In this document: piece by piece, positions 1 through 54,028 of the stretch | How positions within the stretch are numbered: the first letter of the stretch is position 1 | How the letters are laid out: each line of letters starts with the position of its first letter | Source: a virus | Virus record (IMG/VR): IMGVR_UViG_3300006754_000024 | Span: 1-54,028 of that record | Strand: one strand, 5' to 3' | Length of the DNA stretch: 54,028 bases | Translations under genes and position numbers: made by a program | The notes under the pieces: generated by a model | What the model saw: only the letters and a program-made list of their open reading frames with translations | What the model was told of the DNA's origin: nothing | Databases searched by the model: none

Positions 1-251
1 ACGAATGGACTACCAAGCAGTACGGAGACGCTGTACTGGACACTCCTGTTTCCAGCCATCTGTCTCACCTGGTTCTCGATCTCAATGAGGGATCGTGGAG
101 CCTCGAGACGGAGATGAGAGGCGGTAAGCTCGCGGAGATTAAGCTCGTGAACGCGAGCGCTCCGAAGAAGGCCGCTCCGAAGAAGGCTGCTGCTCCGAAG
201 AAGGCCGCTCCGAAGCGAGCTCCAGCAAAGGCAAAGGGAGCAAAGAAATGA
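1..251 (+). CDS. 5'-truncated protein with Lys/Ala/Pro-rich tail
   Basis: The window opens inside this frame (first full codon at base 3), so the N-terminus is missing and about 82 residues are visible. The last 30 residues are repeated Ala-Pro-Lys-Lys units ending in GAKK, like the tails of histone H1-like DNA-condensing proteins. The part before the tail is not recognised. The TGA stop overlaps the next ATG (ATGA), so it belongs to the same operon. A nucleic-acid-binding tail is an inference from composition only. Confidence 0.75.
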   Translation, partial: EWTTKQYGDAVLDTPVSSHLSHLVLDLNEGSWSLETEMRGGKLAEIKLVNASAPKKAAPKKAAAPKKAAPKRAPAKAKGAKK

Positions 252-547
252 GTTTTCCAGTAGTCACCACCGAAGGCTTTCGAGCTCTCGCCAAAGACTC
301 GAAAGGCCGGAATCGAGGCCCCACAGACAAGCTCCTCGAGGTAATCGATCCGGAAGGAAATCATGTGGGATCTTTCTCCATGATTCACAACGATTGCGAG
401 CTCCGTTTCCAATGGTTCGTCAAGATCAAGGACCAGTCCGAACCGGTGAAAATCTGGATGGACAATAGCTTCGAGGCGGTTGATCGGTGGGTGCAATACC
501 CGAGTTCATCCGGGACCAGGACCGTATACCGATCCGAAACAGAGTAG
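248..547 (+). CDS. Small protein of unknown function, 99 aa
   Basis: This is a soluble, mixed alpha/beta-looking protein with no membrane segment. It has many aromatic residues in the second half (RFQWFVKIK, KIWMDN), which suggests a small beta-sheet. The start is fixed by ATGA overlap with the upstream frame. I do not recognise a family. A 68-base gap follows it, then a strong ribosome site for the next gene. Confidence 0.7.
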   Translation: MSFPVVTTEGFRALAKDSKGRNRGPTDKLLEVIDPEGNHVGSFSMIHNDCELRFQWFVKIKDQSEPVKIWMDNSFEAVDRWVQYPSSSGTRTVYRSETE

Positions 548-615
548 GGAACCCACGACGAGCTCGAATCAGTTATACTGGTGTCGAGTGTGGAACGGAC
601 CCAAAGGAGAGCGCG

Positions 616-1143
616 ATGCGCAGCTCTATGGGCGTAGACCTATTCGGCACACCTCTCGGTGGTCTCGGCATGTTCTCCGCGCTGAAGAATGCCGGAACCG
701 GCACCTATGGACAATTCGGAGAAGTGTTTGCGAAAACACTTCGATTCGGAATGATCGACAACGGGATCGTGGTCCTGTCTGGATTCGCGGGAAACCGTCT
801 CGAAGACAAGATCGCGAAGCTCACCGGAATCAAGGGTATCGGAACCATCCTGGGCGCAGCCGTAGGGAATGCGATTAGCGACGGAGTCGCCGGTCTTCCT
901 GAAGGCAAAGAGGCGGCAAAGGGTTACTTTTTTGGTGCTCTCCTTCCGATTGCTCCGCTCGGAGCGGCGATTATTTACGCCAAAGCAAAGGGACAAAAGG
1001 GAGACCTGAGCAAAGAGACGAAGATGATGGTGGGCGGCTTGACGGCCGCTATGATAGCCTTCGCTGTGTTCCGACGAAGCCGGAACCGTAAGGCTGTAAA
1101 TCCCCAAGCAGCAGCCCCTCCTCCTCCTTCACCTACTACTTAG
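616..1143 (+). CDS. Gly-rich membrane protein with basic-NP tail
   Basis: A 175-residue protein. I chose ATG 616 because AAAGGAGAG at 602-609 lies just upstream; the open frame extends further 5' but without a ribosome site. Residues about 72-95 are Gly/Ala-rich and hydrophobic. Clear transmembrane stretches lie near 102-121 and 137-152. The second is followed by FRRSRNRKAVNPQ and a Pro-rich end, which is the transmembrane-then-basic pattern seen in many proteins at 23-38 kb. It is probably a virion membrane protein; no family is recognised. Confidence 0.75.
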   Translation: MRSSMGVDLFGTPLGGLGMFSALKNAGTGTYGQFGEVFAKTLRFGMIDNGIVVLSGFAGNRLEDKIAKLTGIKGIGTILGAAVGNAISDGVAGLPEGKEAAKGYFFGALLPIAPLGAAIIYAKAKGQKGDLSKETKMMVGGLTAAMIAFAVFRRSRNRKAVNPQAAAPPPPSPTT

Positions 1144-1152
1144 AGGCACCTA

Positions 1153-1446
1153 ATGGGAAAGAAACAAGTAGAAGAGCATATCGGTAACCTTCGAGATGCG
1201 CTGCCTGACTACAGTCGAGCACAAATCGACCAGTACATGGCCATCGTCGGCGGTATCCTTGCCGCCCTGCCTGGTGGAGATAGTTTCGAGGACGTTGGAT
1301 ATGAGCCCTTTGAGCATATCAATTGGCGCGAGATGGACTTGATTGCCAAGGCATTGAACAGTATCGACTCAAGTATGGACGTGGAACACGCCTATGAAAT
1401 CCTCATCGGCCAGGACATGGAAGACGAAGAAGAGGATTGGGACTGA
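1153..1446 (+). CDS. Acidic small protein, 97 aa
   Basis: A soluble, helical-looking protein whose C-terminus is very acidic (MEDEEEDWD). It has no membrane segment and no recognised domain. It is coupled to the next gene by a TGATG overlap at 1444-1448. A basic tail occurs at the start of the window and acidic tails here and in the next gene, but any electrostatic partnership is speculation. Confidence 0.7.
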   Translation: MGKKQVEEHIGNLRDALPDYSRAQIDQYMAIVGGILAALPGGDSFEDVGYEPFEHINWREMDLIAKALNSIDSSMDVEHAYEILIGQDMEDEEEDWD

Positions 1447-2108
1447 TGGGATTCTCAGTAAAAGAGCTCGCTCATGCTATCCACCAGCTGAATCTCGACG
1501 AGGCTCTCGGCCTCGATAACGAGGAAGTCGAGGAGCTCGCGGAAGAAGCTGCGAGCTCCGATATGGGATTCAGGACGGATGCGGTCCAGATTGACCTGGG
1601 ATCCGCCGAATACATTCTCACCAAGGATGGCGCAGGCCTGGCCGAAGAATACGTGAAACAGACTTTAGAGGAGGAGCCCGAGCTCTTCACTCAGAGCTGG
1701 CTCCAGCACTATATGTATATGCGGGACATGGATAAGCGAATTTTGGCCGGAGAGCTCGCGGAATCGGTCCACGACCTGGACGATGAAGACGCTCTCGAGC
1801 GTGCAGAGATGGGAGAGGATGAGGATCCGGAGGAGGCCCGCGAGAAACTCTATGACGAGTACTATGAGGATTATCTTTCGGAGCTCAATAATGACGCCGT
1901 GGGATACCTCATGGGCGAATTCGGCTGGGAGCTCAGCGACCTAATCGAGAAGGGACTTATCGTTCTGGACGAAGAGAAGGCCGCCACCGATGCTGTGGCA
2001 ACCGATGGAGCCGCGCATTTTCTGTCTTCTTATGACGGTAATCAGATCGACCTCGAACGAATCGTCGGAGCTCGAGGCGAGGGGTTCGAGGCCTACCGAA
2101 CGAACTGA
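1446..2108 (+). CDS. Acidic helical protein, 220 aa, unknown function
   Basis: The start is ATG 1446, overlapping the upstream TGA; an in-frame ATG at 1437 lies inside the preceding gene and is less likely. The protein is rich in Glu, Asp, Leu and Ala, with an especially acidic middle (about residues 110-150). It should be mostly helical and soluble. It carries no known catalytic motif. The gene is dense in GAGCTC, used both as Glu-Leu and as Ser-Ser codons. Confidence 0.7.
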   Translation: MGFSVKELAHAIHQLNLDEALGLDNEEVEELAEEAASSDMGFRTDAVQIDLGSAEYILTKDGAGLAEEYVKQTLEEEPELFTQSWLQHYMYMRDMDKRILAGELAESVHDLDDEDALERAEMGEDEDPEEAREKLYDEYYEDYLSELNNDAVGYLMGEFGWELSDLIEKGLIVLDEEKAATDAVATDGAAHFLSSYDGNQIDLERIVGARGEGFEAYRTN

Positions 2109-2112
2109 GTAG

Positions 2113-2799
2113 ATGGCCTCATCTGCCCGGAATATCGTCGCGGCCTACCCCCAGGCCGGGATGGACCTGGCTCGAGAGATCGTGGCAGTCTCCGGACGTT
2201 TGGGAATACCGGACCCCGGATGGCTCGCTAATCTCATCAACTTCGAGACAGCTGGGACGTTCTCCCCCTCCGTTCAGAATCCCCATACCCGTGCGACGGG
2301 ACTGATCCAGTTCGTTCCCCCCACTGCCGAAGGAATGGGAACATCGGTCGAAGAGCTCGCGACAATGTCGAAGCTCGAACAAATGGATTGGGTTGAGGCC
2401 TATCTCGAGAGGAAGATATCTGGTAGCCGAAACCTCTCCCAACCCACTGATCTCTACATGGCTGTGTTTTTTCCCGTTGCCATGGGCCAGGGAGAGGACT
2501 TCGACATCTACGACTGGTACGTGGAGAACCGAGGGCAGAGCCGAGCCGACCAATACCTCAGACAGAACAATGGAATCCGAACGGCCGGCGACTATGCTCG
2601 GAAAGCGAACGAAAGGTCTAAGCTCCCCACAGGACTCAGCGGAGCTCGGCTCGCTGGGCTCGGCGGTTCCGGTACCCCCTGGTGGGCCTGGGGAATCGCG
2701 TTGCTGGCTACGGTGGCGCTCATTCAGCAGGTATACAATCTGAAGCAAAGGCGGAGGCGGGAACACACCAGAGAAACCTGGGACCGCCTCTCTCGATGA
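2113..2799 (+). CDS. Tail-anchored lytic transglycosylase (SLT family)
   Basis: Residues about 20-160 match a lysozyme-like SLT domain. The probable catalytic Glu45 sits in NFETAGTF, followed by the family's ATGLIQF motif at 61-67 and a downstream helical half. Such enzymes cleave the glycan strands of peptidoglycan. After a Gly-rich linker, a transmembrane helix at about 189-208 is followed by KQRRRRE, so the enzyme would be held by a C-terminal anchor. PRD1 carries a virion lytic transglycosylase (P7), and a similar entry role is inferred here. The 3' end overlaps the next gene by ATGA. Confidence 0.88.
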   Translation: MASSARNIVAAYPQAGMDLAREIVAVSGRLGIPDPGWLANLINFETAGTFSPSVQNPHTRATGLIQFVPPTAEGMGTSVEELATMSKLEQMDWVEAYLERKISGSRNLSQPTDLYMAVFFPVAMGQGEDFDIYDWYVENRGQSRADQYLRQNNGIRTAGDYARKANERSKLPTGLSGARLAGLGGSGTPWWAWGIALLATVALIQQVYNLKQRRRREHTRETWDRLSR

Positions 2800-2975
2800 A
2801 GGCGGGTTCCACCTGGTTACGGGAACGGATCCGGTCCCTTAAAGCAGATGCTCCCCCATGGTGGGTTTGGGTAATTGCTCCCGTGGGCCTGGTGGCCGCT
2901 GTGATGATGGTAAGGAGGGCCGCTCGAAAGAGAAAGATACTCTCAGGTATTGACGAGCCAACTCCAAACGTGTAA
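2796..2975 (+). CDS. Single-pass membrane protein with basic tail, 59 aa
   Basis: The start ATG 2796 overlaps the stop of the transglycosylase gene, so translation is probably coupled. The protein has a short basic N-terminus, a transmembrane helix at about residues 21-40 beginning PPWWVWVIAP, and then RRAARKRK. The layout copies the C-terminal anchor of its neighbour. It could be a virion membrane protein or a small lysis accessory; the sequence does not decide. Confidence 0.75.
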   Translation: MKAGSTWLRERIRSLKADAPPWWVWVIAPVGLVAAVMMVRRAARKRKILSGIDEPTPNV

Positions 2976-3014
2976 TCCTCTCCTGGTCCTCACAGAAGGA
3001 ACAAAGGAGAAACG

Positions 3015-3269
3015 ATGTCCGATATGAAGCTCAATCATCCCTTACTCGTCCTAAGCCTCACCCATGGAATGGGGAAAATGCGGTCTCTCACCGATCCGTC
3101 GGTATGGGGGAACCCTAAACACGACGCTTTTCTGGGATTCATCGAATGGGACGCGCCCAAGCAGGAGGCGGCCGGATGGTACGAGCTCGGCAAAGGTGCG
3201 GACATCCATATCGTCGATAAGGGCCGACTCCGCTCCGTCCTATTCCAGATGTCAGGGGGCCAGGCATGA
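3015..3269 (+). CDS. Small soluble protein of unknown function, 84 aa
   Basis: It is preceded by AAAGGAGAAACG, a good ribosome site. It has no membrane segment and no recognisable motif. Its stop overlaps the start of the adenine methylase gene (ATGA at 3266-3269), so the two are probably co-translated. I make no functional claim. Confidence 0.65.
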   Translation: MSDMKLNHPLLVLSLTHGMGKMRSLTDPSVWGNPKHDAFLGFIEWDAPKQEAAGWYELGKGADIHIVDKGRLRSVLFQMSGGQA

Positions 3270-3796
3270 GTACGGCCTGGCGCACGTTGTTTCGTTCGGA
3301 GGACCAGGCGTGGAGGACTCCCGCGTGGCTCTTCGACGAGCTCGACTCGGTTTGCGACTTCGAGCTCGACGCCAGTGCCCATCCCGACAACGCGCTATGC
3401 ACTGAGTATCTCACCGAGGAAGATGATGCTCTCGCACGGGACAGCTGGCCAGGCGAGCGGATCTGGCTCAACCCTCCGTATGGGCGTCAAGTAGGCCTCT
3501 TTGTATCCAAAGCATGGGAGCAGTCGGAGCTCTACGGGAAACGAGTCGCGGTGTTGATCTTCGCTCGGACGGATACGGCCTGGTGGCAGGACTTCGCGAT
3601 GCGAGCTCGAGCCATTTTTCTGATACGCGGCCGGCTCCGGTTCCACAAGGCAGACGGAGAGAGGCACGCGGCACCGGCTCCCTCGGCACTTCTGATCTTT
3701 GGTCCGAGCACGGGAGAGCCTACCCAATTCTATGCCTTCGATCGACGCAACCCGGAGGAGTGGAAGAAGAGCCTAAGACAGCACTTTCGAGGTTGA
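3266..3796 (+). CDS. dam: Phage-type DNA N6-adenine methyltransferase (Dam family)
   Basis: A 176-residue protein with the layout of the short phage Dam family: an N-terminal WRTPAWLFDELD segment, FELDASA (cofactor-side strand), then WLNPPYG at about 67-73, the catalytic (D/N)PPY motif for exocyclic amino methylation. The family transfers a methyl group from SAM to adenine. No cognate restriction enzyme lies next to it, so it is an orphan, and its recognition sequence cannot be read from the protein. Likely roles are protection from host restriction or marking of phage DNA. Confidence 0.88.
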   Translation: MSTAWRTLFRSEDQAWRTPAWLFDELDSVCDFELDASAHPDNALCTEYLTEEDDALARDSWPGERIWLNPPYGRQVGLFVSKAWEQSELYGKRVAVLIFARTDTAWWQDFAMRARAIFLIRGRLRFHKADGERHAAPAPSALLIFGPSTGEPTQFYAFDRRNPEEWKKSLRQHFRG

Positions 3797-3828
3797 TAAC
3801 TTAACCTGATCGTGTAACTATACAGTTA
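3793..3828 (+). promoter_or_regulatory. Possible promoter/operator before the 3859 gene
   Basis: An AT-rich stretch in GC-rich surroundings. TTGATA lies at 3793-3798, and a near-palindrome TAACTatacAGTTA at 3815-3828 contains TATACA. The spacing between the two boxes is longer than ideal for a sigma70 promoter. A wider CTTAAC...GTTAAG inverted repeat surrounds it. It may be an operator rather than a promoter. Confidence 0.3.
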
Positions 3829-3858
3829 AGCGCCAAAGATGCGCTCAAAGGAGTACCA

Positions 3859-4044
3859 ATGAAAAAGATAGAGCTCCATATCTCGGACGCCGCATTCAAG
3901 CGGATCCGTTCCGAGACCATGGTTCGTTACATGGCTAACTGCGGCGAAGTTCAGGATCTCCTGCACGGGCTGTGTCTCCGGGTTGTCCGGGCCAAAGAAG
4001 GAGAGCCGGTTGTGATTCGGCTGAAGAAGGAGGTCGAAAAATGA
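3859..4044 (+). CDS. Small protein of unknown function, 61 aa
   Basis: It starts at an ATG with AAAGGAG upstream. The 61 residues look alpha/beta (KKIELHISDAAFKRIRSETM) and could be a small DNA-binding or regulatory protein, although no ribbon-helix-helix pattern is convincing. The stop overlaps the next ATG (ATGA at 4041). It is first in a short operon with the 4041 gene. Confidence 0.65.
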   Translation: MKKIELHISDAAFKRIRSETMVRYMANCGEVQDLLHGLCLRVVRAKEGEPVVIRLKKEVEK

Positions 4045-4463
4045 TCTCTCTTCTTCAATGCCAGGCCATCCTTCCCGTGGCCGGGAGAGCCACCGAGTCT
4101 CTCTTCCCAAAGGCTGAGCGTTTGCTCCGCAAAGACGAGATTCGTTCCCTGCTATGGGACGGTTACGATCTCCGTTCCTGCGTCGGCGAGTTCGAGTCGG
4201 AAATGGACTGCCTGGTTGTCGAGACTTTCTCTTTCTGGCGCTCCGCATGCCAGGCATTCTACCGCGACGAGGGGCCTCCGCTGAGAGAGCTCGTCTCTCC
4301 CACGGAGGCTCTCGCCTATGACTCGTTTCTGGTTCGCTGTATCGAGCTCGCTCAGATTCTATGCGAGTCCACCTGGCCCGTGGGAGGGAAGCCCGCGAAC
4401 AACTGGCCAGAACTCATCTGCGCAGTCCTCGAGGCCGCGTCTAAACATTCACCGAGCTCGTAG
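4041..4463 (+). CDS. Helical protein of unknown function, 140 aa
   Basis: ATG 4041 was chosen by ATGA overlap with the upstream gene; the open frame begins earlier but inside that gene. It is a soluble, helix-rich protein with several Cys and Trp residues and no recognised motif. It sits between the Dam-type methylase and the DUF932 gene, in a region typical of early accessory phage genes. Confidence 0.65.
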   Translation: MISLLQCQAILPVAGRATESLFPKAERLLRKDEIRSLLWDGYDLRSCVGEFESEMDCLVVETFSFWRSACQAFYRDEGPPLRELVSPTEALAYDSFLVRCIELAQILCESTWPVGGKPANNWPELICAVLEAASKHSPSS

Positions 4464-4504
4464 AGCTCACACCGCACCCAATAGGGTGACAAAGGAAGAG
4501 AAAA

Positions 4505-5281
4505 ATGGGACTTATGCTCCACGCGGGCGGAAAAGCCGTCACACGAGAGGTGGTAGATGCCATCCCTTTACCCGAGAAAACCGACACGTATTGTCCAGTA
4601 CCTCACGGATGGATGCTCGATAAGACGCTCGACGCATGCGAGAAACACCTTCCCGTGAGGCTCCGAAAGGCCGAGTATGGCCTCAACATGGGAGGGAACC
4701 AGCTCTTCGCCGTTCTCTATTTCGAGGCCCTCAAACAAGATGCCGACCTCTCTCTCGTTATCGGTTGCCGAAACAGCTACAACAAGACCCTAACTGGAGC
4801 AGTGTGCGGCGGAGCTGGGGCCTTTGTGTGCGACAATCTGGCATTTAGCGGAGATAGCTTCACCTTTTTCCGGCGGCACACTCCGAACGCGCTCCAGGAC
4901 CTCGAGAAGCTCATCGACGATGGAGTCGGCATCTGTTGGGATCAGTTCTGTAAGACAGAAGCCCAGCTCGAGACATTCAACCAGGTGGAAATGAAAGACG
5001 ATGATGTCTTTGCCGCTCTCGGCGTAATGACGTGTCGGGGTTTGATTGGCTCCACTGAGATGAATCGAGCTCGTCGATATTGGGAGAAGCCCCCCCACGA
5101 GGAACACGAGGGACGGAATCTTTTCAGTTTCTACCAGTCTGTGAACCATGCTCTCAAGGGCGCAGCAGCTAATCGAGTGATGAAGGCACACTCCGATCTC
5201 CATCGGTTCGCCGTCGACCTGCAACAAGTCGATGGTAACGTGTGGGCGATTCCTGGCGAAGCCGTAGCCCTGGCTAAATAG
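4505..5281 (+). CDS. DUF932 family phage/plasmid-like protein
   Basis: A 258-residue protein resembling the DUF932 family in its central signature: YGLNMGGNQLFAVL, then CRNSYNKT, then AFVCDNLAFSGD, where the family has a 'NS.DK...C.N..F.GE' pattern. DUF932 genes are widespread in phages and conjugative plasmids, usually among early genes, and their biochemical role is not settled. The start has AGGAAGAGAAAA upstream. A terminator-like hairpin follows at 5286-5318. Confidence 0.72.
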   Translation: MGLMLHAGGKAVTREVVDAIPLPEKTDTYCPVPHGWMLDKTLDACEKHLPVRLRKAEYGLNMGGNQLFAVLYFEALKQDADLSLVIGCRNSYNKTLTGAVCGGAGAFVCDNLAFSGDSFTFFRRHTPNALQDLEKLIDDGVGICWDQFCKTEAQLETFNQVEMKDDDVFAALGVMTCRGLIGSTEMNRARRYWEKPPHEEHEGRNLFSFYQSVNHALKGAAANRVMKAHSDLHRFAVDLQQVDGNVWAIPGEAVALAK

Positions 5282-5285
5282 GCCA

Positions 5286-5318
5286 GGTGGGGAGGGGGCA
5301 TGTTTCCCCCTCCCCTTT
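5286..5318 (+). terminator. Rho-independent terminator-like hairpin
   Basis: A perfect 10-bp stem, GGGGAGGGGG at 5289-5298 and CCCCCTCCCC at 5306-5315, with a 7-base loop, is followed by TTTA. It lies directly after the DUF932 stop. The T run is short, so termination may be partial and the downstream pair of genes may still be read through. Confidence 0.65.
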
Positions 5319-5332
5319 ACCTCGAGGAAACC

Positions 5333-5548
5333 ATGGAAAAACGAATTCAAACTCTGAAGCGGCTCCTGAGAGAGCTCGGAAAGATCCACGCGAGCCTGTC
5401 TGCTACCAAAGAAGAATGTAGTGGATGTGGAGCTCAGAGGTATCTCTCCTGGGACGAGGCGCAAGCCAAGAAAGCCGTAGAAGGAGCTATCACCCGTGTC
5501 GACAGAGCGACCGACCATTTGATGTCGCTCGAGAGGAAGACCGAATGA
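5333..5548 (+). CDS. Small helical protein with CxxC, 71 aa
   Basis: The start is ATG 5333 with GAGGA upstream; an earlier in-frame ATG at 5300 lies inside the terminator hairpin and is rejected. The protein is a predicted helical hairpin interrupted by ECSGCGAQ, a single CxxC that could bind metal only as a dimer or with a partner. It overlaps the next gene by ATGA. Confidence 0.65.
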   Translation: MEKRIQTLKRLLRELGKIHASLSATKEECSGCGAQRYLSWDEAQAKKAVEGAITRVDRATDHLMSLERKTE

Positions 5549-5850
5549 ACAAAGTAGTGCCTTCAGAAGTGATCACCTGGTTCGCCGATCAGGAGTGCGA
5601 AGCGTTGAGGCTGGAGCCAGCCGAATTCTATGATCCCCACATCGTGGGCGTCGCGTACCGATTCGGGGTAGGCCCAGTTATCGCCTACGATATGGATGGG
5701 ATTATCAACTCGATGGTGAAAAAGGACGGCATGTCCTACTCATCGGCCGAAGAGTATTTCCATTTCAACACGCTCGGAGCCTGGGTAGGAGAAGGGACTC
5801 CCATCTTCATTGAGAACCCTTCCTACTTTATGCCAGACGCCGAAGACTGA
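5545..5850 (+). CDS. Small acidic protein of unknown function, 101 aa
   Basis: It starts by ATGA overlap with the upstream gene. It is soluble, with mixed strands and helices and many aromatic residues. I do not recognise a family. Its 3' end overlaps the 3' end of the minus-strand HAD gene by 28 bases, so the two are convergent. Confidence 0.65.
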   Translation: MNKVVPSEVITWFADQECEALRLEPAEFYDPHIVGVAYRFGVGPVIAYDMDGIINSMVKKDGMSYSSAEEYFHFNTLGAWVGEGTPIFIENPSYFMPDAED

Positions 5851-6395
5851 ACGAGCTCTACATCATCTGGAGCTCGCTCAAAGTCTACGATCTCCCCCGC
5901 CCTAACCAGGTGGGGGATCACTTTTGGGCAGAGCTCGAGTACGGCCTCGAGGTTTTCGGGCGTGTCATCGTATAGGTGAACCTCCTCCCAATCCTCGCAG
6001 ATCCCGGCCACAAACTCGGCTTTCCTTGCCGCTGTACCCTCTGCCTCCCCTTTCCATTTTCGTCCAGAGGTGCTGACTACGTCGATGAGCCGATCGAGAG
6101 CTCCGTTCACTGCTGGATCGGATGCGTTCTCTTCCAGCCAGGCCAAGACTGCTCCCAAGACTCGGCCAGTCAAGATCCAGTGCTCCCCCTTAGTCGAGCT
6201 CATGGCGGACCAGTTAGAGCTGATGGCGGGAGTCAACAAGGCCGCGTGAGTCGAGACGTTCTCGTCGTGCCACCACTCCTCTCGCTTAATGTCCGGATAG
6301 TCCGCGTACAGCTGCTCAGCCACCTTACGAGACGCCACCAGAGTATCGTCGAAGTCCCACAGGTTGAGCCTGGTCTCCTTCTCACGCCTGGGCAT
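5823..6395 (-). CDS. HAD-superfamily hydrolase
   Basis: A 190-residue protein with the HAD motif I DFDDT (nucleophile Asp14, acid/base Asp16), motif II in ILTGR (Thr76) and a C-terminal YDDTPENL with the Mg2+-binding acids (about 143-144). The family hydrolyses phosphate esters. Compact phage HAD proteins of this kind are often linked to nucleotide or RNA-end processing, but the substrate is not shown here. It is last in the minus-strand operon, and its start overlaps the upstream gene by 14 bases. Confidence 0.8.
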   Translation of the reverse strand: MPRREKETRLNLWDFDDTLVASRKVAEQLYADYPDIKREEWWHDENVSTHAALLTPAISSNWSAMSSTKGEHWILTGRVLGAVLAWLEENASDPAVNGALDRLIDVVSTSGRKWKGEAEGTAARKAEFVAGICEDWEEVHLYDDTPENLEAVLELCPKVIPHLVRAGEIVDFERAPDDVELVQSSASGIK

Positions 6396-7287
6396 CGTCG
6401 ACTCCGAAAGGCCAGTTAAGCAGGGTGAAGCTGAACCGGTCTCCCCATACCTCTTGAGTAGAGTCCAGAAAGTCCAAGAGCTCGTTGTATTCTCCGGCGT
6501 CCCTGATCACAACGCAGCCGGCCGAATAGAAACCCACGTCATCCACGAGGCGATGGGCAGAGGCACGATGCAAATTAATCCCGTAGAAACCTGGGATCGG
6601 ATCGTGGCTCCCCACGTCAATTTTAGAATCCCGCGAATTGTCACGCCATACCGACACCTTATTTCCATGCTGGATCAAAGCTCTGTATTTTCCACGATGA
6701 AAGCCGAAGACCCAGCATCCTCGATGTTGTCCAGTCGCCAACACTGCGCACCCATCCTCTCTCGAGGGATTCTCGAGCCAGGGGATACCCGGATCGGTGG
6801 TCCCACGGTACATATCCATCTGGAGCTCACCGAATTCGTCTTCATAGAGGCATCCGATGAGATCGTTCCATTCGTTCGCATCCTCGAGGATCCGTATTCC
6901 GAAAAGGTTTGGATTGTACTGGCCCCTAAAGAACTCGAATCCCATCCGCTCGATCTCTGCCTTTACCTGGTGAGGAGAGAGCAGGAGGGGGCGCCGAGGC
7001 AGTTCGTAGCTTTCCATGGGGGGATCCTCGAATGGGTTTGGGCCTGGTGTTTCCGGAACGGGGAGGGTGGCACCACAGGAGACGCAGTCGAGCTCTCCAG
7101 AAGAAGGATCGAGACGCTGGTTTTCCGGGTCTTCGCAGCAGCTCCCTTCTTCGATGTCGGGACAGAGCTCGAGAGCCGGTTCTGGGGAGCCAGGCCTTTT
7201 ATCTTCGAGCTGAGACGGAGCTCGGAACTCCCATCCGAAATATCTAACGACAAAGGTCTTGAACCACTTGATAAAGTTCTGCATCAT
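6382..7287 (-). CDS. L,D-transpeptidase-like (YkuD-type) wall protein, putative
   Basis: A 301-residue protein. Near the C-terminus, GINLHR (His240) followed 15 residues later by SAGC (Cys258) matches the H-x14-17-(S/T)-x-G-C signature of Cys-active L,D-transpeptidases and related phage wall hydrolases. The N-terminal 110 residues contain a possible amphipathic membrane helix and a Cys-rich, Pro-rich linker with CVSCG, possibly a small zinc knuckle. It lies between the M15 peptidase and HAD genes. Peptidoglycan as substrate follows from the family; hydrolysis rather than cross-linking is inferred. Start ATGA-coupled. Confidence 0.55.
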   Translation of the reverse strand: MMQNFIKWFKTFVVRYFGWEFRAPSQLEDKRPGSPEPALELCPDIEEGSCCEDPENQRLDPSSGELDCVSCGATLPVPETPGPNPFEDPPMESYELPRRPLLLSPHQVKAEIERMGFEFFRGQYNPNLFGIRILEDANEWNDLIGCLYEDEFGELQMDMYRGTTDPGIPWLENPSREDGCAVLATGQHRGCWVFGFHRGKYRALIQHGNKVSVWRDNSRDSKIDVGSHDPIPGFYGINLHRASAHRLVDDVGFYSAGCVVIRDAGEYNELLDFLDSTQEVWGDRFSFTLLNWPFGVDDAQA

Positions 7288-7928
7288 CTACCCGAGATCG
7301 AAAAGTGCTGGTAGTCCTTGGCTCCCTTCCAGTCTCCGCCCCATTTCCAGCCGTTCCGAGCAAATACCTCCGCAATTTCAGGGGTAATGCTCCCCTTCAC
7401 CCGGATAGAGCGATCGGCATACCTCGCGCCTTCGACTGGCTGAACGCTGCCGCCAGCCGAGACGTATGGGTTCACCAAGGGATTGATGTCTATAGCGGTG
7501 CCCTTACTGTGTTCGGACCAGCTGGAGCTACCGGAAACCTTCCGGCAGTTAAACGCCGAAGTGTTGTTCGCTCTCATCGACGCCGCGTCGTTACCTCCGT
7601 ATTTCAGGACCGGATTTACCTTGTCGATACGAAACCCTCTTCCGTGGAGCTCGCGAAATGCGTTCACCAGGCTGTCCGCCGAGTCGGTTGCGACGATCAC
7701 TTTTCCCACCGAGTTCAGCCCGAGATTGTTTCGATAGGTGATCTTAACCATAGAGAGCTCGTCGAGTCCTACAGGACAACCTTCCCGCCAGGTTACCCCA
7801 CGCATGCGTTCTCTTACTGAGTCTGGAATCCGGTCCACGGACGAAACGAACGGACCGAAACGCCGATAGGCCAGGTAGCCACCACCACCAAGGATAGAAA
7901 GACCAAGTAGGAAACGAAATATCCTCAC
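7284..7928 (-). CDS. Membrane-anchored M15 family peptidase (VanY/endolysin type)
   Basis: I chose GTG 7928, overlapping the upstream TGA (GTGA). The 214-residue product has an N-terminal transmembrane helix (about 4-21). The peptidase domain carries SEHSKGTAIDIN, supplying zinc ligands His140 and Asp147, and YQHF with His208: the H-x6-D...H arrangement of M15 D,D-carboxypeptidases and L-Ala-D-Glu endopeptidases. It would cut peptidoglycan stem peptides. It complements the transglycosylase (2113) and amidase (23920), so between them glycan, amide and peptide bonds are all covered. Confidence 0.85.
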   Translation of the reverse strand: MRIFRFLLGLSILGGGGYLAYRRFGPFVSSVDRIPDSVRERMRGVTWREGCPVGLDELSMVKITYRNNLGLNSVGKVIVATDSADSLVNAFRELHGRGFRIDKVNPVLKYGGNDAASMRANNTSAFNCRKVSGSSSWSEHSKGTAIDINPLVNPYVSAGGSVQPVEGARYADRSIRVKGSITPEIAEVFARNGWKWGGDWKGAKDYQHFSISGR

Positions 7929-8476
7929 GGCTCCCCCATGAACTCGGCCATCGAACGACACATAAGCTCTCCGAGCTCCTCGCACAAGAGAGCCCGATTA
8001 TGTGGGTCTTGTGCGTAGAATTCCCAGTATTGTACCTCCTGCGGTCCCATCGAGGCGGAGATTTTCACGGACCCAAACATAGTGTCGGAAATGAAGGGTG
8101 AGATTAGACTTTGAACCAGCGAACGAGCCTGCTCGCGGTTCAGTCTCACCATGGTGGGCCGAATCAGCTTGGCCTGGTGGACTCTCTGTTCCTCGAGCTC
8201 CTGAGCGTATTTGAGAAACATATCGGGAGCGTTCGTCCTGCCGGCCATGAGATCCATCGCGTCTCGAGCAGCGTCCCAGAACCCAAGTCCCTGCCTCGAG
8301 GCCGGAGCCTCGAAGGGCACTCCAGGCTGAGGGGTGTCGGCCTGGTGGCCGATACCGGGCCATTCGTCCTCCATCTTTTGCATTAGTTTCCGTGCGTTTT
8401 TACGCTCCCCTTCTTCTCCTTTCTCGGCGTAGGCTTTGATCTTGAGGTAACGCTCGACAGCGGCCTGGGGAATCAT
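7925..8476 (-). CDS. Helical protein of unknown function, 183 aa
   Basis: The start ATG 8476 overlaps the upstream stop (ATGA); the frame is open further upstream but inside the neighbour. The N-terminal 45 residues (IKAYAEKGEEGERKNARKLM) weakly resemble the helical start of DUF2786 proteins. The rest is helical with no catalytic motif. Function unknown; probably an early or middle gene by position. Confidence 0.62.
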   Translation of the reverse strand: MIPQAAVERYLKIKAYAEKGEEGERKNARKLMQKMEDEWPGIGHQADTPQPGVPFEAPASRQGLGFWDAARDAMDLMAGRTNAPDMFLKYAQELEEQRVHQAKLIRPTMVRLNREQARSLVQSLISPFISDTMFGSVKISASMGPQEVQYWEFYAQDPHNRALLCEELGELMCRSMAEFMGEP

Positions 8477-8736
8477 ATCTGGCTCGAGCTCACGTCCAGG
8501 GGCTCGCCGAACTCTCCGCATTGAGGGCAGATGAGTCCTCCGTGATAGATTTTGGGACAGGCGATACATGCTCGAGCGAGCTTTTCCTGCCTGCGCTTCG
8601 AGATCGCCCTACGGATCGCGGAGCTCACAGAAGATCCTCCCGTCTGTCCAACCGATCGGTCCATGTTTTTGCAGAGTGCTGCCATCCTGTCGATCTCTTC
8701 GGCTACAGCCAAAAGAAGGGATTCAGTTTCGTCCAT
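8473..8736 (-). CDS. Zinc-ribbon-like small protein, 87 aa
   Basis: A predicted N-terminal helix is followed by CIACPKIYHG and LICPQCGEFG: two CxxC knuckles about 12 residues apart that could bind one zinc ion. No enzymatic domain is visible. It is ATGA-coupled to the downstream gene. Small zinc proteins of this type usually bind nucleic acid or act as adaptors. Confidence 0.68.
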   Translation of the reverse strand: MDETESLLLAVAEEIDRMAALCKNMDRSVGQTGGSSVSSAIRRAISKRRQEKLARACIACPKIYHGGLICPQCGEFGEPLDVSSSQI

Positions 8737-8808
8737 GTGTCCTCACCTTGGTCGGCGTGGGGGGGAGAGGGCCACCGAGCGTGCCCCCTTTTACCCCCGC
8801 CCACCCCG

Positions 8809-9096
8809 TTAAAGCAGAAAAACAGCCGCAGGAAGTAGGAGCTCGCGCTCGGTGTCGCCACCGACTCCAGCCGAGCGCCGAACCCGCTCTTTGTCGAGCG
8901 TGCCGGTAGCCAGGCGGGGGAGGCACCCTCGGCACACGAGATAGCTCTCGTGGCGCTGGGTCCTCCCGCTCACTACGGGATGGGTATTGATCATCATGGG
9001 AGAATCGTCGCCGCAGAACTCGCATTCGCAAATGTGGACCTGTCCGGGACCGAACACCTCCACGGCTCTTTCGTGATTAGCGTTTTCAATTTCCAC
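8809..9096 (-). CDS. Small zinc-binding protein, 95 aa
   Basis: ECEFCGD and LVCRGCLP supply two CxxC pairs about 30 residues apart, as in treble-clef or HNH-like zinc knuckles, but I see no HNH catalytic residues. The start lies within the 3' end of the helicase gene (11-base overlap), so it is co-transcribed with it. The 72 bases after its stop (8737-8808) are very G/C-rich and hold no gene. Confidence 0.65.
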   Translation of the reverse strand: MEIENANHERAVEVFGPGQVHICECEFCGDDSPMMINTHPVVSGRTQRHESYLVCRGCLPRLATGTLDKERVRRSAGVGGDTERELLLPAAVFLL

Positions 9097-10693
9097 GTCT
9101 GATCTTCCTTATGTTTGAGCAAGCGATAGCATAACCCAGTCGGGCCGACGCTTCCCCCATTGTGGCCTGGTCATCCATTGGCACCTTCCAACGCTCGCAC
9201 GCCTCGATGAGCTTCTTGCTGGCCGGGCGGCGCTTCCACGCAGCATCGGCTCGAGAGAGCACGTTATTGCCGAGCTGCTCCACGATCTTTTCTTCGGTAG
9301 AGCGGGCCACGGTAATGAAGGATCCTCTCGATACAGCCAGGTCGTACTTTCGATCACCCTTGTCCTTCAGAACCAAAGCCAGCCACTCTCCGGCAAGAGA
9401 GCTCGGATCAACTGGACGAAGGACGGCGCACACGGATCCCCAGGATGCGAACCATTCATTACCGAACTCGGACCATCCGGCCGACAGCTTCGACTCTCCG
9501 AGAATGTTCACATGGAAAGCCCGCAGCCCTTCTCCCTTCGGCCGGATCTGCACCTGGCGGACCTGGGGGTTTCCCTCTCCTCCAGCTGGAGCGGCGGCCT
9601 GGCGCTCTTGCTCTCTGCTTAGGTCCGCGAACCCGATGAGTCGGTGGGAGGAACTGTTGAATGTGAAGTCGAGCACTTTCCCGCAGGTCTTACCCGGATT
9701 CAGGCGCGTAACGCGCCCCACCTGTTGCACATACACGACTTGGGACATTGTGGGCCGCACGAGAAGAACGGCTCCGAGCTCGGGACAATCCCATCCCTCG
9801 GTGAGAACCATGCAGTTCGTGAGAACGTCGAGCTCCCCCTTTCGGAACCTGGCGAGCGTGGCTTTCCGTGATTCGGTTCCCATCGCTCCCCAGATGGCCG
9901 CAGCTCGAACTCCGTCGGAACGGAACTGCTGCGCCAAGGACTGCGCATGCAGAACGTCGACGCAGAATGCTACCGCTTTGTCTTTCCCGCAGTATTTTCG
10001 ATAGGCCTGAGAGACGAGTCGATTGCAGTCGGCAGTGTTCACGACTGCGCCGAGTTGTCCTTGGTGGAGCTCGCCGCGATTGCGTTCGACATCGTCGAGG
10101 TCGATCCCGGTCTTGATCGCGTAGGCATCGAGCGGGGAAAGGAACCCGTCCTCTACCGCTTTCACAATCGAATAGGAGAAAGCTACCTTCTGAAACACCC
10201 CACCGAGTCCTCTCTGGTCGCCTCTGTACGGTGTGGCCGTCACTCCGAGCACCTTGCAGTCGGTCCTCTGTTCGGCCGCCCACTTGAGCACCTGGCCGTA
10301 AGTGTTCTCGGCCTGGGCGTGGTGGGCTTCGTCGATCACCACAAAGTCAAACGGGACAGGGATCTGCTCCCGTCGTTTTCGGTGGAGGCTCTGGACGCTG
10401 GCCACCACCAGGCGGCTCTGCCATTCGTTTCGAGATCCCTGCACCACCCCAGGCTCGATTCCGGGGTCGATGCTCCTCCACTTTTCGCATGCTTGCTCGA
10501 TGAGTTCGTCTCGATGAGCGAGTACCAGGCCTCGAGCTCGAGGCTCTGTTCTGAGGATCCGGGAAAGCAAAGATCCGAACAATACCGTTTTGCCTGTTCC
10601 GGTGGGCATCGAAACGAGCACCCTGTCGGACTTCTTCCAGCTTTCCAATACGGCCGCTATTCCTTCCTCTTGGTAGGGTCTGAGGTCCATCAT
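9086..10693 (-). CDS. SF2 DEAH-box helicase
   Basis: A 535-residue superfamily 2 helicase. RPYQ at the N-terminus is a Q-motif-like element, GTGKT (about 32-36) is Walker A, DEAH (121-124) is Walker B, GVTATPYRG is motif III-like, and QQVGRVTR near 330 is motif VI. The layout resembles short XPB/RecQ-like and phage UvsW-type helicases. It uses ATP to move on or remodel branched nucleic acid. The C-terminal 170 residues are an uncharacterised extension. It belongs to the minus-strand operon starting at 11103. Confidence 0.9.
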   Translation of the reverse strand: MMDLRPYQEEGIAAVLESWKKSDRVLVSMPTGTGKTVLFGSLLSRILRTEPRARGLVLAHRDELIEQACEKWRSIDPGIEPGVVQGSRNEWQSRLVVASVQSLHRKRREQIPVPFDFVVIDEAHHAQAENTYGQVLKWAAEQRTDCKVLGVTATPYRGDQRGLGGVFQKVAFSYSIVKAVEDGFLSPLDAYAIKTGIDLDDVERNRGELHQGQLGAVVNTADCNRLVSQAYRKYCGKDKAVAFCVDVLHAQSLAQQFRSDGVRAAAIWGAMGTESRKATLARFRKGELDVLTNCMVLTEGWDCPELGAVLLVRPTMSQVVYVQQVGRVTRLNPGKTCGKVLDFTFNSSSHRLIGFADLSREQERQAAAPAGGEGNPQVRQVQIRPKGEGLRAFHVNILGESKLSAGWSEFGNEWFASWGSVCAVLRPVDPSSLAGEWLALVLKDKGDRKYDLAVSRGSFITVARSTEEKIVEQLGNNVLSRADAAWKRRPASKKLIEACERWKVPMDDQATMGEASARLGYAIACSNIRKIRRGN

Positions 10694-10869
10694 TCGCCTT
10701 CCTTCGCGTTGCTGCTCTCTTCGAGGTCTTCCTCGTCCTCGTAGATCACGCCGTCAACTCGCACGCGCCAGTCCCTTCTCTCGTCGGGCTCGTCGATGTC
10801 GTGGTGATAGTGCTGTCGATGCACCGTGTCCGTGATCCACAGCTTGCAGTATGGGCAGAAGAATTCCAT
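10690..10869 (-). CDS. Small C2H2-like zinc finger protein, 59 aa
   Basis: MEFFCPYCKLWITDT followed by HRQHYHH gives a CxxC-x12-HxxH arrangement, which suits a single zinc finger. The rest is acidic. A GTG one codon upstream is an alternative start. It overlaps the helicase gene by ATGA, so the pair may be functionally linked. Confidence 0.68.
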   Translation of the reverse strand: MEFFCPYCKLWITDTVHRQHYHHDIDEPDERRDWRVRVDGVIYEDEEDLEESSNAKEGE

Positions 10870-10872
10870 CAC

Positions 10873-11103
10873 TCACCTTCCTTTGCTTGTCAGTAGCTTG
10901 AGGTATGTCTTCACTTTTCGGGCCTCTTCTCTTTCCCGCTTCTTTCGCTCCAAAGAAGGCGCGGCTCGCTCCGTGAGTTTCCCGGTTTTCTTCGTGCAGG
11001 GGAGACAGTAGCGAACGGCGTCGTTTCGTCGGGGCCGAATGGAGCCGTTAGCTCCCTTGCAGCAAAGAGGGCACACCCACCGGACCCGTTTCTTCTTGGA
11101 CAT
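10873..11103 (-). CDS. Basic zinc-ribbon protein, 76 aa
   Basis: I chose ATG 11103 because it follows CAAAGGAGCAAAT; the frame runs further upstream without a ribosome site. VCPLCCKGA and YCLPCTKKTG form a four-Cys knuckle, and the C-terminal half is a Lys/Arg/Glu-rich helix. It is first in the minus-strand operon that includes the SF2 helicase, so a nucleic-acid-binding role is likely but unproven. Confidence 0.72.
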   Translation of the reverse strand: MSKKKRVRWVCPLCCKGANGSIRPRRNDAVRYCLPCTKKTGKLTERAAPSLERKKREREEARKVKTYLKLLTSKGR

Positions 11104-11138
11104 ATTTGCTCCTTTGTGCGCACCTTGGCGCTGTCGGG

Positions 11139-11167
11139 AGCGTAGCACGACCAGCACACGCATTCAA
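11139..11167 (-). promoter_or_regulatory. Putative sigma70-type promoter for the minus-strand operon
   Basis: Read on the minus strand, TTGAAT (11167-11162) and TACGCT (11144-11139) are separated by 17 bases. The inferred start of transcription is about 30 bases before the ATG at 11103. The match is moderate; the position in a divergent intergenic region supports it. Confidence 0.4.
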
Positions 11168-11196
11168 CCGAGCTCGAATGCCACAGAGCAGAACAG

Positions 11197-11211
11197 GGAC
11201 ATTTTCTGTCC
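11197..11211. promoter_or_regulatory. Candidate operator in the divergent intergenic region
   Basis: A perfect inverted repeat, GGACA-ttttc-TGTCC, lies midway between the divergent genes at 11103 (minus) and 11268 (plus). The 5-bp arms with a 5-base AT-rich spacer suit a dimeric repressor. The whole 164-base gap contains no other gene. No regulator can be assigned. Confidence 0.4.
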
Positions 11212-11267
11212 TCGCAATAGCGAACTGTCCGTGGTACACCCGTAAGACAACCGGAAAGGAGGACACC

Positions 11268-12272
11268 GTGAAAGTTGTTTTAACCCACACCATGCGGACC
11301 CGAATGTTTACCTGCGAGCGAAAGGCGCTCCTGGGCGGACTGATGGGGTTTCGCGAAACTAAGCGAAAACCCGCGTTTCGGCTCGGAACGAATTTCGATC
11401 GGCTCTCGGGACGTACTGCGTCGCTCCAAGAAGTCGCAGGCGAATACTTCGACCTGGTCGACGCCGCCGTCGAAGAGCAGGATCGCGACGAGCTCCTGCG
11501 AGAATTCCGGGTGGTGGAGGCCTTGGCTCAGCTCTACGACGAGGTTTTCCCACCAGGAAAAGAAGAGCGCAGCAATCTGAAGTTTCGCCATCCGATCCTT
11601 TCCCCGTCGGGGAGAGCGCACCCGCGAATCGAAGCAGGTGGAGAGCTCGACGGCTTCAGCGAGGAAGACGGAGGCACGCTCATCGAGCGGAAGACCACCG
11701 GCCTAACGCTCGATCAGAGAGGACGTTTCCTGGGAACCGACAACCAGCTAAAGGCATACGTTTTCGGAGCCAAGGAGGGCCTCGGCCTGGTGGCTTCGCG
11801 GATCTCTTATCGGATAGCCCGCAAACCTCGTCTGAGGCAGAAAAAGAACGAGAGCTCTTCGGAATTCTCGGAAAGAGTGGTCGAGTCGATCGCGAGCTCT
11901 CCGACGGAATACATGGGGGAAGCGCGGCTCCCTACGGACTGGCGCCAGACCCAAGGGTTTCGGCTGCACCTTTGGGAATCGGCTCGGCGATTCAACGACC
12001 TGCTGATGCGAGCTCGCAAAGTCACCAGGCCATTATCTCTCTCCGGTTCGGATCTGCTCGAGAGCTTTCGCTCGGAGGGGCTGTGGAACGAGGTGCAGGA
12101 AGACAGCGGCACCCGCGACAAGCTCATCGAGCTCTACCCCTGTAACTCTTCCGCTTGCAGCGACTACGGCGGCTGTGAGTTCTTCGATTTCTGTTCCACG
12201 AGCGACACTTCCTTCCTTTCGTCTCGCTTTTCCCGTTCCCGTTTCCTCAATCCGGAGCTCCAAAATGCTTAA
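11268..12272 (+). CDS. Cas4/RecB-like PD-(D/E)XK nuclease with probable Fe-S cluster
   Basis: A 334-residue protein. GTG 11268 is the start because AAAGGAGG lies at 11255-11262. GELDG (Asp128) followed by ERK (Glu140, Lys142) forms the PD-(D/E)XK active site. One Cys near the N-terminus (Cys16) plus three near the C-terminus (CNSSAC, GGC and DFC) matches the Cas4/AddB iron-sulphur arrangement. Such enzymes resect DNA ends. Together with the ATPase and SSB downstream it forms a recombination module. It overlaps the next gene by 8 bases. Confidence 0.82.
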   Translation: MKVVLTHTMRTRMFTCERKALLGGLMGFRETKRKPAFRLGTNFDRLSGRTASLQEVAGEYFDLVDAAVEEQDRDELLREFRVVEALAQLYDEVFPPGKEERSNLKFRHPILSPSGRAHPRIEAGGELDGFSEEDGGTLIERKTTGLTLDQRGRFLGTDNQLKAYVFGAKEGLGLVASRISYRIARKPRLRQKKNESSSEFSERVVESIASSPTEYMGEARLPTDWRQTQGFRLHLWESARRFNDLLMRARKVTRPLSLSGSDLLESFRSEGLWNEVQEDSGTRDKLIELYPCNSSACSDYGGCEFFDFCSTSDTSFLSSRFSRSRFLNPELQNA

Positions 12273-13110
12273 ACGTCTCCCACACGCACCCAGTCCCAAC
12301 CTGCGCGACTACATCTACCTCATTTATTCCGAGCCTGGAATCGGGAAAACGACCTTCGCTGTGGAGTCCAGTGCCTTACTCCTCGACTTTGAGGCAGGGT
12401 ATCGGGCTATGGAAGTCTACGTTATCTCTTTTGTGGATTCGGAATATCCGGACAGCGAGGCTCCAGCGAAGCTCAAAAACGCCTGGGCCGGAGCCTGCTC
12501 TTGGTCTCGTTTCCTCATCTTCCTCGAGTGGGCCGCCCAGAACGGAATAGGCGGACACGAGAACCTGGTGGTCGACACTGTCGACGTGGCCTACGAGTCG
12601 TGTGTGGACTTCGTCTGCCGAAAAAACGGATGGAGCTCTCCGTCGGACGGTGGCCAATACGGAAAAGGATGGGGAATCATCAACGATGAATTTCAGGGCG
12701 CGATGCGCCGGCTCCTCGCTCTCGGAGTCGGGATCGGTTTCACGTCCCACGCAAAGGTCCGGACTGTGTCGCCCCTTGGGATGGAACCAGTCGACAAGAT
12801 TTGCCCGTCTCTTCCCCCTTCGTGCGCGAGATGGCTTGTCGGCCTGGCTGATTTCGTCCTTTTCGCTGAGGCTGGAGTAGGCCTCGACGGGGAGCCGGTA
12901 CGGGTGATCCACACTCAGCCCTCGACTCGGTTCGAGGCCAAGTCTCGAGGCAGCAAGTCCGCTCCATTACCCTCCCCGATCGACCTTGATTGGATGGCTT
13001 TTCAAGACGCATGGCACTGCTGCCTGGCGGGAGAGTATTGTGCTCCCATAACCCTTCGTCGAAACGACGAGTACGTCGCAAAAAGCGACAAAAACAACCC
13101 ATGGAAATAG
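12265..13110 (+). CDS. Sak4-like RecA-fold ATPase
   Basis: A 281-residue protein with an early P-loop (EPGIGKTT, about 23-30), a hydrophobic strand ending in VVDTVD that serves as Walker B, and a late GFTSHAKV segment typical of the phage Sak4/AAA_24 group. These are single-domain RecA-like proteins that promote strand annealing with a phage SSB. The placement between a Cas4-like nuclease and an SSB fits this well. I considered a packaging ATPase and judged it less likely. Confidence 0.78.
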   Translation: MLKRLPHAPSPNLRDYIYLIYSEPGIGKTTFAVESSALLLDFEAGYRAMEVYVISFVDSEYPDSEAPAKLKNAWAGACSWSRFLIFLEWAAQNGIGGHENLVVDTVDVAYESCVDFVCRKNGWSSPSDGGQYGKGWGIINDEFQGAMRRLLALGVGIGFTSHAKVRTVSPLGMEPVDKICPSLPPSCARWLVGLADFVLFAEAGVGLDGEPVRVIHTQPSTRFEAKSRGSKSAPLPSPIDLDWMAFQDAWHCCLAGEYCAPITLRRNDEYVAKSDKNNPWK

Positions 13111-13121
13111 GAGAAATAGAC

Positions 13122-13715
13122 ATGGAATTTGACATGAACACTTTTCTCGGAGGCTTCGATAAGCAGTTCTCCGATACCCTCAAGAACGCGGATCTCGATT
13201 CCAGCGCTGGTAGCGCTGAGGTGCCACCAGGGAAGTACGCGGTCCAGATTGTCGGCATGGCCTGGAAGGAGCTCCGAGCGAAAGTACCAGACGGTTTCTC
13301 AGGAATGGGAATCAGTATGCGCCTGCGAATCCTCTCCGGAGCTTCCGGCGAAGACTCTCAGTTCGGCGGCTGGTACGAGACCCCCGTGTATTGGATCTTG
13401 CGGAAATGGCCTGCTCGAGACATCCCGGAGACTCAACTGAATACGGCCACACTCGAGCTCTTCGCTCGAATGATGAGACGCTGTGGATACGACTGTCCTG
13501 CGGAGAGCCTGGCGGAGCTCAAGGATTGGAAGAACCCAGTGGGCGACTCGATCGAGATTCAGATCAAGAAGGAGACGAAGGGAGATCGCGAATATCGAAA
13601 CATCTACCTGAATCGGGCTTCGGTGGTTAGACCTCGTTTTCCTCGCGAAACGTGGAGCCCCAATTCCGAATCGTGGAACATTCCAGCGGCCGAACTTGAA
13701 GACATTCCCTTCTAG
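13122..13715 (+). CDS. ssb: Phage single-stranded DNA-binding protein
   Basis: A 197-residue protein whose middle (about 35-170) has the strand pattern of an OB fold and whose C-terminus ends in LEDIPF, the acidic tip by which SSBs recruit partner proteins. The upstream ATPase and nuclease strengthen the call. ATG 13122 follows AGGAG at the right distance; ATG 13101 is in frame but lacks a good site. The family resembles the DUF669-type phage SSBs. A strong terminator follows. Confidence 0.82.
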   Translation: MEFDMNTFLGGFDKQFSDTLKNADLDSSAGSAEVPPGKYAVQIVGMAWKELRAKVPDGFSGMGISMRLRILSGASGEDSQFGGWYETPVYWILRKWPARDIPETQLNTATLELFARMMRRCGYDCPAESLAELKDWKNPVGDSIEIQIKKETKGDREYRNIYLNRASVVRPRFPRETWSPNSESWNIPAAELEDIPF

Positions 13716-13732
13716 GAGTCCCGTTTCCTTTT

Positions 13733-13766
13733 CCCTCCCCCGGCTCGCGGGGGAGGGCTTTCCTTT
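13733..13766 (+). terminator. Rho-independent terminator after the ssb gene
   Basis: A perfect 10-bp stem, CCCTCCCCCG (13733-13742) and CGGGGGAGGG (13748-13757), with a 5-base loop, is followed by CTTTCCTTT. It ends the nuclease-ATPase-SSB operon. Confidence 0.75.
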
Positions 13767-13792
13767 GGAGCTCGTTCGAGGGATACTCCCAT

Positions 13793-14074
13793 ATGCTTTT
13801 GATTGACCTCACATCCGGAATCGCCTCGAGCGATCCGGAGACTGTTCATGTGGAATGGGCGAAGGCCTATGTCGCCGCTCGAGCTCTGCATGAAACTACC
13901 GACCTTTCGGTTTGTATCGTCGTAAAGGACGATTACCACATCGAGGGGCTTGCCCTTACTTACGAAGGGAGAATTCTATGGGCGGTACCGATCGGATATC
14001 CGGAATCCGACATCCAGTGCTTGCTCGCTGATTTCTGCGACTGGATCGACTCTCTCTATCCAGCAGAAGCCTGA
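13793..14074 (+). CDS. Small protein of unknown function, 93 aa
   Basis: A short alpha/beta-looking soluble protein, acidic, with no recognised domain. The ribosome site is weak. Its stop overlaps the start of the recombinase gene (TGATG), so the two are coupled. By position it could be a small recombination directionality factor, but it lacks a helix-turn-helix I can recognise, so I do not call it one. Confidence 0.6.
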   Translation: MLLIDLTSGIASSDPETVHVEWAKAYVAARALHETTDLSVCIVVKDDYHIEGLALTYEGRILWAVPIGYPESDIQCLLADFCDWIDSLYPAEA

Positions 14075-14868
14075 TGCAAGACTTCGCGGCCTACCTCCAG
14101 GCGGAAGGTCTTCAGCCTCGTACCGTCGAGACCTATATTCGGGTAGCGAACCGAGTCTGGGAAGGAGACCCTAAAGGCTGGCTCCAGGAACAACTGCGGG
14201 GAGCTCCGGCGGGTACAGCGTGCGTCTACAAGGCAGCTATTCGCCACTGGTGCGACTTCAACGGCCACGAGCCTTTCAAGATGCCGAGAGGAAAACGGCG
14301 GAAACGGAAGCTACGCCATCCACTGAGTGAAGACGAGCTCCGGGTTTTCTATTCGGAGCTCCTGGTCGAGCCAGACCCGGCGCGTGTCGTTCTCGAGTGC
14401 CTCCCAAGAACCGGGCTCCGAATCAGCGAGCTCTGCAACGCCACGGTGGAGAACCTCACCATGGTTCAAGGCAGGTGGGGTATAGAGGTTCACGGGAAAG
14501 GTGGGCACGAGCGCAGGGTGCCCCTGTCTCGCGGAGCTCAGTCCGCTCTCGAGCGCTACCTCGAATGCACCATCGACGAGCTCAAGGATGCAGACGGGAC
14601 CGGATGGCTTTTTCTGGGTCGCTTCGACGGACCTATAAGCACCAATTGGGTGCGCACCGTGTCGAGGCGCGTGGGAAAACGCATGGGAAGTGTTACTAAT
14701 CCCCATGTGCTTCGGCACACATGGGCCTCGAATGCTCATCGAGCTGGGGTATCATCGACGGAGATTCAGGCCGTACTCGGCCATATATCTCCCATGACAA
14801 CAGCGATATACATTCACTCGGACGCCTCCCAGATGGGGAGAGCGGTCGACCTGGCCGATTTTGATTAG
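14074..14868 (+). CDS. Tyrosine recombinase (integrase/Xer type)
   Basis: A 264-residue protein with all catalytic residues of the family: Arg116 (TGLRISEL), Lys142 (HGKGGHERR), His211 and Arg214 (PHVLRHTW), His237 (VLGH) and Tyr246 (AIYIHS). An N-terminal SAM-like core-binding domain covers about 1-80. The short length and motif spacing are closer to Xer-like enzymes than to large lambda-type integrases. It may integrate the genome, resolve multimers or invert a segment such as the adjacent spike genes. No att site is evident nearby. Confidence 0.92.
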   Translation: MQDFAAYLQAEGLQPRTVETYIRVANRVWEGDPKGWLQEQLRGAPAGTACVYKAAIRHWCDFNGHEPFKMPRGKRRKRKLRHPLSEDELRVFYSELLVEPDPARVVLECLPRTGLRISELCNATVENLTMVQGRWGIEVHGKGGHERRVPLSRGAQSALERYLECTIDELKDADGTGWLFLGRFDGPISTNWVRTVSRRVGKRMGSVTNPHVLRHTWASNAHRAGVSSTEIQAVLGHISPMTTAIYIHSDASQMGRAVDLADFD

Positions 14869-14879
14869 GAGTAGGGACA

Positions 14880-15209
14880 ATGGCAGTAAGCGGAAATATG
14901 TTCGACGGCACCGTCGCAGTGGTGGCATCATCCGGAACCTCGGTGGAGCCCGTGCTGGAGATTCCCGACAATTGCCATACGGTAGTTATCCTCAATCCGG
15001 ATACGACAAATACTGTCCTCGTGCAGCTCGGCACAGCTGGGGGAGCAATTCCAGCTGCGAACGCGGCTGTCATTCCGCCTTCCGCGACCCTTTCTCTCGT
15101 GGTGGGAACGCTCAGCCAGCGGGCCAGCAGCGGAGCGAACCTCATTTTCGATACCAATGCCGGAGCCGTCACTGCTCAGCTCATCTATGTTAACGGGGTG
15201 AGCTCGTGA
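14880..15209 (+). CDS. Beta-rich small structural protein (spike or minor capsid candidate)
   Basis: A 109-residue protein made almost wholly of short hydrophobic strands and turns (CHTVVILNPDTTN, VLVQLGTAGG, ATLSLVVGT, AQLIYVNG), low in charge and high in Ala, Thr, Val and Ser. This is the look of a small jelly-roll or Ig-like virion protein and recalls the beta-rich proteins at 40-42.6 kb. It overlaps the next gene by GTGA. No homologue is named. Confidence 0.62.
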   Translation: MAVSGNMFDGTVAVVASSGTSVEPVLEIPDNCHTVVILNPDTTNTVLVQLGTAGGAIPAANAAVIPPSATLSLVVGTLSQRASSGANLIFDTNAGAVTAQLIYVNGVSS

Positions 15210-15916
15210 GCCTGAACCCATGGAAATACGGAAAGTCCGGGTATACGATCAAAACGGCCGGAGGGGGCGGCGGGGGAGATATCACCTGGACCGATGTTGA
15301 TCTAAGCGCGGGCACCGTCGTGCAAGATCCGGCCGCGATTGTCACTGGCGCTTCCTTCGGAACTACGAGCTCGATAACGCTTGGAGCAGGAGATCCTGGA
15401 AATATCGGAGCAGGAGTCCCGGACTGCCCTATCGTGCGTTGGCTGATTGGATCTCCTCCCGACTGGACGGCCAATGCTCAGGTTCTTCTACAAATGAAAT
15501 TTACAGGTACTCCGAACGAAAACTACAACTTCTATTTGGGGGTCTACGACGGAGTAGTGAGCACGAACACCGGGATATGGGGCGCGATGCGCTGCGATAA
15601 TGGTGCCACCCTTGGCGGTACCATGGGAACGACAGGCTCGAGCGGAAATGCTGCCGCCAATGTTTCGGCAAGTGGGGGCAATTTTTGCCTGGCCTTTGAT
15701 CTGGACGGAGATGACGCGGAGGCTCGAGGCCTCCTCAACCGATCGGTGAGTAATACGGGGCCGGCTTACGGGCGCTACGAACAAAACCTCAACGCAAACA
15801 GCTGGACCTCTACCGATATGTACGGTTTCATAGCGATCGGAGCGACCACCAATAGAGGCGGAGGGACCTTCGCTGGGATTCAGATCCGGTATGCCTTCGT
15901 TCCGGCTTTCACCTGA
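15206..15916 (+). CDS. Beta-sandwich spike-like protein, 236 aa
   Basis: GTG 15206 overlaps the upstream TGA. The N-terminus (MSLNPWKYGKSGY) holds the Asn-Pro plus aromatic/Tyr-Gly pattern seen in other probable virion proteins, then a Gly6 linker. Residues 30-236 are Gly/Thr/Asn-rich and strand-like and end in an aromatic strand, as in lectin-like beta-sandwiches. I infer a receptor-binding or spike protein. No enzyme motif is visible. Confidence 0.6.
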   Translation: MSLNPWKYGKSGYTIKTAGGGGGGDITWTDVDLSAGTVVQDPAAIVTGASFGTTSSITLGAGDPGNIGAGVPDCPIVRWLIGSPPDWTANAQVLLQMKFTGTPNENYNFYLGVYDGVVSTNTGIWGAMRCDNGATLGGTMGTTGSSGNAAANVSASGGNFCLAFDLDGDDAEARGLLNRSVSNTGPAYGRYEQNLNANSWTSTDMYGFIAIGATTNRGGGTFAGIQIRYAFVPAFT

Positions 15917-16161
15917 TGCCTATCTTCGAGTATCGCTGTGCGCTCTGCGGCCACCGAAAGGAGCTCCTTCAAAGGTCTTTCGAGAGCTCCGCTCCGGTAT
16001 GCCCTCACTGCACCTCTATGCGAGGCGGCAAGACGCGAGTGACATCGGTAATGGTTCGGGTGATCTCTAAAGCGAGCTTCTCTCTCAAGGGGTCTGGCTG
16101 GTTTCGCGACGGATACGGACTACAGGAGAGCTCGAGCTCGAGCTCAGAGAAAGACCAGTGA
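15916..16161 (+). CDS. FmdB-family zinc ribbon protein
   Basis: An 81-residue protein with MPIFEYRCALCGHRKELLQ, then VCPHC, and a downstream FSLKGSGWFRDGY, the hallmark order of FmdB-type regulatory zinc ribbons. The four Cys residues bind zinc. The C-terminus is a Ser tract encoded by tandem GAGCTC repeats. FmdB proteins are usually small cellular regulators of uncertain role. Here it overlaps the RuvC-like gene, so an adaptor role in DNA processing is possible. Confidence 0.78.
   Translation: MPIFEYRCALCGHRKELLQRSFESSAPVCPHCTSMRGGKTRVTSVMVRVISKASFSLKGSGWFRDGYGLQESSSSSSEKDQ
16120..16150 (+). repeat. Tandem GAGCTC run (Ser codons)
   Basis: Overlapping GAGCTC hexamers, phased as AGC TCG, encode the Ser tract near the end of the FmdB-like protein. 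It is one of several short expansions of the same hexamer in the window. Confidence 0.8.
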
Positions 16162-16694
16162 ACATCCTGGGAATCGATCCGGGAACCAAGTCTATTGGGT
16201 ATGCGCTCGTCTCTCCTTGGGACGCTCGCGAGTTCCGCCCGACCAGGCCGATCCTGATCGGAGCTACCCGTCACACGTCCACCAATGTAGAGCGCAGGCT
16301 CGTCGCAGCCCAAAAAGCGATAGAGGAGATCCTGAAACAATGCGAAGCTCATGGGCCTTTTTCAATAGTTTACGAAGAGCCTCCCGCTCAGTGGCGCTCC
16401 AAAACAGGTGGAAGAGGACGCCAGCTGAACCAACGCGCATCGTTCATGCTGGGGCAGAGCTGCGGCATGATCCGAGCAGTGAACCAATCGAGAGGAAACC
16501 CGATTCCCAAAGCGGTTCCGGTGAGCTCGTGGAGAAAGGTGGCTCGGCAGCTGGGTGTGGTCCACCGTTCCGCGAAAACTGACACGGTGGAATGGATCCG
16601 ATCCAAATTTGAACTCGAAGTAAAACACGACGCGGGAGAGGCCTATGCGCTTGCGCTCGCCTACATCTCTTGCCCTACGATTGCACGGGGGTAG
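16158..16694 (+). CDS. RuvC-like Holliday junction resolvase
   Basis: A 178-residue RNase H-fold nuclease. GIDPGTKSIG gives Asp7, IVYEEPP gives the second acidic residue (73-74) and KHDAGEAYA gives Asp158: the acidic triad of RuvC-type resolvases. GTG 16158 overlaps the upstream stop. It would cut four-way junctions made during replication or recombination, preparing DNA for packaging. The adjacent terminator ends the unit. Confidence 0.87.
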   Translation: MNILGIDPGTKSIGYALVSPWDAREFRPTRPILIGATRHTSTNVERRLVAAQKAIEEILKQCEAHGPFSIVYEEPPAQWRSKTGGRGRQLNQRASFMLGQSCGMIRAVNQSRGNPIPKAVPVSSWRKVARQLGVVHRSAKTDTVEWIRSKFELEVKHDAGEAYALALAYISCPTIARG

Positions 16695-16710
16695 CTGATC
16701 CCATATTATG

Positions 16711-16749
16711 AAAACCCCCCTCCGGCCTGGAAAAGCGGAGGGGGGTTTT
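16711..16749. terminator. Strong hairpin terminator, possibly bidirectional
   Basis: A perfect 14-bp stem, AAAACCCCCCTCCG (16711-16724) and CGGAGGGGGGTTTT (16736-16749), with an 11-base loop. The A run on one side and T run on the other could terminate transcription on both strands. It separates the resolvase from the primase gene and rules out the ATG at 16708 as the primase start. Confidence 0.85.
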
Positions 16750-16777
16750 GGAATACACCACACGGAGGACAACCGAC

Positions 16778-16795
16778 ATGGCAAGACTATGGTAA
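16778..16795 (+). CDS. Five-codon leader ORF (MARLW)
   Basis: GGAGGA at 16764-16769 is placed ideally for ATG 16778, which opens a frame of only five codons ending TAA at 16793-16795. The primase ATG (16789) lies inside it in another frame. It may couple or limit primase translation, or mark a frameshift or an assembly error. Real translation is uncertain. Confidence 0.4.
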   Translation: MARLW

Positions 16796-19722
16796 GCCCG
16801 TTGAAAGCTGCCGTCAATACCGGCGAGGACTGGTGGGTTCGCTGCAAGAGCGTCCTTCAGTCGAAAGCTCCGGCCTACCCGATCGAAGTATCTCTCGAGT
16901 TCTGCTACCAGGCCCCAGAGTATCACCTTGGATCTCGGTGGTACTCCTTCGATCCTTCATCGCCGGACTCGAGAGAGGAATACCGGTATTGGCCCGTAAT
17001 CGACTTCGATGACAAGGAAGACCCGAAAAAGGCTCTCAAAGAGGCCTATTCCTTCGTTATTGCTGAACTCGACCCGCTGGGGCTCAAGCCAGGACGCGAC
17101 TATTGCGTGGCCGTGTCCGGAACCAAAGGAGCCAAGGTCTTTTTTCTGTGGTTATCTCCACCAGGTAGCGACGGAGCTCAGGTCTGGGGCTCCTACCTCA
17201 AGAGCCTGTCAGAGTCCTACTCCACCCTCGACGCGCAGACGGCTTGGGCTCAGACCTTTCGAGGTCCCTGGAGCCGCCATCCGAAAGACAAGACCAGGTG
17301 GCAGACGGTACTCCACCGACACCCGAGCGTCTTCGTGGCTGATCCAGACTGGTGTCTGCTCCAGACGCGGGTGGGCGATAGGCCGGCTTTCGATACCTGG
17401 CGCGAGTCCCTTCCGAAAACCGAGCGCCCCACAAACGCATTTTCCTCTCTTTGGGAGCGGGCATCCTCGAAGTGGCTCGAGGCGCAGGTGTCTTCTGCGC
17501 AGAGGCCCCGCAGACACTACGAGGCCCGGAAGATGGACATTGGCGGAGTGCTCGCCGCCAACTCAATCGGGAGTAGAGAGTGCATGTCCTGGTCCGGCGA
17601 CCGGTACTGGAGAGTGTCTTCCTGTATCTTCTGCGGCGCGAAGGGCAAAGCGGCAATTAAAGAGCGGTCCGGGTTTTACGATTGCTATCGAGGCTCCTGC
17701 AAGGCCACGTCCGGACTCCCCCTGTCCTCCTGGACGGACGGCCTGGTGGTACCAGACGGCTTTCGGGCAAAGGCGACAGGGGTATATGTCCGCACGCTTC
17801 CCTTGCGCAAAAGGACCGGGCCTCCCCGCGCCAATCTCCTCGCAGCTCGAACAAAACTGATGGAAGAGATATCTCAGGCCGTCGACAACCCACAGGAGGA
17901 ACCCGTTCTGCTCCGTTGCACTCCGGGGCTCGGTAAATCGCACACGGTCCTATCGGTACTCACCGACAGAATCAGAGACGCCTTCCACAAGGGCGAGAAG
18001 CTCAAGGTAGTGGTTGGCACCCAGACGAGGGAGCTCGCCCGCGAACTCATGGAGCGAACGAACGCCTTTGACTTTCCGATGGTGGTTAAGCGGGTGTTCG
18101 TCGAAGGCAGAAACGAAGAGAACTGTTCTTTTCCCAGGCAGATTAGGACGATCGGAGCCCTGGGATGGAGCCCAGGTAAAGCCTTCTGTCCTTCGTGCCC
18201 CTACATGGGGGAATGCGCGTACTATCGCCGGGTAAAGGACGCCGCCGACAAATTCTCGATGGTGTTTACCACTCACGAGCAGGCCAGTACGATGATCGAC
18301 AACGAGATCGTGAAGCCCGACCTGGTGGTGTTCGACGAGGATCCGCTCCGCTCCATGGAACACCCGCTCTCGCTTGGGATCCGCGACATCCGAAGATCCG
18401 CCGTCGATCGTCCGGAGCCCGTAGAGGCCGCTGGAGCTCTTCTGCTCTCCGTAATGCAGTCTGCCCTCCCCCTGGTCCCTCCTAACGGCTCAATCGAGCT
18501 CAGAGGCCCCGCGTTGGTGGAAAGACTGGACGCTCTATGGGAACAGGTACGCACCAGCGACGATCGAGGGTGGAGAGACGTGTTTATCGAGGCCGTGGCT
18601 CTTGCTCCAATGATGGAGCCCACAGGAGGCGTCCTGGCGGGTGCCACTACCGCCACTATCCGAGCCCTACTGCCCCGAAACTTTTTTCGGCTCCTCGAGC
18701 AGCTGGTACGCGAAGGAAAACGCACTGAGCCCGAATGGAACTCTCCTTGTCGCCTGGTGGTGAAGTCTTCAGGAATCATCTACTGGGAAGCGACCTTCAG
18801 AATCCGTCCCGCCTCTTTTCTTCCAGACCTGGTCCTCGACGCATACGGAGATCGAACCCTTTACGAAAACCTATTCGGAGCTCCGTTCAAGGAAGTCCAT
18901 ATCCGAGCTGAGCTCGAGCGCTCGCGGTTCTGGTATGTTCCCGTCCGCACCAGTAGGGAGGCGCTCTCGGATAAGACCTCAGCTGCCTGGACGGAGCTCG
19001 AGCGGGTAGTCGCGTCGCTGGAGAAGACGGGCAGGGTATTGGTGGGAACCTACCTGGCCTTTGCTGCTGAGGTGAAAAAGCGGTTCCCCGAGGTGGAGCT
19101 CTACCATTTCGGACGTGGAAGAGGGATCGACACCTATGGGGATATCGAGTCGGTGGTGTTGTTTGGAGTGCCTCAGCCTCCGGAGCAGGCCTTGTTTCAA
19201 CGCTCTACCTTCTACTTTCAAGACGATAGCAGCCCTATCTCGATGGCCAAACACCCGGACAACCCGCGCCTATTCGCTGACGTGCGAGTGCAGAGGACGA
19301 TGGACGCTATGCGGGAAAGCGAGGCGGCTCAGGTCGCCCACCGTGTGCGTCCAGTTAACGCGGCGCGGAATATCGTTTCGATGGGCCTGGTGGACTACCC
19401 GACTCTTCCCGAGCCTGCGCCTTTTCCGAAATCCCCCCACGCGCCGCATATCGCAGCGATGGAGCAGTGGGTGTCGAATTGGTTCGAGACCCATGGGTGG
19501 TTTACTCCTGCGCTCATCGGGGAGAAGGTTTGCCCTCTCGAGCCCATTCCGAAACGGGCCGCATCGAAACTGTGGCGGAAGCTCTTTCCGACGGGACGCC
19601 GGTCCTTGTCTCCGGATCGACGGCTTTCGGCTCGGCCAGTGTGGGGCGACAGAGAGGCCGCTCGAGAGTGGGCTCGAGGCGTAGCTCGAGAACAAGGCAT
19701 CGAGGACTGGGAGTCTATCTAA
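16789..19722 (+). CDS. Primase-helicase (archaeo-eukaryotic primase fused to a P-loop motor)
   Basis: A 977-residue protein. The N-terminal part has an AEP-type metal site, DFD at 72-74, and SGTKGAKVFF at 110-119, where the usual SGxxGxH motif has Lys instead of His. A four-Cys zinc knuckle follows (CIFCGAKG...CYRGSC, about 279-304). The motor domain has Walker A TPGLGKS (about 378-384), a Cys-rich insertion near 465-485 and a DEDP Walker B near 514. It probably primes and unwinds phage DNA at the fork. No DNA polymerase is in the window. Confidence 0.8.
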   Translation: MVSPLKAAVNTGEDWWVRCKSVLQSKAPAYPIEVSLEFCYQAPEYHLGSRWYSFDPSSPDSREEYRYWPVIDFDDKEDPKKALKEAYSFVIAELDPLGLKPGRDYCVAVSGTKGAKVFFLWLSPPGSDGAQVWGSYLKSLSESYSTLDAQTAWAQTFRGPWSRHPKDKTRWQTVLHRHPSVFVADPDWCLLQTRVGDRPAFDTWRESLPKTERPTNAFSSLWERASSKWLEAQVSSAQRPRRHYEARKMDIGGVLAANSIGSRECMSWSGDRYWRVSSCIFCGAKGKAAIKERSGFYDCYRGSCKATSGLPLSSWTDGLVVPDGFRAKATGVYVRTLPLRKRTGPPRANLLAARTKLMEEISQAVDNPQEEPVLLRCTPGLGKSHTVLSVLTDRIRDAFHKGEKLKVVVGTQTRELARELMERTNAFDFPMVVKRVFVEGRNEENCSFPRQIRTIGALGWSPGKAFCPSCPYMGECAYYRRVKDAADKFSMVFTTHEQASTMIDNEIVKPDLVVFDEDPLRSMEHPLSLGIRDIRRSAVDRPEPVEAAGALLLSVMQSALPLVPPNGSIELRGPALVERLDALWEQVRTSDDRGWRDVFIEAVALAPMMEPTGGVLAGATTATIRALLPRNFFRLLEQLVREGKRTEPEWNSPCRLVVKSSGIIYWEATFRIRPASFLPDLVLDAYGDRTLYENLFGAPFKEVHIRAELERSRFWYVPVRTSREALSDKTSAAWTELERVVASLEKTGRVLVGTYLAFAAEVKKRFPEVELYHFGRGRGIDTYGDIESVVLFGVPQPPEQALFQRSTFYFQDDSSPISMAKHPDNPRLFADVRVQRTMDAMRESEAAQVAHRVRPVNAARNIVSMGLVDYPTLPEPAPFPKSPHAPHIAAMEQWVSNWFETHGWFTPALIGEKVCPLEPIPKRAASKLWRKLFPTGRRSLSPDRRLSARPVWGDREAAREWARGVAREQGIEDWESI

Positions 19723-19729
19723 ATTCTGC

Positions 19730-19837
19730 TGGTCGCCGATTGTCGAGCTCGGAAGGAGATAGTACAAGGCTCCTTTATAAAGAGTCTATTAAAAGAGCCC
19801 TGTACTATCTCCTTTCTTCCTCCTCTTTCGGCGACCA
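19730..19837. repeat. Long inverted repeat between convergent genes
   Basis: The inner arms are 20 bases with one mismatch (19753-19772 and 19795-19814; left arm AAGGAGATAGTACAAGGCTC). The outer arms are nine bases and perfect: TGGTCGCCG (19730-19738) and CGGCGACCA (19829-19837). The 22-base loop contains the palindrome CTTTATAAAG (19773-19782). It could be a terminator for convergent transcription, an origin or a structural RNA. Confidence 0.75.
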
Positions 19838-19999
19838 CGCTCTGGACTCGTCAACAAAACAAAAACTGCCGGCGATACCCGCGAGGAGGACAAATATTGT
19901 CCCGGTTATGATTCGCCAGTTCGGAATCAAGACAGTGTCCGATGTAAAGAGCTGCACGTAGGCCTCGAGTATGTCTTGGTGGAGGTGGTGTCGTAGCAC
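19805..19999 (-). CDS. Small single-pass membrane protein, 64 aa
   Basis: The GTG start at 19999 overlaps the upstream TAG. One transmembrane helix is predicted at about residues 29-48 (RIITGTIFVLLAGIAG), followed by a charged tail. The 3' end overlaps the right arm of the inverted repeat, which weakens the call. If real, it is translated together with the 20355 gene. Confidence 0.45.
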   Translation of the reverse strand: MLRHHLHQDILEAYVQLFTSDTVLIPNWRIITGTIFVLLAGIAGSFCFVDESRAWSPKEEEERR

Positions 20000-20355
20000 T
20001 ACTCGCCTTCCCTTTCCAGCTGAGCAAGGAAGGCCATCCGGCCCCAGGCGGATTTACCGAAAGACTTTCCGTGTTCTCGGCGCCGTTTTGCGATTGCTCG
20101 CTTGATCCTGTCCTCGGTGGCCTGGTCGATCACGACGTTCACGTATATCCGGCCTCTCGCTGGCGACGGTTTGGGACTCTTCGGAGCTCGCTTTGATGGG
20201 GATGGAGCTCGAGGCGTCGGCGCAGCGGATTGAGGTACCCTCTCAACGGTGTGAGTAGGTGTGTGTTTCGGCTCGACAGTATCCGCCGTCGGCGTTTTCG
20301 CCGTTTTCCACGAGTTGAGACGTTCGATGGTGCTGCGTTTTTTTCTGTGAGACAT
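19999..20355 (-). CDS. Basic protein with possible ribbon-helix-helix end, 118 aa
   Basis: ATG 20355 was chosen over upstream frame because GGTGAGAAG precedes it. Residues 1-68 are a basic, Pro/Ser/Thr-rich disordered region. Residues 69-118 (RIYVNVVIDQATEDRIKRAI then basic helices) look like strand-helix-helix, as in Arc/MetJ DNA-binding proteins. It is divergent from the 20426 operon across 70 bases and may regulate that operon. This is inferred from shape and position only. Confidence 0.6.
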   Translation of the reverse strand: MSHRKKRSTIERLNSWKTAKTPTADTVEPKHTPTHTVERVPQSAAPTPRAPSPSKRAPKSPKPSPARGRIYVNVVIDQATEDRIKRAIAKRRREHGKSFGKSAWGRMAFLAQLEREGE

Positions 20356-20425
20356 CTTCTCACCATAGCCTGTTGGATTATTCCGAGCTACGTGGTACAC
20401 CTGATCCACAAAAGGGGGTGTCGGT

Positions 20426-22144
20426 TTGGCACGCAGGAAAAAGGCTGAGGTCCAGGAAGAGACAATCGAAGAAGTGCTGGAACACTTCGATCCGCTCGAG
20501 GGTGAGGAGGAGATAGATGCGGAGATGGACATGATGAACGATCCGTCGGTTACCCATCTACCGGACCACCACCATGTGGGCGGTGTCGGTTGGTCTTCTC
20601 AGCACGATGTGTTTTCCGAGAGCTCCGTGAACACGGGAACGTCGGCCGCCTCTCCCCTCTTTTCTCACGCGGCGGCCTTCCCCCAGGCGAAGCAGCTGCG
20701 GGTGTGGCAGGTTGTCGAGGGGGTCGAACACGGCCTCGGAGTCGTAGGGATCCACGCTTCTGAAGAGGAGTTCGTTCGGAAATTCCTGTCCGCGATGCCT
20801 GGCCGCTTCAAACTTCGTCCTATCGACGTAAACGGAAGATATGTGGGCCAGGAGTTCACCTTAGTGATCAGCGAACACCACAGTGCTCTTGCGCGGGTTC
20901 GCGGAGCGGGAGCTCCTGCGTCTACCCAGCCTCACATGGGGGAACATATGTTCGCCTTTATGGAGAAGATGAACCAGGCCCAGGAGACCCGAATCCAACG
21001 CCTCCTCGAGCAGCTCGAGTCTGAACGCAACACGGTAAGCAGCGAGCGGGCCGAGCTCGCGGAAGAGCGGATCGCTCTCGCCAGTAATGCAGCGAGCGGA
21101 GTACAGGCCGTGTCGGAGAGGATGATGCAGTCCGACCAGGCTCGGCAGGATCAAATCACCCAGACACTCACCGGGATCTTCAATCAACAGATTCAAATGA
21201 TGCAGATGACGGGAGAGTCGGAGCGCCAGCGTCACCAGCAGGCCATGGACCGACTCCGGCAGGAACAAACCTTTTCAATCGAGCGGGAGAGGGACCGGGT
21301 AACCCGTGAACGTGAACGCGAACGTGAATGGAATGTCGAGCGCCAGAAAGAAAGGGACCGTAGATCGGATGCAGAACGCGACGAGCTCCGACAGCGAGAG
21401 CGGCTACGCAAAAACGAGATGGATCTCTCTCTGCAACGCGAGCGAGAACACGCGGAACGCATGATGTCTCTTCAAAAGACGGACGGAGCTCTCGGACCAG
21501 TCAAGAAACTACTCGGTGAGTTCGGAATGAAGCCCATGGACGTTATCGAGATGATGCGCGGAAACAACGACGCGGCGGATCCCACCCTGGGAACGACAAT
21601 CGTGAAAGGAATCACAGAAGTCGGAAAATCGTTCGCGGACGCGGCCAAGTCCAACGTAGAGGCTCAAGCTCAGGTAGCCCAAGCTCAGGCCGTAGCGCTC
21701 CAGGCGCAGGCCCAGCTCCCCTACTACGAGGATGAGGAAGGTCCGGCGGAGCCCGAACAGGAACCCCTGGAGGCAGGGGCGCGATACAGCACCCAGAACC
21801 CAGCGGTGGCGCAGGCCTTCTCAGCGGACGCTCCTCCACCTACTCAGGCGGCTCCTGTAGGCCCAGCGCAGACTACTAAGATCAATCTTCCCCTTCCCGT
21901 ACTGCGTCGAGCTCGAAAGGCTGTGAGAGACATGATCGGCCGTTGTATGGCTGCTCCCGAACCTCAATGGGAGGAAATTATCACGACTGGGATTATGTCC
22001 GAAGTCTCTGTCATCGACTACGTGGCTGCGGCCAGTATGAGGCGAGCTCTGATCGAGTGCGGAGCAGATGCCGCGTTCGCTCAACGGATGATTGCCGCTA
22101 TCGACTCTTCCGGCCTGGTTCCGGAAGGTATTCCTCGGGGGTAG
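20426..22144 (+). CDS. Large coiled-coil protein, putative virion component
   Basis: A 572-residue protein starting at TTG 20426 after AAAGGGGGTG. Residues 1-45 are charged, and 90-150 form a small alpha/beta region. About 175-370 form a very long coiled coil dominated by Arg/Glu repeats such as RERERERE. An Ala/Gln-rich stretch (VAQAQAVALQAQAQ) and a helical C-terminal domain follow. It could be a scaffold, tape-like or membrane-associated protein. It opens the 20.4-38.5 kb operon. No family is recognised. Confidence 0.72.
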   Translation: MARRKKAEVQEETIEEVLEHFDPLEGEEEIDAEMDMMNDPSVTHLPDHHHVGGVGWSSQHDVFSESSVNTGTSAASPLFSHAAAFPQAKQLRVWQVVEGVEHGLGVVGIHASEEEFVRKFLSAMPGRFKLRPIDVNGRYVGQEFTLVISEHHSALARVRGAGAPASTQPHMGEHMFAFMEKMNQAQETRIQRLLEQLESERNTVSSERAELAEERIALASNAASGVQAVSERMMQSDQARQDQITQTLTGIFNQQIQMMQMTGESERQRHQQAMDRLRQEQTFSIERERDRVTREREREREWNVERQKERDRRSDAERDELRQRERLRKNEMDLSLQREREHAERMMSLQKTDGALGPVKKLLGEFGMKPMDVIEMMRGNNDAADPTLGTTIVKGITEVGKSFADAAKSNVEAQAQVAQAQAVALQAQAQLPYYEDEEGPAEPEQEPLEAGARYSTQNPAVAQAFSADAPPPTQAAPVGPAQTTKINLPLPVLRRARKAVRDMIGRCMAAPEPQWEEIITTGIMSEVSVIDYVAAASMRRALIECGADAAFAQRMIAAIDSSGLVPEGIPRG

Positions 22145-22145
22145 G

Positions 22146-22535
22146 ATGCAAGTTCAAATTACGATGGAAGCAGGCGAACTCACAGAGACCGTCCTACATG
22201 CTTTGAGACTTTTGGGGTCTGGAGCTCAGGACCCATCGGTGTCGCTCTCCCCTCCCGCTATTTCGGACTACGACCTGGCCCAAGGCAAATTGCAGGCGGA
22301 GGGCCTCGTGGAAGCATGGACATCGGGATGGGGCGTGGCGGGGGAAGAGATCGACCGGGTCCGCATTCTCTCCACCTTTCTCAACGGCGTAGGGGGCAAG
22401 GACCTCATGGGGTACCTCCGGCACGAGGGAAAAAGCACACGGAACCTTATTGAAGCCGGAGCCACGGAAGAAATGGCGGGAAACATTATCGCAGTCGGAG
22501 CAGCGTCTCTACTGTGGGAAACACACAGCACCTAA
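22146..22535 (+). CDS. Protein of unknown function, 129 aa
   Basis: ATG 22146 starts two bases after the coiled-coil gene's stop; the longer open frame lies within that gene. The protein is helix-rich with a weakly hydrophobic C-terminal helix (GNIIAVGAASLLWE) too short to be a sure membrane segment. No known motif. It is probably co-translated with its neighbours. Confidence 0.65.
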   Translation: MQVQITMEAGELTETVLHALRLLGSGAQDPSVSLSPPAISDYDLAQGKLQAEGLVEAWTSGWGVAGEEIDRVRILSTFLNGVGGKDLMGYLRHEGKSTRNLIEAGATEEMAGNIIAVGAASLLWETHST

Positions 22536-22548
22536 TCAGGAGGGCACG

Positions 22549-23073
22549 ATGCCTATCGAAGAAGGAATTTCTAACTACGTCTGCGACCTTAGCGGTCTCA
22601 GCGCACCCGGCATCGACGCCGACCCGAACGAAAACGATCCTATGGGCGACATGCCGGTGGGCTGGACGCTTGTCCACGTACAGACGCGAGTGATCAATCC
22701 TCGCTACCTAACCATAATGAAGGCGCGGAACGCAGCTGCGGAAACGATGATCGCTCAGTCGGGTATCGACGCGACAGACCTCGACGGAGCCAACATCGTC
22801 GAGGTTATGGTCGACGCCCAGTTTTCTCCGATGCTCGAGCGGGAGCCCCAGTTCCTCACCGATGAGAGCGAGCTCGTAGTTCATCCGGATTATCTTCAGG
22901 AGCTCGTTAGCGGACTGGGACTCGAGGAGGGCACCCTTCCCATTCCCATGACTCCCGACGAATTCGAGGAAGAAGAAGAGGAGGAGGAAGAAGAAGAGGA
23001 AGAAGAGGAAAAGGCGCAAGAAGAGCCCGCAGCTAAGCCGAAGGCAAAGCGGAAGCGGAAGGCAGCCTCCTAA
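22549..23073 (+). CDS. Acidic-tract protein with basic tip, 174 aa
   Basis: The start follows AGGAGGGCACG. The first 135 residues look like a folded alpha/beta domain. They are followed by an uninterrupted run of about 15 Glu, then KAQEEPAAKPKAKRKRKAAS. This switch from an acidic to a basic tail suggests binding to the basic virion proteins nearby or to DNA. It has no transmembrane segment, unlike most genes that follow. Confidence 0.7.
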   Translation: MPIEEGISNYVCDLSGLSAPGIDADPNENDPMGDMPVGWTLVHVQTRVINPRYLTIMKARNAAAETMIAQSGIDATDLDGANIVEVMVDAQFSPMLEREPQFLTDESELVVHPDYLQELVSGLGLEEGTLPIPMTPDEFEEEEEEEEEEEEEEEKAQEEPAAKPKAKRKRKAAS

Positions 23074-23113
23074 GCAGGTGGAAAAATACGGAGCAGTGGG
23101 GTAGGGTTTACGC

Positions 23114-23923
23114 ATGAGACTCCCTCCCCCACCCTCCGGTACCGCTGTGCGCCGCGTTCGTTTCCGCGAAGGCGCACCTATCGCCGGCCATGAAGTGTTC
23201 GAGCTCCCCCAGTGGAACGGGATGTCGGACAAGAAACGAGTGGCCTACATCCGAAAGCTCGTGAAGCAATACGGGAGAGACCCACGTATTCGCGAGCAAG
23301 CCGTCGCCATTATCAAGGAGGCGAATGCGCCTCCTCGCGACTACCAGGCGCAAGCGGCTGCTCTCCTTCACTGGGTGAATCAGAATATCTATTACGTAAA
23401 CGAACCCGCTGAGCTGTTACAAAGCGCCTGGCGGACCCTTCAGGTTCGATCGGGCGACTGCGACGATTGTCACATCGTTCTGAGCTCGCTCGCGGAGTCC
23501 ATTCGTCTCCCGTGGAAGACGGTTCTTAGCGGAAACAGGAACGGCCAGCGCGTTCGCTGGATCGAGGGCACTCCCGAACCGAAGGGAGTGAAATGGGCGC
23601 ACATATATACCCTGCTCGGTTGGCCTCCCTTTCGGCCTCAACAGTGGATGCTGGCTGATCCGTCACTCCGCAACAGCTATCTCGGGTGGGACATCGTGAA
23701 CGCTCCAGGGATGCCTCCGGTCCCAGGAGCTCCCCCAGAAGCGATGCCTGAAATGAGCGGATACGGGGCTACCGAGTTCGGGCCGGTCCAAGACGGAGAG
23801 GTCGAGGCAATCGTACAGGATGCGAAGCGAAAAGCCCGGTGGGAATCCATCGACTGGAAGAGCGTAGCGACGCTCGGTATCCCCGTTTTCGTTTTCCTGA
23901 TGGTATTGGCCCGCCAGAAATGA
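23114..23923 (+). CDS. Transglutaminase-like cysteine protease, membrane-anchored
   Basis: A 269-residue protein with the papain/transglutaminase triad in order: Cys116 in RSGDCDDCH, His163 in KWAHIYT, Asp182 in LADPS. The family includes proteases and crosslinking enzymes. A C-terminal transmembrane helix (about 251-265, GIPVFVFLMVL) is followed by ARQK, as in its neighbours. It could be the virion maturation protease acting on the tail-anchored proteins or the modular proteins downstream, or a peptidase for host wall peptides. The target is not shown by sequence. Confidence 0.78.
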   Translation: MRLPPPPSGTAVRRVRFREGAPIAGHEVFELPQWNGMSDKKRVAYIRKLVKQYGRDPRIREQAVAIIKEANAPPRDYQAQAAALLHWVNQNIYYVNEPAELLQSAWRTLQVRSGDCDDCHIVLSSLAESIRLPWKTVLSGNRNGQRVRWIEGTPEPKGVKWAHIYTLLGWPPFRPQQWMLADPSLRNSYLGWDIVNAPGMPPVPGAPPEAMPEMSGYGATEFGPVQDGEVEAIVQDAKRKARWESIDWKSVATLGIPVFVFLMVLARQK

Positions 23924-24627
23924 GCTACCACGGATGTCGGGATATCGACTGCGTGAATCAGGACGCGCTCCATAACAAAGGGCCGCGTGTCCTCTCCGAA
24001 TCTGGAGAGCGCATGCAGATCCATGGGCGCAGGGGGTGGTGGTTCCCGGCCCACGCAAACAACTTCAGTACCAGGTCGAGAACTAAGGCTGACATCAATC
24101 GAATCGTCATCCATACCGCCGAAGGCTACACCGGGGGGCTGAAGACGTTTCAAGAGCCGGACCGGGGAGGAAGCGCCCACTACGCCGTGCAGTGGGACGG
24201 CCAGGTGGCGCAGATGGTGGACGATAAGGATATTGCCTGGCACGCGGGAAACTGGTCCTACAACGCCGACAGCATCGGGATTGAACACGTAGGGTTTGCT
24301 CATGCCATGGAGCCCAGGAGATCGGGAAGTCCGATCGCGTGGAGCCAGAAGATGCTCAACTCGAGCGCCTGGTTGACAGCGAAGCTCGCCAAGAAATACA
24401 AGGTCCCGCTCGATCGAGAACATATTATCGGCCATGTCGAGGTGCCGAGCCAAACCCACTCCGACCCAGGAGACAATTGGCCGTGGGCCTGGTATATGGC
24501 TCGGGTGAGATACTATTATTACAGGCCTTGGATCTGGGGCGGTCTCGCTCTCCTCATGTTTGGAGTTTTCGGGAAGCAGGTTCATTCACGCAAGAAACGC
24601 AGAATACAGAGCTGGGAGACGTACTGA
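23920..24627 (+). CDS. Tail-anchored N-acetylmuramoyl-L-alanine amidase (Amidase_2)
   Basis: A 235-residue protein. RIVIHTAEG (His65), IIGHVE (His172) and HSDPG (Asp182) give the zinc ligands of the Amidase_2/PGRP fold, and GIEHVG (Glu122) sits at the usual catalytic strand. It cuts the bond between N-acetylmuramic acid and the stem peptide. A transmembrane helix at about 203-219 is followed by SRKKRR. Like the transglycosylase at 2113, it is a lysin held by a C-terminal anchor, which fits a virion membrane enzyme better than a soluble endolysin. Start by ATGA overlap. Confidence 0.86.
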   Translation: MSYHGCRDIDCVNQDALHNKGPRVLSESGERMQIHGRRGWWFPAHANNFSTRSRTKADINRIVIHTAEGYTGGLKTFQEPDRGGSAHYAVQWDGQVAQMVDDKDIAWHAGNWSYNADSIGIEHVGFAHAMEPRRSGSPIAWSQKMLNSSAWLTAKLAKKYKVPLDREHIIGHVEVPSQTHSDPGDNWPWAWYMARVRYYYYRPWIWGGLALLMFGVFGKQVHSRKKRRIQSWETY

Positions 24628-24986
24628 TGGGAGCTGGCGGAGTAGAACTACCCAATTTCATTACAAGGGAATCGGTCGAATGGGCACATGGCCAGGCCAT
24701 CCGAGCTCAAGAAGGCGGGAGAGCCGGAATCGCTCAGGCTGGAATGAGAGCGGCTCGAGCTCGAGATCCTCTTTTGCTCAAGACCCTCGATGCCGGAGCT
24801 GAGATTCTTCAAGAGATCAACGCTGAGCAGCAGGGGAACAATGTCCTGAGCTCGGGGGAACGGATCGACGCTACGGAGTTCTCTCTGTGGAGAGAGGCGT
24901 TCAAGAGCGCCGACGAGGGACAACCGATGGAACAGTTCTGCTGGATCTACGGGGCGGCTGCGCTTCTTTCTGGACTGGCCCATTGA
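24627..24986 (+). CDS. Helical protein of unknown function, 119 aa
   Basis: The start overlaps the amidase stop (TGATG). The protein is Ala/Arg/Glu-rich and helical, with a mildly hydrophobic C-terminal stretch (CWIYGAAALLSGLAH) that could associate with membrane but has no basic tail. No family recognised. Confidence 0.65.
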   Translation: MGAGGVELPNFITRESVEWAHGQAIRAQEGGRAGIAQAGMRAARARDPLLLKTLDAGAEILQEINAEQQGNNVLSSGERIDATEFSLWREAFKSADEGQPMEQFCWIYGAAALLSGLAH

Positions 24987-24987
24987 A

Positions 24988-25731
24988 ATGTCCAGAGGAC
25001 TTCCGAGAGGAGAACCAGTCTGTTTAACCGAGGAAGGAGACGGATATTATCTCAACGAAGGAGCTCTGGACTACGAGTGGTGCCTCGAGGAAAACGAGAT
25101 CGAGGCTCTCACTCAAAAAAAAGAGCTCTACAACAGCTTGTTGCGGAACTTCGCGGCCGGAGACATAGACAGGCTTCACTTTGGAAATATGCCCGACTGG
25201 GAAAATTTCCTAAATAACTCCTTCGTACTTGCCGAGCTCGAGCGTGGAAAGGCTGCGACCGACGCGGCCACAGTTGGAGCCTACAACGCGATTCGATCGG
25301 ATCTCATCGACAGGTACCAATATAAAGCGAAGATCCTGGGCAGCGACGGACAGGAGTTCGTTTTTGCCCATCCTGTCGCCATGGGTCCAGCCTTCGGGGA
25401 AATCAGACGCCTACTAATCGGGATGGGCGCGTCGAAGACAGCCGACACGGTACGCGACCTGGCCACCAAATACTGGGAACAAGAAAAGAATTATCACCCC
25501 GGAGGGCGGTTTTTCCAAGAGAGCGAGGTCTGGAAGCGTTTCGGTCCTAAGCCGAAAACGTCCGCGCCCAAGTCCTCGAGCGACTACCAGCCGCCGGCCA
25601 ACCCTGGAGCTCCCCAAAACGCACCCATCTACAGGAAGCCGGTTTTCTGGGCGATAGTGGGCGGAGCTCTGCTTCTGCTTGGAGGCCTGGTGGCAACGTC
25701 TCGCAGGAGTCGAGCCAGAACGGGGTACTGA
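24988..25731 (+). CDS. Tail-anchored protein, 247 aa
   Basis: The N-terminal 185 residues are a helical, acidic soluble domain. A Pro/Ser-rich linker (about 190-217) leads to one transmembrane helix (FWAIVGGALLLLGGLVA, about 221-238) and a basic end, SRRSRARTGY. The TGATG overlap couples it to the metallopeptidase. I infer that the soluble domain is displayed on one face of a membrane. Confidence 0.7.
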   Translation: MSRGLPRGEPVCLTEEGDGYYLNEGALDYEWCLEENEIEALTQKKELYNSLLRNFAAGDIDRLHFGNMPDWENFLNNSFVLAELERGKAATDAATVGAYNAIRSDLIDRYQYKAKILGSDGQEFVFAHPVAMGPAFGEIRRLLIGMGASKTADTVRDLATKYWEQEKNYHPGGRFFQESEVWKRFGPKPKTSAPKSSSDYQPPANPGAPQNAPIYRKPVFWAIVGGALLLLGGLVATSRRSRARTGY

Positions 25732-26135
25732 TGGCGAAGCTATTCGAGCTGGCTCACCAGGTCTACCTCGAGGCGGCCGACGCCTTTCCTGAGATCCCGG
25801 ATATTCGTCTGGTGGTGACAACGGACGCAGGGATGAAGGGCCGGAGCTATGCGTATTTCGAGACTCCCGACTGCGTCCTTGGGGTCAGTCCTCGGCTCCT
25901 TACCGCCGAACCAACACGGCAGCTCGGAGTCCTCCGGCATGAACTGGGACATGCGATCCATTTCGCTTATGGACGAGAAGCCTTGTCGGAGCTGCCTATA
26001 GTTTTGCCCAAGTCCGACGAGCGCCTCGCAGACGTATTGGCAGAACTCGTCTGGGGCACTCCCATCTATTACGATGAGGAGCTCGTGCAGAACGTCGATG
26101 GGGGGGTGGCTCCCCGTCCCTCGGAGCTCGGATAG
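25731..26135 (+). CDS. Small zincin metallopeptidase-like protein
   Basis: A 134-residue protein with VLRHELGHAIHF, a complete HExxH zinc-binding helix (70-74), followed by an acidic helix DERLADVLAEL that may give the third ligand. The length suits compact zincin domains of the SprT/ImmA kind. A virion or lysis role is inferred from position. It has no membrane anchor. An AT-richer gap with a promoter candidate follows. Confidence 0.75.
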   Translation: MAKLFELAHQVYLEAADAFPEIPDIRLVVTTDAGMKGRSYAYFETPDCVLGVSPRLLTAEPTRQLGVLRHELGHAIHFAYGREALSELPIVLPKSDERLADVLAELVWGTPIYYDEELVQNVDGGVAPRPSELG

Positions 26136-26141
26136 CGAACC

Positions 26142-26170
26142 TTGCGTCCAAGCTCGAAATAGAGTAACTT
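26142..26170 (+). promoter_or_regulatory. Putative sigma70-type promoter within the structural operon
   Basis: TTGCGT (26142-26147) and TAACTT (26165-26170) are separated by 17 bases in the 80-base gap before the gene at 26216. This is one of few real gaps in the operon, so an internal promoter is plausible. Confidence 0.4.
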
Positions 26171-26215
26171 CGTTGCGAGTGTGGACCTTCCCTGGATGCC
26201 CGAAAGGGTTCCGAT

Positions 26216-27451
26216 ATGCCTCGTCGACGAGGACAGCAATACCGTAGGCGCCGTTCGGCATCGAATCCGGTGGCTCGTGCGCGAGCTCTCGTTCGGATTG
26301 CGAAGCGCACCGGACGCCCAGAAGATTCTCAGAAAGCGGTAGCCTTTATAAAGGCGCATCCTCGTCTGATGAGTGTTCCGGACCTGCGGGCCTTCACCAC
26401 CCAGCACACAGGCCAGGCACCAGGACCAGGTTTCAAAGGAATCCGCAGGCGGACACCCAAAGCAGCCTATCGACGCGGTCGATATCGCTGGCTGAACCAG
26501 CCAGGCGGCGGATGGTCTCCACAGACTCCATCCGTCATTCCCCACCAGTTCGAGCCGGCTACCGGATACCCCCAGACTTGGACGGCAGAAGGCGGCGTCG
26601 TTCCAGATCCGCTCGTGTACGAGGACGAGCCGACCAGGGGTCCCATGCTGTGGTCCGAAGACATGGCAACAGCTACACCGCTCGCAGGCTATGGCGCGAA
26701 TGTGGCCGGCAACAGTCCATACGGTGGACGAAAGAGGTGGCTCCGGGACTTCCGGTATAACGACCGGATTCCCTCGGAGTTCGAGGTTCGACAAATGGTG
26801 CGTGATGCCTTGGACCTGTCCTCAGAGATTAACGATCCCTATTCCTGGGGAAGCAAACAAGCCTGGCCGATCGAATGGTTGAGCCTTACTCCACAAGAGC
26901 AAGACGGACTCTTTAGATTCGACAATTACTGGAACCAGACACCGGCTGGTCTGTTGTCTGCCAATGGAGTCATAACCCTTCCTTCACACAGTACATTTAT
27001 GTCGATGATCGGGGGGCCGCATCGGTTAGATGGCTACGGAAAGCTATTCGGAGGAGGGCGACTTCGCGATCGTTTTGGCTACAAACCTCTAGCCCGTAGG
27101 CGATGGCAAAAACAGGTTTTGAAATCCAGAAGGCTAAAGGCTCAACTAGACCGAATGCCTGACAATCATCCGGCCAGAAAGCGGGTTTACCGTCGCTGGT
27201 TGAGAGTGGTAGAAAAACTAAAAACCAATCCCAACACGGTGAACATCACCGAAATAGATGGCACGGAAACAGATGGATTCGGAGCGTTCAACATCTCCTT
27301 CGGAGAGAGTCCTTTCCAGAAGGCTTCTGCTCTCGCCATTCTTGGCGGAACAGCGATGTACTTCCTGTCGAAGAAGAACAAAAGCAAGAAGCAGGGCATG
27401 AACGTCGCGACTCTCGGCGGGGCTGCTTACGCTCTCACCCTGCTCACCTGA
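26216..27451 (+). CDS. Basic protein with two C-terminal membrane helices, 411 aa
   Basis: It starts MPRRRGQQYRRRRSASNPVARA, a strongly basic N-terminus with the basic-Asn-Pro motif. The centre is Tyr/Trp/Pro-rich. Near the end, two hydrophobic helices (ASALAILGGTAMYFL and MNVATLGGAAYALTLL) flank KKNKSKKQ. LAGYG and GYG also occur. It is probably a virion protein that touches both DNA and membrane. No family recognised. Codon use is less GAGCTC-biased than in neighbours. Confidence 0.7.
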   Translation: MPRRRGQQYRRRRSASNPVARARALVRIAKRTGRPEDSQKAVAFIKAHPRLMSVPDLRAFTTQHTGQAPGPGFKGIRRRTPKAAYRRGRYRWLNQPGGGWSPQTPSVIPHQFEPATGYPQTWTAEGGVVPDPLVYEDEPTRGPMLWSEDMATATPLAGYGANVAGNSPYGGRKRWLRDFRYNDRIPSEFEVRQMVRDALDLSSEINDPYSWGSKQAWPIEWLSLTPQEQDGLFRFDNYWNQTPAGLLSANGVITLPSHSTFMSMIGGPHRLDGYGKLFGGGRLRDRFGYKPLARRRWQKQVLKSRRLKAQLDRMPDNHPARKRVYRRWLRVVEKLKTNPNTVNITEIDGTETDGFGAFNISFGESPFQKASALAILGGTAMYFLSKKNKSKKQGMNVATLGGAAYALTLLT

Positions 27452-27469
27452 GCTCAGGAGAAATCAGCT

Positions 27470-28663
27470 ATGGCTTATCGAATGGTTAATTACGGACGGA
27501 CGCCGTCTTACGGTCACTATGCGGGTGCTCCGATGGACCCGCGCGTAAATCTCGCCGGCCGCGTCTATTGGCATCTGGCCTACGATGTCAGTTCCAAGGG
27601 CTACGCACAGTCCTGGCGCAATCTTGACGAAACCTGGAAAACTATCCTGGTTTCCTTTCCCCTCGATGCCCCAGGCTACTATCTTCACCAGGCCATTACG
27701 AACAACCTGCTAACTGACGTGCCCGGTGAGGTCCTCTCTGCGACTACTCCCAACTGGAGCGGCTACGGCGTGGCTCTGGCCACCGCAGCGGCAACGACGG
27801 GCCTGAAACGTGCCTTCGATTCGGCAAAGCTCCCGGTTCTCGCGAGCTCTCGCAATATCCAACGACTGAACGACCAGCTCCGAAAGCTGGTGGCTCGGCG
27901 AAAGAGGGTATCGAACAAGCTCCGACAGAAGAGCCTCGACAAGCGCATCAAGAGCCTGAAGGCACGCATCAAGAAGGCGACAAAGAAGACGAGAGACCTG
28001 GCCAAAAAGAGAAGGTCGAAAGGGAAGGAGCTCAGCAGGTACCGACAGAGGTCGCTGGATACAGCCAAGAAGATCAAACGGGCCAAGGCCAAGCGAGCCA
28101 AGAGAAAGAAGGCACAGAAGCCAGGAATCGATCATCTCAAAGATCAATATCCGTGGGCTTTCCGAAGCACGCCTCCTAAGTGGTTTATGCGCGGGAAACC
28201 CAAGACGCGGCGCACGTCGGCATGGAAGAAGCTGAGCCCTCAGCAGCGGATCGGCAGATTCAGGCAGATGCAGCGGAGAAAGCCTCAAGGTGGCGGACAA
28301 CTACCATATAAGCGTCCTCCCCAGCAGTCGCCCTACGAGCCGAACGGGATGGCCGCAGAACAGGAGTTCGACATGGACTCCGGGATCTACGAGTCCGGTA
28401 CCCCCACGGCCGATATGATGGCTCCATACGCGCAGGAGGAGGCGATGGTCGAGGCCGAGCTCGACTCTGGAGTCGATGTAGACGGCGATCTGCTCGAGAT
28501 GGAGGCGAGCTCGAGACGTAACCTGACACCTTTGTGGATTGGTCTCGGTGCCGTTGGACTCATTGGAATCCTGGCGCTCACTTTCGGAAAGAAGAAAAGG
28601 AAGAAGGGAAAGGGAAAGGGAAAGGGAAAGCCTAAAGCCCCACCAGTGGCGGCGTATCCATGA
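27470..28663 (+). CDS. Lys/Arg-rich coiled-coil protein with C-terminal anchor, 397 aa
   Basis: Start after CAGGAGAAATC. The N-terminus contains NYGRTPSYGHYAGAP. About 140-225 is an extremely Lys/Arg-rich helix likely to bind DNA. An acidic stretch (about 300-345) precedes a transmembrane helix (LWIGLGAVGLIGILALTFG) and a tail of repeated Lys-Gly. The combination suggests a protein linking packaged DNA to a membrane. It overlaps the next gene by ATGA. Confidence 0.7.
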   Translation: MAYRMVNYGRTPSYGHYAGAPMDPRVNLAGRVYWHLAYDVSSKGYAQSWRNLDETWKTILVSFPLDAPGYYLHQAITNNLLTDVPGEVLSATTPNWSGYGVALATAAATTGLKRAFDSAKLPVLASSRNIQRLNDQLRKLVARRKRVSNKLRQKSLDKRIKSLKARIKKATKKTRDLAKKRRSKGKELSRYRQRSLDTAKKIKRAKAKRAKRKKAQKPGIDHLKDQYPWAFRSTPPKWFMRGKPKTRRTSAWKKLSPQQRIGRFRQMQRRKPQGGGQLPYKRPPQQSPYEPNGMAAEQEFDMDSGIYESGTPTADMMAPYAQEEAMVEAELDSGVDVDGDLLEMEASSRRNLTPLWIGLGAVGLIGILALTFGKKKRKKGKGKGKGKPKAPPVAAYP

Positions 28664-28935
28664 ACCTCGACGCCCGAACCCTGATGACTCTCGGTAGCAA
28701 GCTCCTCCACATTTTGAAGGACGCGAGCCAGCATGTCTCCCAGCTGAACCAGGCAGGGGAGGAGGTCTCGAGAGAGGCGCTCCAGTTCTATATCATGCTG
28801 AGATTCGAGAACTGGAACCCCAAAATCAAAGGGGTGTCGGTTCTGGATGATCAATCTCGAGTCGACGGTGCGGCTTTCCTTGCCGGGATTGCCTTTACAC
28901 TTGCCGCAGGCATGAAGGGACGGAGTGCTGCGTGA
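28660..28935 (+). CDS. Small protein with hydrophobic C-terminus, 91 aa
   Basis: Helical N-terminal half, then a moderately hydrophobic C-terminal helix (AAFLAGIAFTLAAGM) ending in KGRSAA. It follows the operon's anchor plan in a reduced form. Both ends overlap neighbours (ATGA and GTGA). No family recognised. Confidence 0.65.
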   Translation: MNLDARTLMTLGSKLLHILKDASQHVSQLNQAGEEVSREALQFYIMLRFENWNPKIKGVSVLDDQSRVDGAAFLAGIAFTLAAGMKGRSAA

Positions 28936-29510
28936 AGTTCACTCCCCACGGCCGTTCGACCTACGGGACGAACCCCGCCTGGGGTGAGGTTTCCTATGCG
29001 GGCGTATACGGAAACGAGGCCGAGCTCGAGGCCGCACCTGTAGTCGCTCCGGAGGAGCAGCTTTCGGTCCCTCAGCTCATTGAGGCCGTGGTGTTTTCTT
29101 TCCAGACCGTAGGACAGGACGAAGGCTTGCGCGTAGCGGCCGAAAACTCGAGAGGGCAAAGCCCCGCCTTGGTTTTGGCCGCGACGGAGTATATCCGCAC
29201 GCGGAGCCTGAGCCCAGAAGACCTCGAGGCGAGAATCGCGGAGCTCCGAACAGAAGAGAGCCGAGCTCTTCAATCCGGGAACGCTAACGCTGCGCAGATC
29301 GCGTCTTATAAGATTCAGATGCTCCGCCGTCGCCACACGGGAATCGTCGACGAGGGCGAGCTCCAAGGGGTCCGGGACCTGACGGAGATATCGGGCCAGG
29401 CGAACAAATGGAAAGAGAGGCTCCCGCTTATCGGAATCGGAGTAGGCCTGGTTGGACTGATGATCACGCTCGGGGTGGTGAAGGTCCGCAAACGGGGGAA
29501 GAAGGGATGA
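28932..29510 (+). CDS. Tail-anchored virion-type protein, 192 aa
   Basis: GTG 28932 overlaps the upstream stop. The N-terminus TNPAWGEVSYAGVYGNEAE contains NPAWGE, which also occurs in the 862-residue protein at 42607. A helical domain (about 40-155) is followed by a transmembrane helix (PLIGIGVGLVGLMITLGVV) and KVRKRGKKG. No enzymatic motif. Confidence 0.7.
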   Translation: MKFTPHGRSTYGTNPAWGEVSYAGVYGNEAELEAAPVVAPEEQLSVPQLIEAVVFSFQTVGQDEGLRVAAENSRGQSPALVLAATEYIRTRSLSPEDLEARIAELRTEESRALQSGNANAAQIASYKIQMLRRRHTGIVDEGELQGVRDLTEISGQANKWKERLPLIGIGVGLVGLMITLGVVKVRKRGKKG

Positions 29511-30169
29511 ACTACCTCACCGATGACATGAACACTTGGGACCAGGCCTATGAAGGATGGGGATGCTGTGGGTGCCCCACCACCGGAGCTCCTGCGGCGG
29601 ACTATAAAGGGCTGGCCGGGTATGGCCTGGTAGCGAATCCCTCCGTCGGCCGTCATTATTCGAGCCGCAGCGCCTACGGTGGAGTCTTCGACAACCTACG
29701 AACCTGGTGGCAGAACCGGAGCGCCAGCGACCGGGCCGGTTTGCTCGAACGGATTCGAGAGTGGAGAGCGGCGCGGCAAGCGGGACAAACAACGGAATCT
29801 ATCGACGATTGGATCGTCAGGATGAACCAACCGGGCGCGACCACCGAAGACGCGACGGCTATGGTGCCCAGAACGACCTTTTGGCAACGCCTCCGCTCGG
29901 CTTGGCAAGACCGGGCGCCCGTAGATACTGGTACTAGAGAAGAATGGCTCTCGGCGGGAACGACCGTGGCGGCGTCTCTGATGCCGAGCTCGGGAAGATC
30001 CGGGGTAGGAATGTCGGAACTCGAACAGGACGCTTTTCTGGCGCAATCAATGGCTCTCGCCGAGGCTCAGGAACGCGAGAGGAAAAAGAAGATTGTAATC
30101 GGCGCAGCGGTAGCGGTTGGAGTGATCGGGGTACTCATGTTTGCCACCGGACGGAAGAAAGGGGGATGA
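29507..30169 (+). CDS. Tail-anchored protein with Cys-rich N-terminus, 220 aa
   Basis: The N-terminus has EGWGCCGCPTTGAP and LAGYG, and the middle is Arg/Trp-rich and helical. A charged helix RERKKK leads into a transmembrane helix (IVIGAAVAVGVIGVLMFA) and GRKKGG. The Cys cluster resembles that of the 53-residue protein at 33681 and could bind metal or form disulphides. Start by ATGA overlap. Confidence 0.7.
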   Translation: MNYLTDDMNTWDQAYEGWGCCGCPTTGAPAADYKGLAGYGLVANPSVGRHYSSRSAYGGVFDNLRTWWQNRSASDRAGLLERIREWRAARQAGQTTESIDDWIVRMNQPGATTEDATAMVPRTTFWQRLRSAWQDRAPVDTGTREEWLSAGTTVAASLMPSSGRSGVGMSELEQDAFLAQSMALAEAQERERKKKIVIGAAVAVGVIGVLMFATGRKKGG

Positions 30170-30172
30170 GAC

Positions 30173-30484
30173 ATGGTACTCGCAATTCTCGGAGTCGTGT
30201 CCGCAGTGATCTCTGCGACCGTTGCGGGCGTGAAGGGGGTCCAGGCTCGGAACGAGGCGACACGGACCGAGTTTCGGCGCAGGGAAGACTTCCACCGAGC
30301 TCAAGTCGTAGCGATGACGCAGGGATCACGCGAGCAGCTGGCCGCGATTCGTCGGTCCTCCTTGGATGCTCAGGCAGAGCAGGCCCGTCTATTGAACGAG
30401 AGCAAGGAATCGCAGAAGAAAGCCCTCATGTATGGGGCAGGAGCCGTCGTACTCGGAATGTTTATCCTCTCGGCTCGGAAATAG
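30173..30484 (+). CDS. Two-helix membrane protein, 103 aa
   Basis: A hydrophobic N-terminal helix (LAILGVVSAVISATVAG), a charged coiled-coil-like middle and a C-terminal transmembrane helix (MYGAGAVVLGMFIL) ending SARK. The next gene repeats this plan (hydrophobic N-terminus, charged middle, C-terminal helix), so the two may be a diverged pair. Confidence 0.7.
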   Translation: MVLAILGVVSAVISATVAGVKGVQARNEATRTEFRRREDFHRAQVVAMTQGSREQLAAIRRSSLDAQAEQARLLNESKESQKKALMYGAGAVVLGMFILSARK

Positions 30485-30487
30485 ACA

Positions 30488-30811
30488 ATGTATGGAGTAG
30501 TCGATCCTGGACTGATAATACAAGGTGCATCGGCCCTCGTGGGGGCTGGCACTGGGGTGGGAACATCCGTGGGCTCCGGAAGGATTCAGAGTGCCATCGC
30601 TCGCGGTGCAGCGACCCAGGCGGAGCGAGAAGCTCTATGGCAGCAGGCCATGTCTTCACGGCAGACTCTCTCAGCTCAACGGGCAGCGGCGCTCTCTTCG
30701 GCGTTGTCTCCGGCTACGGAGGCGTTGATCGCCAGACGCAAACAGCAGACTTTCATCATTCTCGGAGCCTTCGCCCTGTTGGGCGGAATGTTCTGGCTGG
30801 CCTCGAGGTAG
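30488..30811 (+). CDS. Two-helix membrane protein, 107 aa
   Basis: A Gly-rich hydrophobic N-terminus (IIQGASALVGAGTGVGTSVG), a Gln/Ala/Arg-rich helical middle and a C-terminal transmembrane helix (FIILGAFALLGGMFWLAS) ending in Arg. It has the same length and plan as the preceding gene. No family recognised. Confidence 0.7.
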   Translation: MYGVVDPGLIIQGASALVGAGTGVGTSVGSGRIQSAIARGAATQAEREALWQQAMSSRQTLSAQRAAALSSALSPATEALIARRKQQTFIILGAFALLGGMFWLASR

Positions 30812-30820
30812 GATAGACGC

Positions 30821-31183
30821 ATGGCTACCAAGAAAGAAAAAAACACCCTGATTCTCCTCGCACTCGTGGGAACAGGTCTGTGCCTGGCCTACCGGAGAAA
30901 GAAGATGTCTTCGACTGTGGGCGGATACGGAGCCACGGCTAACCATGCCGCTCAATGGTATCCGGCCATGCAGAGAATGGGTGGGCCAGGTCCCGTAACT
31001 TGGACTCCCCTCGGACCATTTATAGAGCACGTAGGATGGGAGTGCGCCCATGCTCATCCTGGACTTTCTCACCAGCAGTGGACTCAGCTCTATATGCGGA
31101 AGTATTACGGCGTCGATCCGAGTGTCGGCCCGTCGGTGGTTCCAGCCCTAATCGGAAGCGATCCTGGAGCTGTGAAGATATGA
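30821..31183 (+). CDS. N-anchored membrane protein, 120 aa
   Basis: Unlike most neighbours the anchor is N-terminal: MATKKEKN, a helix (LILLALVGTGLCLAY), then RRKK. The soluble part carries VGGYGAT and is rich in Trp, His and Pro. The topology may be inverted relative to the tail-anchored set, placing this domain on the other membrane face. Stop overlaps the next start (ATGA). Confidence 0.68.
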   Translation: MATKKEKNTLILLALVGTGLCLAYRRKKMSSTVGGYGATANHAAQWYPAMQRMGGPGPVTWTPLGPFIEHVGWECAHAHPGLSHQQWTQLYMRKYYGVDPSVGPSVVPALIGSDPGAVKI

Positions 31184-31548
31184 GCTCCACCTACCCCTCG
31201 AGCGGACAGGTAACTGCCGCCCAGAAGAACCACATGGCTCTCGTCTTGATCGGCCAGATCCAGGAGCGAGTTCGGAGCACTGGTACAGGAGTCCATTGGA
31301 CCCGGATCTATGATGCTACGGGAGCCGATGCTTCTCAGAATCCGATCTACCAGGCCGTACTGAGCCAGGTACCGGCGGGACAGGTGGATACCGCTCCTGG
31401 AGCCTGGCTATTCGCACTCGGAAACGATGGGACCATCCTGGGGATTCCCGGAACCCGGTTCGCGGACACGTCCATGAATTATCACGGACACTGGTCCGAT
31501 TTCTCCTACTGGGGAGACTACGGAGAGGCGACATTATGGATGCGATGA
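31180..31548 (+). CDS. Soluble protein with C-terminal WGDYGE motif, 122 aa
   Basis: The start overlaps the upstream stop; the longer open frame is inside that gene. It is a small alpha/beta domain with no membrane segment. The last 20 residues contain SYWGDYGEATLW, the Trp-Gly-Asp/Asn-Tyr-Gly-Glu motif found near the N-terminus of proteins at 34913 and 35835. It overlaps the next gene by 13 bases. Confidence 0.66.
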   Translation: MSSTYPSSGQVTAAQKNHMALVLIGQIQERVRSTGTGVHWTRIYDATGADASQNPIYQAVLSQVPAGQVDTAPGAWLFALGNDGTILGIPGTRFADTSMNYHGHWSDFSYWGDYGEATLWMR

Positions 31549-32447
31549 AACTGGTAAACGCGATTAGCGACCGAGCACAAGCCACGAATCGGCCCGTAAT
31601 GTGGGCCTCACTCACCGGAGACCAGAAAAGGCTCTTGAATACCGTCAAGCCAGAACGGGACGAGCTCTTCCGGGTAGGCGAGCTCGCGCTTTTCCGTGGG
31701 TCTTCTGCGGCTGGAGGCGGAGGAGCGGCAGCTGGTCCGGGCGGAATTGCTGGTTACGGCGGAGACGAGATCGGCCCTCAAAGCGGAACCATCCCGTCCT
31801 CGTCACTCCCAGTCACTACCGGGAGCTCCACTACCCTCGGGGGCGTCTGCACCTACACCAGCTATGGCCAGGCTAAGATCGCCTACCGGCAATACCGTGC
31901 GCTTGCGGCTCAGGCGAAGGCCGACGGCAAGATGGCCCTCTACCGCCACTATACTCTTCAATGGAAGTGCGCTCGAAACGAGATGGAGCGCCTCGGAGCT
32001 CCAACATATGAAGGCTATGGGTACTGGGGTGCCTACGGCGATGTCTGCACCCGCACCCAGAAATGGTATAACAAGCGGCTTGCCGCGCTCGAGAAATGGA
32101 GAGAGAACCCTCCCCGCCTCTTCGCCAACCGCCGTATCGCTCGGAAGGAAAGGCTCGTTCAAACCTCGCTGAACAAAGCTATTGCAAAGAACTGCGCATG
32201 GGCCACTGAAGGGGATAGGCAGGTGGAGCTCGCGGTCGCGGCCCAGGAACAGCAGGCCATCGACGCAGTAATGGCCCAGGAGTACCAGCAGGCTCAGCAG
32301 CAGCTCTCCACTTCCTCTAATGTGCTTGCGCGACAAGCGTCTGCTCCACCGATTGAGAAGCCTTGGGTTCTCGTGGCTGCCCTTGGTGGCGCCGGGCTGC
32401 TCTTCGCGATGGTGGCCGTCTGGCGGAAGCGGAGCCAGGCTGGATGA
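31536..32447 (+). CDS. Tail-anchored protein, 303 aa
   Basis: A Gly/Ala-rich linker with GIAGYGG (about 50-75), a CTYTSYGQ region, EGYGYWGAYGDVC, then a helical Gln/Ala-rich stretch and a transmembrane helix (WVLVAALGGAGLLFAMVAV) followed by WRKRSQAG. It combines the GYG and WGxYG motifs with the standard anchor. No enzymatic motif. Coupled to the next gene by ATGA. Confidence 0.7.
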   Translation: MDAMKLVNAISDRAQATNRPVMWASLTGDQKRLLNTVKPERDELFRVGELALFRGSSAAGGGGAAAGPGGIAGYGGDEIGPQSGTIPSSSLPVTTGSSTTLGGVCTYTSYGQAKIAYRQYRALAAQAKADGKMALYRHYTLQWKCARNEMERLGAPTYEGYGYWGAYGDVCTRTQKWYNKRLAALEKWRENPPRLFANRRIARKERLVQTSLNKAIAKNCAWATEGDRQVELAVAAQEQQAIDAVMAQEYQQAQQQLSTSSNVLARQASAPPIEKPWVLVAALGGAGLLFAMVAVWRKRSQAG

Positions 32448-32890
32448 ACTCGTACCTTCCCATAAACTACGCCGGAGGCGGTTGGGCGGGCGACCCTGAG
32501 CAGCAAGAAGCTGCACAGGCGCTCATCGGACACGGCACGGGGATACTCAGCGAGCTCCTGTCTGATGCAGGCAGGGAAGGGCTTGCAGAGGACATCGAGA
32601 CATATGGGCCGGTGGTGGCCTCTACCGTCTCTGTTCTCCAGTCTCCGGAGCGCCAGGTGGGGATTCTGAGGAACCGGCTCGCTACCGCCGAACGCCTGAA
32701 TCTTCCAGAGGCATTTGTTGGGCGCATCCGAGCTCAACTCGCGGCAGCGGAATCGGCGCTCGCTCGCGAAAGGGAATCGGACGAGGCGGCATCTAAATTC
32801 CGCGAACTTGGTACAATTGCCTCATACGTCGGGATTGGCGTCGGGGTTTCTTTAATCATCCTATTTATGAGTCGAGCGTTTCGACGGTGA
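32444..32890 (+). CDS. Tail-anchored helical protein, 148 aa
   Basis: The N-terminus is short and Gly-rich (INYAGGGWAGD), the middle is helical and charged, and the C-terminal transmembrane helix (YVGIGVGVSLIILFMS) ends RAFRR. It follows the same plan as its neighbours. Confidence 0.7.
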   Translation: MNSYLPINYAGGGWAGDPEQQEAAQALIGHGTGILSELLSDAGREGLAEDIETYGPVVASTVSVLQSPERQVGILRNRLATAERLNLPEAFVGRIRAQLAAAESALARERESDEAASKFRELGTIASYVGIGVGVSLIILFMSRAFRR

Positions 32891-32900
32891 GAGGCAAAAA

Positions 32901-33665
32901 ATGGACATAAGCACACTTTGGGCGAACAAGATGATCGGGCTCGGCGCGATCGGACTGGCAGGCGGTTACATCACAGGCAAGACCAAGAAGAAGAAGCAGA
33001 TGAATGCTCTCCTTGGAGCTGGTATCGGTGCGGGAGTTGGGGCCTTCCTCAACATGCGCCAAGAGGCAGCAGCATCCGAAGCGCTCTCTGGATATGGAGC
33101 TCCAGCGCAGATCACAGCCGGCCACATGGGACCGGGAATGATGTCCGGCGGCACCAGTGGCGGGAGCTCGATCCCTTACGTTGCCGCAGACGCAGGCCCA
33201 ACCGGAGCTCGGCGTCCACGAAAGGGAAGCTATGCGTACCGTCGAATCATGAAGCACCGGGAAGACCTGGCTGGGTATGGAGCCATCCGTCCGGCGCGTG
33301 GAACTCGTGCCTACCGACGGGTAACGAGCCCCATGCCTCCCTATTCTCCCGTTCCGATGCCGGTGGGGTCCTATCGTCCAGTCCACACGCCTCGAGCTCC
33401 GTACCGGAGGGTTCGCTCTCCGATGCCTCGCTATCAGGCCGTTCCGGGAATGCACCGGTCCTCCTATCATCGCCCGCACGCTTCGTATCGGACCAAGCAG
33501 TATTGTGCCCAGATCAAGCAAGCGATGGACGCGATGATGGCGGCTATGGCGAACAATCAGCCTATTCACGCATATCCTGGCGGTCCCGTGCTTTCTCCTG
33601 AACAGGCAAGAGCGAAGCTCCATCGGGTAAAGCAGGTTCACGCTCACTGGTGTTCGATGCTCTGA
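32901..33665 (+). CDS. Gly-zipper membrane protein with Tyr/Arg/Pro repeats, 254 aa
   Basis: Two N-terminal Gly-rich hydrophobic helices (IGLGAIGLAGGYITG and LLGAGIGAGVGAF) are separated by KTKKKKQ, forming a glycine-zipper hairpin. The rest is a basic, low-complexity region with repeated AYRRV and SPMPxY units and two GYG motifs, ending in a helix with Cys. It may oligomerise in membrane, as pore-forming or packing proteins do. Ribosome site AGAGGC. Confidence 0.7.
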   Translation: MDISTLWANKMIGLGAIGLAGGYITGKTKKKKQMNALLGAGIGAGVGAFLNMRQEAAASEALSGYGAPAQITAGHMGPGMMSGGTSGGSSIPYVAADAGPTGARRPRKGSYAYRRIMKHREDLAGYGAIRPARGTRAYRRVTSPMPPYSPVPMPVGSYRPVHTPRAPYRRVRSPMPRYQAVPGMHRSSYHRPHASYRTKQYCAQIKQAMDAMMAAMANNQPIHAYPGGPVLSPEQARAKLHRVKQVHAHWCSML

Positions 33666-33680
33666 GAGCAGGAGGGAAAT

Positions 33681-33842
33681 ATGATGTCCTACTACGCCGG
33701 CTGCGGCTGTGGCCCGAGCTGCGGCTGCGCTCCTTGTCGAACCGCCTACGGAAACTACGGCCGGTTTGATCCGAAAACGAATCTCATCCGAATCGGATTG
33801 GGAATCGGGCTGCTTGTACTCGTTTTGAAGTGGGGAAAGTAG
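33681..33842 (+). CDS. 53-residue Cys-rich single-pass protein
   Basis: A short gene after AGGAGGGAAAT. The product starts MMSYYAGCGCGPSCGCAPC, with five Cys residues in 13, then AYGNYGRFDP, then a transmembrane helix (IRIGLGIGLLVLVLKW) and GK. It shows the operon's plan in its smallest form: a Cys/Tyr-Gly head plus anchor. The close fit between flanking genes supports it. Metal binding or disulphides are possible. Confidence 0.75.
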   Translation: MMSYYAGCGCGPSCGCAPCRTAYGNYGRFDPKTNLIRIGLGIGLLVLVLKWGK

Positions 33843-33843
33843 A

Positions 33844-34920
33844 ATGGCCCTTCCAGGAACCTTCGCCACCCCGATGACCATCTACGGCATCCTTGGCGCT
33901 GCCATAGGTTTTCCTATTGGCGGCATCAAGGGCTCCGTGAAGGGTGGCATCGGTGGGGTGGGGCTCGGAGCCCTGATAGGTCTCGCCAAGCGAGCCAACC
34001 CGAACGATCCGGATGCAGCCGTTCCTGAGATATGGCAACGGGACACCAGGCGTAGCTCCCTACTCCCGACATCGGAAATACTTCCCCCCGGAATCATGGA
34101 AGGAATGGGAGGAAGAGGAGGGAAGGCGTCGGACTACCAGATCGATCTCTCTCAGTTCGAGGGACTATCCACATTTGGAAAGGCCTGGGGCGCAATCCCT
34201 ATCGGAGACGTTGGAGGGGTTTTCAACCCGAGCTCGAGAACCATTCTCGGCGACGTGACTGTCATGGGATGGGACCCGGATCTCGGTCCTTCCAGTATCG
34301 AAACCAATATGATGAATTTCGTGGGAGTCACTCCGGTTAATCAGGATGACCTGGTGGTTCTCTTCGACTGGATGGCCTACCTCGCCTACAACATGAAAAA
34401 CTCGAGCAGCGATGCGGGAGAACACGGAATTACAACCGTGCGGGCTGATTCAACGGTCGCGGGCTACCGAGCTCGGCTCGAGAGATGTGGAAATACCAGG
34501 TTGACTCAGGACGAATCCATAGGCCAGCCGTCCCAGATGGTGTGTGGGCTTCGCGTCATTCGAGCGATGGTGAAGGCCGTGGAGGGGAGCCCGGCTGCGG
34601 TGGATGTCGTAGCGGCACGGCTCGCACGGAACTATTACGAGAACGTCGAGAAGCCTTTGCTGGGCAAAGAGACGGCCACCAGGTACGTTCCAGCTGCACT
34701 CGTGGGAGCGGTGCGACCTCCGGCCCCCTCCAGTTCGAGCTCGAGCTCGAGCTCGAGCTCGAGTGGCTCGAGCACCTATTCGCGACCGTCGGACACTCAG
34801 GTCGCGTTCTTCGAGAGGCGCGGGGTGAAGATCGGAGCAGGAGTGCTCGGTGGAGCTCTTCTCATCACCATCATCGCTCTCGCGGCGTCCGGACGCAAAA
34901 AGAGAGCGCCTGGTGTATGA
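33844..34920 (+). CDS. Membrane protein with Ser tract and C-terminal anchor, 358 aa
   Basis: N-terminal Gly-rich hydrophobic helices (about 10-50) lead into KRANPNDPD. A soluble domain (80-290) follows, then a tract of about a dozen Ser encoded by tandem GAGCTC. The C-terminal transmembrane helix (IGAGVLGGALLITIIALAA) ends SGRKKRAPGV. The Ser tract is a likely flexible linker of variable length. No family recognised. Confidence 0.7.
   Translation: MALPGTFATPMTIYGILGAAIGFPIGGIKGSVKGGIGGVGLGALIGLAKRANPNDPDAAVPEIWQRDTRRSSLLPTSEILPPGIMEGMGGRGGKASDYQIDLSQFEGLSTFGKAWGAIPIGDVGGVFNPSSRTILGDVTVMGWDPDLGPSSIETNMMNFVGVTPVNQDDLVVLFDWMAYLAYNMKNSSSDAGEHGITTVRADSTVAGYRARLERCGNTRLTQDESIGQPSQMVCGLRVIRAMVKAVEGSPAAVDVVAARLARNYYENVEKPLLGKETATRYVPAALVGAVRPPAPSSSSSSSSSSSSGSSTYSRPSDTQVAFFERRGVKIGAGVLGGALLITIIALAASGRKKRAPGV
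34732..34760 (+). repeat. Tandem GAGCTC microsatellite (poly-Ser linker)
   Basis: GAGCTC repeated at 6-base period, about four to five copies, read as AGC TCG (Ser-Ser). It is the longest run of this hexamer in the window and could vary in copy number by slippage without changing frame. Confidence 0.85.
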
Positions 34921-35848
34921 CACTCGCCCATACGATTCGTGGAACGAGCTGAGCTCCTGGGGAAACTACGGGGAATGGAACCTTACGGCAGACGAGCTCA
35001 ACCGGGCCACGTCAGAGATATCTACCGTTCTCGACAACCTGGCCCAGTTTATCGACCGAAAGGCCGGCCTAATCACTCAATGTGCGATTCCGCTGGCGAT
35101 TCCCGACCCTGATTATCCCACCCCGGAGGCCGCCGACCATCGAGTGATCCAGCGCACCATTCGCAAGCTCCGAAGCGCAGCCACCCAGCTCCGATCTCGA
35201 GGATTTCGCGCTGGAGTGCATCCGAACCAGCTGCGGAAATTCATTTCGATGTGGATCAATGGCGATGCAGCTCTCGACGGAGGAGACCTCCTTTTTCAGA
35301 CTATCGCTGCCTGTTTGTGCGCTCCCTCCCGCACTGGGAGCGGGGGAATGTATGCGGCAGGACTCCCGGATATGGAAGGGACTCTAGGAAAAGACGCCAG
35401 CGGTTCCTGGTCCTGTAGGCCGAGCGTCATTCGGCGGACCTGGGGATTCGACGATCAGGCCGATGCGTGGGAGCGGAGCTGGATCGTCACACTTCCGACC
35501 GAGAGCAAGCCGGAAGGAGAGGGGGGATGGAGATGGCGGATTACGACGGACGGGATTTGGACCGTTGATAACGAGATCGACGATTTTCTCGGATCTGCGG
35601 TTTCCGCCCTCGTGTCTCGTGTCACGAGTACCCCCGCTCCCAGTACGGCCGCGCCAGGTGGCTCCGCTCCGCCAGGAGCGCCTCCCCCGCCAAGTGCGGA
35701 CACGATTTTAGGCATCAAAAAAAGCCTGTTCTTTGCAATCGTCGGGAGCGTTGGAGGCCTGGTCCTACTCGCCTCCATGATCGGAGTAGCGAAGCGCAGG
35801 CAACGACGAATTCAAGCTCAAAGGAGAGCAAGCTATGAGACGCTCTGA
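34913..35848 (+). CDS. Tail-anchored protein with N-terminal WGNYGE motif, 311 aa
   Basis: I chose GTG 34913, which overlaps the upstream gene and puts SSWGNYGEWNLT close to the N-terminus, as in the next gene. The ATG at 34917 is in another frame that stops after 11 codons. The soluble domain (about 20-230) is helical then strand-rich with several Trp. A Pro/Ala/Ser linker precedes a transmembrane helix (LFFAIVGSVGGLVLLASMIG) and AKRRQRR. Confidence 0.7.
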   Translation: MYDTRPYDSWNELSSWGNYGEWNLTADELNRATSEISTVLDNLAQFIDRKAGLITQCAIPLAIPDPDYPTPEAADHRVIQRTIRKLRSAATQLRSRGFRAGVHPNQLRKFISMWINGDAALDGGDLLFQTIAACLCAPSRTGSGGMYAAGLPDMEGTLGKDASGSWSCRPSVIRRTWGFDDQADAWERSWIVTLPTESKPEGEGGWRWRITTDGIWTVDNEIDDFLGSAVSALVSRVTSTPAPSTAAPGGSAPPGAPPPPSADTILGIKKSLFFAIVGSVGGLVLLASMIGVAKRRQRRIQAQRRASYETL

Positions 35849-36611
35849 AGACTGGCACCAACAGTGGGGCTCCGCGTGGGGAGACTACGGGGCCAACTGC
35901 TCGAATTGGCAGATCGACCCGAGCTCCCACCACTTCCAAAACCCTCGCACGCTCTCTGAGAAGATTGAGCGAATGCGGTTCGCTGTCGGTGGCAATCGAA
36001 AGACCGGCTATGAGGAGCCTATCCCTACCACCAAGGCCGAGGCCATCGCCGTCTTGGAGCACGCTCGTCGCCAGGCGTCCCTGGATGGGCCTCAAGGTGC
36101 GATGAACTTCTTCAACGATTCGCAGTCCCAGCTCTTTTCCCAGATGGACGAGAACAACATCCTGGACATTCTGGAGCGGTCCCTAACCATCTATGCTCGA
36201 GGCTTCGAGGAGTGTGGAGTGGAGCCGTCGGTATTCGCGGCCGGGTACCTGCAAGGAAAGGTCGAAGCGCTTGGGGGCCAAGGCATTCCGCAGCTGCGGA
36301 TCAACGTGTGGGGAAGAGAAGAAGAGGCCCAGCCCGCCAAGGCTGCGCCTCCGGCCACACCGGGGGCACCAGGCGCGGCCGGAGAGGGTAGGTCTGCGGC
36401 GGAGGTGATCCGACAAGAGGAGCTCGCTCGCCTGAAAGCTCAAAGAGAGGCCGAGAGAGCTCGGTGGTGGGCCGCGAACAAAACCAAGGTGTTTATCGGG
36501 ATCGGTGTGTTCGTCCTTCTCCTCGGAGTCGGTGGGGCAGCTGCGAAGAAACGATCGAAGAGAGCTCGACGCCAATCTCCAGCGGACGAGCTGATGGGGT
36601 ATCTCACATGA
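35835..36611 (+). CDS. Tail-anchored protein with N-terminal WGDYG motif, 258 aa
   Basis: The N-terminus reads QWGSAWGDYGANC, matching the motif in the preceding and following genes. A helical domain (35-155) is followed by an Ala/Pro linker, a long charged helix, a transmembrane helix (VFIGIGVFVLLLGVGGAAA) and KKRSKRARR. It overlaps the upstream gene by 14 bases and the next by ATGA. Confidence 0.7.
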   Translation: MRRSEDWHQQWGSAWGDYGANCSNWQIDPSSHHFQNPRTLSEKIERMRFAVGGNRKTGYEEPIPTTKAEAIAVLEHARRQASLDGPQGAMNFFNDSQSQLFSQMDENNILDILERSLTIYARGFEECGVEPSVFAAGYLQGKVEALGGQGIPQLRINVWGREEEAQPAKAAPPATPGAPGAAGEGRSAAEVIRQEELARLKAQREAERARWWAANKTKVFIGIGVFVLLLGVGGAAAKKRSKRARRQSPADELMGYLT

Positions 36612-37489
36612 AAGCACCGACACCGAACTCCTGGGAAGGACAATGGTCTTCCCAATACGATGCGGCGAACCCGAACGAATACGGGCTCATTCCGATCCTT
36701 ATCGGGCTGGCAATTATCGGCGGAGGCGGCGGCTACATGGCCTACGAATCCGCACAGACCGCCCTCGAACATACTCAGACCAGCGATATGTGGGCGGCTC
36801 TGCGAGTCGAATATGACAAGCGAAACAGCCCCTTGACAAGCTGGAGAGATGAGCGAGTCCAGACGATGTGGCTCAATGCTCCCGCGAACGATGTCGAGGC
36901 CGATATCATGGCAGCGTTCTGGATGTACCGAGCAGCTCGACAGGCGAAAGAGCAGGTAGGGTTCACCGCCTATCACGAAACCCTTATCGCACAGGGAGAT
37001 ATGTACTGGAGGGCCGGAGAGCAGCGCCAGGCCGTAGCAGGATGGCAGGACCACACGGGCCAGATCATGAACATCCTAAAGGGTGCAGCCGCGAAGGTGG
37101 GGGATATCGACATCGGGATGCGGGTGGCCGTCCAAGACTTGGCCAACCCAAGGGCCATCGAGCAACGCCGACACCTAACTGCTACCTTGGGGAATCCGGA
37201 CTGGATGCGGTGGCAGTGGGCGAAGGAGACGGGAAGCGACATCGCTCAGCTGGCGACGGACCCTATGGCAGCAACCGGAATCGACGATCTGGTGAACGCT
37301 CCTAAAAACCTGTGGGACGAATACAAGTGGTGGATAATCGGGATCGGGGGCGGGTATCTACTCCTGAACATCCTACTGGCTGCACGCGGAGGGAAGAAAA
37401 GCCGAGCCCCAGCTCGAGCTCGAGCTCGACCTCCGGCCCGATCGAGACCTTCGGGACGGAGCCTGAGCGAAATACGAGGCGGATCCTGA
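36608..37489 (+). CDS. Two-pass membrane protein, 293 aa
   Basis: An N-terminal NSWEGQWSSQYDAANPNEYG is followed directly by a transmembrane helix (IPILIGLAIIGGGGGYMAY). A helical soluble domain (50-240) comes next, then a second helix (WWIIGIGGGYLLLNILLAA) and a very basic Arg/Ala/Pro tail partly encoded by tandem GAGCTC (ARARARP). Both termini would lie on the same membrane side. Confidence 0.7.
   Translation: MKAPTPNSWEGQWSSQYDAANPNEYGLIPILIGLAIIGGGGGYMAYESAQTALEHTQTSDMWAALRVEYDKRNSPLTSWRDERVQTMWLNAPANDVEADIMAAFWMYRAARQAKEQVGFTAYHETLIAQGDMYWRAGEQRQAVAGWQDHTGQIMNILKGAAAKVGDIDIGMRVAVQDLANPRAIEQRRHLTATLGNPDWMRWQWAKETGSDIAQLATDPMAATGIDDLVNAPKNLWDEYKWWIIGIGGGYLLLNILLAARGGKKSRAPARARARPPARSRPSGRSLSEIRGGS
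37412..37431 (+). repeat. Tandem GAGCTC run (Ala-Arg codons)
   Basis: Here the same hexamer repeat is phased as GCT CGA and encodes alternating Ala-Arg in a basic tail. The change of phase relative to the poly-Ser runs shows that the DNA word, not the peptide, is what recurs. Confidence 0.8.
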
Positions 37490-38064
37490 TGGACGCTCGA
37501 GAGGAATACGTCAAATGGCACAGCTGGGGAGACGTTGGAGAGGGATCCATCCAACCCACTAAGGTACTGGACATCGACGGTCCGGGATTCCCGTCTGAGC
37601 TCGTAGCGATGGGAGAGCTCCACGAGCTCCACGTCGAGCCGACAGACGGAGACCAGATTGAGATCATCGACTACACCGACGAGCCTGGCTGGGCGGCATA
37701 CGATCCGAAACACCCTTTGCAGAGGATCCACCTATGGCTCCCCGAGGAACAAAGGAAGTGGATGGTACAGCACTACGTGGACACTTCGCCGAACGCGGAA
37801 TGGTGGTCTCTACAGGCGGTTGCAAAGGCAGTCGGAGGTCGCCAGGCCTCCTATCCGATCTACGCACAGGAAGAGGTTCAGCCCATTGGACCGCTAACCC
37901 ATATCACGTACTATACGGAGAAGGTGGGAGACGGGCTCAGCCAGTACATTCATGAGTTCGGTGAGGAATCCGATCTCCGACCCTGGCTCGTCGTGGACCG
38001 TCGAGGTAATATATTCGTCGTGGGGGGTAACTATCACAGCCCATACGAGGGGATTACTGATTGA
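37489..38064 (+). CDS. Soluble protein with N-terminal SWGDVGEG motif, 191 aa
   Basis: KWHSWGDVGEGS near the N-terminus matches the WGxYGE motif of its neighbours. The rest is a soluble alpha/beta domain rich in Trp, Tyr and acidic residues, with a strand-rich end (WLVVDRRGNIFVVGGNY). It has no membrane segment. It may be a peripheral partner of the tail-anchored set. Confidence 0.66.
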   Translation: MDAREEYVKWHSWGDVGEGSIQPTKVLDIDGPGFPSELVAMGELHELHVEPTDGDQIEIIDYTDEPGWAAYDPKHPLQRIHLWLPEEQRKWMVQHYVDTSPNAEWWSLQAVAKAVGGRQASYPIYAQEEVQPIGPLTHITYYTEKVGDGLSQYIHEFGEESDLRPWLVVDRRGNIFVVGGNYHSPYEGITD

Positions 38065-38450
38065 TGGAAGAGAGCTTCTTCGGATACCTGCTGGACTACG
38101 GGAGCCTGGGGCTGCTCGCTGCTTATCTGGCCTGGTGGAACCACAAGGCACAGGCAAGGATGGATCAGGCGGCACGGGCGTTCCAGGAGCAGATCCAGGC
38201 CATGGTGGTTCGAGCCGACACCAAAGAAACCTCGCTAAGAGAGCGCTACGACGAAGTTATATCCAAATATGACGAGTCAAGGACGGCCATGATCTCCGAC
38301 GTAGCGACCAGGCTGGCCCTCCAGGAGCAGAAGCTCGACGAGTGCCTCGGCACCCTGTCGACGGGACTAGCTGAGATGCGAACCCACATCACCGAGCTCG
38401 AGGTAAGATGGAAGGTCCAAGACGCGAGAGCCGAAGCAGCAGTCAGGTAG
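38064..38450 (+). CDS. N-anchored coiled-coil protein, 128 aa
   Basis: An N-terminal transmembrane helix (YGSLGLLAAYLAWW, about 12-26) is followed by a long helical, charged coiled coil to the end. A TTG one codon upstream is an alternative start. The layout recalls some small holin or spanin-like proteins, but that is not strong enough to call. It is the last gene of the operon, and its end overlaps the convergent regulator gene by 8 bases. Confidence 0.66.
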   Translation: MEESFFGYLLDYGSLGLLAAYLAWWNHKAQARMDQAARAFQEQIQAMVVRADTKETSLRERYDEVISKYDESRTAMISDVATRLALQEQKLDECLGTLSTGLAEMRTHITELEVRWKVQDARAEAAVR

Positions 38451-38658
38451 CCTTCCCTTTAGGTAGGAGCTCCCGCTTCACTCTCCTCGTGTTCGCTTTC
38501 CTAATGAACATGCGCATACCGTCTCTAACCGCTTCGCTCGCCTCACTCGCTCCGGCTGTGGCGCAAGCGTCCAGGAATTGATGCCAGAGATAACGGGGCA
38601 CTCGAACCCTAACTGTATGGGATGCGGTACCTTTCGCGAGACGTTTGGGTAGCGGCAT
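38443..38658 (-). CDS. Ribbon-helix-helix DNA-binding protein, 71 aa
   Basis: VRVRVPRYLWHQFLDACATA, then ASEAVRDGMRMFIRKA, gives one beta strand followed by two helices, the ribbon-helix-helix fold of Arc/CopG-type repressors. The strand residues contact DNA as a dimer. ATG 38658 has AGGAG upstream. It is transcribed away from the capsid operon, with the perfect palindrome CTGTAGCTACAG just in front of its start, so autoregulation and control of the 38850 operon are likely. Confidence 0.75.
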   Translation of the reverse strand: MPLPKRLAKGTASHTVRVRVPRYLWHQFLDACATAGASEASEAVRDGMRMFIRKANTRRVKRELLPKGKAT

Positions 38659-38849
38659 GGGTTGGCTCCTGTAGCTACAGATGGTGCCACAGAGAATAAC
38701 CCTTCTCCCTTGACCGAACCAGGCCGAAGGTGTGAAGGTTATCGCGGGTGACGGTTCACTGGGCAAACAGGTTCGGACCACACTCACCGCACTCAACGCA
38801 CAGTTTTTATCCAAAAACGCCGCACCCACCCTTTTCACAAGGAGCAAAA
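38659..38849. promoter_or_regulatory. Divergent regulatory region before the capsid genes
   Basis: A 191-base gap without a gene. It holds the 12-bp palindrome CTGTAGCTACAG (38669-38680), which covers the ribosome site of the regulator gene, a TTGACC box near 38711 and an imperfect repeat GTGACGGTTCAC. AAGGAGC just before 38850 is the ribosome site for the core protein. A promoter for the capsid genes is expected here but no -10 box is convincing. Confidence 0.55.
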
Positions 38850-40154
38850 ATGGCAACTCGTCGGTATTCACGGCGACGGCGCAACACAGGCGCTCTGCTC
38901 GTCAACCCACGCCGTCGGCGTCGGACCAGGAAGAAGAGGACTAGCGCGAAATCGCTACTCTCCCGCCTGCGCCGTCGCAAGACCACAAGTAGCAAACGCA
39001 AGCGCAGTGCAGCCGCGAAGAAGGCAGCAGCCACCCGGCGTCGCAACGCGACTCGTCGGAGCAACGCTGCCAAGCGTGCCGCTCGCACTCGTCGCCGCAA
39101 CGGAACCAAAAGGGGCCAGCGTCGCCGTACTGCTCGCCGGGCATACACCCGCCGCCGTAACGGTACAACTCGAGGGATGCGTCGCAAGACCGCTCGCCGA
39201 GCGTATACCCGTAGACGGCGCAATACTGGAGTCATGACAGGGATTCAGCAGAATCTCAAGAAGGTTCCAGTCGTTGGTGGAATGCTGAGCGATATCGTTG
39301 GGCTCGGTGTCCCTGCCGCGTTCGGTGCTATCTCGATCCTTCCGATCGAAATGGGACTGAAGGCCGGTGGACGGTACCTCCCCGAGAAGCTCCAAGCCGT
39401 TTCCTTCACCGTCGGAGGCCTCCTGATGGGTGCCCTGGCGAAGAAGTTCCTTCCCGCCGGGAAGTTCCGGGATCAAATCAGTGTCGCTCTCGCGACTGCT
39501 GGTGGTGCCGTCGACTTCTACCGCTGGCGACAGGGGCAAACCACAGTGGCGGCAATCGAAGTCGCTGAGGCTGCGACGGCCGGGTTCGGTGAGCTCGAAG
39601 TCATGAGCGGCTATGGTGAGCTCGAAGTCATGAGCGGATACGGTGGTGGCTACGGTGAGCTCGAAGTTATGAGCGGATACGGCGATATGGGGTACGATGT
39701 CGTAAATTTTGATGTAGCGGGGGCTGGCACTTCCCTCGGAGCGTATCTTAGTGATGCTTCGATGGCCGATGCCTATTATTCTGGGAGTGATCTGGGCGCC
39801 GCCGAGCGTACAGCAGCACTGGCCGGTCCTCGCCGTTTCATGCGCCGTTTTCCATCTCCGGGACGTAGGCTTCACCGCCTACGTCAAACCGGTTCTTCCC
39901 AATCCCAGCCCTCGGCTAACGCCGGGAAGCCGGGATGTGGGAAGAAGTGGATGATATGTCTCGTTGGGTTTGACAACTTTCAGAAAATTGCAGCTCTCCC
40001 CACCAAGGAGCGCAGACGGGTTATCCGTTCTCTGAAGCGTCAAGCCAAACAATCTCTTCCTGATATGCTCTCGACCGATGATTCGATGGATCCAAATACA
40101 GCGATGGATTCTACCGAAGGGTTCGGAGCCCTCATGTACGCTGGTGGCTACTAG
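38850..40154 (+). CDS. Arg-rich core protein with membrane region and decapeptide repeats
   Basis: A 434-residue protein after AAGGAGCAAAA. Residues 1-130 are protamine-like, with repeats of TARRAYTRRRNGT and one VNPRRRRR. About 145-235 is Gly-rich and hydrophobic, containing two or more possible membrane helices. Then GELEVMSGYG occurs three times (39588-39680). The end is Ser/Pro-rich, then helical. The basic head should bind DNA and the middle a membrane, so a major internal virion protein is likely. From about 39.2 kb the codon use shifts to GGT/GCT/GTT. Confidence 0.72.
   Translation: MATRRYSRRRRNTGALLVNPRRRRRTRKKRTSAKSLLSRLRRRKTTSSKRKRSAAAKKAAATRRRNATRRSNAAKRAARTRRRNGTKRGQRRRTARRAYTRRRNGTTRGMRRKTARRAYTRRRRNTGVMTGIQQNLKKVPVVGGMLSDIVGLGVPAAFGAISILPIEMGLKAGGRYLPEKLQAVSFTVGGLLMGALAKKFLPAGKFRDQISVALATAGGAVDFYRWRQGQTTVAAIEVAEAATAGFGELEVMSGYGELEVMSGYGGGYGELEVMSGYGDMGYDVVNFDVAGAGTSLGAYLSDASMADAYYSGSDLGAAERTAALAGPRRFMRRFPSPGRRLHRLRQTGSSQSQPSANAGKPGCGKKWMICLVGFDNFQKIAALPTKERRRVIRSLKRQAKQSLPDMLSTDDSMDPNTAMDSTEGFGALMYAGGY
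39588..39680 (+). repeat. Three copies of a 27-30 bp coding repeat
   Basis: GGTGAGCTCGAAGTCATGAG begins copies at 39588 and 39615. The third, at 39654, differs by one base (GTT for GTC) after a 12-base insert. They encode GELEVMSGY units. The near identity indicates recent duplication, and each copy carries one GAGCTC. Confidence 0.9.
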
Positions 40155-40160
40155 AGAGCC

Positions 40161-40198
40161 TTTTCAACTAAATCAACTTAGGCTGTAAAGGTTCAGCC
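40161..40198 (+). promoter_or_regulatory. Possible promoter and hairpin before the capsid candidate
   Basis: TTTTCA (40161-40166) and TGTAAA (40184-40189) are 17 bases apart, a weak sigma70-like match in an AT-rich 57-base gap. GGCTG (40181-40185) and CAGCC (40194-40198) could form a small stem in the leader. Confidence 0.35.
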
Positions 40199-40211
40199 AA
40201 GGAGAAACAAA

Positions 40212-40859
40212 ATGCCTTACGGTATCCCAGGAGTTCCCATGCTCCCCCCCGGTGGCCCCGGAGTTTCCGGCGTTCCACTTGAACTTCCGAAGAATGTTGT
40301 CCGGGTTGGAGAGCAGGCTTTGTGGAGCACTTGCCAGCTCGCTATCGGTGGCGTCGCTTCTACTACTGCTCGAGTTTTCTCGACTCCCATTGGTCAAACT
40401 GGTCAAGGGTATGGTGCTGCTCTAAGCCTTGCAGAGACGAATCTCAAGGAAGGAGGCCGCATACCGGCCGGTCTTGCATACGATACGTTCGGCGTAGCTT
40501 GTGTGATCCAGGGTGCTGCTGCTGTCGTTACTCCTACTGTAGCCGACGCTTCTGTCATCTATAAAGACGGCGTGCTCTCATGGGATTTTTTGCAAACGGT
40601 AATTGATATTGCGCCTTGTTCCTTGATTGGAGCTGGTGGCGGTCTGTTCGCTATCGGGTCCGGTGCAGCCGCAACGGAGTACGTCAATAACTCGAACGGT
40701 GGATTGTGGGTGTACAGGCGCCACCCCGTTGCGTTGCCTGCCAACACAACCTTCAACATTCTGCTTCGTTTCGGCTCGAGCGCTCAGCCTCTCGTTGCTG
40801 TCACGAACGTGAAGATTGTTCTCGTTGGTGCCTATCGTCAGGCGATCGAAATCGCCTGA
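40212..40859 (+). CDS. Putative major capsid protein, beta-rich, 215 aa
   Basis: The protein has almost no long helices, few charges and many short strands (CQLAIGGVASTTARVF, GVACVIQGAAAVVTP, LWVYRRHPVAL, NILLRFG), suiting a single jelly-roll capsid subunit. Supporting signs are a strong AAGGAGAAAC ribosome site, a dedicated terminator, codon use biased to GGT/GCT/GTT as in highly expressed genes, and no GAGCTC at all. Three similar beta-rich genes follow. The call is structural inference; no homologue is named. Confidence 0.55.
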   Translation: MPYGIPGVPMLPPGGPGVSGVPLELPKNVVRVGEQALWSTCQLAIGGVASTTARVFSTPIGQTGQGYGAALSLAETNLKEGGRIPAGLAYDTFGVACVIQGAAAVVTPTVADASVIYKDGVLSWDFLQTVIDIAPCSLIGAGGGLFAIGSGAAATEYVNNSNGGLWVYRRHPVALPANTTFNILLRFGSSAQPLVAVTNVKIVLVGAYRQAIEIA

Positions 40860-40870
40860 TTCGCACAGAA

Positions 40871-40904
40871 AGGGAGGGGCAAGCGATTGCCCCTCTCTCT
40901 TCTG
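40871..40904 (+). terminator. Hairpin terminator after the capsid candidate
   Basis: A 9-bp perfect stem, GAGGGGCAA (40874-40882) and TTGCCCCTC (40887-40895), with a GCGA tetraloop, extends to 12 bp with one G-T pair. It is followed by TCTTCT rather than a T run, so it is probably partial, which would favour high expression of the upstream gene. Confidence 0.6.
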
Positions 40905-40930
40905 GAATTTAACCTCGGACCGGAGCTCAT

Positions 40931-41554
40931 ATGTCCTACGGTGACGGATATTACGGTGGCGGGCCTCCTGTTGCGGCTGGAAGCCCCTTCTCGAACCAGG
41001 TAGTCGGTAGCGGCGGCATGCCTGGAATGCAGGCACAGCTCAATCCTCCGAGCAGAGCGAGCTCAGGCGGGCCAGCCGGCCAGCCTCTTCCTCCCTTCAT
41101 GCGGACCCCTGTCTGGCCTCCTCAGCTCCTTCTGAGTACGAACCGCCAGGTTGCCCACCAGCATCGCGACTATGTCGTTCAGAACCTCAATTCGCCCGTC
41201 AATACGGCCTCGGTTCAGACTATTCGCTTCGACATTCCCTGTCTGGTGTACGCGATCCAGGCATCTGTCGAGAACACGGCAGCTCTGAATACCCAGATCG
41301 GAGCCAATGGGGATCTCAACACCTTCCTTTGTCTGCTCGAGCACTCGAATGGAGATCGTCTCACGACCCAGGCCTGCCTCGGTGGTTCTGTGTTCGGATC
41401 GGCAGAGCTCCCTCGACTGATTGGCGGAAACGGATGGGTCTTCGACCGTGGTGGAGCTCTCGTCTTCACTTTCACCCCGCTCGCCGCCAATATGCGGATC
41501 AATGTCAACGTGTGGGCAATCGAAGAGCGTGGGCCACGAAATCTAACTCGATAG
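40931..41554 (+). CDS. Beta-rich capsid or vertex protein, 207 aa
   Basis: The N-terminal 65 residues are Gly/Pro/Ser-rich and disordered (MSYGDGYYGGGPPVAAGSP). Residues 70-207 alternate strands and loops (TIRFDIPCLVYAIQAS, LVFTFTPLAANMRINVNVW), a jelly-roll-like pattern. It may be a second capsid protein or a vertex component paired with the 40212 product, as in viruses with two single-jelly-roll capsid proteins. No family recognised. Confidence 0.55.
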   Translation: MSYGDGYYGGGPPVAAGSPFSNQVVGSGGMPGMQAQLNPPSRASSGGPAGQPLPPFMRTPVWPPQLLLSTNRQVAHQHRDYVVQNLNSPVNTASVQTIRFDIPCLVYAIQASVENTAALNTQIGANGDLNTFLCLLEHSNGDRLTTQACLGGSVFGSAELPRLIGGNGWVFDRGGALVFTFTPLAANMRINVNVWAIEERGPRNLTR

Positions 41555-41564
41555 GGGGCCGACG

Positions 41565-42200
41565 ATGTCGACACGCAGGCCCACCCACATAGGGTACTAC
41601 GAGGATATGTCCCAGATCCCCGAGCCGGTTCCGGCTCCGGGGGAATGGAGCGACAAGGGACAGTGGCACAATCCTGCTGGAACCCTTCCTTTTCCCAATC
41701 CCACCAATATGCCCATCGGTGTGTGGAACGGCATTCCGACGATGCTGGTGTGGACTGCGGGAACGGCCCCCAGTGTGCGAACGGCCCAGTGGCGTAGTCC
41801 TGTATTCGATCTCCGGCCGGAGCAGCGTGCGGCCCGTGGTGAAGTACGAAACCAAGGAACCATTCCTATCTGGAAGCCCTCTACCGTGACAGGTGGAGCC
41901 GGCGGCCGTCTTTGGGTTCAGATCGGAGACTTTTCGACGCTCGCCGTTAGCGTGACAAGTATGGAGATGAACTTTCGCGAGCGAGGACATATCCAAGATC
42001 CGAACTCCATGTCTGTCATCTGTCCGAACGAGGACATCACTGACAAATACGTGCCAGGGATGCAGGATTGCATTCTGAGCTTCACTCCACCTGGTGAGGG
42101 CTACCCGGTACGCTACTGGCAGCTGATCCTACAGTTCGACGTGTACGATGCAACCCTGCCTTCAGATCCAGCTTTGCAGGTTGAGGGGAGCTACTACTAA
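41565..42200 (+). CDS. Beta-rich virion protein, 211 aa
   Basis: A Pro/Trp-rich N-terminal arm is followed by a strand-rich domain (GRLWVQIGDFSTLAVSVTS, YWQLILQFDVYDATL) much like that of its neighbours. It has no enzymatic motif and no membrane helix. The TAATG overlap couples it to the next gene. Probably a capsid, spike or penton protein. Confidence 0.55.
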   Translation: MSTRRPTHIGYYEDMSQIPEPVPAPGEWSDKGQWHNPAGTLPFPNPTNMPIGVWNGIPTMLVWTAGTAPSVRTAQWRSPVFDLRPEQRAARGEVRNQGTIPIWKPSTVTGGAGGRLWVQIGDFSTLAVSVTSMEMNFRERGHIQDPNSMSVICPNEDITDKYVPGMQDCILSFTPPGEGYPVRYWQLILQFDVYDATLPSDPALQVEGSYY

Positions 42201-42607
42201 TGCCTATTTTGGCCGATATCTCCCAAGCTGGGCCACCCGCCTCGAGTGGGACTGCCACCTGGTACCAGGAAGTCCTTCTCAACGCAGGCGGAGCTTTCAA
42301 CAGCCAGGCCTTGATGGTGCCCGCGCTCCCCGCGCTCACCTTTTGGGCTGAGGTCTTCAATGCGGGTGGCGTCGCCGTTACGCTTCAACCTCAGTTCGCT
42401 GCTCGAGGAACGACTAATGTGGTCTTGGGACAGCCCAACCCGGTTCCCACCTGGTTAGACCTGGCTCCGCCCGTCCTGATCCCCGCGTTCGGTGGCGGAG
42501 TAACTCTCAACAACTACATCTGCCCGTGCGTCTGGATCCGGATGGTGCTCACTCGAACCGCCGCCGTAAACACCAGTGTCCGCCTCTACATGGCTGGGAG
42601 CGTGTGA
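42200..42607 (+). CDS. Beta-rich virion protein, 135 aa
   Basis: A compact, strand-rich, low-charge protein (TFWAEVFNAGGVAVTLQPQF, WIRMVLTRTAAVNTSVRLYM), resembling a small jelly-roll subunit and similar in feel to the 109-residue protein at 14880. Starts by TAATG overlap and ends by TGATG overlap with the 862-residue gene. Last of the four beta-rich genes. Confidence 0.55.
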   Translation: MPILADISQAGPPASSGTATWYQEVLLNAGGAFNSQALMVPALPALTFWAEVFNAGGVAVTLQPQFAARGTTNVVLGQPNPVPTWLDLAPPVLIPAFGGGVTLNNYICPCVWIRMVLTRTAAVNTSVRLYMAGSV

Positions 42608-45195
42608 TGCCTGGCTACAAGATCGTCCTTCGCAAAAACGGAGCCAAGCGTGGAGAGCTCACCGGCTACGCCACCAAGAGCTCGGCCGTCGCAGAGGCTC
42701 AGACCCTCGCTGACAGCGCCGGAGGCGGAGTCAAGGTGTACGTGGAGCCGGTGAAGGCCAAAGCCAACAGGAAGGCTCCCAGGCGTCGAAATACGCAGTT
42801 AAAAAGGGACCAGAAGGTAAAACTGAGCGATTCCGCTCTCTCCCGGAGGTACTCTGGCGATCGAGCTAAAGGAAAGCAGTGGCGGGGTACTATATTTGAA
42901 GTGGTCGGACCGCCAGGAAGTGGGGCGGGAGAATGGGGAGCCGAGATGTGGTCCGCCAACGGAGAAAAGGGGTACATCGTCGTAAACCAAACGGATCCTC
43001 ATGGGAGGTGGTACGCATTAGGAGATGTGGTCGCCGCATCCACCGCCACTAAGAAGGCTCCCAGGCGCAAGAAGAATAGCGACAGAGAGCTCGTCGCCTT
43101 CCCCGGAATAAGGAGGCCATCGGACTATCCGGGAGGAAAAAACAGCTACGACGAGGACTTCTTCCAGGGATACCGGGCCGGAGAGAAGGCCTTGGCTCGC
43201 AAACGCAAGACCCCTCTTTCGGGGGTGGACGCCGAGAGGTACTTTCGCAGGTATGGACATGGGCATGGTAGCTGGTGGATCAACGGATTCCGTGCCGCTA
43301 TCGCTGTGGACCGTGGAGAATATGCGACGAAGGACTACAAGATAGCGGTAAAGGTGGGCCTGGTTCATCCTCCGGGACGTTTCAATCCTAAGCGGAAGAA
43401 CAGGAAGACGAAGCACCGTCCAGGAAGCGCGAAGACCCCAGCTGGTTTTCTCTCCACCGAGGGCCAGAAGCTCGTGGTGAGGTCGAATATCACAGGGAAT
43501 ATCCTTCCTAAGAGCTGGACCGGGTTCGCTTTCAGCTTGGACGGAGACTCGGTCATGAAGATCGGGCGTTCGGGGGGCGAGCGTTCCTACGAGGTGGCCA
43601 AGCGGATTCGGAGATCGAACACCAGGAAGAACCCGACAACGGCCGAGGTCGCCAAGCTCGCAAAATGGCAGAACCTAACTGGGCTCTCGAAGTCGAAAAT
43701 CGACAAGCTCGCACAGGAAGCCTATCGCATGGGCGATGTAGGCCACATGAGCACGCTCCAGCTCGGGAAACACTTTTCTCGGTTCCTCCCCGCCAAGTCG
43801 AAGAGCACGCACACCAACCTGAGAGGATGGGGAGACTTTCTCTTCGAGCTCGGATGGTTGGAGCTCCCGCACCTTCCGCGTAAGAACCAGGGCTATGATC
43901 AAACCAAAAAGGTTCTTCAGCAGGCGTCTAAACTCATCGACCAGGGCAAATTCAAACAGGCCGATTCCTTAATCCGTGGTTCGGGTGGAAGCAGGGCAGA
44001 CCTATCGAATATTTTGGGCTCGTCCAGAATGAAGAAGATGGCAACCTGGGCTAGCGGTACCACCAGGCGGAAAAACTATTCGACTGGCGACGCCTGGCTC
44101 CAAGAGGCCGACACGGAAATGGAGGAGGAAGGCACCGTCGGAGCCTTCACCAAGCAGGCCAGGCGAGCCGGGTACAAGGATACAATGGCCTTCGCTCGAG
44201 CCGTCATGAAGGGCTGGCGGAGCGGGAAGAAAAAGGTCTACAACAAGAAGACCAGAAAGCAGCAAGGGATCACCCAAAAAACGATGTACCGGGCCAACTT
44301 CGCGATCAATGCTCAGAAGCGGCGGAATCCCCACGGAGCGCCCCAACGCATGACAATGGACCTGGGCGAATTCAGGTGGATCGCTGGCCCCTACTCGACC
44401 GTCGGGAAGGCAAACAAGGCGAAGGAAGCCTCTCACCATCGATCCTGGGGCGCCAGGTACCCCAAGACCTACACGCGCGTAAGGAAGGAAGGAGGCGCCT
44501 ACCATGTCTATTCTTACGATCCAGAGGTTGCCTCTCGTTACAACCCAGCATGGGGCGAGATGGCCGGCGCGGTAGGAAAGGGGCTCGGAAAGGCCGGCAA
44601 AGCCGCCTGGAAGGGCGCCAAGCGAGGAGCCCAGTACGGCTACGAGTACGGAAAGGAAGGAGCCGCTCGCGGAAAGGAGACGGCACAGGCGGCCGTGATC
44701 GCTGCCAACCTGAAGGACTTTCAGAGATGCGCCAAGAAGCTCCACATCACTCCGGGAGAGCTCCAACAGCTCGAGCCCTATGTCGACGCCATCGACAAGG
44801 CGCAGGCCCATATCGAGTCGACCCAAGAACGGCGCTCCTCGAGGGGAGCTCAGAGACAGACTGCTCTCGCCAAGAAATGGAACGGGAAGCGTCGGAATTC
44901 AACGCCTGGAAAACGTGGGTGGCACCCGGTACTTTTCGGCTCGAATCTGATAATCTCAGGTGTCGGCCGGGATACGAATGGGAACAAGGTCATCAAAGTT
45001 AGTTACCCCAACTCGAGAGCCTGGTCGATCCAGACTCTCGGAACGCCGATGCACGGGCTCTTGCGGGGCGTTACAGCGAGATATGAAATCCTGCCGGACA
45101 TCTCGAGCGCCATCGAGCCCATGCTCATCGACCACATCCGAAAGTACGGATCTGCAAAGCAAAAGAAGGGACTACGAGTCTACTCCGGCGGGTAG
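42607..45195 (+). CDS. Modular basic 'polyvalent-type' protein, 862 aa
   Basis: ATG 42607 is fixed by TGATG overlap. The protein is a chain of small domains separated by basic linkers with Asn-Pro or similar: KAPRRRNTQ, KAPRRKKNS, GRFNPKRKN, TRKNPTTAE, QKRRNPHGA, RYNPAWGEM and GKRRNSTPG. Domains include an N-terminal KIVLRKNGA unit, an SH3-like strand region, several helical units and a Gly/Lys/Tyr-rich segment after NPAWGEM. No catalytic motif is visible. The architecture fits a virion-borne modular protein that may enter the host with DNA. Confidence 0.7.
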   Translation: MPGYKIVLRKNGAKRGELTGYATKSSAVAEAQTLADSAGGGVKVYVEPVKAKANRKAPRRRNTQLKRDQKVKLSDSALSRRYSGDRAKGKQWRGTIFEVVGPPGSGAGEWGAEMWSANGEKGYIVVNQTDPHGRWYALGDVVAASTATKKAPRRKKNSDRELVAFPGIRRPSDYPGGKNSYDEDFFQGYRAGEKALARKRKTPLSGVDAERYFRRYGHGHGSWWINGFRAAIAVDRGEYATKDYKIAVKVGLVHPPGRFNPKRKNRKTKHRPGSAKTPAGFLSTEGQKLVVRSNITGNILPKSWTGFAFSLDGDSVMKIGRSGGERSYEVAKRIRRSNTRKNPTTAEVAKLAKWQNLTGLSKSKIDKLAQEAYRMGDVGHMSTLQLGKHFSRFLPAKSKSTHTNLRGWGDFLFELGWLELPHLPRKNQGYDQTKKVLQQASKLIDQGKFKQADSLIRGSGGSRADLSNILGSSRMKKMATWASGTTRRKNYSTGDAWLQEADTEMEEEGTVGAFTKQARRAGYKDTMAFARAVMKGWRSGKKKVYNKKTRKQQGITQKTMYRANFAINAQKRRNPHGAPQRMTMDLGEFRWIAGPYSTVGKANKAKEASHHRSWGARYPKTYTRVRKEGGAYHVYSYDPEVASRYNPAWGEMAGAVGKGLGKAGKAAWKGAKRGAQYGYEYGKEGAARGKETAQAAVIAANLKDFQRCAKKLHITPGELQQLEPYVDAIDKAQAHIESTQERRSSRGAQRQTALAKKWNGKRRNSTPGKRGWHPVLFGSNLIISGVGRDTNGNKVIKVSYPNSRAWSIQTLGTPMHGLLRGVTARYEILPDISSAIEPMLIDHIRKYGSAKQKKGLRVYSGG

Positions 45196-45201
45196 TTCGG
45201 A

Positions 45202-48200
45202 ATGATCGAAGAACTCAAAAAGCGGATACGGAACGCTGGCACAGAGAGCTCGGAAAAACGAGAAGTACAGCGCGAGCTCGAGAGCCATGGACACCGGAAA
45301 CATCCAGAGTCCCACCAGGCCACCCTCGAAGACCGCAGGGTGGTACGCATGTACCTATGGAGGGCTACCCCGCTGGGGCACCTCTGCCTGGTTACCGGTC
45401 CCAGCGTGGAGCCCAGTCTCTACGAGCTCTACGAGGCCGCTCCAGGAGAAGAGCCCTCAGAGGTTTACTTCCCTTCAAAGCGAGGCAAGCCGGCTCTCAC
45501 CGTTCGCACGAATCCCCAGGCCCGAGTAGGCAAGGTCCGAGAGGCTAAGGACGGTAGCAAATACGTGCTTTGGAGGCCCGTATTAGCGGACGGCAGCCGA
45601 CCTCGCGTGTATCTGGACGCCGAGGAGCCGGGGATTGACGCCGAGCTCATAGATGTGATGGAAGCTCAGGAACAGCTGGCAGCTGGAAAGAGAGCGGTGG
45701 AGCGTCGCGTAAAGGAAGCCAAAAAGGAAGGGAAGCGGGGTATTTTCAAGGGAGGCTCCGGACGGAAGATCATAACTGGAGCTCCGAAGGCTAAGCCCAT
45801 GGAGCGGGCCGCCTCTCGCACGCCTCTTTTTGACTCTGAGGGAAAGGAATATCTCGCTACATATATGGTAATCCCAGCCCACAGGGACGGGATGGGAGAC
45901 CTTCGATCCTCGAACCTACCTGGTTCCTTCGAGGAGACTCCCCACTACCCCACCGTCTTCCAAGCCCGAAGCCTACAGCGACTCGGAGAGACGCGGAAGA
46001 TCGAGAAGATTGCCGCCAACCTGGACGCGGAAAGAGTTCTCCTCCCGCACAGCGATGCCACCCTGGGCACCCCGGTGGTCTGGGAGGGAGACGATAAAGA
46101 GCACAGAATCGCTGGAGAGCAAGTCTATACCCCGAAAGGCACCTACTATGTGCTGGGTGGGAACGGACGAGCAATCGCGATCCTGATGGCCCCCACGGGG
46201 AAATATCAGTCCTACTCGAGACGGGGAAGGTCTCTCTGGTCCGACGTGTGGCCCGCTGGGAGCTCTCCAGCTGGCACGAGAGACGTTCTGGTCCGCCTGG
46301 CCACCAAGCCCGACGGAACGCCACTGTCCTTCGCTCAGGCCCGTACTCTTGCGGGACGAACCCAGAAGAGCGCTTCTGGAGAAGAGTCTCCCATCGGAAA
46401 GGCTCTCTCGCTCATCCGTTCACTCGGCATCGAGCGCGTGGCCGATCTCCCGCCTTTTGTCTGGAAGGGGATAATCACCCAGGACAATGTGGAAGAGTTC
46501 CAGGAGTTCAATCCAGCCTTTGCGAGAGCGGTGTTTGCTTCGATGGGGGCAGCTCGAGCAGAGAGCTACCAGCAGGACTCGGCGCTTCTCGCTACGCTCT
46601 TCAACGACATTATGGTCGGCTACCTTCCCAGGCGCTTCCAGCTCCAAGGGTTCGTTTCTGAGAAACAGGAGCGAGCTCTACTCGCCGCTCTTCCTATTAT
46701 CGTCGCGATCCACCAGGGAGTTCAGGATCGATCGGTCCAAGACAAATGGGACCTTTTCCCGTTGCTCGATGCGGCTTCTCGTTTCGCCCAGGCAATCAAG
46801 AACAAGTCGGATTCGCAGGCGATTGCCATGGTCGAGGCCGCTGCCTCTCAGATTCAGATGGGCGAAGGCACGGGAATAGCGGAGAAGTTCAAGTCTCTGT
46901 TCGACGAACTCCCTCTCTTGGGTGTTTTGTTCGGCCTGGTCCTCAAGAAAGCAGAGAAGTCTCGCGACCCGGCATTGACGGTAGAGAAATACCTCACCCC
47001 CTACGCTGCCGCAGCATTCGATCCCGGAGAGAGCGCTGCCCAGTCGGGACTGTTTGCGGCTCCAGGCCGTCCCGATGCCGGCAAAGACCCCACCGAGATC
47101 CTTGCTACCGAGCTCGGCGTCCGCCTACCGCGCCGGATGCGCGAGGCGACGGTGGAGCAGGGGCGGTTGATCGCGAATCCCAAATTCCCCATGGGAGGAG
47201 AAAAAAAGCCGTGGGCTCCGGCGATGGTCGAGGCCATCGACCAGTTCCCGGTGGGCGCCATCGTCAAGCTTCGACCAACGCAGGGGTGGAGTCGCACATT
47301 CCCTCATCGGATCCTCTCCGATTCCGTCCTCGATAACCACTACCGGGTCGGAACCCACACCTGGATGGAGAACCTCCAGAGCGTATTCCTGGAGACGGAC
47401 CCCGTACACCCTGAGACTCACGAGCTACTGAGGGATAGTCGTGGTGGCAAGTACAACTACCAGGTGCTCGGTACCGAGGATGTGGAGCTCGTCTGGAGCC
47501 CAGAGCCAGAGCCGGACCCGGAGGAGAGCCAACAACGCCTCTTGAACCGGAAAGGACAGCTCCGCTTGCGGAAGGCCGGGAGCAGGATCCTCGAGGAGCT
47601 CTACCTACGCGGCCCTACCCCCTACGCTGAGACTCCCGAAGGAAAGCTCGCTGATGGACCGCAAGAGCTCCTCGATAAAGGGCTGGCGTCGAAGAAGACG
47701 TGCATCGCAGCTGAACATACCCTTTACGACCGGGAGACCTGTGTTCTGCGCCTGACGAAGAGGGGAAGGGACTACGCGAAGAATCGCCGTAGAGCCGAGC
47801 GCACGCACCAGGCCGCCAGGCAGGGGAAGCTGTGGAACAAAGGCCCCCACTATTTCGATGAACTCGGAGAGCTCGGAGCTCCGTCGATTGGTGAGAAGGG
47901 GTACAAGCCGGCTCCCGATTTCGGCAACGCCTACGGAGGGCAGACACCCTACGAGCTCGCGGACCGCCTGGTGGGGAACGCTGAGGTATTGATGGAAGAG
48001 CCCGAGCTCTACTGGGCCTACTGTGCCGAGCTCCCGGAGGCTTGTGGAGGCCTGGCCGATTCGGATTTCTCCTTAGCGGATATGCTTCAAGTCCCTTTTT
48101 CCGGTCCGGACGGAAAGCGAATGACTGAAGCGGAGCGGGCGGGAATTGCGCTTTCTGCCCTGGCCGTCACTGCGGAAGCGCTGCCTGACAGGTGGAGCGG

Positions 48201-51200
48201 AGAGAAGATCATACTCGGCGAGAGAAAGAGCAGGAAGGGACCCACTACCTTGATCGAGGCTCGAAGAGGCGACTCCGGGGAGGTTCCGATGTGGGCTGCG
48301 ACTGCGGCCCTTACCGACTGGCTGGCCTCGCTGGTTCCCGGCTATTCCCAGGTCTTGCGCCTGGTTAACATCGACAAGAAGACAGCACAGGACTTCATCG
48401 AGAAGCACCACTCGGCGCTCCCCTACCTAAACGCTCGTGGCCTGCTCTTTGCCCTTGGATTGATGAAGGGCTCCCGCCTGGTGGCCGTAGCGACGGTTAA
48501 CTCGAATACGGCCAACCTGAGCAAGACCCGTAGGGTATTGAGCGGCGAGCTCGACGTGAAAGATGTCCTCGAGCTCACCCGTGTGGCATCGGATGGGAGC
48601 GTAAAGGGGGCTGCGTCGAAGCTCGTGGCCCGTGTGATCGATATCATGGAGCAGGGCAAGCGGAGCGGAGGCGACGCACCCGCGCTCCTAATGACTTACC
48701 AGCTCGCTACCGAGTCTGGAACGACCTACAAGGCCTTGAAGGACAAGGGATTGAGGCCCGTGGCAGAGGTAAAGGGCTCAGCTCCGAGCGGAGCTCGTGG
48801 TGGAGACCCGGCCGAAGACCGAGCTCTGGCACAGGTGGACAAAATACGATGGGAGTGCTGCGTCGACCCTCCCGCGATGCGGGCGGACTGGGACATCCTG
48901 GGACGCGAGCAGAAGACTCTCTGGAACCCGAAGGAAGGGGAAACCTCCTGGTTCAAGGGGGATCAGGTTCGATTCACGGGTGCCCAGAGCGAACATGATG
49001 GGTTCTGGCAGGCCGTCTATATTGACGGGCACCGGAAAGGCCAGATCGTCTGGGTCTACCCTGAACATGCAGGCGTTCGGATGCTCCACGGAGAAGAAAA
49101 ACTCCAGCCCCGCGACAATCCGAAGAAGTCTCCGCCTGGCTCCTTCAAGTCCTGGGAAGAATACTATCTGTGGAAGATGAACGGGATCAACAGAGCCATG
49201 CTGATCACGGAAGACGCTATCCGAAGCATGGACCCGGAGCGAGCCAACATGCCCGGTGGCGCGGTGGCCCACTACCGCACCCTCGAGAAGAAACGCCGCG
49301 ATCTCCTCGAGCACATGGAGCTCGCAGGGGTGAAGCTCAGGAACCCCGGAGAGCCAGAGGACCGGTTCGCCCCCTTCCTGAACGCAAAGGTGGGCCAGGT
49401 GTTTCTGGTTAGGGCTACGGACTATCCTGGAGCTCCGAAACGGAAATGGATGAAAGACACGCTGCTGGCCTATCGGGTCTACAAAAAGCCCGATATCTCG
49501 GCGGTCGCGCCCTACCTTATCGACCCGGAGGGCGCTGAGATCGAGGTCGAGCCGGTAGGCGGCACGAAGGGACGCGACGGAACCTTCCTAATCCGACCCA
49601 ATTTTGAGAAAGATAAGCTCCGCACTATGATCCTCCTCCGGGATAAAAACGGCCACCATGTGACGGGGCACCCCATCGAGTTCGTCCGCCATGCTGCCGG
49701 CCACTTGGATCTACCCGCTGAGAGCTCGGGCCAGACGGTGATGTTCAACCCCGAAGAAGCACCCGGCCAGGTAGAGTTCGAGTTCCTGGGAGCGGTGCCC
49801 GTTCTTCACTTTGCCTCTGGGACGAACAGGCCTGGAAGTATCCGGGGATTCGCAGACCTGGGCAAAGCCGTGGGCTCTGCCTTCGCCTCTGTAGACAAAA
49901 AGTCCGGCCGCTGGGTTCGCGAATGTCGCGGACCCTGTCTCGAGGAGCTCGCTCGAGCCGCTTCGTTGGGTATACCGGTGTTTCTGGATTCAGGTGCATT
50001 TAGCGAGGTCGACTTCCCCGAAGACGGTCCGCCAGTTGTAGCGGTGCCCATACCAGAAGAGAGCTGGGCCGAGAGGTTCGATGTCTATCGTTACCTGGCC
50101 GACGCGGGAGGGAAACTGGCCAACGTGGTAGCGCCCGACATGGTAGGCCACCAGGTGGAGAGCTTTCAACGCCTATCCGCCTACAAAGACGAGGTGAACG
50201 AGCTCCTGGATATGGGCGCATCGGTTCTCGTGCCGCTCCAGTTAGGCCCGATTCCGCTTCACGAATATCACGACCAGGTCGACGAGCTCCTGGGCCGGAA
50301 GGACTGGATCCCAGCTCTTCCGTTCCAGAATGCGGCTACCTCCCCTACGCAGCTGGGAGAATACCTGCGCAAAAAGACTCCAGTTCGTCTTCATCTCCTG
50401 GGAATAGGACCCAGGAAGAAAGCAGCTACAGCCGTGGCTCAAGAGATCAGAGAGAACTCTCCGGGTACCCAGGTACAGATGGACAGTGTGGTGATCAAGG
50501 CGCACGTAGGGCGCAAGAGACGGAAGACCGGAGATCCTCGAGGGGAGATAACAGCTGCTCAAGACGAGGCTCGAGAGCAGCTGCTCGAGGAACGCTACAT
50601 CGGCTCCCAGCGAGAGTCCGTTCCTGACTACACGGACCTGGTAGGAATGCCGAGCTCCTGGGCATCCGAGGCGGCACTGAAGCGACTCTCGAGTGCGGCC
50701 CAACTCTCGAGCTCGGAGCGGAAAGAGCTCATCGCCGACCCCGACGAGTTCTTCCAGCGCGAAACCTTCGCTGGCATCGATCACGGGATCCCGTTCTACC
50801 TCGAGCTCGAGCAACCTATTGAGCTCGAGCTCGGTAAGCGTTTCCACTCTCTCGAGACTTTCGAGGCCCAACGCATGGGAATCCGAGAGGGGCTCAAGGG
50901 AATCTACCCAGGGGGCCAGGAATACATTACCAACCCGGAGCAAGAAGAGGGGCACGTTCCGGGAATCGACACTCCGGGACATCCCGGACTTCAGATGGGT
51001 CTTTTCGGTGGTGCATCCTATTCGGACGAGCAAACCGCATCGCCTGGCAGAATAACTATCTTGAACATGGGACTTGGCCGCGACTCGCTCACCATGCTCT
51101 GTCTGCTCGCAGATGGAGAGCTCGTCTGGGACGGTAAGAAACACGGACCCGAAGACGTGGACGCCGTCGTGTTCTCCGATACAGGCGGAGAATGGAAGCA

Positions 51201-52722
51201 CACCATGGACCTAATTCCGAAGGTCGAGAAGTTTGCCAAGAAGCACGGCATCCGATGGCTCAACCTTCAGAAGCCACAGGCAGGCACTAAGAGCGGAGAA
51301 CTACGCGACAGCTGGCTCCAGGCCATGAAAACAGCGAGACAAGATCGAGAGCAAGGATGGGCCGAAGTATATCGGGAAGTGATTGCTCCGATGTACCGCG
51401 AAAAAGATGTCCGGCTCGATGAGATCCGCGCCGAAAAGAAGGCGGAGATCAAAGAGAAAAGAGCCGAGCTCAAGAACCAGGGAATGGACAAGGATCAGAT
51501 GGCACCGGAGCTCGACGCTATCAGAGAGAAATACGCCGTCAGGATGAAGGCTCTCAAAAAGAAGTACAAGGCCAAGGCTGCGGAGATCAAAAAGGAAGGA
51601 GGATTCGCAGGGAAGGCGGAGCGTGCGTGGTGGGCTCCTCAAGACAAGGAGCGGAGGCTCCACTATGGCACCATCGAAGAGCGAGCGGCTGCGGGTGTCT
51701 ATCACTTGCGCCCTGAGATCCTGGTGGACTTCGCCTGGAAAGGAACGATCCCCCTCCGCGACGATAAGAGCTGCACGGGAAACCACAAGGTGGCTCCGAT
51801 TCGGAAGGTGACAGAGGACCTGGCCATCGAAAAGTTCGGCCCATGGGCTACTAATACTAAGTGGGGGAGCGAGGTCCGTGACAAGAAGCGCCTTCCTCAC
51901 TTGAATCTGATCGGTCTCGCCGCCGACGAAACTGACAGGCTCGCGAAAGGGGGAGACGTGGGCTGCTTCGAGGCGAGCTACGTTACCGAGGCCTACCCGT
52001 TGGAGGAGATGGGAATCGCGAAAAACGACGAGCAGCCCTATCTCGATAGCTGCGGATTCGGAGAGACTCGAAAAAGCGGGTGCTGGCTGTGCCCCTACCA
52101 ACCTCTCGGATGGTGGTGGGCGCTCTCTGTCCTTCATCCGGACAAGTTCGAGCGGGCAGCACAGGCGGAGTACCAGGCGACACTCCGGGATCCAAAGCTC
52201 TATTTCATCGGACGCAAGAAGAAGGGGAAGTCTCTGTCGCTGGCCGAGGCGGTAAAGGTATGGAGAGAAGAGAATCCAGACGCCTCTCCGGAAGAAGTGC
52301 TCGACAAGCAATATGCAAAGTGCAAGGTGAAGTTTGGGAAGAAGAAGAACCCAGTAGCACCCGACTCCTGCTGTCCCGACTGCAACCGATTCGTGGACCT
52401 ATGGAACCAGTTCGGAGAACCTGGATGGCTAGAACGCTACGGCTCGAGCTCGAGCACCAGGCCCAACACTCCGGCGTCTGGGGTTCTCGTCAACACGGGA
52501 AGCAAGCTGTCGATTCAAAGCCTTTCCTTCGATCGAGCTCTATTCAACAAGACCGAGGCGACGCGCTGGGCCAGGCAGCACGGGTTTTCGGTTCCGAAAG
52601 TCCACCTGACACCGAACCTGATTAAGATACGCCAGACTCATCCCTCCAAGTTCAAGCGCGGATCGTTCCGAACCAAGTCACTGACAGAAGGAGTAAAGGC
52701 AATTGTAGGAGTTCCACGATGA
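45202..52722 (+). CDS. Giant polyvalent protein with DNA-base-modification domains, 2506 aa
   Basis: Domains in order: DdrB/ParB-like with GGNGRAIAI (about 213-600); winged helix (about 782-870); Mom/XF1762-like acyltransferase (about 1047-1224, with FIEKHHSALPYLNARG); two unknown units; DpdA/TGT-like base-exchange domain (about 1526-1773) with FLDSGAF, Asp1596 as in TGT DSGGFQ, and VAPDMVGH, Asp1646; PAPS-reductase-like PP-loop domain (about 1950-2330) with NMGLGRDS (1955-1962), FSDTGGEW and Cys2191, 2294 and 2297, interrupted by a coiled-coil insert; and a C-terminal domain ending GSFRTKSLTEGVKAIVG. Asn-Pro motifs mark many boundaries. Likely delivered with the genome to modify or protect DNA. 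Confidence 0.78.
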   Translation: MIEELKKRIRNAGTESSEKREVQRELESHGHRKHPESHQATLEDRRVVRMYLWRATPLGHLCLVTGPSVEPSLYELYEAAPGEEPSEVYFPSKRGKPALTVRTNPQARVGKVREAKDGSKYVLWRPVLADGSRPRVYLDAEEPGIDAELIDVMEAQEQLAAGKRAVERRVKEAKKEGKRGIFKGGSGRKIITGAPKAKPMERAASRTPLFDSEGKEYLATYMVIPAHRDGMGDLRSSNLPGSFEETPHYPTVFQARSLQRLGETRKIEKIAANLDAERVLLPHSDATLGTPVVWEGDDKEHRIAGEQVYTPKGTYYVLGGNGRAIAILMAPTGKYQSYSRRGRSLWSDVWPAGSSPAGTRDVLVRLATKPDGTPLSFAQARTLAGRTQKSASGEESPIGKALSLIRSLGIERVADLPPFVWKGIITQDNVEEFQEFNPAFARAVFASMGAARAESYQQDSALLATLFNDIMVGYLPRRFQLQGFVSEKQERALLAALPIIVAIHQGVQDRSVQDKWDLFPLLDAASRFAQAIKNKSDSQAIAMVEAAASQIQMGEGTGIAEKFKSLFDELPLLGVLFGLVLKKAEKSRDPALTVEKYLTPYAAAAFDPGESAAQSGLFAAPGRPDAGKDPTEILATELGVRLPRRMREATVEQGRLIANPKFPMGGEKKPWAPAMVEAIDQFPVGAIVKLRPTQGWSRTFPHRILSDSVLDNHYRVGTHTWMENLQSVFLETDPVHPETHELLRDSRGGKYNYQVLGTEDVELVWSPEPEPDPEESQQRLLNRKGQLRLRKAGSRILEELYLRGPTPYAETPEGKLADGPQELLDKGLASKKTCIAAEHTLYDRETCVLRLTKRGRDYAKNRRRAERTHQAARQGKLWNKGPHYFDELGELGAPSIGEKGYKPAPDFGNAYGGQTPYELADRLVGNAEVLMEEPELYWAYCAELPEACGGLADSDFSLADMLQVPFSGPDGKRMTEAERAGIALSALAVTAEALPDRWSGEKIILGERKSRKGPTTLIEARRGDSGEVPMWAATAALTDWLASLVPGYSQVLRLVNIDKKTAQDFIEKHHSALPYLNARGLLFALGLMKGSRLVAVATVNSNTANLSKTRRVLSGELDVKDVLELTRVASDGSVKGAASKLVARVIDIMEQGKRSGGDAPALLMTYQLATESGTTYKALKDKGLRPVAEVKGSAPSGARGGDPAEDRALAQVDKIRWECCVDPPAMRADWDILGREQKTLWNPKEGETSWFKGDQVRFTGAQSEHDGFWQAVYIDGHRKGQIVWVYPEHAGVRMLHGEEKLQPRDNPKKSPPGSFKSWEEYYLWKMNGINRAMLITEDAIRSMDPERANMPGGAVAHYRTLEKKRRDLLEHMELAGVKLRNPGEPEDRFAPFLNAKVGQVFLVRATDYPGAPKRKWMKDTLLAYRVYKKPDISAVAPYLIDPEGAEIEVEPVGGTKGRDGTFLIRPNFEKDKLRTMILLRDKNGHHVTGHPIEFVRHAAGHLDLPAESSGQTVMFNPEEAPGQVEFEFLGAVPVLHFASGTNRPGSIRGFADLGKAVGSAFASVDKKSGRWVRECRGPCLEELARAASLGIPVFLDSGAFSEVDFPEDGPPVVAVPIPEESWAERFDVYRYLADAGGKLANVVAPDMVGHQVESFQRLSAYKDEVNELLDMGASVLVPLQLGPIPLHEYHDQVDELLGRKDWIPALPFQNAATSPTQLGEYLRKKTPVRLHLLGIGPRKKAATAVAQEIRENSPGTQVQMDSVVIKAHVGRKRRKTGDPRGEITAAQDEAREQLLEERYIGSQRESVPDYTDLVGMPSSWASEAALKRLSSAAQLSSSERKELIADPDEFFQRETFAGIDHGIPFYLELEQPIELELGKRFHSLETFEAQRMGIREGLKGIYPGGQEYITNPEQEEGHVPGIDTPGHPGLQMGLFGGASYSDEQTASPGRITILNMGLGRDSLTMLCLLADGELVWDGKKHGPEDVDAVVFSDTGGEWKHTMDLIPKVEKFAKKHGIRWLNLQKPQAGTKSGELRDSWLQAMKTARQDREQGWAEVYREVIAPMYREKDVRLDEIRAEKKAEIKEKRAELKNQGMDKDQMAPELDAIREKYAVRMKALKKKYKAKAAEIKKEGGFAGKAERAWWAPQDKERRLHYGTIEERAAAGVYHLRPEILVDFAWKGTIPLRDDKSCTGNHKVAPIRKVTEDLAIEKFGPWATNTKWGSEVRDKKRLPHLNLIGLAADETDRLAKGGDVGCFEASYVTEAYPLEEMGIAKNDEQPYLDSCGFGETRKSGCWLCPYQPLGWWWALSVLHPDKFERAAQAEYQATLRDPKLYFIGRKKKGKSLSLAEAVKVWREENPDASPEEVLDKQYAKCKVKFGKKKNPVAPDSCCPDCNRFVDLWNQFGEPGWLERYGSSSSTRPNTPASGVLVNTGSKLSIQSLSFDRALFNKTEATRWARQHGFSVPKVHLTPNLIKIRQTHPSKFKRGSFRTKSLTEGVKAIVGVPR

Positions 52723-53084
52723 CTAACTTTCCCACGGTATGGATGGATACAATCTGCACGGGCAACCCGGCCCAGGTTCTCCGTCTATACATGCCGAATG
52801 CCGTACTCGTTCCGACCTACGATCCCAAGGTTCTCCGGGGCCATCCCGAGCTCCTGGCATATTTCAATCGCTTTATGGCAAAGGAAGGTCTCTGCGGAAA
52901 GATTCAGAGTACCTTTGTCCAGGATGTCGGGAGGGCGAAAGTCTTGAGCGGACTCTACAAATTCCAGTTTATCGAGGATGGGATACCGAAGAGCGTAAAT
53001 GCGCGATATACCTTCGTTATCGTTCCAACTCGCGCCGGGTGGAGGATTGCCGAACACCATTCATCCGAGGTACCCGACGAATGA
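52719..53084 (+). CDS. NTF2-fold protein (SnoaL/CaMKII-association-domain type)
   Basis: A 121-residue single domain. VWMDTICTGNPAQVLRLYMP, DPKVLRGHPELLAYF and a strand-rich end with WRIAEHHSSEVP match the NTF2-like cone fold of SnoaL, DUF4440 and CaMKII-association families. These bind small hydrophobic ligands or assemble rings; some are enzymes. Phage examples are unusual. It is ATGA-coupled on both sides to modular protein genes, so it may be a separately encoded module of the same system. Confidence 0.72.
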   Translation: MTNFPTVWMDTICTGNPAQVLRLYMPNAVLVPTYDPKVLRGHPELLAYFNRFMAKEGLCGKIQSTFVQDVGRAKVLSGLYKFQFIEDGIPKSVNARYTFVIVPTRAGWRIAEHHSSEVPDE

Positions 53085-54028
53085 GTATCCGAAAAGTCAA
53101 GACCGTTAAGGGATTCACCATCTGGAGGAATACCGACTGGGACGAATACATAGTTACTCCGCCAGGCACAACGAAGCCGAAGGAAGACGAGACGGCTCCC
53201 AGCTGGTACCACACGGATGATAAGCAGGACGCATTCGACACTGCGAATGCGATGGCAGGAGATCATCCCGGAGCCTGGCGAGAGAACCCGAAGGTCCATT
53301 CCCAGACCATCGATCACTGGCTGAATATGATTGACCCGAAACACGGAGTAACCCGCAAGTCGTTGAAGTCTATGGCGGATATGTCGCGTAGGCTCCACGA
53401 GGATCCGAAACGTGTAGGGGAATATTTCTCGGATTATCTCCGTGATTTCCCTTATGGAAAGGACAAAAGGGCGGAGGATTTCGGGAAGTTCCTGCACTCA
53501 TGGGGCGACGTTCCGAGACGTAGGAATCACCACCTGGTCAAAGGCGAAGAGGCGAAGCTCTCGAACGAATATATGGCCTGGCTCAAGAAATATGGGTCCG
53601 AGCACTACTCGGCTACGGAGCTCGAGACGCGGATCCAATCCGCTCCTCACGACGTATTCGAGGTGATCGAAGTCCATCCACACGGGTACACCGTTCTTTA
53701 CGAGCACCCTTTGAAGGAGGAATTCTATTCAGACGAAGCCCTTGTTTCGGCCTCGAGCTCGAGTCGGAATTGGCCTGGCGACAACTACAAGGGCCAGACT
53801 CCTTCCGACTTTCTGCTCCAAGGCGCGAAGCGAAACCCGAAAGTGAAGGTTCGAGCTCACGCTCGAGATCGGCCTGGTTCAGTTAAGGTGCGAGCTCACA
53901 AACGAGGGCGCCCCGAGCCCGAGCTCACCGAAGAGGAGGCCCATATCCTTTACAAGCTCGGAGCAGCAATCGAGAATTCGGGAGATCCCGACGCAACCCT
54001 GGTGTTTTATGAAGACGAAGAAGAATGG
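53081..54028 (+). CDS. Third modular basic-NP protein (3' truncated)
   Basis: An open frame runs from ATG 53081 (ATGA overlap) past the window end, giving 316 residues so far. It carries the same linker motifs as the two preceding giant genes: WRENPKVHS, VPRRRNHHL and AKRNPKVKV, plus HSWGDVPRRR, which echoes the WGDxG motif. GAGCTC tandem runs encode a Ser tract near 53750. Between linkers are small helical domains I do not recognise. It is probably another virion-delivered polyvalent protein. Confidence 0.72.
   Translation, partial: MSIRKVKTVKGFTIWRNTDWDEYIVTPPGTTKPKEDETAPSWYHTDDKQDAFDTANAMAGDHPGAWRENPKVHSQTIDHWLNMIDPKHGVTRKSLKSMADMSRRLHEDPKRVGEYFSDYLRDFPYGKDKRAEDFGKFLHSWGDVPRRRNHHLVKGEEAKLSNEYMAWLKKYGSEHYSATELETRIQSAPHDVFEVIEVHPHGYTVLYEHPLKEEFYSDEALVSASSSSRNWPGDNYKGQTPSDFLLQGAKRNPKVKVRAHARDRPGSVKVRAHKRGRPEPELTEEEAHILYKLGAAIENSGDPDATLVFYEDEEEW

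Follow-up and report, generated by a model that had tools for sequence, protein, structure and literature searches.

Anchored proteins in the central run

What kind of virus would encode, gene after gene, proteins with unrelated heads that end in a hydrophobic helix and a short Lys/Arg tail, and in which membrane would they sit? The question is raised by the stretch of DNA analysed here (the window), a virus record of 54,028 bases that IMG/VR classes as linear and that is thus possibly incomplete. Its genes were called by a codon-usage score trained on long ORFs, with approximate starts, and g47b and g55b were added by hand to this set; the gene sets used for comparison consist of annotated or codon-scored genes. 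In all, 24 genes were called on the + strand between 23.1 and 38.45 kb. Helices were predicted by hydropathy only (Kyte-Doolittle, 19-residue window, threshold of at least 1.6 as strict and 1.3 as lenient), and to enter the strict count a protein must have a C-terminal helix followed by a net-basic tail no longer than 45 residues. A megablast search of the central 20 kb of the window against phage records gave no close relative. The genes of the run and its flanks are the following, with the basis of each description in brackets where one applies.

g03, 616..1143, +, multi-helix protein with basic C-terminus, a similar plan outside the run (lenient threshold)
g06, 2113..2799, +, lytic-transglycosylase-like head, AGLGG, C-terminal helix, basic tail (phrog_4928 1.1e-24; lenient threshold)
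g34, 20426..22144, +, coiled-coil protein of 572 aa upstream of the run, candidate scaffold (gene order and domain layout)
g37, 23147..23923, +, transglutaminase-like (papain-fold) head, MSGYGA, C-terminal helix, RQK tail (PF01841 2.3e-7)
g38, 24013..24627, +, N-acetylmuramoyl-L-alanine amidase head (PF01510 1.2e-31), weak C-terminal helix below both thresholds and judged by eye, SRKKRR in tail
g39, 24627..24986, +, 119 aa, hydrophobic C-terminus without basic tail (gene call)
g40, 24988..25731, +, tail-anchored, SRRSRARTGY tail (hydropathy)
g41, 25731..26135, +, HELGH metallopeptidase-like protein without helix (HExxH read in the sequence; SprT-like 0.048 and M78 0.059, both below cut-off)
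g42, 26216..27451, +, 411 aa, three GYG/GFG motifs, weak helix, SKKNKSKK near C-terminus (helix by eye)
g43, 27470..28663, +, tail-anchored, long basic tail KKKRKKGKGKGKGKPK, SGYG motif (hydropathy, motif count)
g44, 28660..28935, +, 91 aa, C-terminal helix, short basic end (lenient threshold)
g45, 28932..29510, +, tail-anchored, KVRKRGKKG tail (hydropathy)
g46, 29507..30169, +, tail-anchored, GRKKGG tail, LAGYG motif (hydropathy, motif count)
g47, 30173..30484, +, helices at N- and C-terminus, RK tail (hydropathy)
g47b, 30488..30811, +, C-terminal helix, R tail (hydropathy)
g49, 30821..31183, +, KR-flanked N-terminal helix, then GGYGA
g50, 31180..31548, +, 122 aa without helix, C-terminal YWGDYGE motif
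g51, 31536..32447, +, tail-anchored, WRKRSQAG tail, IAGYGG and GYGYWGAYG motifs (hydropathy, motif count)
g52, 32444..32890, +, tail-anchored, SRAFRR tail (hydropathy)
g53, 32901..33665, +, Gly-rich N-terminal helix, then KTKKKK, two GYGA motifs
g54, 33681..33842, +, 53 aa, Cys-rich head, YGNYG, C-terminal helix, K tail (lenient threshold)
g55, 33844..34920, +, C-terminal anchor, SGRKKRAPGV tail, Gly-rich N-terminal stretch (hydropathy)
g55b, 34913..35848, +, tail-anchored, basic tail of 21 aa, WGNYGE motif (hydropathy, motif count)
g56, 35835..36611, +, tail-anchored, tail starting with KKRSKRARR, WGDYGA motif (hydropathy, motif count)
g57, 36608..37489, +, C-terminal anchor, protamine-like tail of 34 aa (RGGKKSRAPARARARPPARSR...), second helix at residues 27-45 (hydropathy)
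g58, 37489..38064, +, 191 aa without helix, SWGDVGE motif
g59, 38064..38450, +, N-terminal helix, then coiled-coil-like region
g61, 38850..40154, +, Arg-rich N-terminus with RRN/NP motifs, hydrophobic middle, six GYG/GFG motifs (position and composition)
g62-g65, 40212..42607, +, four small genes of 215, 207, 211 and 135 aa, candidate capsid proteins (position)
g66, 42607..45195, +, 862 aa, repeated RRN and NP motifs
g67, 45202..52722, +, giant of 2506 aa with weak ParB-like, Mom-like and PAPS-reductase-like parts (Pfam below cut-off, ddrB-ParB 8.7e-4 and Mom 0.003; PHROG matches PAPS 5.6e-13 and Mom-like 7.5e-9)

Under the strict threshold 13 of the 24 genes in the run encode a C-terminal helix with a net-basic tail, under the lenient one 15, and g38 and g42 may be added by eye with weaker helices. 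The initial annotation had described about 20 such genes, or nearly every gene of the run. The shared plan is real, and the two C-termini quoted for it are correct (FWAIVGGALLLLGGLVAT then SRRSRARTGY in g40, VFIGIGVFVLLLGVGGAAA then KKRSKRARR in g56), but the number is somewhat high because g41, g50 and g58 have no helix, g39 lacks the basic tail, and g49, g53 and g59 have an N-terminal helix instead. In the rest of the window none of 43 genes passed at 1.6 and only two at 1.3 (g03 and g06, both at the left end). The tailed phages lambda, T7, Mu and Bxb1, pooled as controls, gave 3 of 260 genes by the strict test (Fisher p about 1e-13) and 10 of 260 by the lenient one (p 1e-12), so that the run is enriched over these four tailed phages. 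For each of the membrane viruses PRD1, PM2, P23-77 and SH1 the same test counts just 2 or 3 proteins, and the density of the run thus exceeds that of known membrane viruses too. The heads are unrelated, as had been proposed, since an all-against-all blastp gave nothing below E 0.02.

By hydropathy most of the 13 strict cases have a single C-terminal helix, no N-terminal signal and a short tail, which is the plan of bacterial tail-anchored proteins; four of the counted proteins (g47, g47b, g55 and g57) also carry another hydrophobic segment close to the N-terminus. A common positional pattern of the anchor helices beyond that of shuffled helices is suggestive only (137.5 against 120 plus or minus 3.6, the shuffles having been given fewer restarts), and an enrichment of GxxxG in these helices was looked for and not found.

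Search for tailed-phage families

When the called proteins were scanned against Pfam and PHROGs, the families recovered belonged to replication, modification, integrase and lysis, and no terminase, portal, HK97/major capsid or tail assembly family was found among them. A lysozyme-domain match of g06 to baseplate hubs is the sole exception from a tail family. Directed searches of the window for HK97 capsid and portal families were empty while the controls matched, and neither an FtsK/HerA-type packaging ATPase nor a double jelly-roll capsid protein was found by Pfam/PHROGs in this possibly incomplete contig. One may still suppose a tailed phage rich in membrane proteins whose terminase and tail genes have diverged or lie off the contig, given that the linear record is possibly a fragment and that g66 has a weak match (E 3e-3) to the putative prohead scaffold of a Flavobacterium phage. 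We regard this as very unlikely, for the 54 kb hold no terminase, portal or HK97 match and genes of the anchored type make up about 1% in the tailed controls.

Relation to phage SSIP-1 and two uncultivated viruses

A tblastn search of g37 against 50,697 phage records had a single match, gp34 of SSIP-1 (E 3e-4, 31% over 140 residues), which has the same transglutaminase-like domain, also ends in a C-terminal anchor and is annotated as a structural protein. SSIP-1, the one cultured phage that is similar, lacks a tail and is described as a membrane-containing icosahedral phage with two capsid protein types, whose genome is hardly similar to anything in GenBank (PMC6356626). The same kind of search with g67 pointed, among others, to the PAPS-reductase gene of SSIP-1; beyond g37 and this PAPS-reductase-like part no convincing sequence homology was found between the window and SSIP-1, the match between the two integrases being marginal. 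The layouts are alike in more than this one structural protein. In SSIP-1 gp33-gp57, 12 of 25 proteins have a C-terminal helix at the lenient threshold, 7 of them with a basic tail, and gp34, gp41 and gp53 of these helix proteins are annotated as structural. Both genomes thus have a block of many small C-terminally anchored proteins near the capsid genes, which in the window are set by position only. A coiled-coil gene lies just upstream of the transglutaminase-like gene in each, so that gp33 is the counterpart of g34 by position and architecture with no significant sequence match, as is the case for gp44 and the Arg-rich gene of the uncultivated viruses below, positional counterparts of g61. 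The structural giant gp43 (2319 aa, near the capsid genes, ParB_N 2.8e-6) corresponds to g67 by size and ParB-like part, and gp54 resembles g06 (SLT 0.0054, below cut-off). SSIP-1 differs in its less basic tails, its separate PAPS reductase gene, its anchored genes in two blocks, and in that no anchored amidase was seen in it. The structural ATPase gp40 of SSIP-1 is of the AAA_25 type; the window has in g24 a Sak4-like AAA_24 ATPase, which lies elsewhere in the genome.

The order of g62-g65 resembles that of SSIP-1 gp45-gp48 in position, without sequence match, and position makes these four genes candidates for capsid proteins. Homology to gp45/gp46 or to the capsid-like genes of the uncultivated viruses was sought by hhalign and hmmsearch with nothing significant, and visual likeness was not taken as evidence. 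AlphaFold gave unusable models both for g63 by itself (pLDDT 45) and for g62 combined with two SSIP-1 rows (pLDDT 33), the Foldseek list for g63 being noise.

In the viral contigs 16 loci matched a degenerate DNA pattern written for RSGDCDD, a stretch of the active site. At two of these, L019 and L021, the encoded transglutaminase-like protein carries a C-terminal anchor and an SGLG(T/S)YG stretch, and their contigs, G001 (IMGVR_UViG_3300020580_000040, 35 kb) and G002 (IMGVR_UViG_3300020581_000137, 34 kb), were both read whole. The two proteins match g37 (1.7e-13 and 1.2e-11 for G001 and G002) and SSIP-1 gp34 (1e-17 and 3e-19), and for that of G001 the best phage match is SSIP-1 at 3e-12, the next best being about 1e-4. 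In both contigs a coiled-coil-type gene adjoins the transglutaminase gene, followed by three genes whose products have C-terminal helices, one with NP motifs, an Arg-rich one with a GGYG end and capsid-like genes; a protein of 144 aa weakly matches the SSIP-1 structural protein gp47 (5.6e-4). The window shares with them the anchored transglutaminase-like protein, further C-terminally anchored proteins, an Arg-rich NP-motif protein and, on their side, GLG motifs. It differs in that their module has about five anchored genes, their coiled-coil-type gene is on the opposite strand and their capsid-like genes have no sequence match to the window. The window has the plan of these contigs with many more anchored genes, and apart from the transglutaminase-like gene the likeness is one of layout, not of sequence. 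Searches of the viral contigs with g62, g63, g67, g32 or g37 alone gave no relatives, scans with g37 plus gp34 and with gp45 plus gp46 found only SSIP-1 itself in the viral contigs and nothing in the genome contigs, and no match to g37 was found in plasmids.

Because of the dense basic-tailed anchors, the unrelated heads, the missing trace of tail and terminase genes and the common transglutaminase-like gene, we consider it probable that the phage is tailless and icosahedral, has an internal lipid membrane whose proteins the run encodes, and is a distant relative of SSIP-1, with the heads of these proteins directed to the capsid and their tails to the lumen. The internal virion membrane had been suggested in the initial annotation, and the SSIP-1 homolog of g37 and the lack of tailed-phage genes support it, short of proof. 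Alternatively the anchored proteins may not be virion parts at all but work in the membrane of the infected host, in exclusion, in lysis or in replication membranes; for this phage they are known from genes and not from virions, and lysis itself could fall to g16, a separate M15 peptidase, freeing the anchored proteins for other roles. This we consider improbable, since in SSIP-1 the homolog of g37 is annotated as structural, as are further proteins with C-terminal anchors, and the run sits between a coiled-coil candidate scaffold and capsid-like genes.

Topology and a possible assembly route

A helix at the very C-terminus leaves the ribosome only once translation has ended. Most of the anchored proteins have no N-terminal signal, and so their heads would be made and kept in the cytosol, with the C-terminal helix inserting post-translationally. 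Bacterial tail-anchored proteins, as studied in E. coli, keep the head cytosolic and translocate the short tail (PMC6794478), and for PRD1 it is believed that a patch of cytoplasmic membrane pinches off to become the virus membrane while capsid proteins assemble along it (PMC4267777). Taken together, these two precedents would direct the heads, including those of the two cell-wall enzymes, toward the capsid and the basic tails toward the DNA-receiving lumen, which is probably the topology here. A precedent for heads toward the capsid comes from HCIV-1, in which VP10 and VP13 both have C-terminal helices and VP13 has its place under the penton (PMC6414509). If a membrane patch is pinched off and coated from its cytosolic side, the heads would end up in the gap that separates membrane and capsid and could there space and dock the capsid proteins, and the short Lys/Arg tails would point into the lumen and may help to neutralise or tether the DNA; the tail KKKRKKGKGKGKGKPK of g43 and the 34-aa tail of g57 fit such a DNA contact. 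When the phage enters a cell, the peptidoglycan could be opened by the amidase and transglycosylase heads while the membrane turns into a delivery tube, a role proposed for the membrane of PRD1, where P7 is named among the candidate tube proteins (PMC3782422).

The same virion membrane could also hold these proteins the other way round, with translocated heads and the basic tails on the cytosolic (capsid) side. The positive-inside rule favours this reverse orientation for basic tails, and in the 17 tails (210 residues) there are 84 K/R against 8 D/E, compared with 48 against 33 in the 15 residues preceding the helices. Moreover, an N-out orientation was predicted for a protein from Streptomyces in which four basic residues follow the C-terminal helix (PMC3087755). 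Yet most of the anchored proteins have no N-terminal signal or helix, and the move would have to take place after translation ends, for heads as long as about 350 residues. We consider the reverse topology unlikely beside that of heads at the capsid and tails in the lumen.

Comparison with known membrane viruses

PRD1 resembles the window in that its transglycosylase P7 passes the test for a C-terminal helix and basic tail and in that peptidoglycan enzymes belong to its virion; it differs by its small number of such proteins, as compared by the same test without direct sequence comparison, and by a double jelly-roll capsid protein and a P9 ATPase with no counterpart identified in the window. 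In the alphasphaerolipoviruses SH1, HCIV-1 and HHIV-2 C-terminally anchored virion proteins likewise lie under the capsid (VP10 and VP13, described for the internal-membrane viruses HCIV-1 and HHIV-2, PMC6414509), but these viruses have archaeal hosts and few membrane proteins. SSIP-1, formerly a singleton, now forms a small group with the window, G001 and G002, for which the anchored transglutaminase-like protein is a usable marker gene. The membrane of this group appears to be made with a single type of anchor that carries many unrelated heads, a design that makes vesicle sorting and the DNA-facing side open to simple fusion tests.

A recurrent G-aromatic-G motif

A motif G[YF]G or G[ND][YV]G is present in 15 of 31 proteins of the run, left end and capsid region and in 1 of the 37 others; shuffling of those 31 proteins gives an expectation of 4.2 and none of 1000 shuffles reaches 15, the motif having been seen first and then tested on the same proteins. 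It takes the forms [MLI]xGYG and WG[DN]YG in the window, GMG/GFG in SSIP-1 and GLG in G001 and G002, and a G-x-G motif is thus a candidate shared tag of the group. For SSIP-1 the form [AQSR]G[MLFY]G, a pattern adapted after looking, is over-represented among membrane-region proteins (7 against 1.3) and is absent from the rest. The broader G[LMFY]G shows only a modest enrichment in the two uncultivated viruses, with 38 of 500 shuffles reaching the observed level for G001 and 5 of 500 for G002. The [MLI]xGYG form appears similar to the adenovirus protease consensus; this resemblance suggests a cleavage site, and from sequence the motif might be a candidate site of maturation cleavage. That it marks where virion membrane proteins are cut in maturation, and that the anchored transglutaminase-fold protein does the cutting, is an improbable proposal; if true, it would mean that a tailless phage has an adenovirus-like maturation step that relies on another protease. 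For the transglutaminase and transglycosylase proteins the motif is placed after the enzyme domain and before the anchor, and in several other proteins it is 14-40 residues from the N-terminus.

Giant gene g67 and its motifs

PAPS-reductase-like genes are common to the membrane virus P23-77, the membrane-containing phage SSIP-1 and the window, in which the copy is fused into the giant gene g67.

L005 (P23-77) 1889-2656, PAPS-reductase-like gene
L002 14166-15014, PAPS-reductase-like gene
Window 42607-45195, g66; E 3e-3 match, over residues 718-860, to a Flavobacterium phage MaF61 protein that is a putative prohead scaffold
Window 45202-52722, g67, 2506-aa protein
Window 52719-53084, g68, small protein adjoining g67

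None of the 10 NP dipeptides in g67 lies inside its ParB-like or Mom-like parts, and in the PAPS-like part they are confined to the edges. When g67 is pooled with g66 and g61 (a protein with an Arg-rich N-terminus), NP is found 15 times against 5.1 expected and [RK][RK]N 15 times against 2.6, an enrichment tested only after the motifs had been spotted; other window proteins are likewise enriched in NP. It is possible that these motif sites are linkers or processing sites. SnoaL and DUF4440 Pfam matches came from one member of a protein set that was scanned together, and were attributed to g68 by way of its sequence, which is probably that of a SnoaL/DUF4440-like protein.

Genome ends and other genes

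The plan of the run, a C-terminal helix with a basic tail, is also seen in two genes at the left end, and structural genes reach the right end of the window. Therefore the contig may represent a circular genome opened at a point within the structural region.

616-1143, g03, run-type gene
2113-2799, g06, run-type gene, transglycosylase-like
7284-7805, minus strand, g16, M15-type peptidase (1.5e-23)
16708-19722, g32, weakly helicase-like protein of 1004 aa
22549-23073, g36, long Glu run, then Lys/Arg-rich end

The peptidase g16 is likely an endolysin, distinct from the anchored wall enzymes (amidase g38 and g06). No match to g32 was found among 50,697 phage records. The run is directly preceded by g36.

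Follow-up and report, generated by a model that had tools for sequence, protein, structure and literature searches.

Gene organization of the locus

The window analysed here was an entire IMG/VR record of 54,028 bp, and at positions 38,850 to 42,607 it carried five consecutive genes on the plus strand. The first of them (38850..40154) started with an ATG served by a ribosome-binding site and encoded a 434-aa protein whose residues 1-130 were 45% Arg+Lys (58 residues) with no Asp or Glu, and which contained a moderately hydrophobic stretch at about residues 139-170 (best 19-residue window 1.77). Directly behind this proposed DNA-contacting membrane protein came four genes, named below by their start positions, which encoded proteins of 215 aa (40212..40859), 207 aa (40931..41554), 211 aa (41565..42200), and 135 aa (42200..42607). 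The coordinates and sizes agreed exactly with those given in an earlier sequence-only reading of the window, and the composition and hydrophobic stretch of the first product bore out the Arg-rich membrane-type protein it had placed before the block. Gene calls were made by simple ORF selection instead of a trained gene finder.

The same reading had described the four adjacent genes as strand-rich. When 58 window proteins were ranked by strand-over-helix propensity (Chou-Fasman), 42200 came 3rd, 40212 4th, 40931 5th, and 41565 7th, and four adjacent genes leaning so far towards strand occurred in 0.5% of shuffled gene orders (P = 0.005), which agrees with the description as far as a propensity score, a crude proxy and not a structure, can be read. 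In PRD1, the highest scores went to P5, P31, P3, and P2, all of them known beta proteins; gp45 and gp46 of phage SSIP-1 did not score high on it. The most strand-leaning proteins of the contig were two adjacent products of 109 and 236 aa at 14880-15916, the first of which weakly resembled SSIP-1 gp48 (E 0.087, z 4.0). This pair possibly represents spike or vertex genes.

Direct searches with the four block proteins gave no significant match in Pfam or PHROGs and no match in phages (for 40212, even at E values up to 10), in plasmids, in pattern scans of viral contigs, or in genome contigs, for which the search patterns were poor. PDB sequence searches with the capsid proteins returned nothing relevant.

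Downstream of the block, a basic modular protein of 862 aa with repeated [RK]N[P/T/S/G] motifs (42607..45195, plus strand) was followed by a polyvalent protein of 2506 aa with ddrB-ParB, Mom-like, and PAPS-reductase-like regions (45202..52722, plus strand), which is likely carried in the virion. Its ddrB-ParB-containing sequence had no significant similarity to SSIP-1 gp43. Repeats of the form [RK]-N-P or [RK][RKE]N[P/T/S/G] were also seen in the basic modular proteins at 38850-40154 and 53081-54028, and in three proteins of related contigs (G2:15213-16817, G1:16097-17446, and G4:12371-13762). These motifs were enriched over residue shuffles (in the G2 protein, for example, 7 occurrences against 0.4 expected) and is possibly a maturation-cleavage or virion-targeting motif. 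A 121-aa SnoaL/CaMKII_AD-like protein, unusual in a phage, was encoded after the polyvalent protein and before the contig end (52719-53084); the best E value of 2e-11 came from a pooled Pfam scan and was assigned to this gene by eye.

Elsewhere in the contig, proteins were assigned to ordinary functions, namely a Dam methylase, a helicase, a Sak4-like ATPase, an integrase, RuvC, an amidase, an M15 peptidase, and a transglutaminase fold, and most window proteins had no family match at all. The tyrosine integrase at 14074-14868 suggests a temperate or plasmid-like life cycle. A 1004-aa protein at 16708-19722, with weak DEAD/UvrD helicase matches and an N-terminal region that looked primase-like by eye, had no match among 50,697 phage records. 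At 11268-13715, a Sak4-like AAA_24 ATPase stood beside a small, weakly DUF669-like protein and a nuclease-like ORF, which suggests a recombination cassette. Since the contig had no terminal repeats and its final ORF was open at the right end, it is most likely a fragment.

Membrane proteins with basic-tailed anchors

The Arg-rich protein was one of many membrane-type products. The region 24988..37489 (plus strand) encoded a block of small proteins, at least ten of which had a single C-terminal transmembrane segment followed by a Lys/Arg-rich tail, and these are proposed to be internal-membrane proteins. Two enzymes ended in a similar way. A lytic transglycosylase (2113..2799, plus strand) ended in a membrane anchor with a basic tail, and an N-acetylmuramoyl-L-alanine amidase (24013..24627, plus strand; Pfam Amidase_2, E 1e-31), which stood outside the anchor-scan count, ended in a hydrophobic segment with a basic tail and may be a virion entry enzyme.

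One rule was applied to all genomes, namely a protein of at least 80 aa that ends in one C-terminal hydrophobic segment followed by a tail with a net charge of at least +2. By this rule, 14 of 61 window proteins carried basic-tailed anchors, compared with 0/53 in lambda, 0/22 in PRD1, 1/13 in PM2, 1/26 in P23-77, and 1/53 in SSIP-1. The enrichment over the pooled controls was significant (Fisher 1e-6), with lambda as the one tailed phage among them. SSIP-1 had ten C-terminal segments, mostly with tails near neutral. In the related contig G2, C-terminal anchors were found in 7 of 21 proteins, and all of them were basic.

A transglutaminase-fold protein shared with SSIP-1

SSIP-1, a salt-lake phage, is described as tailless and membrane-containing (PMC6356626, PMC6260650, PMC5332951), with a 44-kb genome and a T=49 capsid; its classification is given as uncertain and single jelly rolls are suspected (PMC6260650). 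It is described as having two capsid protein types, has been an orphan since its description in 2012, and its genome is said to be hardly like anything in GenBank (PMC6356626).

When window proteins were compared with SSIP-1 proteins, the product of 23114..23923 (plus strand) was found to be homologous to SSIP-1 gp34, with 31% identity over 142 aa (E 4e-8). Both proteins contained the same Pfam transglutaminase core and a hydrophobic segment at the C-terminus, and gp34 is annotated as a structural protein. Of 50,697 phage records searched by tblastn with a 1,541-aa concatenation containing the 23114 protein, only the two of SSIP-1 were hit. This was the single significant structural match between the window and SSIP-1; the other significant match fell in the part of the 2506-aa protein that resembles PAPS reductase, a region common among phages.

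Sequence similarity was not found between 40212 and gp45 or gp46, the paralogues for which we infer the role of major capsid protein. In profile comparisons, gp45 and gp46 matched the four block proteins no better than shuffles did, although divergence may hide a signal.

Related contigs with the same gene order

A widened (degenerate) alignment of the transglutaminase gene was used to search for further carriers; alignments A2 and A4 included invented rows, which served solely to widen the patterns, and tblastn searches with the unaltered window protein confirmed the matches. Four further carriers were obtained, namely L014 (35 kb), L015 (21 kb), L016 (70 kb), and L017 (35 kb). L014 and L017 shared the order of the window, with the transglutaminase gene, anchored proteins, a basic membrane protein, and a beta-rich block. 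Specifically, C-terminally anchored proteins were followed by an NP-motif protein of 449-477 aa, a 234-aa protein, a His/Arg-rich membrane protein, and then strand-rich proteins of about 256, 152, 187, 160, and 358 aa. L015 stopped before the capsid block, and L016 (G3) had a hydrophobic 236-aa protein, a 209-aa protein, and then larger strand-rich proteins. The position of the 434-aa window protein was taken by the His/Arg-rich membrane protein in the G1/G4 clade and by the hydrophobic 236-aa protein in G3. In addition, the C-terminus of a 191-aa window protein (37489..38064, plus strand) matched that of the 463-aa protein which, in the G1/G4 clade, precedes the capsid block (E 1.8e-4).

A scan with the 256-aa protein added L029-L032, which had the same block. 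This protein was the most conserved of the block (79-91% across six contigs), as expected for a main capsid protein. The 152-aa protein of the clade matched the structural protein gp47 of SSIP-1 (E 8e-5 in a small database, z 5.2), which ties the block of this clade to SSIP-1 independently.

The first block gene of the window could be connected to both groups of relatives. Compared with the 209-aa protein of G3 (G3:12611-13237, minus strand), 40212 gave a local z of 9.3 and a phmmer E of 0.018, and this z was the highest of 595 pairs, the known paralogues gp45 and gp46 aside. By this comparison the two proteins are homologous. Against the 256-aa protein of the G1/G4 clade, 40212 gave a z of 5.1, the best among about 65 proteins, with the next at 2.35. 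An HMM of the 256-aa family alone ranked 40212 second (E 0.69, not significant); a profile of 40212 and the G3 protein ranked the six 256-aa proteins first after itself (E 0.06-1.1), and the eight-sequence alignment had 11 invariant columns, including a TN pair. On the strength of the z-scores against shuffles and of the G3 homologue, 40212 is probably homologous to the 256-aa protein as well. A homologue of 40212 was present in L016 and probably in L027-L032. For 40931, 41565, and 42200, no homologue or counterpart was established in any contig examined.

Structure models

The single-sequence model of 40212 was of low confidence (pLDDT 31), as was the model of its 256-aa relative built from the eight-row alignment (pLDDT 36.5, pTM 0.35). 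The latter was all-beta, with eight strands and only short helices. No Foldseek match passed E 0.001. The weak matches of the 256-aa model were mostly jelly-roll-like, with SPV1 and the FLiP penton among the first Foldseek rows. Using VIA-align, Z values of 5.5-6.7, which fall in the range of common arrangements, were obtained with the Pam1 capsid, KHP40 cement, TNF/C1q, satellite panicum mosaic virus, and PRD1 P5. Both models are too low in confidence for fold assignment. The matches are suggestive at most, and a jelly-roll fold, as suggested for the block in the sequence-only reading, is a candidate assignment.

Packaging ATPase

An FtsK/HerA-type packaging ATPase, which that reading had linked to a tailless capsid module, was not found within the window contig. 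Family searches (PF01580/PF01935) returned none in this incomplete contig, and the same models also missed PRD1. The AAA_24 ATPase at 12265 was set aside as a packaging motor because it matched Sak4-type recombination proteins. A HerA-like candidate was observed in G4 (L026:11485-12624, minus strand). G4 and G1 encoded a protein with the Walker A motif GQTQRAGKTT, 77% identical between the two, whose sole PDB sequence match was HerA (E 0.34). It is likely the packaging motor of the G1/G4 clade, and it was absent from the window. In SSIP-1, gp40 was recognized as a RecA-like ATPase.

Discussion

We consider it likely that the locus serves as capsid module for a dsDNA phage that has an internal membrane but no tail and belongs to a lineage including SSIP-1 as a distant relative. 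The gene order is conserved in relatives, the 23114 protein is homologous to gp34, 40212 has a homologue in a related contig, and the contig carries an array of basic-tailed anchors. From these observations we infer the shell function, the jelly-roll fold, the topology, and the division of labour as follows. The 40212 product would be the main capsid protein, forming a shell over a lipid vesicle and probably folding as a vertical single jelly roll. The other three genes would add more proteins of capsid, vertex, or cement type; judging by position and composition only, 40931 may be a second or minor capsid protein, 41565 a minor capsid or vertex protein, and 42200 a vertex or cement protein. 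The vesicle under the shell would contain the Arg-rich membrane protein together with at least a dozen proteins anchored by their C-termini, with their short basic tails pointing into the vesicle and holding the DNA. Their N-terminal domains, including the transglutaminase-fold, amidase, and transglycosylase enzymes, would occupy the space between membrane and shell and function during entry.

The alternative that survives best, though we regard it as unlikely, is that the products of the block are vertex, spike, or cement proteins, the actual main capsid protein being encoded elsewhere in the genome or in its missing part. The jelly-roll-like matches do include PRD1 P5, the FLiP penton, and KHP40 cement, and strongly strand-leaning genes are also found at 14880-15916 of an incomplete contig. 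However, no other block protein is as well conserved across the six contigs as the 256-aa counterpart, and the membrane-protein genes lead straight into the block, as gp44 is followed by gp45 and gp46 in SSIP-1.

It is still less probable that the contig belongs to a tailed phage with head and tail genes so divergent that they escape recognition. Family scans of the window proteins gave no match to large terminase, portal, tail, or HK97 capsid families beyond stray weak hits in this incomplete contig, in agreement with the earlier statement that no portal, terminase, or tail gene is recognizable in 54 kb. Missing tail families are weak evidence because most window proteins match nothing, and the contig is a fragment. 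What argues against a tailed phage is that one window protein is homologous to a structural protein from a phage without a tail, that C-terminal membrane anchors are densely arrayed in the contig, and that the relative G4 gave no portal, large terminase, or tail family among the 25 of 46 families listed; these contained one terminase-small-subunit model among many HNH models. A shell of double-jelly-roll protein (Bamfordvirae type) with the four genes as accessories is very improbable: at 135-215 aa, each of the four proteins looks too short for that fold, and no such PHROG or Pfam match was found, although double jelly rolls are common among tailless membrane phages (PMC5894146).

The window and the contigs found with it may together represent a lineage of higher rank that has not been described before, made up of large tailless membrane phages (>54 kb, perhaps 70 kb) of which SSIP-1 is the sole isolate; their vesicle proteins would carry an array of C-terminal anchors whose basic tails tether DNA. 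We put this forward tentatively, as somewhat short of an even chance. Most described tailless membrane phages have genomes of 10-30 kb, and the new members would extend the group well beyond that range. Searches of open-access papers returned no report of environmental SSIP-1 relatives. Relatives with conserved gene order make the capsid, membrane, and packaging genes of SSIP-1 identifiable by comparison, and they bear on the relation of single-barrel to double-barrel capsids. The anchor signature offers a simple route to more members that standard capsid searches miss.

Comparison with known systems

The sequence-only reading had proposed a tailless capsid module of the P23-77 or SSIP-1 type, possibly from a new lineage. 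The tailless module and the SSIP-1 type gained support from the shared gp34-type protein, the capsid-type family of 40212, and its equal gene position in relatives. For two single-jelly-roll major capsid proteins, as in the Helvetiavirae/Halopanivirales (P23-77, SH1), the low-confidence models gave weak jelly-roll-like matches, and 40212 had no sequence similarity to VP16 or VP17 of P23-77. The new lineage was confirmed in part, as a new lineage of a known kind.

P23-77, a Thermus phage (Matsushitaviridae, Helvetiavirae), is expected to be alike in general plan, with small strand-rich capsid proteins, membrane-associated proteins, and amidase/transglycosylase genes, but its genome is 17 kb and its packaging ATPase is recognizable. 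The IMG/VR relatives (L014/L028, L017/L027, L015, L016, and L029-L032) differ from the window in their capsid proteins, at most about 30% identical, and the clade of L014 and L017 has the HerA-like ATPase that the window lacks.

SSIP-1 differs in genome size (43.8 kb versus the 54-kb window contig), in its replication genes, in capsid genes without detectable similarity to those of the window, and in anchor tails that are rarely basic, whereas those of the window are strongly so; conversely, the window has a Sak4-type AAA_24 ATPase in a recombination cassette and no recognized counterpart of gp40. The two nevertheless share the homologous structural protein of the gp34 type, transglutaminase-fold and C-terminally anchored, as well as several other proteins with C-terminal transmembrane segments. 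Each also has capsid-block genes for proteins of about 130-260 aa in a run after a hydrophobic protein, gp45 and gp46 coming directly after gp44 in SSIP-1, and a protein of more than 2300 aa with a ParB-type domain adjoining the capsid genes; in SSIP-1 this is a 2319-aa ParB/methyltransferase structural protein, and no significant sequence similarity to gp43 was seen in the 2506-aa window protein.

Follow-up and report, generated by a model that had tools for sequence, protein, structure and literature searches.

A giant phage polyvalent protein with a DpdA-like domain and a recurrent candidate module for DNA-base hypermodification

What is the function of a phage protein in which domains of the kind used in DNA-base chemistry appear joined in one chain of 2506 residues? 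The question is raised by an open reading frame in IMG/VR record IMGVR_UViG_3300006754_000024, all 54,028 nt of which were analysed (hereafter, the window). The window is a contig fragment with few recognisable structural genes, and the greater part of its late region cannot be recognised. It carries an integrase, an endolysin-like gene, a helicase, a Sak4-like gene and a DNA methyltransferase (3266-3796; phrog_111, 2.2e-47; shorter than the profile), and its source is therefore a phage, which is probably able to integrate. The frame of interest, P0001, lies between two others:

42526..45195, + strand: upstream ORF P0002 (889 aa), with the same basic-Asn junction motifs as P0001 (sequence motifs)
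45202..52722, + strand: ORF P0001 (2506 aa), candidate polyvalent protein
52739..54028, + strand: downstream ORF P0003, truncated where the contig ends; carries RNP and VKVRAHxR tags

A check of the window's frames bears out the original prediction of a single polypeptide: P0001 begins with ATG and continues for 2506 codons with no internal stop. Neither tblastn against phages nor a locus search with the whole protein matched it as a whole, and no near relative of it was found; P0002 had no family match. With several disparate catalytic domains on a very large phage chain, P0001 fits best among the phage polyvalent proteins, the class of Iyer 2017 (PMC5512222).

The domain that matters most to its interpretation was originally called DpdA/TGT-like on the basis of two motifs, DSGAF at residue 1596 and APD at residue 1644, both of which are where they were said to be. 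As no HMM library searched (Pfam and PHROGs included) matches this domain, the assignment from sequence by itself amounts to a motif guess. PDB sequence searches with P0001 and with the profile of the DpdA-like family returned nothing, and tblastn against the phage collection did not find the domain either. The DNA pattern for VAPDxVGxQ matches the window once and 100 shuffles not at all; in IMG/VR it finds 33 loci, 25 of them with clear homologues at about 30-40% identity. Profile searches list 48 viral loci, plus 10 bacterial or MAG loci. The family thus defined, absent from Pfam and PHROGs, has 50-plus members, and in a 53-sequence alignment there is essentially no variation at D1596, D1646, H1731 or D1761, and hardly any at Q1680. 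The domain and its key residues are:

49786..50916, + strand: DpdA-like domain, predicted DNA-guanine transglycosylase (alignment, AlphaFold model, 7ui4 match, hhalign)
49987..50001, + strand: DSGAF motif with D1596, putative general acid/base (52 of the 52 sequences with a residue there)
50128..50139, + strand: VAPD motif with D1646 (53 of 53; pattern unique in the window)
50392..50394, + strand: H1731, counterpart of the DpdA-characteristic His196 of phage 9g DpdA (53 of 53; aligned to HAFG/HGFG)
50482..50484, + strand: D1761, predicted nucleophile at the TGT D280 position (53 of 53; aligned to CDSS of phage DpdA; structural ranges)

The barrel itself spans residues 1529-1800, and a C-terminal helical extension, judged by eye in comparison with two relatives (L107 and L111), runs to about 1905. 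We take D1596 to occupy the position of TGT D102, and D1646 presumably occupies a D156-like position. H1731 aligns with residue 196 of 9g DpdA, where HGFG begins; this histidine (in 9g numbering) is conserved in DpdA and not in DpdA2 (PMC6884629). Many members of the family are solo proteins with a common N-terminal domain (RYxLRxxGRxYPSKAILGVAxGL...FFGGA; L005, L020, L034 and L023), and two (L111 and L024) have an extra domain (VPCGNAK.../VGCVKTK...RDLY...) ahead of the DpdA-like domain.

Structure and profile comparisons take the assignment further. The AlphaFold2 model of the domain, built with 22 sequences, is a confident TIM barrel (pLDDT 92.4, pTM 0.88). Foldseek alone ranks many unrelated TIM barrels near TGT. 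With VIA-align, run on Foldseek's own candidate list for this model and for the PP-loop model discussed below, the best match is DpdA itself (7ui4; Z 13.7, rmsd 3.6, 197 residues); the other entries among the best 50 matches are all TGTs, at Z 12.3-13.2 and so tied with 7ui4 within about 1-1.5. The match to 4l56, which ends with model residue 235 on chain residue 282, puts D1761 on the nucleophile of TGT, residue 280 (PMC3660597), if the last three positions are ungapped. In hhalign, the family matches a profile of nine phage DpdAs, CAjan and 9g included, at 90.5% (E 1.4e-6), with DSGAF aligned to the DSGAFS of CAjan/9g and with the His196 position and the nucleophile Asp also in register, while two unrelated control profiles give 0.1% and 0.4%. 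Against a TGT alignment the family scores 0.7%, which is not significant; since bona fide DpdA likewise fails there (1.4%), this miss is no argument against DpdA identity. The DpdA of CAjan has been shown experimentally to be required for dPreQ0 in CAjan DNA (PMC6884629). In sum, a homologue family with invariant catalytic positions, a TIM-barrel model, the 7ui4 match and the match to the phage DpdA profile establish that the DpdA-like domain of P0001 is real, and the profile and model comparisons support placing it with the DNA preQ0 insertase DpdA.

Ahead of this domain lie two others:

47809..48321, + strand: conserved, unnamed domain immediately N-terminal to Mom (aa 870-1040; own HMM)
48337..48906, + strand: Mom/XF1762-like GNAT-type acyltransferase domain (aa 1046-1235; HMM matches, subfamily alignments)

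HMMs support the acyltransferase as originally named, through a Mom-like profile (phrog_1384; aa 1050-1178, E 7.5e-9) and the XF1762 profile (NF045478; aa 1054-1218, E 1.7e-8, below its curated cut-off). PF25680 also matches (E 3.1e-3), P0001 staying under the curated cut-offs. The subfamily to which it belongs shares 40-60% identity, and one member, L084, passes the XF1762 cut-off (53.9 vs 50). The preceding domain has no match in the HMM libraries, and an HMM made from it matches directly upstream of Mom in 7 of 17 Mom loci.

The third enzymatic domain follows the barrel:

51022..52353, + strand: PP-loop ATPase ('PAPS reductase-like') domain (aa 1941-2384; HMMs, alignment, model)
51070..51087, + strand: PP-loop GLGRDS (aa 1957-1962; GxGRDS invariant in the alignment)
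51772..52092, + strand: cysteines C2191, C2294 and C2297, possible Fe-S ligands (invariant alignment columns)

The alignment comprises P0001 and four other phage copies. The phrog_424 PAPS reductase HMM matches residues 1941-2350 (E 5.6e-13) and the SspD HMM residues 2233-2349 (E 7.5e-9). Foldseek alone gives the model (pLDDT 74.6) no PP-loop match at a useful E-value; VIA-align matches PP-loop proteins at Z about 8-9, with QueH, NcsA, PAPS reductase, YcfA, GMP synthetase and LarE tied within 1 Z. Unrelated coiled coils match as well, through the model's long helical insert. The original PP-loop call stands on the invariant GxGRDS, phrog_424, SspD and structure matches that fit a HUP-type fold; these matches favour no subfamily and give no preference to the Dnd-type or the QueC-type. 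The three invariant cysteines would suit an Fe-S sulphur-transfer type such as NcsA or LarE.

The remaining domain of the original prediction is near the N-terminus:

45955..46221, + strand: DdrB-like ParB domain (aa 252-340, GNGR at 320-323), marginal (PF18763)

PF18763 gives E 9e-4, and 1.9e-6 in a one-record search. The match is thus present, yet at 19.9 and 23.4 bits it stays under the gathering score (27.6) in two separate searches. A dedicated search for relatives of this region found none, and ddrB-ParB is above its cut-off in 6 of the 25 contigs searched.

Between the recognised domains P0001 has a further peculiarity. Asn-Pro, often after basic residues, occurs 10 times against 3.5 in shuffles (p 0.002). 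Asn-Pro/basic junction sites, at residues 104, 659, 1242, 1306, 1381, 1516, 1911 and 2383, fall mostly between domains, and basic-basic-N motifs are enriched in the ORFs at 38748-40154 and 42526-45195 (p 0.001). Processing sites or packaging tags are a possible explanation. Each of five related phages (L115, L107, L076, L102 and L109) repeats a short tag of its own in several ORFs, frequently in the stretches between domains; examples are VKAHxRKTxKGITQVKxHQRK, HGGRLHxETRTDxRGRTExRW and HKYxRRxGTPGHYxYxYDEP. These could be sites of virion loading, cleavage or recombination.

Do the three enzymatic domains belong together? A search with the Mom subfamily only gave 17 loci in 11 groups, with a DpdA-like domain in or near 8 of the 11, or in 5 of 8 once the three groups behind the Mom query are left out; partial, weak matches (L104, L105 and L110) are within the count. 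The arrangements vary. One ORF of L107 has PP-loop (about 626-790), DpdA (880-1128) and Mom (1393-1579), an order unlike that of P0001. Elsewhere Mom and DpdA share an ORF with the PP-loop in the preceding one (G018), Mom and two PP-loop regions share an ORF with DpdA in another (G024), or the three are in separate ORFs (G052). In L084 (8558-12088), a single chain runs C5-cytosine methyltransferase, DpdA-like, Mom. In L061 (9989-14466), a solo DpdA-like gene adjoins QueE (TIGR04349, 2.5e-83) and QueC (PF06508, 8e-30), and a Mom gene (PF25680, 5e-31) lies 2.4 kb away, which makes this locus a natural test bed for the chemistry of the family. Because the trio recurs, and because a solo member sits beside QueE, QueC and Mom, the suggested joint link of the three domains to DNA-base modification is supported. 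As it is found fused or split in unrelated phages, the trio probably serves as a transferable set of tools by which phage DNA is chemically disguised. Among isolates, no cultured phage with the fused trio was found. Most DpdA-like genes have neither Mom nor the PP-loop nearby, and DpdA is missing from some contigs of the Mom subfamily; the parts can therefore work apart.

The idea that the machine is self-contained finds no support. No gene for QueC or QueD was found in the window (among 48 viral contigs, the window included, QueC is found in two and QueD in none), so the base or its precursor would have to come from elsewhere, imported or host-made.

We estimate at about 0.68 the probability that P0001 is a polyvalent protein and that its enzymatic domains form a module for DNA-base hypermodification, hypermodification being the likeliest function; the module is best read as a recurrent, previously undescribed one. 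We infer its substrate, order of steps, product, virion delivery and anti-restriction purpose along the following lines. The DpdA-like barrel would replace guanine in DNA with a 7-deazaguanine-type base, forming a covalent intermediate at the aspartate D1761. At the expense of ATP, the PP-loop domain would activate a group on that base or add sulphur or nitrogen to it, and the Mom-like acyltransferase would cap an amino group, whether of the new base or, as a separate reaction, of adenine. The ParB-like region and other small domains may aid DNA handling. By analogy with P1 DarB/DdrB, P0001 may ride in the virion and guard incoming DNA in cis; the polyvalent architecture and the P1 Ddr/Dar precedent (PMC5512222) would suit such delivery and a counter-defence role. 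In its most specific form, the proposal is a co-injected single-chain line that uses host preQ0 and acts on incoming phage DNA, passing from DpdA to the PP-loop (activation or thiolation) to the Mom cap. It would leave a hypermodified 7-deazaguanine, an undescribed base, and be a non-methyl counterpart of P1 DarB. We regard this full version as unlikely.

The domains may instead be independent payloads of a mixed arsenal, packaged together without forming an assembly line: 7-deazaguanine from DpdA, acyl-adenine from Mom, and transfer of sulphur or another group by the PP-loop. Polyvalent proteins typically combine unrelated activities (PMC5512222), P0001 and L107 have their domains in different orders and PP-loops of different subtypes, and many members have only one or two of the parts. 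The Mom subfamily and the DpdA-like domain, however, keep company in 8 of 11 groups, both fused and split, which exceeds the expectation from random shuffling; we hold this alternative to be a tentative one that deserves attention. That the target is RNA, with a TGT-like barrel working on tRNA of the host or the phage and a PP-loop that thiolates or aminates it in counter-defence or a takeover of translation, is improbable. TGT, NcsA, YcfA and QueH are indeed among the structural matches, but the best match is the DNA enzyme DpdA, the His196 equivalent is present, the profile match is 90% to phage DpdA vs 0.7% to TGT, and there are fusions with a C5-cytosine DNA methyltransferase and with Mom.

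An effector that makes no protective DNA mark, its domains degrading or tagging nucleotides or host macromolecules after injection, appears just as improbable. It would fit the proposal that DdrB-ParB senses or degrades NTPs (Iyer 2017; PMC5512222), and a close BFVD homologue (31% identity, E 7e-16) bears the name ART-PolyVal-like domain protein; against it, the residues for base exchange are strictly kept and the L061 gene has QueE/QueC neighbours. Lastly, an assembly chimera or a chance joining of separate genes might be suspected of a protein known from one metagenomic contig, when the searches turned up nothing close to the whole of it. Given the continuous frame, and similar fusions in several independent contigs (L107, L076, L084, L111 and L115), we reject such an artefact as very improbable.

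With the hypermodification reading, the module brings a PP-loop enzyme together with 7-deazaguanine insertion and Mom-type acylation, two modifications that have been studied separately. Its product, should there be one, would be a new base in DNA, and the DNA might be protected at entry instead of during replication. In a survey of jumbo phages, Mom and deazaguanine systems are listed apart from each other (PMC7824862), and we found no description of the DpdA/Mom/PP-loop combination in the open-licence literature, an absence that is weak evidence.

How does P0001 compare with known systems? It resembles the polyvalent proteins and P1 DdrB/DarB (PMC5512222) in its very large chain, disparate domains and DdrB-ParB-like region. 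Related proteins carry InPase, C5-MTase and ART-PolyVal, the first and last of which are on record for the class. It differs in its Mom, TGT/DpdA, PAPS-reductase and 7-deazaguanine domains, which the main text of that paper does not mention, and, unlike the class, has no MPTase or SNF2 domain that we could find. With the phage 7-deazaguanine clusters (PMC6884629) the likeness is in the company that DpdA keeps: established phage DpdA genes have ParB-like and QueC-like neighbours in the actinophages Sour and Finch, and ParB in Mufasa8. Those clusters consist of separate genes with biosynthesis of the base, whereas P0001 is one chain without it. With phage DpdA (9g, CAjan; PDB 7ui4) the domain has in common the barrel, DSGAF, the His196 equivalent, the nucleophilic Asp and the profile match; it differs in being fused into a giant protein, invisible to Pfam and PHROGs, with no local QueC/QueD found. 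The PP-loop domain shares the PP-loop and the CxxC tail region with phage PAPS-reductase-like proteins (phrog_424) and SspD, and departs from them in its long helical insert and three invariant cysteines. Finally, the Mom-like domain has HMM matches over its length in common with the Mom/XF1762 family, yet belongs to a subfamily of its own, with HHS, RLVAVAT and ELTRVASDG motifs, that resides in polyvalent proteins and is linked to DpdA.
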